Shown here in pieces: positions 1 through 37,412 of a stretch of 37,412 bases of DNA (position 1 is the first letter of the stretch; the number at the start of each line of letters is the position of its first letter). Where the stretch lies: assembly GCA_022766945.1 (NCBI GenBank), contig JALEOU010000102.1:1-37412 (forward strand), written 5' to 3'. Position numbers and translations under genes: made by a program. Source of the DNA: Fusicatenibacter sp. GTDB taxonomy: Bacteria > Bacillota > Clostridia > Lachnospirales > Lachnospiraceae. The notes under the pieces are model-generated. The model saw only the letters and a program-made list of their open reading frames with translations. It was not told where the DNA came from and searched no databases.

Positions 1-125
1 ATGATTCCTTTGACTTCACGCTTCTCGCCGCTGGTCAGCTGCTTCAGCAGTGAAATCATTTCCTCAATGTCTTCTGTCTGTTTCTTCAGTTCCTTGTTTT
101 CCATTTCAACAGTTGCTGCTGCCAT
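1..125 (-). CDS. Small element protein, N-terminal part (partial)
   Basis: The gene starts with ATG at 125-123, preceded by a strong GGAGGA site (about 131-137 on the reverse strand), and runs off the left edge of the window. The visible 41 or so residues start MAAATVEMENKELKK and are highly charged and helical, then carry LLKQLTSGEKREVKG. Short proteins of this look are common next to repressors in clostridial prophages and islands, but I cannot name a function. It lies just downstream of the 144-380 gene on the same strand, so the two are probably co-transcribed from the promoter at 432-460. Confidence 0.6.
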   Translation of the reverse strand, partial: MAAATVEMENKELKKQTEDIEEMISLLKQLTSGEKREVKGI

Positions 126-143
126 GTGTCTTCCTCCTTTCTT

Positions 144-380
144 CTATGCTGTGACTGGCTCATAATCTTCGAGCAGTTCATTCAGGTTTCCTTTTCTCCA
201 ACGATGAAGTTTTCTATCTCCTGTGATGTTCTTCACTGGCTTCGGGAGCAGTTCTCCTGTCACCGAATTTCTCTCCCAGTAGAGGTACTGTTTCAGAGAG
301 TTGTGATAATGTCCATCGTTATGCACTTCTATATATTTGTTCGGGTTTCTTCGATTTCTGAAAATCTGAATCGTTGTCAC
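144..380 (-). CDS. Small basic hypothetical protein of the element
   Basis: A 78-residue protein with a GTG start, chosen because GGAGGA lies seven bases upstream. It is rich in Arg, Asn, Tyr and His (N-terminal motif IFRNRRNPNKYIEVHNDGHY; later WRKGNLNELLEDYEP). I do not recognise a named family. It is the first gene after the consensus promoter at 432-460 and points away from the repressor, the position in which early phage or island genes are held off by the repressor. A role in element maintenance or excision is only a guess from position. Confidence 0.6.
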   Translation of the reverse strand: MTTIQIFRNRRNPNKYIEVHNDGHYHNSLKQYLYWERNSVTGELLPKPVKNITGDRKLHRWRKGNLNELLEDYEPVTA

Positions 381-431
381 TGTTTGTTCCTCCTATATGA
401 TGATGTGTGTTTATCTGTGCCCTATGCCTAC

Positions 432-460
432 ATTATAGTAGCCTTTGTCTCCTTTGTCAA
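432..460 (-). promoter_or_regulatory. Consensus sigma-A promoter for the leftward element genes
   Basis: On the minus strand TTGACA (460-455) and TATAAT (437-432) are separated by exactly 17 bases: a perfect consensus for the main vegetative sigma factor. The predicted transcript starts near 425, about 45 bases before the GTG of the 144-380 gene. The -35 box lies inside one of two operator-like repeats, so the promoter is probably shut by the neighbouring repressor. Confidence 0.85.
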
Positions 461-485
461 CTCTTTTTTGTCCCCTTTGCCAACT
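444..485. repeat. Two 19-bp direct repeats, likely repressor operators
   Basis: TTTGTCTCCTTTGTCAACT at 444-462 recurs at 467-485 with two changes (17 of 19 identical) at a 23-base period, about two helical turns. The first copy covers the -35 box of the leftward promoter; the second lies between the two divergent promoters. This is the usual layout for operators of a cI/XRE-type repressor, here the product of 556-936. The repeats are seen; repressor binding is inferred. Confidence 0.7.
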
Positions 486-492
486 TTTTCGA

Positions 493-521
493 TTGACTTT
501 CTTTTTATATAGTGGTATTCT
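493..521 (+). promoter_or_regulatory. Promoter for the repressor gene
   Basis: TTGACT at 493-498 and TATTCT at 516-521 are 17 bases apart and point at the repressor gene, whose ATG is 34 bases further on. The -35 box lies eight bases from the second operator repeat, so the repressor could also control its own synthesis. Confidence 0.65.
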
Positions 522-555
522 TTTTTTAGAAACTTTTGAAAGGAAGGTGAATTCA

Positions 556-936
556 ATGACGCAAGGTGAGCGCGTGAAAGAGATTAGAACTGCTCTTTCC
601 TTGACACTTGAAAAATTCGGTGAAAAGTTAGGTGTCGGAAAGACGGCCATTTCTAAGATAGAGAAAAACGAGCGGTCCCTTACTGACCAGATGGCGAAAT
701 CTATCTGCCGTGAATACAATGTGAACTATGACTGGTTGATGGATGAAGATGGAGATATGTTCTCCGACCTGCCGCAAACTGTTCTTGATGAACTCTGTTT
801 GCAGTATGATCTTGATGACCTTGACCGTTTTATCGTCGAATTATATGTCGGTCTTCCGAAGAATGTGAGGGATGGTATAAAAGCGAAGGCAAATGAACTG
901 ATTCAGAAAAGAAGTCATCACGAAGAAAATAAATAA
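556..936 (+). CDS. XRE-family phage/element repressor
   Basis: A 126-residue DNA-binding protein. The ATG at 556 follows a GGAAGGTG ribosome site; an upstream in-frame extension is not needed. Residues 1-65 form a helix-turn-helix of the Cro/cI (XRE) type (GERVKEIRTALSLTLEKFGE, then KTAISKIEKNERSL). The linker NYDWLMDEDGDMF is typical of clostridial element repressors, and the C-terminal 50 residues are an acidic helical segment likely used for pairing. There is no LexA-type self-cleavage domain, so release from repression would need an antirepressor or protease. It faces away from the early genes across the operator pair at 444-485, the classic lysogeny-switch layout. Confidence 0.85.
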   Translation: MTQGERVKEIRTALSLTLEKFGEKLGVGKTAISKIEKNERSLTDQMAKSICREYNVNYDWLMDEDGDMFSDLPQTVLDELCLQYDLDDLDRFIVELYVGLPKNVRDGIKAKANELIQKRSHHEENK

Positions 937-964
937 GGGAACCCATTCGGATTCCCTTTTTCTC
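935..964. terminator. Bidirectional intrinsic terminator
   Basis: AAGGGAA and TTCCCTT arms around a short loop (935-958) are followed by TTTTTCTC on the plus strand; the reverse strand has an A/T-rich flank after the same stem. It overlaps the stop of the repressor gene and the end of the converging small gene at 964-1071, so it probably ends both transcripts. Confidence 0.75.
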
Positions 965-1071
965 TATTGCTGATATATGTATATGTACTTGACGAACTCG
1001 TAAATTCTTTTCAGAAGTTTTTCAGAGTTTATCTTGTTCAGCAGTTCGTTTATTTTCTGCTTCGTGTCCAC
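964..1071 (-). CDS. 35-residue element microprotein
   Basis: A GTG start at 1071 is preceded by a clear GAGGAG site eight bases upstream, better placed than the TTG start 105 bases further up (1176). The product, from DTKQKINELLNKINSEKLL to a tail of alternating Tyr and Ile (YIYIYQQ), is one long amphipathic helix. Tiny proteins with this ELLNKI...LLKRIYEFVK pattern are common beside XRE genes in clostridial prophages; no function is known to me. It converges on the repressor gene and shares its terminator. Confidence 0.5.
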   Translation of the reverse strand: MDTKQKINELLNKINSEKLLKRIYEFVKYIYIYQQ

Positions 1072-1200
1072 TTCGTCATCTCCTCTCTTCTGGTGAATCT
1101 TACCACCGGATGAGTCTGGTGTTAATACTTTTGAATCATATTTCCGTAAATACGGAAATCGTTCTGTGAACTGCAACAGATTGCAGTTCCTGTGGTATAC

Positions 1201-1398
1201 TTATTTGTATTCGGAATCATAGAGTGCACTGATCTTCGTGTCCAGTGCGATTGCTATGGCTTCCAGTTGCCGGAGTGTCGGAGATGTCTGGCCGTTCTCG
1301 ATCGTATTCAGTGTCGTTTTGCTGATTCCGGTCATTTTCTCCAACTGCTTCAGCGTTATGTTTTTTTCAGTTCTTGCCTGCCATGTTAATATTTCCAT
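1201..1398 (-). CDS. Small XRE-family transcriptional regulator
   Basis: A 65-residue protein that is little more than a helix-turn-helix. The ATG at 1398 has GGAGGA four bases upstream and is preferred over longer upstream starts. The motif order ITLKQLEKMTGISKTTLNTI, then ENGQTSPTLRQLEAIAIAL, matches the SinR/Xre fold in full (residues 10-60). It has no pairing domain, so it may act as a Cro-like second regulator opposed to the repressor at 556-936, or may control the divergent TM2-SWIM gene 83 bases away. That link is inferred from position only. Confidence 0.85.
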   Translation of the reverse strand: MEILTWQARTEKNITLKQLEKMTGISKTTLNTIENGQTSPTLRQLEAIAIALDTKISALYDSEYK

Positions 1399-1481
1399 TA
1401 TTTCCTCCTTGTGATGAATTATTGCGTATTCACCAAGAGTTCTGAATGGATGGCAAGGCAAAATGATTGCGAGGTTTGCTT

Positions 1482-1889
1482 ATGAGAAAATATGATAAAT
1501 GGATTACTTTGTTCGGAGGATGGCTCGGCATTCATCGGTATCTTTCCGGTGAGATCGGAATGGGCCTGCTGTACACTTGTACATTCGGCGGATGCTGTGT
1601 CGGATGGCTCCATGATGTATATGTTGCCTTTGTTCCTCCTGCTTCCATATGGCGGCGATGGTCTGATGTGTCAGGTGAGGCTGCTGATCTGCGGAAGCGT
1701 CGTGCTCTGAATGGTGAACTCACTCCCGTTCGCATTTACCCGGAATCGAAGAAGGCAGTCTTTGCAGGTTCTGATGGTGGAAGGTATCACACCTCTCTGA
1801 CGAAATGCACCTGCCCTGACTTCCAGAAGAGGAAGGTTCCGTGCAAGCATATGTATTATCTTGCCATGAAGTGTAATATTGACATCTAA
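1482..1889 (+). CDS. TM2-like membrane segment fused to a SWIM zinc finger
   Basis: A 135-residue protein. The ATG at 1482 follows GCGAGG at a seven-base spacing; an upstream TTG at 1467 has no better site. Residues 1-50 look like a TM2 domain (two hydrophobic stretches around GGWLGIHRY and LYTCTFGGCCVGWLHDVYVA). Residues 100-130 hold a SWIM-type zinc site: Cys109-X-Cys111, then Cys121-X-His123 (CTCPDF...PCKH). SWIM fingers bind DNA or proteins, for instance in transposases and helicases, while TM2 domains are membrane anchors, so the pairing is unusual. It lies between the regulators and the recombinase of the element. A role in excision control or in sensing at the membrane is a guess. Confidence 0.75.
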   Translation: MRKYDKWITLFGGWLGIHRYLSGEIGMGLLYTCTFGGCCVGWLHDVYVAFVPPASIWRRWSDVSGEAADLRKRRALNGELTPVRIYPESKKAVFAGSDGGRYHTSLTKCTCPDFQKRKVPCKHMYYLAMKCNIDI

Positions 1890-1895
1890 ACATAG

Positions 1896-1930
1896 AAAAA
1901 GACAGTCCCTGACAAGAACTGCCTTTCCCC
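1896..1930. terminator. Possible weak terminator after the TM2-SWIM gene
   Basis: AGACAGT and ACTGCCT arms around an 11-base loop follow the stop at 1889. The minus strand reads into TTTTTC and the plus strand into TTCCCC, so it would work better leftward. One pair is a G-U wobble. About 120 bases of A/T-rich sequence separate it from the recombinase start; I see no clear promoter there. Confidence 0.35.
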
Positions 1931-2050
1931 TGCATTCTATGCAGCGTATAGCTTCACAGAATAGCGATTCGCACCCTCTATTCTACCACGAAGTTGTGCT
2001 GCTGCATAGCTTTATTTTTTTACGCTTTTTTAGTAGAAAGAAGGTTGAAT

Positions 2051-3442
2051 ATGAATACATATTTCCATCCGCAGCCTGAACTGTTCGGACTGCGTGTTGT
2101 AAAATACATTCGTTGTTCCCATGATGGTCAGGTCCTTCATGGTGACACTCTTGAAGCGCAGGACTCTCTGCTCGACGAATTTATCAAAGTTAATCGCATG
2201 GTGTTGGTTGATACCTTCATCGACGAGGCCTTGACTGCCAGAAAGAAGTTTACTCGCCGGAAGGAATTCGTCCGTCTGCTCGATGGTGTCCGCGCTCATA
2301 ACTTCGACATGATTCTCTTCACAAAACTCGACCGCTGGTTCAGGAACATCGGAGACTATCACAAAATTCAGGAGATACTTGAAGCGAACGGAGTTCAGTG
2401 GAAGGCGATCACAGAGTCATACGATACCACCACCACGAACGGCCGTCTTCACATCAACATTCGTCTGTCCGTTGCACAGGACGAGTGCGACCGGGACAGT
2501 GACCGAATCAAAGATGTGTTCGCGTATAAACTGAAGAATAAGACATACCTCTCCGGCAGCCTGCCTCGTGGTCTGAAGCTGGACGATGAAAAGCACGTTG
2601 TTATCGACCCAGAATGGAAACAGTTTGCTCTGGATATGTTTGACCACTTTGAGCAGACGAATTCAAAGAGGGGAACTCTCCTTTACCTGAAAGAAAAATA
2701 TGGAATCTATTTGTGTTATGATACCATCGCCCGGAATCTTCGTAACCCTCTGTATAAAGGTATGTACCGCGATGACCCAGATTTCTGTGAGCGGCTTATT
2801 TCCCCTGAACGCTTTGACCGTATTCAGGAATTAGGGAAGCGCAATGTCCGGCAGCGTTATACGAATCGTACATATATATTCACGGGCCTCCTGATCTGCT
2901 CCTCTTGCAACCACTACCTTGTCGGCCAAACTACACACCGCACTCTTGCCGATGGAACTGAAAAGCATTATCCATCATATAGATGCAATCAGAGATACCA
3001 GTCGCACAGCTGTGACCGCAATCGCAGTTATCGTGAGGATTATGTTGAAGAGTATCTTCTTCAGCATATCCGTCCTGCTCTGTCTGAATATGTCGCAGAG
3101 TATGAAGTTGTCGGAACAAATCCCTCTCGCAAGAATCCTGCTGCCGAAGCTGCGAAGATACGGAACAAAATGCAGAAACTGTATGAACTGTATATGGATG
3201 ACCTGATCGACCGCGATACATACAAGAGAGATTATTCATCTTTTCAGGAAAAATTGAAAGAACTTGATTCTATCACTGCCGCGCCTTCTCGCGATCTGTC
3301 TGATCTGAAGAATCTGCTCGAACAGGATTATGAAGAGATTTACAAGACATTCTCTCCGCAAGAGAAGAATGCGTTCTGGAAATCCTTCGTGCAGTCTATT
3401 ACTGTTCACGAGGACGGAGAAATGGATATTGTTTTTTTATGA
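2051..3442 (+). CDS. Large serine recombinase (integrase) of the element
   Basis: A 463-residue site-specific recombinase that would integrate and excise the element by double-strand exchange through a serine. The ATG at 2051 follows GAAGGTTGA; the longer in-frame extension is poor in coding character. Residues 15-160 are the catalytic domain, with the nucleophile Ser23 in YIRCS, followed by KFTRRKEFVRLLDGV and FTKLDRWFRN (the conserved arginines). Next come the recombinase domain, a zinc ribbon (CSSC near residue 300, paired with two later cysteines) and a C-terminal coiled coil (KIRNKMQKLYELYMDD). The gene stop lies at the element's edge beside the attachment junction, the normal place for such an integrase. 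Confidence 0.93.
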   Translation: MNTYFHPQPELFGLRVVKYIRCSHDGQVLHGDTLEAQDSLLDEFIKVNRMVLVDTFIDEALTARKKFTRRKEFVRLLDGVRAHNFDMILFTKLDRWFRNIGDYHKIQEILEANGVQWKAITESYDTTTTNGRLHINIRLSVAQDECDRDSDRIKDVFAYKLKNKTYLSGSLPRGLKLDDEKHVVIDPEWKQFALDMFDHFEQTNSKRGTLLYLKEKYGIYLCYDTIARNLRNPLYKGMYRDDPDFCERLISPERFDRIQELGKRNVRQRYTNRTYIFTGLLICSSCNHYLVGQTTHRTLADGTEKHYPSYRCNQRYQSHSCDRNRSYREDYVEEYLLQHIRPALSEYVAEYEVVGTNPSRKNPAAEAAKIRNKMQKLYELYMDDLIDRDTYKRDYSSFQEKLKELDSITAAPSRDLSDLKNLLEQDYEEIYKTFSPQEKNAFWKSFVQSITVHEDGEMDIVFL

Positions 3443-3982
3443 TCTCGTTTTTACTAACTTTGCATTGCCTGTTGGCTCATCCGTAAAAAGCACTTTTGGC
3501 TGGTGTGCAATCGCTCTGGCAATGGCAACACGCTGCTGTTCCCCGCCGGAAAGCTCCTGAGGCAGATGATCTGCCCTCTGGGAAAGGCCGACGAGCCTGA
3601 GACATTCCATCGCCCGTTTGGTACGGTCTCCCTGGTATTTTACCATCCGAAGAGCAAAATCCACATTTTCCAGTGCATTCATCATGGGAATCAGCGCAAC
3701 GGACTGAAACACAAAACCAATTTCATAACGCCGGAGCGCGGTTCGGCTCTTTTCGTCCAGCTTGACAATGTCCCTGTCTCCGAACAGGACACTGCCCTCG
3801 GTAGGCAGATCCAGTGCACCCAGAATATTTATCAACGTGGTTTTGCCTGAGCCGGACCGGCCCCGCAGAATGGTCAGTTTTCCCCGGGGGATCTCGATAT
3901 TGATATTCTTCAGAGCCCAAAAATCTCCGCTTTTGGTCTGAAAACAGCGGCTCACATTTACCGCGGTCATAATGCTATCCAT
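3437..3982 (-). pseudogene. MacB/LolD-type ABC transporter ATPase, truncated by the element
   Basis: A 181-residue remainder of an ATPase that would normally have about 225-235 residues. Present are Walker A (GRSGSGKT), the Q-loop (FQSVAL), the signature LSGGEQQRVAIARA and Walker B (VLFTDEPT). Lost are the D-loop and H-loop, so ATP hydrolysis should fail; the last eight residues come from element DNA. The ATG at 3982 follows AAAGGAG and overlaps the stop of the upstream GH31 gene by eight bases (ATGGATAG), so translation is coupled to it. The class matches macrolide- or lipoprotein-type exporters rather than sugar importers. The permease and adaptors at 20092-26151 have no ATPase of their own and are the likely partners. 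The missing 3' end should lie beyond the left end of the element. Confidence 0.88.
3455..3475 (-). other. Attachment-site junction (element end / ABC ATPase gene)
   Basis: On the minus strand the ATPase gene reads normally through the Walker B sequence FTDEPTGN and then changes to AKLVKTRS and a stop, where the family would have LD and the D-loop. The change falls at about 3463-3464, directly after GGCAAT. This places one hybrid att site here. The exact crossover dinucleotide cannot be fixed without the other end or an empty site. Confidence 0.7.
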
Positions 3983-6900
3983 CAATTTCTCCTTTGAAGC
4001 CTACGATGTCATATGCGGTAGATGGATTGATCTTCATGATCACCCTGCCGTCTTCCTTTTCCAGATAACCTTCCTGGAAATACAGCGCTTCTTTTGACGG
4101 TACCCGGGGAAGTACTCTGCCGTTGACCGTCCATCCGCCAGACAGATTTCTATCGCCACTGATCAGGAAATAAGGTCCGACGGTTCCTCCAAAAATCCGA
4201 ATACGGCAACTCTCTTCTCCCCTCTCCAGACTGCATTGGATCCTGGCGCCGGAACGTTCAAAAATAGTCTCACAGGAGTCCTTATCCGACAGTGTTATCA
4301 AGAGCGCACCAGTCCTTGATCTGGTCATGCTTTCCCCGAACGCCAGATTTTCATTCAGATGAAGGGAAACAAAGCTGCCTTCTCTGACATAGACCGGGAT
4401 CCGATCAATCGGCACGTTTACGGCAATCTGTGAAGGTCCGGAAATGACTTCGCCGGAATTCCACAGACTGGTCCAATTTCCTGCAGGGAAATACACCGAC
4501 CGCTCTTCCGTTTCATCGGAAACAGGGGCAACCAGAAGATCCGGGCCAAAGAGATATTCGTCCCATACCGCTGCTGCGTCTTTGTTTTCGGGATAAATCA
4601 TCATCAGCGGACGCATAACCGGGATTCCGGTATTGTGTGCCTCCACTGCTGCACTCACAAGATACGGCTGCAGATTTTCCCTGAGCCATGCATAAAAACG
4701 GTAGAGCCGCACTGTAAAATCATCGTATTCCCAGGGTTCTCTCGGCTCTGTTCCGTGATACCTCATAATCGGACAGAAGGCTGCATATTCCGTCCAGCGG
4801 ATGTAGGTTTCCTGATCCGGGAAACCGTCATAACCGCCGGCATCCACACCCCAGAACGGCAATCCCGAAGCAGCAGCGGAAAGTCCTCCGGCAATCGCAT
4901 ATTTCAGACCAAGAAAGCTGGTCAGCTGATCTCCGCCGAACTGGCACGTAAAATGCTGAGAACCGGGTGCCGCACCTCTTGTGTACAGAACATGGTCATC
5001 GCCATACTTTTTCTCAAACAGTTTTCTGTAATTTTCAGCATACTGGTAGGCGTAGGCATTGTGCATTTCATCCCCGCGCCTTCCGTCATAAAACACCGCT
5101 TCATCCGGAACGATATCGCCAAAATCCACCATGCTGCCGCGGATTCCCGCATCCAGACGATCCTTCCACTGAACCTTCAGCAGCTCTTCTGCACGCGGAT
5201 GTGTAAAATCAATGTATACAGGCAACTTCTGATCCGGATCCTTCTCATTTACCGTCACCGGAAGCTGTTCTTTTTCGCAGTCCGGCAGCAGCTTTTTCGC
5301 TTGCTCCGGCGGCATATTCGGAAACTGCCAGGAAAATACTTTGAAACCATGTGCTGCACCATAAGAAACCACTTTATACAGTTCTTCTTTTTTATATTCC
5401 CCGTGGAAATCCGCGCCCGCGCCTTCGGCATAAAAGCCGGAATGAGGAATATCCAGTTCATTGAATTTCTTCATTACTGCCATCTGTTCGGCAACAATAT
5501 CCTGCATAGGTCCGCGTTTCCATCTTCCTCCGCCTCCGCCGGCCCAGGGCTCAAAAACCCATTCCGGCGGAAGAATCGGAAAACCGGTCAGTTCCGCATA
5601 AGCCGTCATGGCCTCTGTGGGGCATCCGGAAAAGAGATACACATCAAAAACCGGGCCAAGTGCTTCCACCGAGATCCGGTTCGACATCGTATTTCCTGCA
5701 TCGATCCGCAGCCGGTATGAAGAATTCACAAAGAAGCTGTAGCCGTCACTTGTATGAACCAGCGGAATGTTTTTATACGACTGATTTCCGATTGAGGCAA
5801 GGCAGCCCTCGCATGCATCCCGCTGCCAGAGGGCAACGATTTTCCCGTATTGATTTACGCTGTCAAATCGCTCCCCAAAACCATAGACAGCACGGTTTTC
5901 TGTGACAGCGAATCGGATCCGAGAGCCCGAGAAACCGTCTCTGTCAGAAACAAAGGAAAGCTCCCCGAGGTTTGCCGCCATTTTCCCATCAAGCACAAGG
6001 TCCAGCGTGTCCTGCCGGATAACCATTTTGTGCGTTCCGCTATCTATCATGAATCCCCCCTCACAGGGCTGCAATGAGAACTTTTGTATCTCTCCGTTAA
6101 AGAATCCCTTTTTGCCGCAGACAAGCCGAAATCCAAAGGAAACAGGATAGATCAGCAGGTCCTCTCTCCTTCCATTCATCTCCAGGCGCACTGTCACACA
6201 GTCTTCACTTTGGAAGATCTCTGTGATCTTCGTGATTTTGGACCACTTTTCGGCATCCTGATTGCCAAAGCTGTGATCCGCGTACCACCAGCTGCTGCAG
6301 GTCCGGAGAAATGCTATGTATTTGTCCAGCTCGCCAGCTGCCTCCTCAAACCGTTTTTCTCTCAGCCGCTCATTGACCAGACGTTTTTCCACCCAGGGAT
6401 CCACAGGTTCCCAGGGGTTTGCGATCTCCTGATTAAAGAAGAAATCAAAGCCCTCCAGTGTCAGGCCATCCTGCCATCGCTGTACAAGTGTGATTCTTTC
6501 CTCCAGTTTTTCCGGCGTGGTGGGTTCTTTGCTTTTCTGAAGAGAAAAGATGGCCTCCGCCTCTTCCCGGGACAGATTTGCAAGCACACCCGGTCTCTGC
6601 CAGTGACATACACCGGATGGCAATGTAAATACCACTGAATTTTCGATGACCGTCTTTTCTTTCTCTCCGAAGGATACTTCGATAAAGGTTTCCGGATCAT
6701 ATTCGAACCGGTCCGAGTAATTGACATTCAGATCCAACGGTGTAGGGCAGAGAATTTCGCTGGACTGATGCTTCTTCCGGTAAACCTGAAGATCAAAGAA
6801 TCCATCGTCCTCTGGCCTGCCGCCGAAAAGGGTCCATGGTATTTCAAACAGCGCATACCATCCATCCGGTGTATTTTGGACAGTCACGGTATAGTCTTCT

Positions 6901-7364
6901 TCCGAAATCAGTTGTTTTTCTCCCTGATCCTGCGGGTCTTTTCCCCCTCCCAGATAGGCTCCTTCCCCGCTGATGTAAGTCATTCCTTTTTCAACAAAGG
7001 CGCTCTTTTTCCCTGCTCTGTCCGCATAAAAAACAGCAAAGTCCCTTCTTGAAAAGTCTTTTCCGGAAAGCAGAAGCTCCGCCCGGTCTTTTCTCCTGGT
7101 ACGGAGTTCCGTGATCGTATTTTTCTGCATCACTCTGTGCGTACTTTTCTCCTCCCGGCATTCAAAGAGTACAAACAGTTTTTCTGCAGAATGCAGGAAT
7201 CTGCAGACCGTCGGTGTGACGGGAGCAGGGCTGCCGCCTGATCGGAAAAACGTATCAATCACAGCCGCATTTTTCCATTCCTCCGGACGGATCTCGTGAC
7301 CAGCTGCCGAATCCGTCCCGGGACCAAGTACCAGTGATGATACACCAAAAGTCAGTTTGCTCAT
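3975..7364 (-). CDS. Glycoside hydrolase family 31 alpha-glucosidase/transglycosylase (first copy)
   Basis: A 1129-residue enzyme acting on alpha-glucosidic bonds by a retaining mechanism. The ATG at 7364 follows GGAG. Residues 1-230 look like a CBM9/DOMON-type sugar-binding beta-sandwich (DRAELLLSG, FEIPWTLFGG, LQVYRKKHQSSE), followed by a helical linker and then the GH31 beta-sandwich and barrel (VYGFGERFD, EPWAGGGGGRW). The nucleophile is Asp747 in MVDFGD and the acid/base Asp812 in GGDQ; GVDAGG and RYHGTEPREPW are further family motifs. There is no signal peptide, so it should act in the cytoplasm. Its length exceeds plain alpha-glucosidases and is nearer to GH31 isomaltosyl- or glucosyltransferases of the cycloalternan pathway; hydrolase or transferase cannot be decided here. 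It is paralogous to 12252-15629. Confidence 0.93.
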   Translation of the reverse strand: MSKLTFGVSSLVLGPGTDSAAGHEIRPEEWKNAAVIDTFFRSGGSPAPVTPTVCRFLHSAEKLFVLFECREEKSTHRVMQKNTITELRTRRKDRAELLLSGKDFSRRDFAVFYADRAGKKSAFVEKGMTYISGEGAYLGGGKDPQDQGEKQLISEEDYTVTVQNTPDGWYALFEIPWTLFGGRPEDDGFFDLQVYRKKHQSSEILCPTPLDLNVNYSDRFEYDPETFIEVSFGEKEKTVIENSVVFTLPSGVCHWQRPGVLANLSREEAEAIFSLQKSKEPTTPEKLEERITLVQRWQDGLTLEGFDFFFNQEIANPWEPVDPWVEKRLVNERLREKRFEEAAGELDKYIAFLRTCSSWWYADHSFGNQDAEKWSKITKITEIFQSEDCVTVRLEMNGRREDLLIYPVSFGFRLVCGKKGFFNGEIQKFSLQPCEGGFMIDSGTHKMVIRQDTLDLVLDGKMAANLGELSFVSDRDGFSGSRIRFAVTENRAVYGFGERFDSVNQYGKIVALWQRDACEGCLASIGNQSYKNIPLVHTSDGYSFFVNSSYRLRIDAGNTMSNRISVEALGPVFDVYLFSGCPTEAMTAYAELTGFPILPPEWVFEPWAGGGGGRWKRGPMQDIVAEQMAVMKKFNELDIPHSGFYAEGAGADFHGEYKKEELYKVVSYGAAHGFKVFSWQFPNMPPEQAKKLLPDCEKEQLPVTVNEKDPDQKLPVYIDFTHPRAEELLKVQWKDRLDAGIRGSMVDFGDIVPDEAVFYDGRRGDEMHNAYAYQYAENYRKLFEKKYGDDHVLYTRGAAPGSQHFTCQFGGDQLTSFLGLKYAIAGGLSAAASGLPFWGVDAGGYDGFPDQETYIRWTEYAAFCPIMRYHGTEPREPWEYDDFTVRLYRFYAWLRENLQPYLVSAAVEAHNTGIPVMRPLMMIYPENKDAAAVWDEYLFGPDLLVAPVSDETEERSVYFPAGNWTSLWNSGEVISGPSQIAVNVPIDRIPVYVREGSFVSLHLNENLAFGESMTRSRTGALLITLSDKDSCETIFERSGARIQCSLERGEESCRIRIFGGTVGPYFLISGDRNLSGGWTVNGRVLPRVPSKEALYFQEGYLEKEDGRVIMKINPSTAYDIVGFKGEIDG

Positions 7365-7388
7365 CCGAATCTCCTTTCTGTGGCTGGT

Positions 7389-9098
7389 TCAGCCGTAAAT
7401 ATTCTCGGTTATCGTCTCGCTTTTCTTACAGATAATCCGGAAACCGCCGGCGGGAAGTGTAACAGGACCACAGAGCACCTCTGTGATTTCCGCATCGGTA
7501 TTTCCGTCATTTACAAATACATAGATGATTTCTTCTTCGTTTTCCCGGACAAATCCGTACACCCTTTCCCTGGCCGTTAGAGTCCGAAAGGAACCGTTTC
7601 TCACAGCCGGGTGCTTTTTCCGGAGCAGAATCAGGGTCCGATAAAACTGAAAAAGTTCCTGTTCCCCGGGCCTGTTGTCCCACATCATGCATTTTCTGCA
7701 GTCCGGATCATTTTTTCCGTCCATTCCCGCCTCATCCCCGTAATAGATGGAAGGAGAGCCCGGGAAAAGTATCTGTGTGACGACTGCAAGGCGGAAAGAA
7801 CTCTGTCGATGGGAACAGCTGTCAATAAAACGTTCGGTATCATGGGTATCCAGCGCGTTGAACATGGCCGCATTAATCTCTGCGGGATGTCGCGAAAGCG
7901 CCATTTCCAGCCGGACGCCCAATTCTTTTGCATCAATGCATCTCTCTGCGAAAAAGTCCAGCATCGCCTGCCGGAAGGAGTAGTTCATAATACTGTCCAT
8001 ACCGCAGCCGTTCAGCAGACGCTTTCCTTCCGCCCAGGTTTCTCCGATCAGAACAAGATCCGGATTCAGCCTTTTTAACCGGTCCCTGATTTTTATGACA
8101 AAATTCTCGTCCAGCTCGTCCGCAACATCATACCGGTATCCGTCAACGCCCGCTTCCTTCACCCAGAATTCCAGTACCTTCAGCAGATATTCCTGCACCT
8201 TCCCGTTCCCTGTATCTAATTTCGGCATGCCCTCAAAACCAAAGAAACACTCATAACATTCCGGTTTCTCCGTTACCGGAAAAGCAGTGATGTGATACCA
8301 TTCAAGATATTCGGAGCTTTCCTGGTTTTTCAGAATATCGGCAAAGGCAAAAAAGCCGGTTCCCGTGTGGTTAAACACCGCATCAAGAATCACCCGTATC
8401 TTTCTTTTATGGGCTTCTTTTACCAGCGCGCGAAGATCCTCGTTTGTTCCGAACTGCGGATCAACCGTATAATAATCCGTTGTATCATATTTGTGATTGG
8501 ACGGCGCGCGAAATACGGGATTCAGATAGATGCATTCCACACCCAGAGACGCAAGGTAATCCAGGGATTTTCGGATTCCGGCCAGGTCTCCGCCCATAAA
8601 GTTCGAAGGAGTCGGTGTGCTGCCCCATGGCATACAATCTTTCGGATCATTGGATGGATCTCCGTTTCGGAAACGTTCCGGAAAAATCTGGTAATACACG
8701 GTTCCCTGACTCCATACCGGAGGCAGTTGACTGACCGTCACCTCGTTCGCATAGGCATATTCAAAATAACACTCCAGAGGATACGATTTCACCGGGCCCC
8801 AGGCATGATACCAGATGGTCTCCCCGTCATTTCCGGTCAGACGGAAACAGTACTGAACGTACCTGGCAGGCTTTCGAAACGCAACGGTTGCCGTATAGAC
8901 AGAAGATACCCCGGTCTCATACTGAAGCGTCAGTTCCTGTTCCTTCCGTGTTTCTTCCATGTGGTTCTTATGAAAATAAATCACATGACAGGACCGGATA
9001 TCGCCGCTTGCCGCCCGGAACGAGAAGGTCAGATGATACCTGTCCGGCGCGTAAACGTCCGGATAGGTACCACCATGATAAAGTGCAGCCTGATTCAT
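7389..9098 (-). CDS. GH13 alpha-glycosidase (neopullulanase/cyclomaltodextrinase type)
   Basis: A 569-residue cytoplasmic enzyme. The ATG at 9098 is preferred because GGAG lies four to eight bases upstream, inside the end of the previous gene (stop at 9100), so the two are translationally coupled. Residues 1-120 are an N-terminal beta-sandwich like CBM34, and the barrel follows with YYQIFPERF and DAVFNHTG. The catalytic triad is visible: nucleophile Asp324 in GYRYDVADE, acid/base Glu353 in GETW, and Asp420 in THDTERF. These features fit subfamily 20-like neopullulanases and cyclomaltodextrinases, which open alpha-1,4 and sometimes cyclic or branched oligosaccharides. In this operon it may deal with alpha-1,4 parts or cyclic products; the true substrate is open. 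Confidence 0.9.
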   Translation of the reverse strand: MNQAALYHGGTYPDVYAPDRYHLTFSFRAASGDIRSCHVIYFHKNHMEETRKEQELTLQYETGVSSVYTATVAFRKPARYVQYCFRLTGNDGETIWYHAWGPVKSYPLECYFEYAYANEVTVSQLPPVWSQGTVYYQIFPERFRNGDPSNDPKDCMPWGSTPTPSNFMGGDLAGIRKSLDYLASLGVECIYLNPVFRAPSNHKYDTTDYYTVDPQFGTNEDLRALVKEAHKRKIRVILDAVFNHTGTGFFAFADILKNQESSEYLEWYHITAFPVTEKPECYECFFGFEGMPKLDTGNGKVQEYLLKVLEFWVKEAGVDGYRYDVADELDENFVIKIRDRLKRLNPDLVLIGETWAEGKRLLNGCGMDSIMNYSFRQAMLDFFAERCIDAKELGVRLEMALSRHPAEINAAMFNALDTHDTERFIDSCSHRQSSFRLAVVTQILFPGSPSIYYGDEAGMDGKNDPDCRKCMMWDNRPGEQELFQFYRTLILLRKKHPAVRNGSFRTLTARERVYGFVRENEEEIIYVFVNDGNTDAEITEVLCGPVTLPAGGFRIICKKSETITENIYG

Positions 9099-9099
9099 A

Positions 9100-10434
9100 T
9101 TATCTCCTTTCCGAAATCCGCAGGATCCTGCATCCATGAGGCGGAAGAACCGCATCAAACGCTGTCATCTCTCCCAGATCCTGATGGAGCCAGAGATCTC
9201 TTACCTCAGATAATCCGCAGGATAATACGTTCTGAAAATCAACGGATACTTTCTTTTCCTGGCTGTCCCTGTTAAAGAGAGACAAAATGATCTCTCCGGA
9301 AGGTTCTTTTCCGATCCAGACCGTGCTGCCGGGATCCGCAGGATCTGTCGATAACGGGAAAGATACCACCTCTTTTTGATTCAGTTCCAGCAGTTCTTTA
9401 TTCTGATAGATCCAGGCCCTCTCTCCAATGGTATCATACTGATCCGCGATATCCAGCGGCGCACCCGCAATGATATCAAGAGAAACTGCCGAGATACACT
9501 CTTCCTCTGTTGCAAAGGTATTCAGGCGGAGCATATCCGCATCCATAATCATATGGTTTTCTGCAAATCGCCTGGACCAGTAGATCAATCCGTCAAAAGC
9601 GGTGGTGCACTGAGACCAGTAATCAAAATGCTGACCTCTGTTTTTGTCACTGTAGGTCTCCCATCCGCCCGTACCTGCATCTTCGTTGATTCTTGCCATC
9701 TGTCCCATTCCGAACTCATTTTTCCCGTTCTCCTTCAGATGCGGCATCACAAGACTGATCATGATCTTGTCACCGGCGGCTTCTTTGATCCATTCCAGCG
9801 TTTTTCTGTAATTTGCTTCCCCGTGATTTCTTCCGATTCTTCTGCCTTTGTCTATGCCGTCCTCATACCAGGAGAGAAAATCCACGCGAAGAAAATCCAC
9901 GTGACAGTCAATAAAATACTGCACATATCCCTGTACATATTCCTTTGCCCCGGGACGGTCTGCGTCAATCCAGTACAAAGCCTTCTCACCGTTCGGGTAG
10001 GAGAAACGATCACCGTCTATCCCACAGCGGTCACCGTCGTACTCATAGGACAAATCCGTGATCTCCCGCACCGGAATGTCCGTCCCTTTCACCGTGATCT
10101 TTTCATCCTGAACCGCAGCGGGACTGATCCAGGTCGGATTGTAATAGACCCCCAGTGCCATTCCTCTTTCATTCAAATACTCTGCCCAGTATTTCCAGTC
10201 GTGTTTCCAGGAATCATGATGCCGTGTCAGATATCCGTTCTCGTTAATGCAGAAAGAATCCTCAATCCAGCCATCGGTACATACCATTTCATATCCATAA
10301 GGAGCAAATTCCTTTGCCATCCAGTCTATGTTTGCTTTAAAACGATCCTCCGGCATGTAAGTGTTGCGCGTGAACTGATGCTCATAAGTGCACCAGTAAA
10401 GAGGTCCCGTTTTCTTGTCCAGTTTCAGTCTCAT
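9100..10434 (-). CDS. GH27-like glycosidase (isomalto-dextranase or alpha-galactosidase clan)
   Basis: A 444-residue cytoplasmic protein. The ATG at 10434 follows GGAGGA; an 11-residue longer start lacks a site. The barrel shows the clan D pattern: CTDGWIEDS and YYNPTWISP early, the probable nucleophile Asp185 in FLRVDFLSW, and the probable acid/base Asp252 in RINEDAG, followed by WETYSD. A C-terminal beta domain ends in LPPHGCRILRI, as is usual for GH27 and GH36. GH27 contains both alpha-galactosidases and isomalto-dextranases (release of isomaltose from dextran). Because it lies between GH66 and GH13 in an alpha-glucan operon, I favour an alpha-1,6-glucan activity, but the sequence alone does not exclude melibiase-like activity. 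Confidence 0.8.
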   Translation of the reverse strand: MRLKLDKKTGPLYWCTYEHQFTRNTYMPEDRFKANIDWMAKEFAPYGYEMVCTDGWIEDSFCINENGYLTRHHDSWKHDWKYWAEYLNERGMALGVYYNPTWISPAAVQDEKITVKGTDIPVREITDLSYEYDGDRCGIDGDRFSYPNGEKALYWIDADRPGAKEYVQGYVQYFIDCHVDFLRVDFLSWYEDGIDKGRRIGRNHGEANYRKTLEWIKEAAGDKIMISLVMPHLKENGKNEFGMGQMARINEDAGTGGWETYSDKNRGQHFDYWSQCTTAFDGLIYWSRRFAENHMIMDADMLRLNTFATEEECISAVSLDIIAGAPLDIADQYDTIGERAWIYQNKELLELNQKEVVSFPLSTDPADPGSTVWIGKEPSGEIILSLFNRDSQEKKVSVDFQNVLSCGLSEVRDLWLHQDLGEMTAFDAVLPPHGCRILRISERR

Positions 10435-10459
10435 GAATTTATCCTCCTGTTCTGCATCG

Positions 10460-12127
10460 TTATTCAAGATTCATATAAACCACGGTAAAAACAGACAGTT
10501 CCGGCAGTTCGAAACGGATTTCCTGCCGTCTGTCCTCCCCACATCTGACTGTATAATCCAGATGCATGGGTTCCTGTGCTGCTGCATCCGGAGAAAGTGC
10601 ACAGATCCTGATCTTCTGTCCCGGAAGTTTTACTTTCGTTTCCAGATTTTTTTTGCAAACCGGCAGATCGAAATGCGTATGATTCCAGTTCATATCTTCA
10701 ATTCCAGTAAAATTCACATATCTGACAGAAAATTCCCGGCTTCTCTTGTAAATCCGGATCCAGACTTTTCCTGCCTCCGGGTAGGGAGACCACGCGATCT
10801 TGCCAAACACAAATTCCGAATTGATCCCACCGGCATACTGCGTAGTCACATCTATCCAGTCTTTCGGGAACAAAAGTTCCCCGTAAGCGGTAATAAAATC
10901 GTAATATCTCTTCAAAGAATTCCACAGGGACGGATTGGCAATCCGATAATTATCCGGATAGTATGCTTCCGTCAGAATCCGCCCTTCTTCACCGAGAAGC
11001 AAATGGAATCCTCCGGATGCAAAGATGGTCGCCATGGCGAGCTGTGCTGTGGCGCCTTTCTCATTTGCCGCCGGATCCGTTTTAAAAGGATTTAAGTACG
11101 CGGCTAGTATGACCTGCTTTTTGTCTCCCTTGCATCTCGCATGTTCGATCAGTCGGAACAAATCTCCATAGGTATCATTCGGGGACCAGACCTCGATATA
11201 TACACAATCTTCCCTGCTTTTGGCCACCGAATCCACCGGCCAGTTATTTACCGCATTAAAAATAAAGCAGTTCCGGGGACAGGTTTCTTTTGCCTCATTG
11301 ATCAGGTCCCGAAAATCGTCTGCAAGATCCCGGATAACCAATTGATTGTCGACAAAGACATACGCCTCTTTCGGATCACCGTACTGATCCATGTGAATTC
11401 CATCAAACCCGGACTGTAATGCCTTTTGGTATTCCAGGAGAATCTTCTTTCTCCAGGCTGTCCCCCGATGAATATCCATCAGCCATATTCTATCGATAAA
11501 GACCATCGGTTCCCCATTGTCATACAGATAACGGCATTCCGGATGTGCCTCCTGAAAGGATTCCGCACCATAGACTGCACCGTAAGCGATCGCCTTTGCG
11601 CCGCAGTCATGTACACCTTGAATCCGATCCCGCACAGCTGCCATGGAGCCTTTCCGCCCCATAATATCTGTATAGAGATCCCCTTCCGGATAAAAACAGT
11701 CATGTCTGTACATCCAGTCATAGAACTGAATCACATTCAGATGCATTTCTCTGAAAAAATCACTGTAAGAACCGCTTCGCGGTTCCTCACCGGAAAGGCA
11801 GCTAAGGAAACCGTATCTGGGGGCATCGCTCCAGCTATCCACGACATCAAATGCCGTGCAGGCACTGCTGATTGGCTTCCCTTTGCGAAAGAGTTCCACT
11901 TTTGCCAGATAGCCGCCTATTCCTTCCGGGATGGATTCCGGAAGGAAGATACTATGATCACGAATTTCCACAATCTTACAGGGAATCTCCTCACCGGTAT
12001 AGCGAAATAGTGTAAGTCTGATCTCATCTTCTGCCTGAACTTCCACGTCTTTTATTTCCAGACAAACCTGTTCACCCTCCTGATACTGAACCTTGTCGGG
12101 CAGAATCCGCATGCTTGTATTTTCCAT
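10460..12127 (-). CDS. GH66 endo-dextranase-type enzyme, cytoplasmic
   Basis: A 555-residue enzyme of the family that holds endo-dextranases and cycloisomaltooligosaccharide glucanotransferases (cleavage of alpha-1,6-glucan). The ATG at 12127 follows AAAGGAAAAG. After an N-terminal immunoglobulin-like domain (about residues 1-105) comes the barrel: RYGFLSCL, NVIQFYDWMYRHD, then GFDGIHMDQYG with the expected nucleophile Asp247, and VYIEVWSP with the expected acid/base Glu312. The C-terminal beta domain ends in LSVFTVVYM. Known dextranases are mostly secreted, but this one has no signal peptide, so it should act on imported isomaltooligosaccharides or cyclic forms. It is the best evidence that the operon deals with alpha-1,6-glucans. 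Confidence 0.88.
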   Translation of the reverse strand: MENTSMRILPDKVQYQEGEQVCLEIKDVEVQAEDEIRLTLFRYTGEEIPCKIVEIRDHSIFLPESIPEGIGGYLAKVELFRKGKPISSACTAFDVVDSWSDAPRYGFLSCLSGEEPRSGSYSDFFREMHLNVIQFYDWMYRHDCFYPEGDLYTDIMGRKGSMAAVRDRIQGVHDCGAKAIAYGAVYGAESFQEAHPECRYLYDNGEPMVFIDRIWLMDIHRGTAWRKKILLEYQKALQSGFDGIHMDQYGDPKEAYVFVDNQLVIRDLADDFRDLINEAKETCPRNCFIFNAVNNWPVDSVAKSREDCVYIEVWSPNDTYGDLFRLIEHARCKGDKKQVILAAYLNPFKTDPAANEKGATAQLAMATIFASGGFHLLLGEEGRILTEAYYPDNYRIANPSLWNSLKRYYDFITAYGELLFPKDWIDVTTQYAGGINSEFVFGKIAWSPYPEAGKVWIRIYKRSREFSVRYVNFTGIEDMNWNHTHFDLPVCKKNLETKVKLPGQKIRICALSPDAAAQEPMHLDYTVRCGEDRRQEIRFELPELSVFTVVYMNLE

Positions 12128-12171
12128 AATATTCTTTTCCTTTATGTCGTGTATTTGAAGTTGTAAATGAG

Positions 12172-12210
12172 AAGTCCCTGTACCGGAAACAGAACCGGTA
12201 ACGGGGACTT
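12172..12210 (-). other. Hairpin between the second GH31 and GH66 genes
   Basis: AAGTCCC at 12172-12178 pairs with GGGACTT at 12204-12210, and inner ACCGG/CCGGT arms extend the stem. It lies 42 bases after the GH31 stop in the operon mRNA. No run of U follows on the minus strand, so it looks more like an RNA-stability or processing stem than a terminator. The gap of 124 bases is the longest within the hydrolase part of the operon. Confidence 0.5.
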
Positions 12211-12251
12211 TCTCTGCAATAAAACCTTCGCCGGGGATTCCTTTGTCCTAT

Positions 12252-15200
12252 TTAGAAAAGGACCTGGATCCTCATCTCCTCGGAAGACCGAACACTGACA
12301 ATGATTGCCGAATCCTCTCTCCGGTACCATCCGATCCCGTATTTTAATGCATTTGGTGACGGAACTTCCGGCAAAAGCTGTCCGTTGAACTCCAGGTTCT
12401 CCGGTTTCGTCTCAAATCCCAGAAGCAGGACAAATTCCGTCTCCGGCATATTCGATAATACAAAGTCAGCGCTCTTTTTCTCTCCGGAAACCGTATAACA
12501 GGTTACTTTTCCATTCAGGAACCGATTTCCCGAAACTGGGGCAAAGGATCTGCTCATAATCACCGTATTTCTCTTTTCATATGTCATGCTCTCTCCAAGC
12601 AGCAGTTCCCCGTTCATTGCGGACGGTATGCAGGCGCCTTCTCTGACATAGACAGGAATCTTATCGATGGGGGCTTCTACCGTCATGACGCGGTTTCCGC
12701 CGATGACAATCCGGCTGTCCAACAAATTTACCCATTTGCCTGACGGGAAATACATCCTTCTCTTTTCTCCCTCCTGATGAACCGGTGCCACCAGAAGATC
12801 CTGACCGTAGAAATATTCATCCTCCCAGTGCAGCGCCTCTTTGTCCTCCGGAAATATCATGGGCAGAGTCCGCATCACCGGCATACCAATCCGGTGCGCT
12901 TCCTCGGCTGTATGCATGGCATACCGGAGCAGATTTTCTCTTACCCATGCGTAAAATTTATAGGTCTCCACCGCATATTTGCTGTAGACCCACGGTTCTC
13001 TCGGGGATACTCCATGGAACCGCATGATCGGAGAAAATGCTGCAAATTCCGTCCAGCGCAGATACGTCTCTTCATCGGCAAATCCCGAATACCCTCCTGC
13101 GTCAACGCCCCAGAACGGAAGGCCCGATGCCGCAAGCGTAAGACCGCCGTTGATGGAATAAGTTAGGCCGCGAAAGCTGGAAAGCTGATCGCCTCCGAAC
13201 TGACAGGCGTACTGCTGGACTCCGGCTGCAGCCGATCGCGAAAACAGCACATGATCATTGCCTCTGTATTTTTCGAAAAGTTTCCGGTACGCTCTTGTAT
13301 ACTCCAGCGCATAAGCATTATGCATTTCATCACCGGTGCGGCCATCAAAGAATACTGCCTCATCCGGAACAATTTCACCAAAATCCACCATAGTCCCGTC
13401 AAATCCTGCATCAAGTCGGTCATACCACTGATTTTCCAGCAGTGTTTCCGCAAGCGGATGCGAAAAATCAATCACGCAGGGAAGGTCTTTTTCTTTCTGA
13501 TAACCCGGTGTTTTTGTGATTGGAAGCTCATCCTCCGGACAGTCCGGCAGCAATTCCTTTGCCTGTTTTGTGTCTATATGAGAGAACTGCCAGGAAAAGA
13601 CTCTGATCTTTTCCTGCTTTGCAAAGGACGCAATCTTATAGACTTCCTCTTTATTATAATGGTCTTTCCATTTCCATCCGGCTCCTTCCGCATAAAGTCC
13701 CGAGTGTGGAATATCCAGATTTTTGAATTTTTTAATCACGCCTTCCATTTCCCAGAGGACATTATGGGTGGGACCATTTTGCCACCGTCCGACACCGCCG
13801 CCGGCCCAGGGCTCAAATACCCATGACGGAGGAAGCAGCGGTCTTCCGGTAAGCTGTGTGTATTCATCCAGATTTTCCGCTGTCGTACCGGTAAAAACAT
13901 AAAGATCTGCCTTCGGACCTGCCGTCGTGATGCGAAGTCCCCTGCTGACCCTTCCGATATCCGCACGGATCCGGTAAAAGCTGTTGATAAACAGCGAATA
14001 TCCTCTGCTGGAATGCATCAGCGAAACATTCTTATAGGACTGATTTCCAATGGAACAGTTACAGCCTTCAAAGGCATCTCGATGCCACAAAGAGAGAACC
14101 CTGCCTCTCTGGTTTACTGCATCAAACCGTTCGCCGAAGCCATAAATCATCTCATTGGGAGAAAGGGGCTGGCAGACATCAAAGCCCGTGCTTCCGGCGT
14201 GGTCGTAAAGTTTAAAGTTTTCTGCATTTAATATAAATTTATGATCTGCGTTCACAGACCAGTTCCCGCCTGTAATAATGGTGATGACAGAATGCGCTGT
14301 TTTGATGCGGTACTCTCCCTTTTCTTCAGTAAATACGTACGGAACCGCCTTGCAGTCAAAATCTCCTTTTTCTCTCGTATAGAAACGGAACCCTCTGTTT
14401 TGCGGAATCAGAAAGGCGTCACAGAAACCAAGGCCGTATTCGAAGCTTAAGATGATTTTATCACCTGCATCGACGACTGACTTTAAATTGGTAAATCCGA
14501 TCCAGTTGTCCTTATCTGCATTTCCAAGCGTATGATCGGCATACCACCAGGCCGTCAGGGTTCTGAAATAATCAATCAGAACATCGATTTCCCGACACGC
14601 ACGGACCTGATCCATTTTTCGGAGTGCCTCATTGCACAGGCGACGCTGTACCCAGGGATCAATCTTATCAAAGGAATTTTCGCAGCGGGAATTCGGAAAG
14701 AAATCCATCCCCTCCAGCATAAGCACATCCTGCCATCGCTGCACCGTCACAATTCTGTCCGGGAGATCATCGGGCGTTGTAGGGGTAAGATCATTTTGCA
14801 GGCAAATAATCTCTGTCCGTTCATTGACGGAGGGCCAGCGAAGTGTTGCCGGACGCTGCCAGTGCATACTTCCGTCGGGCAGGATGACACAGGCGCTGTT
14901 TGAGTAGACTACCTGCGGGGTTCCGCCAAGTGCACATTCGATAAAGCTCTCCGGATCGAAATCGAATCTGGAATCATAGTTAGCATTCAGATCCAACGGA
15001 TTCAGCGAGAGCACCTCACTTGTCTGGTTCTTTTTCCGGTATACCTGAAATTTGAAGTATTTTTCCGGAAAACCGCCTATCAAAGCCCATGGAATCATAA
15101 AAATCACAGACCAGCAGTCTTTTTCCACGGTAATATTGCAGACATACTCTTCCGGCGAAAGCTCTGTTTTTACAGCATCATTTTTTTCGGTGAAGAAGTC

Positions 15201-15629
15201 ATTTAAAATTGCCTTGTCTCCGCCATAATAGGTCATTCCTTTTTCCATACGGGCTCCGAACTGTTCTTCGGAATCCGCATAAAATACGGTATAATCTCTT
15301 TCTCCGAAACTTCCGCTGCTTAAAGCAACTTCCACCCGGTCTTTTCGGATCATCCATTCAGTTTTCAAAGGATTTTCATCGGAGGGGCGCAATACACGTT
15401 CCGCCTGTTCGCGGCACATCAGATTCATATAAAGTCTTTCGCTGTCCCACATCATCTGCAGTTCAGTCTCAGAAACGGTTTCCCGCCCGCCCGCACTGTA
15501 GAAAGTGTCCATGGATACCGCATGCTCCCATTCCGCCGGATCTGCAGTAATCGACGGGACTTCCGGAGCCGGGGCGCCAAGGTCAACGGCAGCTATGCCA
15601 AAGGATTGTCTTTTTCTGCTTGTAATCAT
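12252..15629 (-). CDS. Glycoside hydrolase family 31 alpha-glucosidase/transglycosylase (second copy)
   Basis: A 1125-residue paralogue of 3975-7364 with the same domain order: CBM9/DOMON-like beta-sandwich (about residues 1-235, with YRKKNQTSE matching YRKKHQSSE), a helical linker with a shared WYADH motif, then GH31. The nucleophile is Asp749 in MVDFGE and the acid/base Asp814 in GGDQ. The ATG at 15629 follows GGAGGA. It is the first hydrolase after the permeases, while its relative is the last, so the pair brackets the other three enzymes. The barrels are close to each other (FDGRTGDEMHNAYA against YDGRRGDEMHNAYA), whereas the linkers and C-terminal domains differ more. It is cytoplasmic, and the split of labour between the copies is unknown. 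Confidence 0.93.
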   Translation of the reverse strand: MITSRKRQSFGIAAVDLGAPAPEVPSITADPAEWEHAVSMDTFYSAGGRETVSETELQMMWDSERLYMNLMCREQAERVLRPSDENPLKTEWMIRKDRVEVALSSGSFGERDYTVFYADSEEQFGARMEKGMTYYGGDKAILNDFFTEKNDAVKTELSPEEYVCNITVEKDCWSVIFMIPWALIGGFPEKYFKFQVYRKKNQTSEVLSLNPLDLNANYDSRFDFDPESFIECALGGTPQVVYSNSACVILPDGSMHWQRPATLRWPSVNERTEIICLQNDLTPTTPDDLPDRIVTVQRWQDVLMLEGMDFFPNSRCENSFDKIDPWVQRRLCNEALRKMDQVRACREIDVLIDYFRTLTAWWYADHTLGNADKDNWIGFTNLKSVVDAGDKIILSFEYGLGFCDAFLIPQNRGFRFYTREKGDFDCKAVPYVFTEEKGEYRIKTAHSVITIITGGNWSVNADHKFILNAENFKLYDHAGSTGFDVCQPLSPNEMIYGFGERFDAVNQRGRVLSLWHRDAFEGCNCSIGNQSYKNVSLMHSSRGYSLFINSFYRIRADIGRVSRGLRITTAGPKADLYVFTGTTAENLDEYTQLTGRPLLPPSWVFEPWAGGGVGRWQNGPTHNVLWEMEGVIKKFKNLDIPHSGLYAEGAGWKWKDHYNKEEVYKIASFAKQEKIRVFSWQFSHIDTKQAKELLPDCPEDELPITKTPGYQKEKDLPCVIDFSHPLAETLLENQWYDRLDAGFDGTMVDFGEIVPDEAVFFDGRTGDEMHNAYALEYTRAYRKLFEKYRGNDHVLFSRSAAAGVQQYACQFGGDQLSSFRGLTYSINGGLTLAASGLPFWGVDAGGYSGFADEETYLRWTEFAAFSPIMRFHGVSPREPWVYSKYAVETYKFYAWVRENLLRYAMHTAEEAHRIGMPVMRTLPMIFPEDKEALHWEDEYFYGQDLLVAPVHQEGEKRRMYFPSGKWVNLLDSRIVIGGNRVMTVEAPIDKIPVYVREGACIPSAMNGELLLGESMTYEKRNTVIMSRSFAPVSGNRFLNGKVTCYTVSGEKKSADFVLSNMPETEFVLLLGFETKPENLEFNGQLLPEVPSPNALKYGIGWYRREDSAIIVSVRSSEEMRIQVLF

Positions 15630-15669
15630 GATTCATCCTCCTGAATGAAATTCTACAGAGAATTTCGCG

Positions 15670-16509
15670 TCATCCCTTCACGGAGCCCTCGGTAAGGCCC
15701 TGTTGCATAAATTGCTTCTGGAATATGATAAACAAAATAATGATCGGGATAATAACGATCACGCAGGCTGCGAACATCAATCCGTAATTGGTCGTATACT
15801 GACCACGGAATAACTGAAGGGCAACAGAAAGTGTTCTCTTGTTTGTCGATTTTGTAAAGGTCAGAATGTCGAACAAATTCGTCCAGTATCCGTTGAAAGC
15901 AAATACCGCCTGCGTGGCAATGGCCGGCTTGCTTAATGGAATAATGCAGTGAATCAGCGTCTGAAATCTGGTTGCGCCGTCCAGATACATTGATTCTTCC
16001 AGTTCTCTTGGAACTGCCTCAAAGAATCCCCGGTAGAAAAACGTATTTCCGGCCACACAGGTACCGCCCCACAAGAGCCAGATTCCTCTGTAGGTATCAA
16101 TCATTTTGAGGCTGTTCAGTACGGTGTACTGAGAAATCATCGCCAGCTGTGCAGGAATCATCATTGTGAGCAGAAGAATATTAAATATCGTCTCTTTTCC
16201 CGGAAACTGGAATCTGGAAAAAGAATATGCCATGGTAATGGAAATCAGCAGATTGACAACCAGCCCTACCGCGGATACATAGATCGTATTCAAAAAGTAG
16301 GTCTGGAAATGGTTTGCTGTCCAGGCTTTCACATAGTTATCCAGATACAGCGGAAAATTCGGGAAAATGATCGGCTCATTCGGCAGGACACCTTTTACCT
16401 TCATAAATGATGTGGAAATCATGGAAAGGAACGGAATCAGGCATATGGTTGCCAAAAAAATAAGAATGATATGTATGATAATCTGACTGATCAGCTTCTT
16501 TTTTTTCAT
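15670..16509 (-). CDS. Sugar ABC transporter permease (MalG/LacG type)
   Basis: A 279-residue inner-membrane subunit of a carbohydrate importer (CUT1 class). The ATG at 16509 follows AAGGAGGA; a 10-residue longer frame start has no site. Six membrane segments can be traced from IIIHIILIFLATICLIPF onward. The coupling motif that meets the ATPase is EESMYLDGATRFQTLIHCIIPLSKPA (about residues 173-198), the EAA loop. It follows the partner permease by 13 bases and precedes GH31. The operon contains no importer ATPase, as is common where a shared MsmX-type ATPase from elsewhere serves several importers. Confidence 0.93.
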   Translation of the reverse strand: MKKKKLISQIIIHIILIFLATICLIPFLSMISTSFMKVKGVLPNEPIIFPNFPLYLDNYVKAWTANHFQTYFLNTIYVSAVGLVVNLLISITMAYSFSRFQFPGKETIFNILLLTMMIPAQLAMISQYTVLNSLKMIDTYRGIWLLWGGTCVAGNTFFYRGFFEAVPRELEESMYLDGATRFQTLIHCIIPLSKPAIATQAVFAFNGYWTNLFDILTFTKSTNKRTLSVALQLFRGQYTTNYGLMFAACVIVIIPIIILFIIFQKQFMQQGLTEGSVKG

Positions 16510-16522
16510 TTCACTTTCCTCC

Positions 16523-17458
16523 TTAATCATCCTGTCCATAGCGAAGGAATTTCTTCAGACACATAGAAACGATAAAGACAATCATGCCCATTACAATACC
16601 ACAGGCAGCCGCATACCCAAAGTCAAAGTAATTAAACGCTCTTCGGTAGATATAATCCATAACAACATCGGTTGTGCCAAGAGGTTTACCCTGGGTAAGC
16701 AAGAATACCTGAATAAAGATATTCATGGCTCCATTGATCAGGTTGATCAGAAGATATACCGTTGTCCCTTTTAATCCCGGCAGTGTAATATGGAAAAACT
16801 TGTCCAGCGCATTGGCTCCATCCATGGTAGCTGCTTCATACTGGTCCGTGGGAATTCCCTGCAGACCTGCCGTATAGATAATCATTACCCAGCCAAAGCC
16901 CTTCCATATGGAGCAGATCCAGATAACCAGATTTCCGGTCCAGGTATTCTGCAGCCATGCCACAGGCTCTTTCAGAAGTCCAAGACTTATCAGGCAGTAG
17001 TTCACAAGGCTGCCTTCATCCGGCTGGAAAATATAGTCGATAATGTTACAGAAAACAACCCAGTCACAGATAACTGCAATATACAAAAGAACTTTGTACA
17101 CATTGCGGCCAACTTTCAGATTATGGATAAAAACAGCTACAATAAGGCCAAGAACCAGCTGTCCGGGAACCGTAACCAGAACAGCAAGAACATTGTTCCG
17201 GAACGCGATCCAGAAGAAATTGGCGTCAGACCCTTTTACCGTGACTTCCTTGAACATATTTGCGAAATTACTGATTCCGACAAATTTATTCTCAGACCCA
17301 GGCATAATATTATAGTTTGTAAAAGCAATATAAATATTTTTGACCTGAGGGTATAAAACAAATACAATAAACAACGTCATGCCCACCGCAAGGAACGGAA
17401 GAACAGACAGCCATTGTTTCAGACCTTTAGAAAATCTGGATGATAACGGTTTTTTCAT
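16523..17458 (-). CDS. Sugar ABC transporter permease (MalF/LacF type)
   Basis: A 311-residue membrane subunit that pairs with 15670-16509. Three in-frame starts are possible; I chose the ATG at 17458 because GGAAAGG lies eight bases upstream. The start 11 codons further up would overlap a hairpin (17474-17497). Segments such as WLSVLPFLAVGMTLFIVF and VLAVLVTVPGQLVLGLIVA span the membrane, and the EAA loop reads QYEAATMDGANALDKFFHIT. The gene lies beyond the terminator after the binding-protein gene, so it should be expressed at a fraction of the binding protein's level. Confidence 0.92.
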   Translation of the reverse strand: MKKPLSSRFSKGLKQWLSVLPFLAVGMTLFIVFVLYPQVKNIYIAFTNYNIMPGSENKFVGISNFANMFKEVTVKGSDANFFWIAFRNNVLAVLVTVPGQLVLGLIVAVFIHNLKVGRNVYKVLLYIAVICDWVVFCNIIDYIFQPDEGSLVNYCLISLGLLKEPVAWLQNTWTGNLVIWICSIWKGFGWVMIIYTAGLQGIPTDQYEAATMDGANALDKFFHITLPGLKGTTVYLLINLINGAMNIFIQVFLLTQGKPLGTTDVVMDYIYRRAFNYFDFGYAAACGIVMGMIVFIVSMCLKKFLRYGQDD

Positions 17459-17473
17459 AACGGATGCCTTTCC

Positions 17474-17497
17474 GGACGAATCCTCTTTCATTCGTCC
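17474..17497 (-). other. Hairpin touching the permease ribosome site
   Basis: GGACGAAT and ATTCGTCC are perfect eight-base arms around an eight-base loop. The stem ends one base before the GGAAAGG ribosome site (17473-17467) of the 16523-17458 permease. It could tune translation of the permease or mark the 5' end of a processed transcript. Seen in the sequence; the role is inferred. Confidence 0.5.
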
Positions 17498-17503
17498 TGT
17501 AAC

Positions 17504-17554
17504 AAAAAAGGGGAAACAATCTTGCAATTACACCAGCCCAAGATAGTTTCCCCC
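17504..17554 (-). terminator. Intrinsic terminator between binding protein and permease genes
   Basis: On the minus strand GGGGAAAC (17553-17546) pairs with GTTTCCCC (17517-17510), extended by a further six pairs (ATCTTG/CAAGAT), and is followed by TTTTTT (17509-17504). This is a textbook stem plus U-run inside an operon. It should stop part of the transcripts after the binding-protein gene, so that the importer makes many more binding proteins than permeases. Confidence 0.85.
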
Positions 17555-17576
17555 ATGTTGTACTGCTCTTTGAAAG

Positions 17577-17617
17577 GTTTTCCACAGGCTTCTTTTTGTC
17601 AGAAGCCAGTGGAGAAC
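17577..17617 (-). other. Long hairpin just after the binding-protein gene
   Basis: GTTTTCCAC-A-GGCTTCT and AGAAGCC-A-GTGGAGAAC form a 16-pair stem with one G-T mismatch and an opposed A-A, around a seven-base loop. It begins 28 bases after the stop of the binding-protein gene and precedes the terminator at 17504-17554. It is likely a 3' stem that protects the binding-protein mRNA from exonucleases. Confidence 0.6.
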
Positions 17618-17644
17618 AATTTCAATCTGCAGCTTTCATTCCAG

Positions 17645-19009
17645 TTATTCTTCGCCTGCAAGCAGTGCGTCAACTTCCGGAGCAATCTTGTCAAGCGCAG
17701 ACTGTGCGGTATCCTCATGAAGAACTGCACTCTGGAATGCAATTGACAGCTTGTCAGAAATTCTTTCCCATGCAGGAGACGGTGTACGGGATACGGCACC
17801 TTCCAGCTGTTTGATATAGATGTCCATATTTTCCACTGCCTGTACCTCATCCGATTCAGCAATACTCTTAACCGTAGGAATCAGATGTCCGCCGCCAACA
17901 GCCTGTGCGCTCTGAGAGAATTCGTTCATCAGGAACATTGCGAATACCCAGGATGCTTCTTTCCTGGAGCTGCTGTCGAAGATAACCAGATCCTCGCCGC
18001 CATTGACTGTCAGAGAACCTGCTTCCCCAGCGGGCAGAAGACCGCCGGTTACTTTTGCAAGATTTTCTTCATCGTCATTGCTGAAGAACCAAGGACCCTG
18101 ATAGCTGAAGAGGTAATTTCCGTCATAAAGACCGTTTGCGGAATCAGGCTTTCCACCGGTAAAGCACGGGCCGATGATTCCTTCATCATACCATTCCACG
18201 ATGGTTTCCAGAGCCTTAACGCTTGCTTCTCCATTTAAATATCCGGAAGCCTTGGTATAGTCTTCATTTGTGTACACACCGCCAAGAGAATGGAACAGAG
18301 GAGCCATAGCCCAGGAATTCGCTCCATCGCAGGCAATCAGGTACTGATCCTCACCCAGTTTGTCCTTTAATGCTACAACTTCATCATACGTTGTGGGGAG
18401 ACTGGTAAGATTCAGCTGTTCCATCATAGTGTTACTGTATACGCCGGCCAGGCAGTTCGTATTCAGCGGCAGGCCATAATATTTTCCATTATAATAATTG
18501 GTGCTCAATGGTCCTTCATAGAGGTCATCTTTCAGATCCGCAAAGCCTTCCAGATCATCAATCGCTACAAGCGCACCCATTTCAGCCAGCTGGGGAACCC
18601 AGATGATATCCATTCTCATCAGATCCGGGCCGGTTCCGCTGGAAAGACTGGTGATAATCTGCTGCATCAGTCCGTCATAAGGCATTCTGACCGCATCCAC
18701 GTGAATGTTCGGATACTGTTTCTCAAATTCCGGGATAATGGTATCAACCAGAACCTCTTCCTCTGCATCGCTGTGTGTATGCCAGTAGGTAATGGTCACT
18801 TCGTCACCGTCATATGTAATACCGGAAGCAGAGGCTGATTCACCGGAATCTTCGGATGCGTCCGATGCCGCTGATTCGCTGGATTCATTGGATTTTCCGG
18901 ATTCCGTGCTCTTGCTCTCAGTCCCTTGTGTAGATCCGCCGCCGCAGCCGGCAAGCATGGATGCTGCGAGAACAGCAGACAGTGAAAGTGCTAATAATTT
19001 TTTTGTCAT
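17645..19009 (-). CDS. Sugar-binding lipoprotein of the ABC importer
   Basis: A 454-residue family 1 solute-binding protein on the outer face of the membrane. The ATG at 19009 follows AGAAGGAGGAAAG, a strong site. A type II signal peptide ends in LAGC with lipid-bound Cys22, followed by a Ser/Glu-rich tether to about residue 65. The binding domain begins VTITYWHTHSDAEEEVL and carries LSSGTGPDLMRMDIIWVPQLA and NGKYYGLPLNTN, typical of binding proteins for oligosaccharides. It is the first gene of the operon and should capture the isomalto- or cyclo-oligosaccharides used by the hydrolases downstream. The exact ligand cannot be read from the sequence. Confidence 0.93.
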   Translation of the reverse strand: MTKKLLALSLSAVLAASMLAGCGGGSTQGTESKSTESGKSNESSESAASDASEDSGESASASGITYDGDEVTITYWHTHSDAEEEVLVDTIIPEFEKQYPNIHVDAVRMPYDGLMQQIITSLSSGTGPDLMRMDIIWVPQLAEMGALVAIDDLEGFADLKDDLYEGPLSTNYYNGKYYGLPLNTNCLAGVYSNTMMEQLNLTSLPTTYDEVVALKDKLGEDQYLIACDGANSWAMAPLFHSLGGVYTNEDYTKASGYLNGEASVKALETIVEWYDEGIIGPCFTGGKPDSANGLYDGNYLFSYQGPWFFSNDDEENLAKVTGGLLPAGEAGSLTVNGGEDLVIFDSSSRKEASWVFAMFLMNEFSQSAQAVGGGHLIPTVKSIAESDEVQAVENMDIYIKQLEGAVSRTPSPAWERISDKLSIAFQSAVLHEDTAQSALDKIAPEVDALLAGEE

Positions 19010-19124
19010 ATCTCTTTCCTCCTTCTAGAAAGTTCTTTGTATCTTTATATTTATACGTTTTCCTTCTTTTTCTCAAGATGCTTTCTTGTCCAAAATATAC
19101 AATCTTTTTACCTTATTTCCCGAT

Positions 19125-19165
19125 ATTATAGACTTTTTGACGTATTTAGAATAAAATAATATCCT
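19125..19165. promoter_or_regulatory. Divergent promoter region of sugar operon and AraC operon
   Basis: For the sugar operon (minus) TATAAT lies at 19130-19125 with only a poor -35 (near TTATTC), as expected for an activator-dependent promoter. For the AraC operon (plus) TTGACG at 19137-19142 and TATCCT at 19160-19165 are 17 bases apart. The two promoters overlap back to back, so one regulator bound here could affect both. I find no clear catabolite-control (cre) site in the 19010-19250 gap. Confidence 0.55.
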
Positions 19166-19187
19166 GTAATATAATGTTATGCTGAAT

Positions 19188-19211
19188 TTATCATCCGTTT
19201 TTTAATGATAA
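19188..19211 (+). other. Inverted repeat in the AraC leader
   Basis: TTATCAT and ATGATAA flank a 10-base spacer, about 40 bases before the araC-type start. It could be a regulator-binding palindrome or a weak leader hairpin. A/T-rich inverted repeats of this length can arise by chance, so support is modest. Confidence 0.3.
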
Positions 19212-19250
19212 TTCACAGTTTCTGCACAAAAGTCCGGAGGGATGAATTTC

Positions 19251-20117
19251 ATGGAAGTTATCGAATATGAGCCTATTAATCTCTATGACGGCCGTTTTTG
19301 CAAAGTCTTTCATTCCGATATTATCGAGATGGAAAAACCCAAAAATACCAATGTGGTTCCCCATTTTCACTGGCACAACAGTTTTGAATTCAACTGCTCG
19401 ATCAACGGAAGTCTCAAATGCGACGTCGATTCCTCTGTCTGCTATATACATGATTATGATTTCCTTTTTGTAAACCCGAACGTCATTCACAAATCCCAGG
19501 AGATTACAAAACCGTTTCTCGGTTTCGCCGTACTGGTTCCGGCTACCATCATTCATCAGTTTTTTAACAGAAATGAGAAAAATCCTTCCATTGTCATCGA
19601 TCCGGCAGTGGTTGATGAAAACAGAAGTAAGGTCATGGATCTTCTCATGAATATCTGCAGCTATTCCAGGTCGGACGATCCGGCCGCACTTTTAGGCATG
19701 AATGCATGTGTTCTTCAGATTTTTTATCTTCTTCTTTCCGGGAATTCCACCCAGTCTGAACAGAACAAAGATCCCGGATCGGAAGATTCCATGCCGTTTA
19801 CCGAATATATCTCGATTCATTACAAAGAGCACATTACGCTGGATAGTGTGGCGGAACATTTCGGGTTCAGTCCTGCCTATTTTTCCAGAATTTTCACGAA
19901 GAAAACCGGACGCAATTTCAGTGTCTATCTTTCTTCCCTAAGATTAAACCATGCCACCCATCTCCTGGAAAATACCGCATCTTCAATTGCAGATATCGCC
20001 GAGGAAAGCGGTTTTTCCAGTTCCCGTGCCTTTGTGGATATGTTTAAAAAGGTCAACGAAATCACACCAAAACAATACAGGGACAAATGCAATGAAAACC
20101 AGAAAACCGAAGATTAG
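19251..20117 (+). CDS. AraC-family regulator of the glycan/exporter locus
   Basis: A 288-residue transcription factor. The ATG at 19251 is chosen because GGAGGG lies at nine bases; the ATG at 19242 would touch that site. Residues 1-130 form a cupin-like sensor domain (VVPHFHWHNSFEFNCSINGS, DYDFLFVNPNVIHKS), which in relatives binds a sugar or other small molecule. Residues 190-285 hold the two helix-turn-helix units (ITLDSVAEHFGFSPAYFSRI, then TASSIADIAEESGFSSSRAF). It diverges from the sugar operon, the usual place for its activator, but it is also the first gene of the exporter operon: the next gene starts inside its coding end. That makes it the probable common switch for both arms. Confidence 0.92.
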   Translation: MEVIEYEPINLYDGRFCKVFHSDIIEMEKPKNTNVVPHFHWHNSFEFNCSINGSLKCDVDSSVCYIHDYDFLFVNPNVIHKSQEITKPFLGFAVLVPATIIHQFFNRNEKNPSIVIDPAVVDENRSKVMDLLMNICSYSRSDDPAALLGMNACVLQIFYLLLSGNSTQSEQNKDPGSEDSMPFTEYISIHYKEHITLDSVAEHFGFSPAYFSRIFTKKTGRNFSVYLSSLRLNHATHLLENTASSIADIAEESGFSSSRAFVDMFKKVNEITPKQYRDKCNENQKTED

Positions 20118-21171
20118 ACAACGGATTATCCTAATAACCAGCATTCTTTTTTCCATCGTTCTTCAGGCGTGCGCATTGTCAGAGACACCGGAAATGAAAT
20201 GTCCTCCGGTTCCTGTTTATGAGGAGCCGGCGTACGAAACTGCTTTGTGTCAGCGAATGACCATCCGGGATACGAAAACCATTCGCTTCTCTTACCATGC
20301 CACCAGAGAGGAAACTCTTTTCTATCCGGTGGAAGGCATCCATTATTCTGCTTTTTTTGTGGTTCCCGGAACTGCTGTGCTAAAAGGCGACCTCCTCTGC
20401 GAACTCGATCTGGAAAATTATCCGGAACTGTTATCGGAAGCAGAGGCGACCCTATTGGATCTGCAGCAGGAACAGGTGCTTCTCGAAGAAAACCTGGCGT
20501 TGTCTCTGAAACGGGAATCCCTTACAAACACCGAAACAAGTAAACGGGAAAGGCAGAATACTGTGAACGAAATCAACCTTCGCTATACACAAAAGCGTAC
20601 TGAGCTGGAGGACCGGATCTATATTCTGCAAAAACGCATGGAAGAATATCAGACGGTCATTCGCGAACGACAATTATACGCTCCTTTCGACGGAACAGTC
20701 ACGTACGTATACTCCCCCGGTTCCTCTGATCTGTCGCAGAAAGGCCAGCGGATTGTGACTGTGACCGATGATTCCCAAATGCTCTTTACCGCAGAAACAG
20801 AATACAGCAGCTATTTTCTTCCGGATACCGAATACCTGCTTTCGATCAATGGAGAGGACCGGATCACCGTACCCGTCTTTCCGGAGGAGGAAAGCAGTCC
20901 CAATACGGTGTTTCTGGCACTCAAAGTCCCGGATTACGACCTGGAAGACGGTGTTTCCGGAACCCTTGAGCTCTCTCTCGAAGAAAAAGACCAGGTGCTT
21001 GGCATCCCAAAAAAGGCACTTTCTTCCATCAACGGCAAACCGATTGTCTATCTTCTCGGAGAAGACGGCTTTCGGACCTATCAGGAAGTCAATACAGGCA
21101 TAGAAGGCCCTTATTATACCGAAATCATATCCGGTCTGGAGGAAGGGGATGAAATCCTCCTCCCCGACTGA
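20092..21171 (+). CDS. HlyD-like adaptor lipoprotein 1 of the exporter
   Basis: A 359-residue periplasmic-adaptor-type protein (membrane fusion family), which in Gram-positives sits outside the membrane and works with a MacB/FtsX-type permease. The ATG at 20092 follows AGGGA and overlaps the end of the AraC gene by 26 bases. The signal ends in LQAC, making Cys27 the lipid anchor. Residues 60-110 and 210-240 form the two halves of the lipoyl/barrel-sandwich domain (VVPGTAVLKGDLLCELD; LYAPFDGTVTYV). They are separated by a coiled-coil hairpin (residues 120-200, rich in Leu, Glu, Gln and Arg), and a beta-barrel follows (VLGIPKKALSS). It differs from the two adaptors that follow. Confidence 0.85.
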   Translation: MKTRKPKIRQRIILITSILFSIVLQACALSETPEMKCPPVPVYEEPAYETALCQRMTIRDTKTIRFSYHATREETLFYPVEGIHYSAFFVVPGTAVLKGDLLCELDLENYPELLSEAEATLLDLQQEQVLLEENLALSLKRESLTNTETSKRERQNTVNEINLRYTQKRTELEDRIYILQKRMEEYQTVIRERQLYAPFDGTVTYVYSPGSSDLSQKGQRIVTVTDDSQMLFTAETEYSSYFLPDTEYLLSINGEDRITVPVFPEEESSPNTVFLALKVPDYDLEDGVSGTLELSLEEKDQVLGIPKKALSSINGKPIVYLLGEDGFRTYQEVNTGIEGPYYTEIISGLEEGDEILLPD

Positions 21172-21183
21172 AAGGAGTCCAGA

Positions 21184-22278
21184 ATGAGAAAATGTTTCCT
21201 GCCCATCCTTCTGTGTATTCTTCTTACCATTCCGGGATGCGCATCCCACATCGCAGATGATGCTCCGGAGCTGATTGAACCCTCCGGTACTGCAGCAGCT
21301 TCCTCCCCCGTGATTCGGGGGGAGTTCTGTACCACAGAAGTCTATGAAGGATTTGTAACGCCCGATGTAACCGAACTGTCCTTTGATCGGGACGGAACTA
21401 TCTGGCAGATTTCTGTCGGTTCCGGATGTTATGTAAACGAAGGGGATTTACTTGTGAAACTGAACACGAAAGAAGAAGAAGAAAAAGCTGTGGAACTGGA
21501 AGCGGAACTGGAACTTCTTCGGAGTGACTACGAATACACAAAAGCAGTGCACGAAAACCGCAAAGAATATCTGCGCACTGAATTGAAACAGACAGCCGAA
21601 GCAAACGGCACGAACAGTGCGGAATATCAGCTTAAGCAAATTGATCTGGAGGAATCCGACCTGGCATATGCAAAATCAGAAAAAGATCTGGAAAGCAGCA
21701 TTTCCCAAAAAGAACAGACTCTCGCAGCGATAGAACAACAGATCGCTCTGGGAGCCATCACGGCGGAACACGCGGGCTATTTTTACCTGTCCTCCGATAT
21801 TACCGAAGACGCCTATGTCCAGAAAGGTAAAACTATCTGCTGCATTACGAAAGATGATTCTCTCATGTTCACTTGCTCCTATCTTGATGAAGCAGATCTG
21901 AAAAATTGTGCCCTTTCTGCCCTGATCGGCGGTGTATCTTACGAAATCTCGTATGTTCCTCTGTCCGAGGAAGAACGCTCCGCCCTCTATTTCACCGACG
22001 AAAGAGACCGTTCACTGTTCACTTTTCTGCCGGATGCAGATCTGTCTTCCCTGTCTGCGGGAAATACCGGATTTCTCATTGTAAACGGCCATATGCTCGA
22101 CGATGCACTTCAGGTACCGATCAATGCTCTGTTTGCTGATTCTTCCGGAAAATACGTCTATGTCATGGAAGAAGGCACAAAAAAAAGACAGGACGTCACC
22201 GTCGGCGCATCCAACGGTATCATGACTGTCATTGAAGAAGGACTGAATGAGGAGGATATCGTATATGTACAGCAGTAA
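21184..22278 (+). CDS. HlyD-like adaptor lipoprotein 2 of the exporter
   Basis: A 364-residue lipoprotein. The ATG at 21184 follows AAAGGAGTCC, and the signal ends in IPGC with Cys19 as anchor. The lipoyl halves are near VGSGCYVNEGDLLVKLN (about residue 80) and ITAEHAGYFYLSSD (about residue 195), joined by a charged coiled-coil hairpin (EEEKAVELEAELELL to KDLESSISQKEQTL). The C-terminal barrel ends VPINALFADSSGKYVYV, the classic adaptor C-terminal pattern. It lies 12 bases after adaptor 1, and adaptor 3 starts inside its end, so all are translated together. Confidence 0.85.
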   Translation: MRKCFLPILLCILLTIPGCASHIADDAPELIEPSGTAAASSPVIRGEFCTTEVYEGFVTPDVTELSFDRDGTIWQISVGSGCYVNEGDLLVKLNTKEEEEKAVELEAELELLRSDYEYTKAVHENRKEYLRTELKQTAEANGTNSAEYQLKQIDLEESDLAYAKSEKDLESSISQKEQTLAAIEQQIALGAITAEHAGYFYLSSDITEDAYVQKGKTICCITKDDSLMFTCSYLDEADLKNCALSALIGGVSYEISYVPLSEEERSALYFTDERDRSLFTFLPDADLSSLSAGNTGFLIVNGHMLDDALQVPINALFADSSGKYVYVMEEGTKKRQDVTVGASNGIMTVIEEGLNEEDIVYVQQ

Positions 22279-23341
22279 ACATTTCTTCCGTTATTTTTCT
22301 TCTCTTTTTCTGGCTCTTTCTGTGACGGCAGTGCTTTTGATTTCCTGCGTTCCGGTTGTCTTTGCTGCAGATACAACTTATAAAACCTGCACCGTGACGC
22401 GCACTAGCATCGCCATTCAGAAAGAGAGCAAAGCCTCTCTTCTCTATCCCTCGCAGACCGTCGTCCGTTACGAAGGCGCGGAAGCAACTTATGTTTCTTC
22501 TCCCGTAAAACACGGTCAGACCGTCCAGGCCGGAGAGGTTCTGATGACAGTAACGCCAAAAACGGATCCCATCGACTGTGAGGAAAAAGAACTGGAGCTT
22601 GCCCGGCTAAAAAAGAGCCTCGAAGATGAAATTCAAATAAGAAACAACCACCTTGCGGTACTTTCCGGACGGAAAAATACCATTTCCGATTCCTTTGAAT
22701 ACCGGAAACTGCAGCTGGATATTCAGAAATGTGAACTGGAGCTTGCCCATTTTATCTCCGTTCAGAACAGAGAAATTGCCCAAAAAGAAACAGAACTGGA
22801 AAAAATCTATGCAGCGATCAATGCCGTCGAAATCAAAGCTCCCGTTTCCGGTATCGTGACTGACCTGATCATTCCCGGGGATAGCGACACGATTACCAGC
22901 GGCATGATCATCTGCCGGATTGAAGATCCTTCTTTTTGTATGGCAAAATCCGCTTCCTGTCTCTTTCCGTTCGGTTCTCATGTTCAGATCTGCGGAGACC
23001 GAATGGGAGAAGAGGTGAAAATAGCCGCCGTCGTTACCGGTTCCTCCAGTATCGAATCGATTGACACGGATAAATTCTCTTCCTGCCTGCTTCCGCAAAA
23101 CGAAGTGATCCATCTTGAGACCATCAGTAATTTGTCCGTTATCGGAACAACAGTAGAACTGGAACAGGTTCTCTTGATTCCGACAAAAGCAGTTCACACC
23201 GACAATGCCGGAAGTTTTGTCTATGTACTGACAGAGGAAGAAAGAAGCAAAAAACAATATATAACCGCTTATTGTATTGATTCGGACTGGACCTGGTCTG
23301 TGTGCGGTCTCGATGAAGGACAGACCTTGATTCTGCGCTAG
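22265..23341 (+). CDS. HlyD-like adaptor 3 with a cleavable signal peptide
   Basis: A 358-residue exported adaptor. The ATG at 22265 follows GAGGAGG at nine bases and overlaps adaptor 2 by 14 bases. Residues 1-34 are a signal peptide with a likely cut after VFA; unlike adaptors 1 and 2 it lacks a lipobox. Lipoyl halves lie near VKHGQTVQAGEVLM and IKAPVSGIVTDLIIPGD, with a coiled-coil hairpin of about 90 residues between them. The C-terminal part includes VLLIPTKAVHTDNAGSFVYV. It lacks a membrane anchor, so it is probably held by its partners. Three different adaptors for one permease is unusual. Confidence 0.83.
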   Translation: MYSSKHFFRYFSSLFLALSVTAVLLISCVPVVFAADTTYKTCTVTRTSIAIQKESKASLLYPSQTVVRYEGAEATYVSSPVKHGQTVQAGEVLMTVTPKTDPIDCEEKELELARLKKSLEDEIQIRNNHLAVLSGRKNTISDSFEYRKLQLDIQKCELELAHFISVQNREIAQKETELEKIYAAINAVEIKAPVSGIVTDLIIPGDSDTITSGMIICRIEDPSFCMAKSASCLFPFGSHVQICGDRMGEEVKIAAVVTGSSSIESIDTDKFSSCLLPQNEVIHLETISNLSVIGTTVELEQVLLIPTKAVHTDNAGSFVYVLTEEERSKKQYITAYCIDSDWTWSVCGLDEGQTLILR

Positions 23342-23352
23342 GAGGGTGTGAC

Positions 23353-26151
23353 ATGTTAATGACAATTATCCGTAAAATGTGGAATAAAAAGATGATGATG
23401 GCGTCTCTTCTCCTCGGAGATCTTCTCTTCATCAGCATTGCGGCAGCAAATCCGATGTTTCTGCAGGCCTCTCTTCGAAGAACCCTGAATACCTCGATCG
23501 AAGCTCTCGCAGAGCAGCAGGGATGCTGGCCAATGACCTACTCTGTCACTCCCGCAAGCAGTTATAAACCGCAATTTCTCCGGCGCACCACAAATGAACT
23601 GCTTGCCTCGGCGGATGATTTTGATCTGCCTCTTCATACCCTGGTCACCATCTACTCTCTCAAGCCGGAAGAGACCGTATCAAATCTTGACAGGCAGGAT
23701 AGGGTATCGGCCCTTCAGGTCAGCACCATCACAGATATCGAAAATCACATTGAGATTCTCTCCGGCACCGGTATGAGCAAGGAGCCTGACGAGGATTCCG
23801 TCATTGATGCAGTTGTTTCGCGGAGAACCTTTCGCAAATGCGGTCTGATTTTGGGTGAAATTCTGACTTTTGAGAACACGGAACTGTCTCCCGGAGTACC
23901 GCTCAGAATCCGGATTACCGGTATCTTCCAAAACAATCTGGAAACCGATCCCTATTGGATCAATGCCCCGGACAGCTACACACAGAGTCTTTTTATTGAT
24001 GACTCTCTGTATTCTTCTCTGTATCTGTCCGACCAGTCGAATTGTAAATCCAAAGCAGCCTGGTATGCACTTTATGACTATTCCGACATTTCTCTGAACT
24101 CCATACCATCTGTACTTACGCAGATTGCCAGATATGACGAGCTCTTTTTGTCGGAATACGGAACAAGTCATTTCTGTTCTTTTGCCGGCATCTATGAAGA
24201 CTACCTGGTCACAAAAAGAAATACCGAAATCACCTTCCGTGTTCTTCAGGTTCCGTTTCTTCTGCTTTTGGTTTCCTTTATCCTCATGGTTTCCAGGCAG
24301 CTGATCCACATGGAAATGGCGGAAATTGCCGTATATAAAAGCCGTGGCCTTAGCAGAAAACCGATTATTACCATGTATCTTCTTCAGAGCCTGATCCTTG
24401 CGCTTGTGGCTGCCCTTTTTGCTGTTCCGCTGTCGATTTTGCTGGTAAAGCTTCTCGGTTCCGCCTCCGGTTTTCTCACATTTTCCGGAACGCATACGTT
24501 TCAGCCCCGGTTTTCGTTCGATAGTCTGCTTTACGCTGCAGTAGCTGTTCTTTTTTCCGTTTTCACCATGCTCTTACCCGTAATCAGCCAGTCGAAGACA
24601 ACGATTGTCCGTCACAGAGCAGACAAATACAGAAAAGGTACAGCTCCTCTCTGGCAGAAATACTTTCTGGATCTTGTGATTCTTTGTGTGGCCTTGTATG
24701 GACTTTTCAATTACTCTGCCCAGAAAGATGCTCTGCTTTCCAGAATTTTATCCGGCAAACCGTTGGATCCACTGCCCTTTTTATGTTCTTCCCTGTTTCT
24801 TCTGGGAGCAGGTCTTCTATCCCTGCGGCTGGGAACCTGCCTGATCCGTTTCATTTTCTGGCTTTTCAAAAAGAAATTGAATCCTGCACTCTATGCTTCC
24901 TTCTCTTATATCATAAAAACCAGAAGGCAGCAAAACTATTTTGTCATTTTTCTGTTCCTTACCGTTGCTCTTGGAATATTCAATTCCTCAGCCGCAAGAA
25001 CCATCAACAACAATGATGAACAGAACACCCGCTATCTGAACGGCACTGACCTTATTGTCCGTGAACGGTGGCAGAGCAACCGCGATTCAGAGGATGTACA
25101 GCTCAATGGAGGAAAGATCATCTATCAGGAACCGGATTTTTCCAGATATTCCGGCTTTGATGACGTGATCCATACCGCCAAAGTCTACCGTTCCGATTCC
25201 ATGAATGTCACGATATCCTCCAGCACACTGAAAAATGTAGAACTTATGGGAATCTGGACAAAAGATTTTGGCGAAACCGCACGTTTTGACACCTCTCTTC
25301 TTCCGGAACACTGGTACAACTATCTCAATCTGCTTGCAAAAGATCCAAATGGTCTTTTGCTGAGCACAGATTTTCAGACCGATTTTGGAGTAAAAAAGAA
25401 TGACAGTATCGTTGTAAAAAATGTTGACGGCAGTTATCTGCGCGGCACAGTACTCGATTTTGTAGATTATTGGCCGGGCTATGCTCCCTCCTGCTGTATA
25501 AGTCAATCTGACGGTACCATAAAAGGAGAAAACAATTATCTGATCATCGCCGGTTTATCTGCAGTTCAGGATTCTTTTGGCCTTCTTCCCTATGAAGTCT
25601 GGATCAAAACAAACGGAACGAATGAAGGAGTCTATCAGGGGATTACAGATCTGGGGATTCCGGTTGAGTCTGTCAATGACACCTCCAAGCTACTGCAGAA
25701 CAGAAAAAATGACGCTCTGATCAACAGCACAAACGGAGTCCTCACCCTTGGTTTTCTTATCAGTATCATCTTGTGTGCCGCCGGATTCCTGATCTACTGG
25801 ACCCTGTCAATCAAAGAGCGGGAGCTGCAGTTTGGCATTTTCCGTGCCATGGGGATGGCGATGAGCGAAATTGCTGAAATGCTGATCAATGAACAAATCT
25901 TTATCTCTCTGCTGCCGATCCTTTTCGGTGCTTTTTTCGGATGGCTTGCTGCAAAACTTTATATGCCATTGATTCAAATGGTCTACTCTTCCGCTGATTA
26001 TGTCATCCCCCTGAAGGTGATCTCATCCGCGGCGGATAACCTCAGACTCTCAGCCGTCATCCTGATTGTTCTTGGCGTCTGCATGACGATTCTGATCAGA
26101 ATGATTCAAAAGCTGAAAATCGCACAGGCCCTGAAGCTGGGAGAAGACTGA
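23353..26151 (+). CDS. FtsX/MacB-type ABC transporter permease
   Basis: A 932-residue membrane protein, start ATG at 23353 after GGAGGGTG. About ten membrane segments can be traced: one at the N-terminus (residues 17-35), then a large outer domain to about 290, segments near 295, 340, 390, 435, 470 and 530, a second outer domain, and three near 795, 845 and 890. The FtsX signatures are EIAVYKSRGLSRKPI and ELQFGIFRAMGMAMSEIAEM, both following a membrane segment, showing the usual internal duplication. Such permeases drive extracytoplasmic transport or lipoprotein and peptide export using a LolD/MacB-type ATPase. None is encoded beside it; the truncated one at 3437-3982 fits. It is the last gene of the AraC operon, and I see no strong terminator after it. 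Confidence 0.88.
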   Translation: MLMTIIRKMWNKKMMMASLLLGDLLFISIAAANPMFLQASLRRTLNTSIEALAEQQGCWPMTYSVTPASSYKPQFLRRTTNELLASADDFDLPLHTLVTIYSLKPEETVSNLDRQDRVSALQVSTITDIENHIEILSGTGMSKEPDEDSVIDAVVSRRTFRKCGLILGEILTFENTELSPGVPLRIRITGIFQNNLETDPYWINAPDSYTQSLFIDDSLYSSLYLSDQSNCKSKAAWYALYDYSDISLNSIPSVLTQIARYDELFLSEYGTSHFCSFAGIYEDYLVTKRNTEITFRVLQVPFLLLLVSFILMVSRQLIHMEMAEIAVYKSRGLSRKPIITMYLLQSLILALVAALFAVPLSILLVKLLGSASGFLTFSGTHTFQPRFSFDSLLYAAVAVLFSVFTMLLPVISQSKTTIVRHRADKYRKGTAPLWQKYFLDLVILCVALYGLFNYSAQKDALLSRILSGKPLDPLPFLCSSLFLLGAGLLSLRLGTCLIRFIFWLFKKKLNPALYASFSYIIKTRRQQNYFVIFLFLTVALGIFNSSAARTINNNDEQNTRYLNGTDLIVRERWQSNRDSEDVQLNGGKIIYQEPDFSRYSGFDDVIHTAKVYRSDSMNVTISSSTLKNVELMGIWTKDFGETARFDTSLLPEHWYNYLNLLAKDPNGLLLSTDFQTDFGVKKNDSIVVKNVDGSYLRGTVLDFVDYWPGYAPSCCISQSDGTIKGENNYLIIAGLSAVQDSFGLLPYEVWIKTNGTNEGVYQGITDLGIPVESVNDTSKLLQNRKNDALINSTNGVLTLGFLISIILCAAGFLIYWTLSIKERELQFGIFRAMGMAMSEIAEMLINEQIFISLLPILFGAFFGWLAAKLYMPLIQMVYSSADYVIPLKVISSAADNLRLSAVILIVLGVCMTILIRMIQKLKIAQALKLGED

Positions 26152-26312
26152 GTATTCGAAAAGGGAGCTGAGTATAAACTACTGTGCAGACGGAAATGGA
26201 CGCTGTGCAGAAAATAGATCTCGACGCAGACGCGTTCTCGCCCCTTCAAAACGCAGCGATACTAAATTCTCCGGAGGAATCTCATTTTCTGTGTCGTTTC
26301 TCATACCTGCTG

Positions 26313-26960
26313 TCATCGATTTTCATCGATTTTCTGAAACAAATCCGCGATCATAAAGGAAACCGCCTCATAATGTACATAGTCTGTCGCATTTTCGCGG
26401 ACAAAAACCCTTACCTGGGCCGGAAATTCTTCATCTTTTTCCCAGAAAACAAGTCGGATCGGTATCTCCGGGAAAGGATAGAAAATCCACGCAGTATCAC
26501 CGGCAGACGGATCGTATTCTCCTTTGGCTATTTTACATCTCTCTTCCAGCTGATTGATTTTTCCTGAATAATCCTTTGCAAAATTCAAAAACAACGGGTC
26601 CGTTCTGTCATTGCTCCGGATCCGCACTGGATCCAGGGCACTCTCCGGAACCCAGTTTCCAGCCTCGTGAATCCTTCCTGTCCCGTCACCCAGATAATGA
26701 TATACTGCGAGTGCTTCGTTCATCTGAAGTTTGTCCGTCCACACCGCATTCTCTTTCTTTTCCAGAATGCCGTTCTCACAGTTCAGACGGTACTCACACC
26801 CAAAATAAGAGAGCAACAGATACTCCTGCTCCTTTACAAAAGTAATCACCTGTTCCTTCCCCGCCGGGTCAAACCCGGCAAAATTGTTTCTCCATTTACT
26901 GCAGGCCGCTTTTGCATCTGTAAAGGAAAAACCAATATTCCGATAGGAATGAAATCCCAT
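26313..26960 (-). CDS. DUF3786-family protein
   Basis: A 215-residue soluble protein. The ATG at 26960 follows GGGAGG at eight bases; a TTG six codons upstream is less likely. The pattern LAVYHYLGDGTG, then GNWVPESAL, then GDTAWIFYPFPEIPIRLVFWEKDEEFPAQ, matches DUF3786, whose members occur in anaerobes, often beside corrinoid or methyltransferase genes; no such gene is seen here. The biochemical role is unknown. It converges on the exporter operon, leaving 161 bases between the stops with no clear terminator. Confidence 0.8.
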   Translation of the reverse strand: MGFHSYRNIGFSFTDAKAACSKWRNNFAGFDPAGKEQVITFVKEQEYLLLSYFGCEYRLNCENGILEKKENAVWTDKLQMNEALAVYHYLGDGTGRIHEAGNWVPESALDPVRIRSNDRTDPLFLNFAKDYSGKINQLEERCKIAKGEYDPSAGDTAWIFYPFPEIPIRLVFWEKDEEFPAQVRVFVRENATDYVHYEAVSFMIADLFQKIDENR

Positions 26961-27018
26961 ACCAAACACCTCCCTCAATCAGCTTTTTGTATTCACAACC
27001 CCAAATAGCGTGTCTTTT

Positions 27019-27225
27019 TCAAATACGCAGTCCCGTCCTGCTGCCGTTTTTCCATGCTTTCGGCAGTGCCCGTAAAAGGATGATTCTTTCACTCGAACTC
27101 TGCACCAGCATTTCCGCAATTGCTGCGGCGGCTCCGAAATTACCTTCAATCTGAAAAGGGGAATGCCGGTCAAACATATTTGGATAGGGTTATTCCTCAT
27201 CAGCAGCCGGCTCACACCACTCGGT
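27019..27225 (-). pseudogene. C-terminal remnant of a GH95-type alpha-L-fucosidase
   Basis: Read by hand on the minus strand, 27177-27022 gives [20 protein letters not shown], followed by [17 protein letters not shown] and a TGA at 27021-27019. This is the conserved catalytic-barrel end of GH95. A one-base shift earlier, 27212-27183 gives RLLMRNNPI, which continues the family sequence upstream. The gene is therefore broken by a frameshift and loses everything before it, and the premature stop removes the C-terminal beta domain. It fills most of the 352-base gap between the DUF3786 and flavodoxin genes. It shows a past fucose-glycan gene here, not an active one. Confidence 0.72.
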
Positions 27226-27312
27226 AAGGCTTTCTTCGCCCGGAACTTCGATTGCCTGATGAGAAAACCATTCTTTGGGGTGCTGCACCCATTGTCATAC
27301 CTCCAATCCATC

Positions 27313-27783
27313 TTACCAGGTTTTGATCCATTCACTGATTTCCTGTCTGGATGCTCTGTTCAGCAGCTTTCCTTCCGTGATCACCGCACCAGGTGCAGAC
27401 GGCTGTAATTCCCGTACCGTATTTCCAAAGCCGCTTCCCCCTGATGTTGCAAAAAGAAGGATTCTTTTTCCGGAAAAATCATAACTTTCCAAAAACGTAT
27501 TTATGATTGTAGGCGCCACATACCACCAGATGGGAAAGCCTAAAACAATCTCATCGTATATACTGATTTTTGCATCCGTATCTGCAATCTCCGGTCTGGA
27601 TTTTTTATCTTTCATTTCTATACTGCTTCTGGATTTTTTATCCATCCAGTTCAGATCCTCTTTTGTATAAGGTGTCTTCGGTGTGATCTCATACAGATCT
27701 GCTTTCGCGCTTTCCGCAATCATCTCTGCCACTTTTTTTGTCGTTCCGCCTGCGCTGAAATAGGCAACTAATTTTTTTCCCAT
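27313..27783 (-). CDS. Flavodoxin family protein
   Basis: A 156-residue FMN-binding electron carrier. The ATG at 27783 follows AAGGAG. The N-terminal phosphate loop reads YFSAGGTTKKVAEMI; aromatic and Gly-rich loops around FMN are GFPIWWYVAP and FATSGGSGFGNT. The size and the YTKEDLNW segment fit the flavodoxin_4 group common in gut clostridia, often linked to stress or to reduction of organic compounds. It lies 97 bases after the LysR gene on the same strand, so LysR may control it. Confidence 0.92.
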   Translation of the reverse strand: MGKKLVAYFSAGGTTKKVAEMIAESAKADLYEITPKTPYTKEDLNWMDKKSRSSIEMKDKKSRPEIADTDAKISIYDEIVLGFPIWWYVAPTIINTFLESYDFSGKRILLFATSGGSGFGNTVRELQPSAPGAVITEGKLLNRASRQEISEWIKTW

Positions 27784-27798
27784 AGCTTTTTTCTCCTT

Positions 27799-27846
27799 AA
27801 AAAATAGATGTGTACGGTTTTCTTTTCTATCCTACGCATCTATTTT
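27799..27846 (-). terminator. A/T-rich hairpin between LysR and flavodoxin genes
   Basis: AAAATAGATG (27846-27837 on the minus strand) pairs with CATCTATTTT (27810-27801), a perfect ten-base stem, and runs into TTTTTT directly before the AAGGAG ribosome site of the flavodoxin gene. It may be a weak terminator of the LysR transcript, an attenuator, or a regulator-binding palindrome. Confidence 0.5.
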
Positions 27847-27880
27847 ATCTCTTTGGATTTCATTATGTCCAATACTTCTG

Positions 27881-28771
27881 TTACATCCCATTTAATGCTT
27901 CAAAAGCATTGATTTCCTCGATAAACCGATTCACTGCCTGTGAATACGGTATATTTCTTCTCCACGCAATTACGGTACTCGCAGTGATTTCCGGAAAAAG
28001 CCTTCTCTGGACAAGGATATCCTCCTTCCAGTATTTCGCTGCTCCCTCAATGGATACCGGATATCCGAGACCATGTGCTGCCATAACACCGGCATTTGTG
28101 CCAAGATTACTTGTAAAAGCAATAGAAAGCCTTGAGAACTCTTTTCCAAACCAGTTGGCAAGTTCACTCTGTACACCCATTCTTTCCGGCAGAATCAGTG
28201 GTTTCCCAAGCAGATCTTTCTTTTCTATAAATTCTTTCTCTGCAAGCGGATCATCGGGGCGCATCCCCACACCCCAATGATCACTGTCCTGAATCCTGAT
28301 AGAATCAAGCCCTTCTGTATCTACCGGTTCCATAAATAATGCGACATCCACAAGTCCCTTATTCATCATCTCATATATGGTATCGGCCGTTGCTGTATGA
28401 ATGGAAATCTGAACCAGAGGATATTTTTCTTTAAAACTTCTGCATATTTGGGCCAATATCTCTACCGCCGCAAATTCTCCGCAGCCCACAGTAACCGTTC
28501 CTTCGATCACTTTTTCTGTTCCCTTAAGTTCTTCCAGGGTACGCTCTTCCAGATTCAGAATCTCCAATGCTCTTCTCTTTAACAAAATTCCTTCCTCTGT
28601 AAGCGTAATATTTTTTCCCTTGCGTTCAAATAAGACGATCCCCAGTTCTTCTTCAAACGCTGCCAGCTGTCTTGAAAGTGTCGGCTGCGTAATATGTAAT
28701 TGTTCCGCCGCTTTGGTGAAGCTTTGCTCTTTTGCTACCATTAAAAAATAACGTAATATCCTCAGTTCCAT
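27881..28771 (-). CDS. LysR-family transcriptional regulator
   Basis: A 296-residue regulator; the ATG at 28771 follows AAAGGAT. Residues 1-60 are the winged helix-turn-helix (LRYFLMVAKEQSFTKAAEQL, then ITQPTLSRQLAAFEEELG). Residues 90-290 form the periplasmic-binding-like effector domain (GTVTVGCGEFAAVEILAQI). LysR genes next to a flavodoxin are frequent in Clostridia. It starts 24 bases after the sce7726-type gene and precedes the flavodoxin gene, so all three could share a transcript. The effector is unknown. Confidence 0.93.
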   Translation of the reverse strand: MELRILRYFLMVAKEQSFTKAAEQLHITQPTLSRQLAAFEEELGIVLFERKGKNITLTEEGILLKRRALEILNLEERTLEELKGTEKVIEGTVTVGCGEFAAVEILAQICRSFKEKYPLVQISIHTATADTIYEMMNKGLVDVALFMEPVDTEGLDSIRIQDSDHWGVGMRPDDPLAEKEFIEKKDLLGKPLILPERMGVQSELANWFGKEFSRLSIAFTSNLGTNAGVMAAHGLGYPVSIEGAAKYWKEDILVQRRLFPEITASTVIAWRRNIPYSQAVNRFIEEINAFEALNGM

Positions 28772-28795
28772 CTGTCGTGATCCTTTTCTTTTATT

Positions 28796-29512
28796 TCATA
28801 AGTTTTTCCTTCGTCTGTGGCCCGCTTGTTTCTTTCTATTATGAGTAAACAGGTTTCGCTTCTCTGCCTGCTCCATCATCAATTCCATCTGCTTCTGAAC
28901 ATCCGTCTCCTTTTCCAGCTTCTTTTGGATCTCTCCTTTCCGGTATTCGGTCAGCAGATCAGCTGCTTGATTATAATCCCTCTCAAATAACAGCTCACTG
29001 ACCTGTTTTCGCAAAATCTCTTCCGGAATGCGCTCCACGATTTTCTGAATGACAAATTCTTTCCTTTTATCTTTGTATTTCGGCATCGCATTCCATTCCT
29101 GAAGCTGTGCCAGCTCCGACCGCCAGAGAACGGATAATTTCTTTTCCCATTTCATATTTGGATTACGCTGAGGTTTTCGATAAAAATAGAAATCAATCCT
29201 CTCTCCCACCGATTCCACCGTAATGATTCCCCAATGTTCCGGTACATGCTCATGGATATGCCTTGCATGACTCGTCCCGACCACAACGATATTGCAATCA
29301 TAATAGCGTTCATAGTCTCTTACCTGCCGTGCAAGCCTTGCATAGGTATCGGCATCGCTTTTGATCTCTATTCCATACAGAGCCTCCGGCAGGACCATAA
29401 CCAGATCTGCGCGGGATTTCCCCATTACCTTCTCTTCCAGGATCCTTGCCTTCCCGTAGGTTTCCTCCAGGAAATCAAATAAAGGCTCCCGGATATCCTT
29501 ATCTCGGAGCAT
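28796..29512 (-). CDS. sce7726-family protein (nuclease-like fold)
   Basis: A 238-residue soluble protein. The ATG at 29512 follows GAGAGG; the 26-codon extension upstream lies in the promoter and is rejected. The first 110 residues match the sce7726 pattern: IREPLFDFLEETYG, then KSRADLVMVLPEALYGIEIK and a Leu/Arg-rich helix with RDYERYYDCNIVVVGTS. D and E-X-K residues (RADLV...GIEIK) look like a PD-(D/E)XK nuclease core, which is an inference. The C-terminal 70 residues are charged and helical with a basic tail. An extended -10 promoter at 29562-29570 and a CIRCE operator lie upstream. Confidence 0.78.
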   Translation of the reverse strand: MLRDKDIREPLFDFLEETYGKARILEEKVMGKSRADLVMVLPEALYGIEIKSDADTYARLARQVRDYERYYDCNIVVVGTSHARHIHEHVPEHWGIITVESVGERIDFYFYRKPQRNPNMKWEKKLSVLWRSELAQLQEWNAMPKYKDKRKEFVIQKIVERIPEEILRKQVSELLFERDYNQAADLLTEYRKGEIQKKLEKETDVQKQMELMMEQAEKRNLFTHNRKKQAGHRRRKNL

Positions 29513-29561
29513 CTTTTTACCTCTCTTGCTGGTGATATTCAACAAAGCCGAATCTCTCTCT

Positions 29562-29570
29562 ATTATAGCA
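29562..29570 (-). promoter_or_regulatory. Extended -10 promoter of the sce7726 gene
   Basis: TGCTATAAT on the minus strand (29570-29562) is a perfect extended -10. No good -35 box is present at 16-18 bases upstream. The predicted start lies about 40 bases before the ATG at 29512. Confidence 0.6.
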
Positions 29571-29608
29571 GACAATGTACCTGGTGACACAGAATTTTCG
29601 CAAAACTA

Positions 29609-29635
29609 TTAGCACTCTCTATTGTCGAGTGCTAA
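29609..29635. promoter_or_regulatory. Perfect CIRCE operator (HrcA-binding site)
   Basis: TTAGCACTC, nine bases, GAGTGCTAA: the full 27-base consensus of the CIRCE element, which the heat-shock repressor HrcA binds in front of groESL and hrcA-grpE-dnaK operons. No chaperone gene lies on either side. The nearest intact gene downstream is the sce7726 gene on the minus strand (ATG 97 bases away), whose extended -10 lies about 40 bases from the operator. In known heat-shock operons CIRCE lies at or after the start site, so either this is an unusual layout or the site has lost its gene. Confidence 0.9.
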
Positions 29636-29705
29636 TATGTGCATTATGTAGAATAATCTCTCTTTCCGGTATTCCTGAATCAACACTTCGGATTTCTCCG
29701 ACAGT

Positions 29706-29846
29706 TCAAATTTCGTTTGTGTCACGAAAGGAGATATCCATCCGAATTTCGAAAATGGTGAATGTGGCATCTGCTTTTTTCACAGCTTCTCTCATGACCG
29801 GATGTAAAAAGAATTCTCTATATCCTGGTTTTTCTTCACACAGCAT
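29706..29846 (-). CDS. Possible 46-residue protein or gene remnant
   Basis: An open frame from ATG (29846) to TGA with protein-like composition (LCEEKPGYREFFLHPVMREA, then KKADATFTIFEIRMDISF). The upstream GGTGGA is a weak ribosome site. I do not recognise the family. It lies among remnants, so it may be the tail of a lost gene rather than a working one. Confidence 0.3.
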   Translation of the reverse strand: MLCEEKPGYREFFLHPVMREAVKKADATFTIFEIRMDISFRDTNEI

Positions 29847-29883
29847 AATTCCACCGACCCGACTAAATATTCACACTTATCAT

Positions 29884-29970
29884 TTATCCGTAACCTCTTG
29901 CCGTTGCAAAAATGCGGTCTCCATCTCGAATTACTGCCGCTGCCGTGACGATAAATATTGAATTCTGCAT
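29884..29970 (-). pseudogene. N-terminal remnant of a Nudix (MutT/CTP pyrophosphohydrolase) gene
   Basis: The minus strand encodes 28 residues ending TAAAVIRDGDRIFATARGYG and then a TAA stop. That is the first beta strand and turn of MutT-type Nudix proteins (AAVIRDGDKIFATQRGYG in relatives). The sequence that should follow (FPGGKIE, the Nudix box) is absent, so the gene is truncated. No good ribosome site precedes the ATG. It adjoins the stop of the SGNH hydrolase gene by nine bases. Confidence 0.6.
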
Positions 29971-29979
29971 ATGCTTAAA

Positions 29980-30645
29980 CTAATCACGGGACGGCGGGCA
30001 ATGGCGGATAATGGTTTCAAAAACCCGGTTGGCAATCAGCAGATGGCCCAAATCATTGGGGTGACAGTGGTCCGGACAGACCAGCCAGTCCACACCCTGC
30101 TGAGCGGCGTAAACATCAGCGTACCAAAGGCCGTTTTTCTCCGCCAGTTGTTGTATAATCAGGTTATATTCCTCTGATAGCTGATAATCGCTCTTATCCC
30201 AATGCTCACAGTCTTTGTAAAACACCGGATGCATATAATAGAGATTCAGGCAGACAATGGCCGGATTGATTTTTTCCCGAATCCGATCGATCATCTGCTG
30301 GTAATCCCGTCGGAACACCAGGGGGGAGGTTCCGCCGCGGGAATCATTCAATCCATAGGCAATCATCAAAAGATCCGGTTTCTGATTGATGACATCCTCT
30401 TTTATTCTCTCCAGGCCGCAGGGGTTGACGGCAAATTCATAAGCCGGCGTCTCGCGACAGAGGATGCTGGCGCTGATCCCCTTATTCCGGAGTTCTACAG
30501 GACCGCCCTTCCATTTTTCCAGCATTTTTGTCGTAAGGCTTGCCCAGCAAAGTTCCGGGGAAGAAGCGCTCATCCCAAAGGTGACGCTATCCCCGAAAGC
30601 CACCACCCGATTGATGTCCTGAAGCGATTGAATCGTTTGTTCCAT
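29980..30645 (-). CDS. SGNH/GDSL-family hydrolase
   Basis: A 221-residue esterase-type enzyme without signal peptide. The ATG at 30645 follows AAAGGAG at ten bases; a longer upstream frame is rejected. The four blocks are present: VAFGDSVTFGMSA with the nucleophile serine (block I), a glycine region near LRNKGISA (II), YGLNDSRGG with the Asn (III) and DHCHPNDLGH with the Asp/His pair (V). Such proteins remove acyl groups, often acetyl groups from glycans or peptidoglycan. It is the only clearly intact gene between 29.6 and 33.3 kb. Confidence 0.9.
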   Translation of the reverse strand: MEQTIQSLQDINRVVAFGDSVTFGMSASSPELCWASLTTKMLEKWKGGPVELRNKGISASILCRETPAYEFAVNPCGLERIKEDVINQKPDLLMIAYGLNDSRGGTSPLVFRRDYQQMIDRIREKINPAIVCLNLYYMHPVFYKDCEHWDKSDYQLSEEYNLIIQQLAEKNGLWYADVYAAQQGVDWLVCPDHCHPNDLGHLLIANRVFETIIRHCPPSRD

Positions 30646-30780
30646 TTCTCCCAACTCCTTTATGTTTTTTGTAATAGAATCCGCCCTTGGCAAGACTGTA
30701 GCCCAGCACACTGTACCGTAAGGCCGTATCTGTAAGATAAAAATTCATTGGCGGTATTTATTTTTATTGCAATAGCGCCA

Positions 30781-30996
30781 TCAATCATATCCGTAATCGT
30801 TTTCCTTCCCTTTTTTATTTTCATTTGATTGAGCAAAACCTTTGATCCACCAATCACAAGAAGTGCAATAAACACTGGATTTATAAATCAGATATAATCC
30901 TGTACTTAGAATAACTGAGCCAATACTATCTGTCAACCAATGCACTCCTGCAATCGTTCTTCCAATTGCCATAAACAGGTGTTGCCATTTCTGCAA
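30781..30996 (-). pseudogene. C-terminal remnant of a PAP2-family phosphatase
   Basis: The frame gives FMAIGRTIAGVHWLTDSIGS, then VILSTGLYLIYKSS: the last catalytic motif of PAP2 phosphatases (Arg, then GVHWxTD with the catalytic His) and the final membrane helix. The earlier motifs (KxxxxxxRP and PSGH) are missing. The upstream part is replaced by a group II intron fragment, so the gene was probably cut by an insertion followed by decay. The 135 bases between it and the SGNH gene show nothing I can identify. Confidence 0.65.
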
Positions 30997-31014
30997 GACG
31001 AGACATACTCAAAC

Positions 31015-31310
31015 TGATTGATTGATCGCCCCTTCACTCCATTTCCATTACAGAAATTTCCTCTCATCTATTCGCCACATTTACTCGTACTTCCAGCAAC
31101 TATTGGACTTCATCTTCTTTTGCAGACGCAGACTTATCCGTATTTCCGAGCCTTATATGTAATTTCTGTCCGTCGGACCAAGACTTTGCTTACAGCTTCC
31201 TTCAGATTCCACCTCGCGATGGACACCCTTGCTGTTCGGCTATACACTTCCTCGTTGCCTGGGTGTGTTCACGACTTTCACCCATTAGAGCGCGCCCATG
31301 GCGCGCAAAC
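31015..31310 (-). mobile_element. 5' fragment of a group II intron (domain I)
   Basis: The minus strand carries blocks I know from bacterial group II introns: CTCTAATGGGTGAAAGTC, GTATAGCCGAACAGCAAGGG, TGTCCATCGCGAGGTGGAAT, CTGAAGGAAGC and GGTCCGACGGACAGAAAT. These belong to the 5' half of domain I. No LtrA-type reverse transcriptase frame and no domain V/VI follow; instead the sequence passes into the PAP2 remnant near 31000. A 165-codon open frame on the plus strand across it is an antisense artefact. The exact ends are uncertain by some tens of bases. Confidence 0.65.
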
Positions 31311-31420
31311 AAAAAGCAGCAAATCTTTTCAGACTTATTGCTCGATGCGCCGATGGGGCGGCGGGTATTCAGTTTTGAACATGATGAGGGGCAGCAGCAT
31401 TTTTTGCTGTCGCCCCTTAA

Positions 31421-31640
31421 TTAGGTGGGCGAAGCACATTTACTTGCAGAAGGTTGTTCGTTTATGTACCGGTAATAGGTACTGCGGTTACTGTTTAGCA
31501 CTCGACAAAGGGTAGAGATGCTATGTTGTTTGGAAAGTGCCTTTGCTGCATTCAGTCTTTGTCCGAGTGTGGCGTAAAGATTGCAATGGCTTTTTTAAGA
31601 TGAGATTCTCCTCTTCCCGCTGAGCGTTAAACCAATCCGG
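31421..31640 (-). pseudogene. IS3-family transposase remnant (end of OrfA, start of OrfB)
   Basis: Minus-strand frames give REEENLILKK followed by an A6G run, the usual IS3 frameshift region. In the next frame come LYATLGQRLNAAKALSKQHS and [18 protein letters not shown], the start of an InsK-type OrfB. The frame stops at 31423-31421 before any DDE catalytic residue. Both ends of the insertion sequence are missing, so it cannot move. A hairpin of GGGGC and GCCCC arms (about 31388-31416) follows, possibly a leftover of the element end. Confidence 0.6.
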
Positions 31641-31655
31641 GAAGGCGACCGGGAC

Positions 31656-31835
31656 CTACACCGCCTGTTCCAAAACCCGCCTCACAGCTACGTCGGTGTA
31701 GCTGCTATGGAACACCGAATCCAGGCTTTTGTTCAGCGATTTCTCCGGTTGACGGCTATTCATCTGGTCCCGCAGCTTGCGCTTGCGAAAAAAACGCCGC
31801 ACCGTTTCAATTAGTGTCCTTCCTCCACTCCATAA
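31656..31835 (-). pseudogene. C-terminal remnant of an unrecognised basic helical protein
   Basis: An open minus-strand frame without a start codon reads GGRTLIETVRRFFRKRKLRD, then QPEKSLNKSLDSVFHSSYTD and VAVRRVLEQAV before TAG. The composition is protein-like and strongly basic at the start. I cannot name a family. The 5' end merges into the start of the PHP remnant region, so it is judged a fragment. Confidence 0.35.
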
Positions 31836-31852
31836 CTAATGAAAAAGCAAAG

Positions 31853-32895
31853 CTAATCTTGCGCGGAATGTTCTGCAAACAGCTTCGCAATTAACCGGCC
31901 TGTCTGACCTTTCAGCAAGTGCAGCCGCGCAGCGGCGTCTGTATCTCCTCCCAGATACGCTCGCATTAGTCTTCCTTCTTCATAGCATAATTCATCATGC
32001 AGCGGAAAATAGTACCGGTACAGGAATATAGCGTAGCTAACCATTCGATAAGAGGCGTAGAACTGCATATTTTCCGGGTCATCTCCGCGTTTACATTATA
32101 TACGTCTGAGATCCAGTAAGGATGGCAGAATATACTGATTCCGCCTCCTTCCCGAATTTTTTGGTAAATGAGCATACAGGACGCCCATACAAATTTATCC
32201 ACACCCTTTGGAGGATCTGGAAGACTGGAAACCAGCCGATTGACTTCATCCATCCACTCCTGTCTTGGGTCGCAGCTCCATAACCGGTTGGTACCGTGCT
32301 TTGCCAGTTCATTAACACTGAAACTGCCCGCAAAGTTAATGATATGGACATTGTTCCCCGGAGTGTGTACCTCTTCTCCGGGGTAGATCTGAAAATCAAT
32401 CTCCACATTTTGATAGGCGTCTATGGCTTCCTGAGACGGGTAATACATTCCATGGTCTGTAATCGGTGCAAAGTCAAAACCATGTTGCCGGTACATTGCG
32501 CTTACAAAAGCCGGAGACTCCCGCCCATCGCTGCGGCAGGAATGCGCATGGAAGTCGCCCATTAGCGGAATCCGTTCCATCAGATCCGGATATAGAGAAT
32601 AGACTGCCAAGGAAGCCATTGCCTTTTCTTCACCCGGACGGAAAATGCGGACAGAATGCTCCTGTTCGCCGGGGAAAGCACAGCAAAAACTTAATACCCC
32701 GTTTACAGGACGGGCCTACACTTCAAATGTAGAAACTAATGTAGAAACTTCGGTCATAGGAAAGACCCGTATTGTGTAAATCGTATTTTCATCAAACTCC
32801 CGATTCGGAGAAATCGGCCGGATCGCAACCCGCTGCTCCAATCCGCTAGGTAAAATTTTAGGAGTGATGTCATATTCAAAAAGTTCTGCGTTCAT
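31853..32895 (-). pseudogene. PHP-domain phosphoesterase, broken by a stop, a deletion and a frameshift
   Basis: The ATG at 32895 follows GGAG and opens an N-terminal beta domain (AELFEYDITPKILPSGLEQR) that ends at an in-frame TAG (32718-32716). The same frame continues with EQEHSVRIFRPGEEKAMA and the PHP core: GDFHAHSCRSDG, ITDHGMYYPS, GEEVHTPGNNVHI and CHPYWISDVYNV. After about 32090 the frame changes and resumes with VSYAIFLYRYYFPLHDELCY to the stop at 31853. Compared with intact relatives, roughly 90-100 residues carrying the last metal ligands are missing at this junction. The enzyme (probably a metal-dependent phosphatase) cannot be active. Confidence 0.78.
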
Positions 32896-33024
32896 ATAAA
32901 TTCTCCTGACTCAACAAGTTTTTTTCAATGTTTTCGTTAGTTGCCGCCTTCATTCTCTCCATTTCGGAACCGGGCAGGAGTCGAGGTGCTGCGCAGCAGA
33001 TGCTTGGTCACTTTATCGCACAAA

Positions 33025-33059
33025 ATATCCAGGGCCGATGATCAGTCAGGCCTGGATAT
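33025..33059 (-). terminator. Hairpin terminator after the DUF5655-like remnant
   Basis: ATATCCA-GGCC and GGCC-TGGATAT arms form an 11-pair stem with one bulged G around a 12-base loop. On the minus strand it is followed by TTTTG and lies 15 bases after a stop codon. It probably ended the transcript of the now broken gene at 33074-33260. Between it and 32896 there is a short open frame ending RSTSTPARFRNGENEGGN, perhaps another gene tail. Confidence 0.55.
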
Positions 33060-33073
33060 GGAATATGTTTATT

Positions 33074-33260
33074 CTATTTGTTATTGCTGAATTCATAGGC
33101 TTTCTGAATCCATCCGAGGAGTTCTTCGTCGATTTCAGAAATGCTGCCAATGACAACCTGATGAGTCCAGCGATTTCGCGCTGCTTCTGTGCAAACAGCG
33201 ATTCTCCCGGAATTCTATGGATAATTCAGGTCGAATATTACAAACATATCATGTGGAAGA
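33074..33260 (-). pseudogene. C-terminal remnant of a DUF5655-like protein
   Basis: The minus strand ends with RWTHQVVIGSISEIDEELLG and then WIQKAYEFSNNK and a stop at 33076-33074, the typical tail of small clostridial DUF5655 or YdhG-like proteins. Upstream the frame breaks: pieces such as FFHMI are seen in other frames. No start with a ribosome site exists. It fills part of the 460-base gap between the PHP and DUF2200 genes. Confidence 0.5.
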
Positions 33261-33356
33261 AGTTATGCTTTTTTCTTCACACGTGCCGAAAATATGCAGG
33301 CAAATATATATCGATTGGTTAAAGAAAGCTGAGTCTTCAAAGGTTTTGATACCTTT

Positions 33357-33707
33357 CTACTTTCTCAGAATTTTCTCCATTGCCTTTCCCTTGGCCAGTT
33401 CATCCACAAGCTTATCGAGATATCGAATTTCACGCATCAGTGGATCCTCGACATTTTCGACTCGAACACCGCATACCACACCGGTGATCTCCTCGCAGTT
33501 CGGGTTCATTGCCGGAGCCTGTCGGAAGAAATCACCATAGGTAATATCACTGGCCATAAGTTTATCGAGTTCCGTTTCCGCGTATCCTGTAAGCCAGACG
33601 GTTACTTCGTCGACCTCAGCCTTGCTGCGACCTTTGCGTTCTGCCTTTGCAACCAGCAGAGAATACACTTTAGAAAAGGACATTGCAAATACTTTTTCAT
33701 CCGTCAT
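33357..33707 (-). CDS. DUF2200-family protein
   Basis: A 116-residue protein with ATG at 33707 after AAAGGAG. It matches DUF2200 over its whole length: [57 protein letters not shown] and [12 protein letters not shown]. The role of the family is unknown; it is widespread in gut bacteria as a single small gene. It lies 18 bases after the 33726-34004 gene on the same strand, so they form a two-gene unit. Confidence 0.9.
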
Positions 33708-33725
33708 AATGATTTCTCTCCTTTT

Positions 33726-34004
33726 CTACTTTCGCTTTTTCTCACCGCTTTTCTTTGGTCGATTATCCATATACTCATGTGCCAGGATATCCTTCAGAAC
33801 CAGCATGGCATCCAACTCCGAATATCCGTAGTCTGCCTGAAGTTCAGTAAACATCCGTCTAATCTCAGCAGCATACTTTGAGATATCTACTTCCTTCTGA
33901 TAAGTTGCAAGGACCGGATACTTTGTACTCCAGACCTTGGTCCAGTCCACTTTTTCCTGAGTTTCCTCAGTTGTATTTCGAATGAATTCTTCAATCGGCT
34001 TCAT
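33726..34004 (-). CDS. Small hypothetical protein upstream of DUF2200
   Basis: A 92-residue soluble protein. The ATG at 34004 follows AAGGAG at five bases. It is helical, with EEFIRNTTEETQEKVDWTKV and LDAMLVLKDILAHEYMD, and ends in a basic tail (RPKKSGEKKRK). I do not recognise a named domain. A promoter-like TATAAT lies far upstream near 34205-34210 on the minus strand, which would leave a leader of about 200 bases; the 288 bases between this gene and rloB hold nothing else I can support. Confidence 0.7.
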   Translation of the reverse strand: MKPIEEFIRNTTEETQEKVDWTKVWSTKYPVLATYQKEVDISKYAAEIRRMFTELQADYGYSELDAMLVLKDILAHEYMDNRPKKSGEKKRK

Positions 34005-34292
34005 ATTTTTCTCCTTATCTCAGGCATGGTTGTCAGCTTCGTAGCACCACCTTACCATACGGGATACACAAACCGCCGTGGAAAGCATATGTCTTGCAGC
34101 CAACATCATAAAACGATCACCAATTCCACATTACTCTGCAGAATTAATAACGTATTCAATTTTTCATTCTTAACCACATGGAAATCCACATATGTATTAA
34201 TATTATACACCATTTTTCCGGTTTTGCGTAACGTATTTACCGCCACTGTGCCGGGTTCTTGCCGCGATGTGACAAATCGGACTACCGCTTTT

Positions 34293-35002
34293 TCAAAAGG
34301 AAAGGTGTTGTGGCTCATCATTGATAATGGCTTCAATGATCTTCCCAATATTGCTGCTGACCTTTCCCTTAACACTATGAACATCCTGATTGACCAGCTT
34401 CTCCTGCCTGATTGCAAGAAGACAGTTGTCTGCAAGTAAACCGATTCGTGAATTCTTTTTCGCGTTCATCCCGGTTTTCTGCAACAGACATTGATATGCA
34501 TAGCTGTAACGTCCATCGCCGTCCATTGTCAGAAACTTTTCATCATTTCCCAAGACAAATTCTTCGTATGCTCCCTCCAGATGTAACAAAGAAAAAGTTC
34601 AAATCCAGGATTTGTTACACCGACAATATTTCTGGTTTCAATATCCGCAACAAATTCTTCATACCCGGAGACCTTTTCCTCAAAAATATCAGCGTCAAAG
34701 ATAATGACCATACGATCCCGTTCTTCGTCAAAATCTCCTCCAAGTATCGCCTTCTGCTGTTCTGCAAATTCCGCAAGCCGTTTTGGGAAGGAGAGGTTCC
34801 TATCCTGTTCCGTCTTTTCAAGAAGACGCACATCAATCAACGGATGAATATTCAGGTCCTTACGAATATCAATCAGTCGCTTAAAATAGAACGTTTCCGT
34901 ATTTGCGCCTTCACAGATAAAATAGTATTTACGATACGGTTCAATCTGTTCCTCTCGGTCAGAAGGACGCTTGTTCCAGTTTTCATAAACATGAGTTGGC
35001 AC
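34293..35002 (-). pseudogene. rloB: RloB-family protein with a one-base frameshift (AbiL/RloAB pair)
   Basis: RloB proteins pair with an AAA ATPase in AbiL/RloAB phage-defence systems. The GTG at 35002 follows GGAGGAG, two bases after the ATPase stop. The first part has ICEGANTETFYFKRL and MVIIFDADIFEE, a Glu and a DxD arranged like a Toprim-type nuclease centre. Near residue 137 the frame leaves the family sequence: after NPGFELFL it reads CYIWREH, while the other frame gives LLHLEGAYEEFVLGN, the normal continuation, and runs to 34293. Adding one T to the T-run at about 34588-34590 restores ELFLLLHLEG exactly. Either the gene is newly inactivated, or it is phase-variable, or this is a base-calling error. 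Confidence 0.82.
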
Positions 35003-35004
35003 GC

Positions 35005-36360
35005 TTACTCCTCCTTCCGAAATGAGAATCGACGGAATACAGGAATTGCACCGTAACGGCCTTCTAAATAGGCCTTACTCAGCTTTTTATCATATCGTTC
35101 TTTAAAACGATCAAGCGAATAAATATGACTGGAATTCTCATTATCGCGCTCTACAAACCAGATTTCATCTCTCCTGAAAAGGTCCTGATCCATAATTGTA
35201 TCTTCATGGGTTGTAAAGATCAGCTGCATCCGTTTGCCATCATGAGCATCCATAAATAACTTCAGGAAATGCTCCGTTAACTTTGGATGTAAACTTCTTT
35301 CTAATTCATCAACCACATAAGCCGTGTCTTCCCGACTGGTAAGAAGCATATCTACCAGGTCAAACAACCTCTTTGTGCCATCGGATTCTTCAGCAAAATC
35401 AAAATCGAAGAAAGACTTACCATGGTTCAAAACAAGCGTTGTGATCTCCGGTTCATCATTGCCGCAAATTCGGATATTAAAGAAACCATCTGCAATTCGC
35501 CAGCTCATCTGCATCTCAGGAAGACTGGTCATCTGCATTTGCTGACGAAACGTAGCAAATATCCCCATCAGAACTTCTTTGGGAACCATTTTACTAAGCT
35601 CATCAACTGATATCTTTTTTGTACTAATTCTACTAATGCCGGTATCAAATGTCTGAATCAGATGACTGATATTTTCCAGTGAAGTCTCATTGTAATAAAG
35701 GTCTGTACTCGATAATGCAGTGTTCGGATTCAGAACAATGATATTCTGCATGATCCAATGATATACGACCGGGAAAAACAGAAGTTTTGATTTACTATCG
35801 TACTTTTTACCGCGGCTCATCTCTTCAAGGAAAAGCTGCGTATCATGACCGGCGAAATCCTCTGCATATACTGAAAAACGGTTTCTTTCGGACGTTGTTG
35901 GTGTAACACCCTCGCCAAGGGATGGTGCTGCATCACCTGTACGAATAAAGAGATTATGTGCAGAACCATCCTGCATTAACTCGTACAGCCACTCTTCCGT
36001 AATCGTTCTGCGACTAAGCACTGCGGAAAAGCCGTAAGCATAGAAGCTATCCCCAACAGTAAACTGAATTTCAAATACGCTTTCTCGCTCTTTGTTTTCC
36101 TCGTTCTTTCTGCAAAAGCTATTCACACTATTTACCGGAAGGCCTCCGGATAATGTTTCCTTAATGAATCGCAGAACATCTACCAGATTCGTTTTACCGG
36201 AAGCATTTGCACCATAAACTACAGCATTTTTCAAAACATTGACCTGCTTGATCTTTATCCTGTGGTTTCTATTTGTCTGAATCTTACTGGAAGAAATCAT
36301 GGATAATTCTTCCCGCTTATCAAAAGACTTATAGTTTTCAACAGAGATTTTCAGTATCAT
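35005..36360 (-). CDS. rloA: AAA family ATPase of the RloA/AbiLi type
   Basis: A 451-residue SMC/ABC-like ATPase, ATG at 36360 after AAGGAGG. The N-terminus ILKISVENYKSFDKREELSM is the family opening. Walker A is GANASGKT (residues 50-57), the signature-like motif is ESDGTKRLFDL, Walker B is TAYVVDELERSLHP and the switch histidine is in TTHED. The middle part is a helical arm. In AbiL/RloAB systems the ATPase is thought to sense infection and act with the RloB effector. Here rloB follows by two bases, so they are coupled, and a good promoter lies 30 bases upstream. The ATPase itself looks intact. Confidence 0.9.
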   Translation of the reverse strand: MILKISVENYKSFDKREELSMISSSKIQTNRNHRIKIKQVNVLKNAVVYGANASGKTNLVDVLRFIKETLSGGLPVNSVNSFCRKNEENKERESVFEIQFTVGDSFYAYGFSAVLSRRTITEEWLYELMQDGSAHNLFIRTGDAAPSLGEGVTPTTSERNRFSVYAEDFAGHDTQLFLEEMSRGKKYDSKSKLLFFPVVYHWIMQNIIVLNPNTALSSTDLYYNETSLENISHLIQTFDTGISRISTKKISVDELSKMVPKEVLMGIFATFRQQMQMTSLPEMQMSWRIADGFFNIRICGNDEPEITTLVLNHGKSFFDFDFAEESDGTKRLFDLVDMLLTSREDTAYVVDELERSLHPKLTEHFLKLFMDAHDGKRMQLIFTTHEDTIMDQDLFRRDEIWFVERDNENSSHIYSLDRFKERYDKKLSKAYLEGRYGAIPVFRRFSFRKEE

Positions 36361-36389
36361 CCTGTTTTCCTCCTTCCACTCGTATTAAT

Positions 36390-36417
36390 ATTATAGGCTT
36401 CTTTTGCATGCAGTCAA
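36390..36417 (-). promoter_or_regulatory. Promoter of the RloAB operon
   Basis: On the minus strand TTGACT (36417-36412) and TATAAT (36395-36390) are 16 bases apart. The predicted transcript begins about 23 bases before the ATG, just enough for the AAGGAGG site. Confidence 0.75.
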
Positions 36418-36531
36418 TCGCAAAATGCCTATTCGACGTTTTTTTCTCTAAATAGACGAGTTGTTCAAGTAAAAGAAGGGTTCTGGAAAAAGATTCTCAC
36501 ACCAAACTCAGAATTTCAGGCTTTTTTCTAA

Positions 36532-36813
36532 GTGGTAAACTATCCGCATCTCACCATTCTTTCTTTATCGCTTGAAAAGAAACAAGCGATAAAAACAAAC
36601 GATAATTCCCAAAAGGCCAAACCAAAATCCCAAAGGACTTTAGAGAATCAGCAAAAGATCATTGAGTATCTGAAAGATAATGGGCGTTCAAAATGCTCTG
36701 ATATCGCCAGCCATTTGGGGCTTAGCGAGGCTCGTACAAGAGCCATTATTGCTGACATGTCGAATATCGAATTCATAGGTGGCAATAGGAATAGAACTTA
36801 TCGAATCAAATAA
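36532..36813 (+). pseudogene. C-terminal remnant of an AlbA_2/ATP-binding HTH protein
   Basis: The frame opens at a GTG one base after an in-frame TAA and has no ribosome site, so it is judged a fragment. The start (LTILSLSLEKKQAIKTNDN) resembles the end of the ATP-binding domain and the Lys/Thr-rich linker of AlbA_2 proteins. Residues 40-93 are a winged helix-turn-helix: TLENQQKIIEYLKDNGRSKC, DIASHLGLSEARTRAII and IGGNRNRTYRIK. Such proteins are regulators of unknown ligands. If expressed from a start I cannot see, the winged helix could still bind DNA on its own. A palindrome (36564-36593) lies in the linker. Confidence 0.55.
36564..36593. repeat. Palindrome, copy 1
   Basis: TTTATCGCTTG and CAAGCGATAAA are perfect 11-base arms around AAAAGAAA, inside the coding frame of the winged-helix remnant. 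A near-copy in opposite orientation lies at 36824-36852. Confidence 0.75.
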
Positions 36814-36823
36814 TCAACTTACA

Positions 36824-36852
36824 TTATCGCTTGTTTCCATTTCAAGCGATAA
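36824..36852. repeat. Palindrome, copy 2 (inverted)
   Basis: TTATCGCTTG and CAAGCGATAA are perfect 10-base arms around TTTCCATTT. Read on the minus strand the spacer is AAATGGAAA, close to the AAAAGAAA of copy 1, so the two are related copies in opposite orientation, about 230 bases apart, on either side of the helix-turn-helix segment. Confidence 0.75.
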
Positions 36853-37013
36853 CGTCATTTTAAAATTAAAAGAGAGCATGGACAGTTTAACTATCCGGAA
36901 ATTCCAGATAATTCAAGCATCCTCAAGTTCTGAGTCAGATATACTGCTGCACTGGAACGAATTATCTTTCATAAAAGATTCCCTTGCCCTTGTATGCATC
37001 CTGCTTTGAAATT

Positions 37014-37412
37014 TTAGTCTCTCGCAATCTCCACATTTTTACCGGCAAAAGCGATGCCATACTTTACAATTTCCTTGATTCCACGGTCCTCCATATCGGT
37101 ATCGTAGTGCTTATCCTCAATCTGCTTCAGCGCCTCGGCGGCGGATGCAGATAAACCAGCATCATCCTTTATCGCTTTGAATTCCATGATAATGCCCGGC
37201 AGAGAATGTACTTTAGGCTCCATCACAAGATCAAACCTTCCCTCTCCCGATTCCCTGTTTGATCTGATGTAATATCTGGAGGACATACCTGCTGCCAGTC
37301 CAAGCATCATGCCATGGTAAAATGTCTCCGTTCCACTCCGGTCGGCGCAAAGCCAAGGTCCCCCGGACCTTGTGCGCCCTTCTGCTGCTCCATCAAAACA
37401 ACTGATGCAGGT
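37014..37412 (-). CDS. C-terminal part of an AAA-ATPase-like/PD-(D/E)XK nuclease protein (partial)
   Basis: The frame is open to the right edge, so the N-terminal ATPase part lies outside. The visible 132 residues end in a PDDEXK_9 domain: ETFYHGMMLGLAAG, YYIRSNRESGEGRFDLVMEP, then GIIMEFKAIKDDA with the catalytic E-X-K and upstream Asp, then ALKQIEDKHYDTDM and YGIAFAGKNVEIA. These large proteins (DUF1703 type) are frequent in multiple copies in gut anaerobes; their role is unknown, with toxin-like or repair roles proposed. Between SCFDGAAE and RSGTETFYHG the protein holds an extra Gly/Arg-rich stretch encoded by a palindrome (37344-37378). I see no start inside the window. Confidence 0.8.
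   Translation of the reverse strand, partial: TCISCFDGAAEGRTRSGGPWLCADRSGTETFYHGMMLGLAAGMSSRYYIRSNRESGEGRFDLVMEPKVHSLPGIIMEFKAIKDDAGLSASAAEALKQIEDKHYDTDMEDRGIKEIVKYGIAFAGKNVEIARD
37344..37378. repeat. Palindromic insert inside the PD-(D/E)XK gene
   Basis: GGCGCA...AAGGTCC-CCC-GGACCTT...TGCGCC: inner seven-base and outer six-base arms form a stable hairpin with a three-base loop. It is far more G+C-rich than its surroundings, and the gene reads through it in frame. It looks like a small mobile palindromic repeat; whether other copies exist cannot be seen here. Confidence 0.6.

Follow-up and report, generated by a model that had tools for sequence, protein, structure and literature searches.

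Gene content of the locus

We analyzed a 37,412-nt window (the whole stretch of DNA considered here) of contig JALEOU010000102.1 (C68) from Fusicatenibacter sp. GCA_022766945.1 (G000). Open reading frames (ORFs) and Pfam matches delineate two divergent gene sets. Leftward run genes for a sugar-binding lipoprotein (SBP), two importer permeases, GH31, GH66, GH27-like, GH13, and GH31 enzymes, and then an ABC ATPase, while an AraC gene, three ORFs of about 360 aa, and an FtsX permease of 932 aa run rightward. A preliminary description had listed the same genes: its rightward arm is confirmed, the three ORFs being adaptor-like by MacA profile and fold or by TIGR01730, and so is its leftward importer and set of five cytoplasmic hydrolases, except that the ATPase gene is incomplete. 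The features are as follows.

1..3472, no strand: left part of a prophage, inside which the contig starts (integrase, repressor-like gene, attachment arms)
1994..3442, plus: large serine integrase (Pfam Resolvase, Zn_ribbon_recom; phrog_95, E 1.5e-95)
3471..3472, no strand: attL, junction of prophage and ATPase gene, probable core AC (partner attR, C15:4562-4563)
3471..3982, minus: ATP1, LolD/MacB-type ATPase gene, 5' part only, interrupted within the Walker-B codons (3' part, C15:4562-4750)
3975..7364, minus: second GH31 (GH31b), cytoplasmic (Pfam, PDB matches, N-terminus)
7389..9158, minus: GH13 with Alpha-amylase_N domain, cytoplasmic (Pfam)
9100..10467, minus: relative of GH27-type isomaltodextranase (5awo, E 2.6e-115; Melibiase_C)
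10460..12127, minus: relative of GH66 dextranase/CITase (Pfam, E 1.9e-101; PDB matches; NCBIfam endo-dextranase below cut-off)
12252..15629, minus: first GH31, cytoplasmic (Pfam, PDB matches)
15670..16539, minus: permG, sugar ABC importer permease (BPD_transp_1)
16523..17527, minus: permF, sugar ABC importer permease (BPD_transp_1)
17645..19009, minus: SBP, sugar-binding lipoprotein (SBP_bac_8; 9xf5, E 5e-110)
19010..19241, no strand: divergent control region, conserved blocks shared by three species (alignment of G000, G006, and G002)
19242..20117, plus: AraC-family regulator (HTH_18, E 7e-22; AraC_binding)
20092..21171, plus: adaptor A, MacA-like lipoprotein, overlapping the AraC gene by 26 nt
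21184..22278, plus: adaptor B, lipobox-like (TIGR01730, E 1.1e-22, below cut-off)
22247..23341, plus: adaptor C (TIGR01730, E 9e-11, below cut-off; HlyD_3 weak)
23353..26151, plus: fused double FtsX permease (two FtsX stretches, about 10 TM segments, two extracytoplasmic domains)

Promoter and terminator scans gave counts equal to or slightly above those of shuffled sequences. Overall, the locus probably comprises two modules, a glucan operon with its AraC gene and a six-gene ABC machine, together with a break.

The glucan operon

The leftward genes appear to form an alpha-1,6-glucan locus, with GH66, isomaltodextranase-type GH27, GH31, and GH13 enzymes, a sugar importer, and one regulator gene. 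The nearest solved structure to the GH27-like enzyme is the isomaltodextranase 5awo, and the GH66 enzyme relates to dextranase/CITase. No signal peptide was seen in the hydrolase N-termini when these were judged by eye. The gene order of the operon is kept in two other genomes of the genus, G002 and G006. This first module is thus likely an ordinary cytoplasmic operon for alpha-1,6-glucan (dextran/isomaltooligosaccharide) with an AraC regulator. A literature search on GH66/GH27 gut loci found no description of such a locus.

Exporter components

Adaptor A starts at 20092, within the AraC gene (the ORF list gives 19951). Its profile matches MacA (E 2e-31), with the RND adaptor 6vej scoring higher (7.8e-35), its predicted fold places MacA at rank 1 with a match to 5nik_D, and its cysteine is invariant across 29 rows. 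All three adaptors match TIGR01730, each below cut-off, and it is through this match only that adaptors B and C resemble MacA-type adaptors. Hydropathy across 35 permease sequences follows a YbbP-like order of 10 TM helices and two domains, and profile matches are to LolF/LolC and PsdB, the N-terminal half being LolC/LolF. The permease thus has the form of a type VII permease, i.e., FtsX type with extracytoplasmic domains flanked by TM helices.

The ATG of the ATPase gene (3982) overlaps the stop of GH31b (3975) by 8 nt, as noted previously. The G006 relative of ATP1 is 232 aa long. A second ATPase, ATP2, which carries an AbrB-like tail, is encoded on another contig of the assembly, C15. Its best PDB match is Rv1281c (8j5q, 4.3e-62), and it also matches the solved LolD 7mdy (E 3.2e-58). 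In NCBIfam, ATP2 is nearest to LolD models, below cut-off (best 25 matches of 186 or 192 per ATPase); for TIGR02211 (LolD), ATP2 reaches 230 bits and the G006 ATP1 196.7 bits, short of the 307.75 cut-off. Among the NCBIfam matches listed for the six components, none attains its cut-off, the listing for the two ATPases covering the best 25 matches out of 186 and out of 192. Counting every locus, without deduplication, relatives retain intact LolD/MacB-type motifs: Walker A in 97/97 ATP1 and 91/91 ATP2, the H-loop in 95/97 and 91/91, and Walker B DEPT in at least 88/97 (30 DEPTG, most others DEPTA) and 91/91; the ATP1 of the window is broken. Between G000 and G006, dN/dS of exporter parts ranges from 0.04 to 0.21 (permG was left out of the comparison), which points to purifying selection on the parts compared. 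Judging from these sequence features, the second module is probably a six-gene type VII (MacB/YbbAP-like) ABC machine, composed of three MacA-like lipoprotein adaptors, a pseudodimeric FtsX permease, and two unlike LolD/MacB-type ATPases.

A prophage in ATP1

The ORF at 3437-3985 reads TDEPTG followed by nine residues encoded by prophage DNA, with neither a D-loop nor an H-loop. C15 holds the other prophage end, the rest of the ATP1 gene, the ATP2 gene, and then a URO-D-like gene; a different permease downstream of the ATPase, which the preliminary description had named as evidence against its assignment to the exporter, was not found there. The cut falls at matching codons on C68 and C15, and both halves are otherwise open in frame. 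Each contig appears to start inside the prophage at base 1, and the matching half genes and att arms suggest that the two flank one prophage. Besides the integrase, its gene set includes an endolysin and a phage repressor-like HTH protein (445-936). The phage arms, at 3447-3463 in the window and C15:4538-4554, form an inverted repeat (15/17 bases) with an AC pair 7 bases from each arm, while GG and CC lie off-centre; a GG core was dropped after this symmetry check placed AC at the centre. The locus thus displays the hallmarks of a serine-integrase prophage: an integrase at the att site, phage genes, and a host gene split between attL and attR. The exporter is probably inactive in this lysogen. 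This interruption in G000 had been missed in the earlier reading.

By tblastn, the integrase matches 344 phage records, all at <60% identity. It has five relatives in viral contigs, three of them at 62% identity; no ATPase half lies downstream in the four viral contigs inspected, and repeated integration at the ATPase site was rejected as an explanation. Of the two genus genomes with the ATPase pair, G000 alone carries a prophage there, and no further lysogen at the site was encountered among the sequences considered here. A literature search found no description of this integration site.

The exporter across relatives

A survey of relatives yielded 117 loci, of which eight with <1.7 kb downstream were set aside (ATP1 is visible in six, and the other two run out within 56 bases), leaving 109 assessable distinct loci. 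Permease, ATP1, and ATP2 with its tail follow in a row in 107 of these, and three adaptor modules were present in 90/97 loci, the other seven not showing the three-adaptor pattern. One relatives search kept the best 80 of 494 relatives. Within the same family, the permease occurs in 47 of 397 genomes; full-length ATP2 was found in 46 of these 47 and in none without the permease, while nine further family genomes had shorter ATP2 matches without the tail. Of the 46 full-length copies, one per genome, 43 follow the permease on the same strand at a distance of 674-1001 bp, and the three exceptions are two placements at contig ends and G000 itself. This row and co-occurrence mark the exporter as an established six-gene machine that as a rule has no glucan genes with it. 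They also bear out the earlier assignment of the ATPase to the permease, as does the co-presence of both in G000 and G006. An ATPase serving the sugar importer was ruled out, since it is of LolD/MacB type, lies behind an FtsX permease in 107/109 loci, and is absent beside the importer of G002.

Apparent permeases without ATPases at L104, L109, and L135 were gene-calling artefacts, both ATPases being found by tblastn; a second permease arm without ATPases in G105 (L103) is real. Genes neighbouring the exporter elsewhere include dnaX, FTHFS, purA, EF-G-type, Cas12a, and FKBP genes. A literature search found no description of this exporter make-up. ATP2 of the genus shares 87% identity with that of L175, against 44% for the permeases; pairs with 40-45% permease identity have a mean ATP2 identity of 67% (sd 4). 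To judge from these identities, the ATPases and permease of the genus differ in rate or history, and the mismatch may reflect a separate origin of the ATPases or faster permease change in the genus.

Association of the exporter with glucan and sugar genes

In G000, the ATPase pair ends the glucan operon and the permease arm follows AraC. ATP1-ATP2 lies behind GH31b in G006 as well, so that the split order is common to two species. On the G006 contig the exporter is left right after adaptor A, where a cyclopropane-synthase-like start (named by eye) follows; the adaptor B N-terminus was not found in the G006 assembly, and contiguity of the right arm was seen as far as adaptor A. Among seven genus genomes, only G000 and G006 have ATP2 and permease orthologues, and the five others have neither. 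One of these, G002, retains the glucan operon and AraC with no orthologue of either exporter part.

GH66 relatives were found in 7 of the 397 family genomes, 3 of which also have the exporter, against 0.8 expected (P 0.04), and only in G000 are both on one contig. The proposed co-occurrence of exporter and GH66 is therefore borne out as a modest excess, but not as a rule, since 44 of the 47 exporter genomes are without a GH66 relative. Nor is the exporter a constant part of the alpha-1,6-glucan locus, given its absence from G002 and its presence in 3/7 GH66 genomes. The suggestion that the two arms form one general system is not supported: nearly every locus examined has the exporter together with ATPases of its own and no glucan operon, a situation that the preliminary description had itself named as refuting. 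Taken together with the G002 operon, this makes "one system" a lineage-specific recruitment at most. Within the genus the two arms may be co-regulated, as judged from overlapping genes (AraC with adaptor A, ATPase with GH31).

Sugar importers lie near the exporter in 8 of 36 loci, against 1.42 expected, with a P value that ignores kinship (36 of 40 loci were used; L108, L110, L113, and L129, from genomes outside the comparison set, were dropped). On a quick permease tree (116 rows; rows <850 residues or duplicate permeases left out), well-supported branches force at least 11 changes of the importer label, a label that includes chance neighbours. Because importers are found near the exporter more often than expected, a functional link between exporter and sugar use may exist.

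A model for the locus and its alternatives

Taken as a whole, we consider it probable that this locus holds a six-gene machine whose motor genes lie behind a glucan operon and whose ATP1 is interrupted by a prophage. ATP1 and ATP2 would bind the two unlike permease halves as a heterodimer and drive mechanotransmission, which would carry a lipoprotein, or a substrate of amphiphilic or peptide nature, away from the outer face of the membrane. With its motor genes carried by the glucan operon, the machine would be made when alpha-glucan is present, and in this lysogen it would be off unless the prophage excises. Within this model, envelope protection or peptide efflux is our first guess at its role, held at somewhat below even chances.

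The arrangement could instead be an accident of neighbourhood, in which the ATPase genes came to lie after the GH genes and are just expressed from there, and the exporter performs an unrelated envelope task such as antimicrobial peptide or lipid efflux on which sugar has no bearing. This is a tenable though lesser possibility, consistent with the widely varying exporter neighbours and with the protection against peptides ascribed to Gram-positive MacB systems in the available text of PMC5985334. Against it stand the position of ATP1-ATP2 behind GH31b in two species with dN/dS well below 1, and the excess of importers near the exporter with its repeated label changes, chance neighbours included. 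Conversely, the exporter could be integral to alpha-glucan use, e.g., exporting or placing a glucan-related product, with arms that act only together. The AraC/adaptor A and GH31/ATP1 overlaps, the joint presence of exporter parts in the two species carrying them, and the importer and GH66 excesses would fit, but the G002 operon, the many exporter genomes without GH66, and neighbours as varied as dnaX and Cas12a make this unlikely. It is about equally unlikely that the six-gene machine is a surface device that loci for glycan use in gut Firmicutes have repeatedly recruited, where it would act at the cell face, alongside the importer, on glycans or on lipoproteins that bind them, with motors in the genus under sugar control and a prophage able to switch it off at conserved ATPase codons. 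Slightly less probable still is active lysogeny, in which excision rebuilds ATP1 and lysogens turn the exporter on and off; an insertion by serine integrase into coding sequence with both halves otherwise in frame, and att arms symmetric about the core, are compatible with such a switch, but only one of the two genus genomes with the ATPase pair has the prophage. Finally, a false join of host and phage contigs, to which the beginning of both contigs within prophage might point, is very improbable given the cut at matching codons on both, the inverted repeat centred on a shared AC, and the integrase gene at the junction.

The preferred model, of a machine with displaced motors and an interrupted ATP1, defines an uncurated but conserved ABC machine, with its permease in 47 of 397 sampled family genomes and an unusual make-up, in which a fused permease is combined with three adaptors and with two ATPases that differ from each other, one of them bearing an AbrB-like tail. 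With its motor genes displaced, the locus is a natural setting in which to ask if type VII machines are wired to sugar use, and the inserted prophage provides a naturally occurring loss of function. The locus also cautions that the partner permease of an ATPase next to a sugar operon may be encoded elsewhere.

Comparison with known systems

YbbAP-TesA of E. coli is a type VII ABC system and, as far as the available part of PMC12646458 describes it, YbbAP shares with the putative machine separate LolD-like ATPases and a pseudosymmetric FtsX-type permease that is a single protein of 10 TM helices; in YbbP, as here, TM1/2 and TM7/8 each enclose a large extracytoplasmic domain. Unlike YbbAP, with two copies of one ATPase, two different ATPase genes are found here (107/109 loci), as judged from the genes alone. 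Three MacA-like adaptors are present and no TesA-like hydrolase is among the six genes, unlike in YbbAP-TesA.

MacB combines ATPase and permease in one chain, forms a homodimer, and works with one adaptor type. In contrast to MacAB, the ATPases here have genes of their own, in the window as well as in the 107 loci where the two occur, and a fused dimeric permease is combined with three adaptors. A MacA-type adaptor and a MacB-superfamily permease and ATPase are shared with MacAB, YknXYZ, and SpMacAB, as these are presented in the accessible text of PMC5985334. As in LolCDE, ATP2 matches LolD and the N-terminal permease half matches LolC/LolF; unlike LolCDE, there are two ATPases, one fused permease, and adaptors, and the LolD cut-off is not reached. 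The Lachnospiraceae host has no outer membrane.

Bacteroidota use dextran through an outer-membrane SusCD route. The locus described here differs from their dextran utilization loci in its cytoplasmic enzymes and ABC sugar importer. Dextran use with GH66 is common to both, GH66 being named for the Bacteroidota loci in the part of PMC10316084 that was available. Serine-integrase ICEs and IMEs likewise insert within conserved protein genes, namely rumA and hsdM in the available portions of PMC5704250 and PMC7563491; compared with the elements described there, the present one is a prophage, and it has inserted into an ABC ATPase gene at the Walker-B codons.

Gene content of the window

The window, which spans contig C68 from end to end (37,412 bases; genome 3.19 Mb in 123 contigs), carries two divergent arms. 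Leftward, genes for an SBP and two importer permeases are followed by GH31, GH66, GH27, GH13 and GH31 genes and by an ATPase gene, with an 8 nt overlap between the last two. Rightward, an AraC gene is followed by genes for three adaptors and for the FtsX permease, with a 26 nt overlap between the AraC and adaptor A genes. The features referred to below are:

3471 to 3982, minus strand, 5' part of the ATPase gene (ATP1)
19010 to 19241, divergent control region
19242 to 20117, plus strand, AraC gene
23353 to 26151, plus strand, fused FtsX permease gene
35005 to 36360, AAA_21/AbiEii-type ATPase gene

The preliminary description had this content largely right and overlooked one broken gene, that of the ATPase. 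Of the 455 residues of the GH27 protein, 20-452 align with an isomaltodextranase of known structure (E 2.6e-115), and the GH66 protein matches dextranases and CITases; the assignment of the leftward operon to alpha-1,6-glucan use is therefore well supported. Signal peptides were absent from the hydrolase N-termini as judged by eye. Blocks conserved in three species, one of ~27 bases, lie in the divergent control region and represent a candidate promoter or AraC site.

A six-gene exporter

The exporter exists as an established machine of six genes, which encode adaptors A, B and C, the permease, ATP1 and a second ATPase, ATP2. The nearest named relative of the window permease (75% identity) is found in a Lachnospiraceae metagenome-assembled genome. 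Across 397 genomes of the same family, the permease was detected in 47 (E <= 1e-30) and full-length ATP2 including its tail in 46, all of them within the 47; nine more genomes had shorter ATP2 matches ending before the tail. The one permease genome without full-length ATP2, G422, has a completeness of 75%; both of its permease contigs break off 528 bases past the permease, with the ATP1 start present. With a single copy taken from each genome, 43 of the 46 have ATP2 on the permease strand, 674-1001 bases downstream of the permease; two of the three exceptions have permease contigs that stop 56 and 449 bases on, and the third is the window's own genome.

A scan of genome contigs found 494 relatives, the best 80 of which were kept and combined with 40 family regions and the genomes G043 and G008, giving 122 loci (117 distinct). 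Of the 109 distinct loci whose sequence reaches 1.7 kb or more beyond the permease, 107 have ATP1 and ATP2 behind it, and the ATP2 tail is present in every one of these 107. This bears out the pairing of ATPase and permease in the earlier proposal. The exceptions are one locus from the window's genus (L173, genome G006) and the second permease of G105 (L103). Three adaptor modules were present in 90 of 97 loci with enough upstream sequence, as separate genes in 71, with B and C fused in 16 and with another fusion in three. A loose lipobox motif was found in 68/73 sequences for adaptor A, 68/73 for B and 45/73 for C. The AbrB-like ATP2 tail matches PF04014 weakly and below cut-off (E 8.6e-5), and its motif occurs in 90 of 91 ATP2 proteins.

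Individual loci showed further features. The L103 arm (G105, contig C53) lacks ATPases and sits on a long tree branch, and the same genome has a complete exporter. Downstream of ATP2 in G043, an open frame of >4700 residues with an apparent signal sequence runs to the stretch end (L052, 5817-19997). A Cas12a gene directly follows the exporter operon at L241 (13343-17365), and DUF6034 proteins flank the exporter at L130 (304-1692 and 9429-10901) and precede it at L132 (3561-5036).

A prophage within ATP1

In the window, the ATP1 reading frame continues after TDEPTG with nine unrelated residues up to a stop, and the cut falls in the codons for DEPTG, the Walker-B motif; the 232-residue ATP1 orthologue in G006 (89.5% identical, same genus) extends to include the D-loop and H-loop. 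The missing end of ATP1 is on contig C15 of the window's genome, and ATP2 comes next, its start overlapping the ATP1 end. The prophage sides of the two junctions carry genes for a large serine integrase and a phage-repressor-like protein on C68, and for an endolysin and a reverse transcriptase on C15. The phage arms of both junctions form an inverted repeat (15/17 bases), and an AC pair common to both (window 3471-3472, C15 4562-4563) is separated from either arm by exactly 7 bases, a spacing that fits the core of an attP site. The core on which serine integrases act is two bases long. Such a core is stated for Tn4451 in a passage of PMC5704250. As no contig spans the whole prophage, we infer that C68 and C15 are joined through it. 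With ATP1 deprived of its D-loop and H-loop and ATP2 severed from the glucan operon, the exporter is probably inactive in this lysogen. Full-text searches of open-licence literature found no published description of the six-gene make-up or of an integration site in ATP1.

The reverse transcriptase of the C15 prophage half (RVT_1, phrog_1423; L066, 182-1402) could be part of a diversity-generating retroelement.

Split arrangement within the genus

In this genus the ATPase pair ends the glucan operon, in the order GH31b, ATP1, ATP2 in G006. Among seven genus genomes searched, only the window's genome and G006 gave ATP2 orthologues that stood out from other ABC ATPases, and the same two carry the permease. 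G002, from the same genus, has the glucan operon and AraC gene and neither exporter part. The proposed single AraC-centred system joining glucan use to export is not general. All 13 genes compared between the window's genome and G006 (two in part) are under purifying selection, with dN/dS values, rough because dS is high, of 0.04 for the ATP1 5' part, 0.06 for ATP2, 0.12 for the permease and 0.13-0.21 for the adaptors (B in part). The ATPases of the genus, 87% identical to those of L175, are unusually similar for a pair whose permeases share 44% identity, where pairs with 40-45% permease identity have a mean ATPase identity of 67% (sd 4), and the genus permease has a long stem (0.61) in the permease tree; this points either to quicker change in the permease arm or to separate histories of the two arms.

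The G006 contig departs from the exporter after adaptor A, and a search of G006 for the adaptor B N-terminus found none. At the end of its contig C108 (L061, 5600-5877), what by eye is the start of a cyclopropane-fatty-acid-synthase-like gene directly follows adaptor A in place of adaptor B. The G002 AraC gene (contig C50, 30996-31854 of the joined stretch L062 and L063) reads in two frames, apparently through a frameshift or sequencing error.

Association with sugar loci

GH66 relatives (E <= 1e-40) occurred in seven and the exporter in 47 of the 397 family genomes, with both in three (P 0.04), and only the window's genome has them on one contig. The exporter lies near sugar importers at 8 of 36 loci versus 1.42 expected from genome-wide counts, kinship being ignored in this comparison. 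On a quick permease tree (116 rows), the importer-near label changes at least 11 times on well-supported branches, so this proximity arose repeatedly, partly through chance. Neighbours were identified for a chosen subset of adjoining proteins, and in several cases these place the exporter within a sugar locus. At L117 and L121 it is preceded by an importer permease and followed by GH120 or GH43, and at L122 it is followed by GH94, SBP and permeases. GH9 precedes it at L125 and GH20 at L116, with SBPs of 986 and 1011 residues, respectively, and permeases downstream. L178 is laid out as in the window (importer, divergent AraC-type regulator, exporter), but with the ATPases in place. At many other loci unrelated genes adjoin the exporter.

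The two long SBPs (L116, 3227-6262; L125, 4607-7567) are mostly without assignment over their N-terminal ~570-610 residues.

Architecture and comparison with known systems

Adaptor A resembles MacA in profile comparison (E 2e-31 versus MacA; 7.8e-35 versus the RND adaptor 6vej) and in predicted fold (pLDDT 88, pTM 0.55; rank 1 match MacA, E 1.4e-19). None of the NCBIfam matches listed for the six components (best 25 per ATPase; ATP1 taken from G006) reaches cut-off. The best-supported reading is a MacB-superfamily mechanotransmission machine, in which a pseudodimeric permease may work with an ATP1/ATP2 heterodimer and whose motors, in this genus, would be supplied sugar-dependently. Gram-positive relatives provide protection against peptides, according to a passage of PMC5985334. 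The permease has hydrophobic stretches at residues ~18-29, 297-313, 345-367, 391-410, 442-447 (weak), 477-497, 533-543, 796-814, 848-870 and 898-918. A large extracytoplasmic part follows the first of these and another the seventh. The same order is described for YbbP in part of PMC12646458, where YbbAP is said to extract hydrophobic molecules from the membrane.
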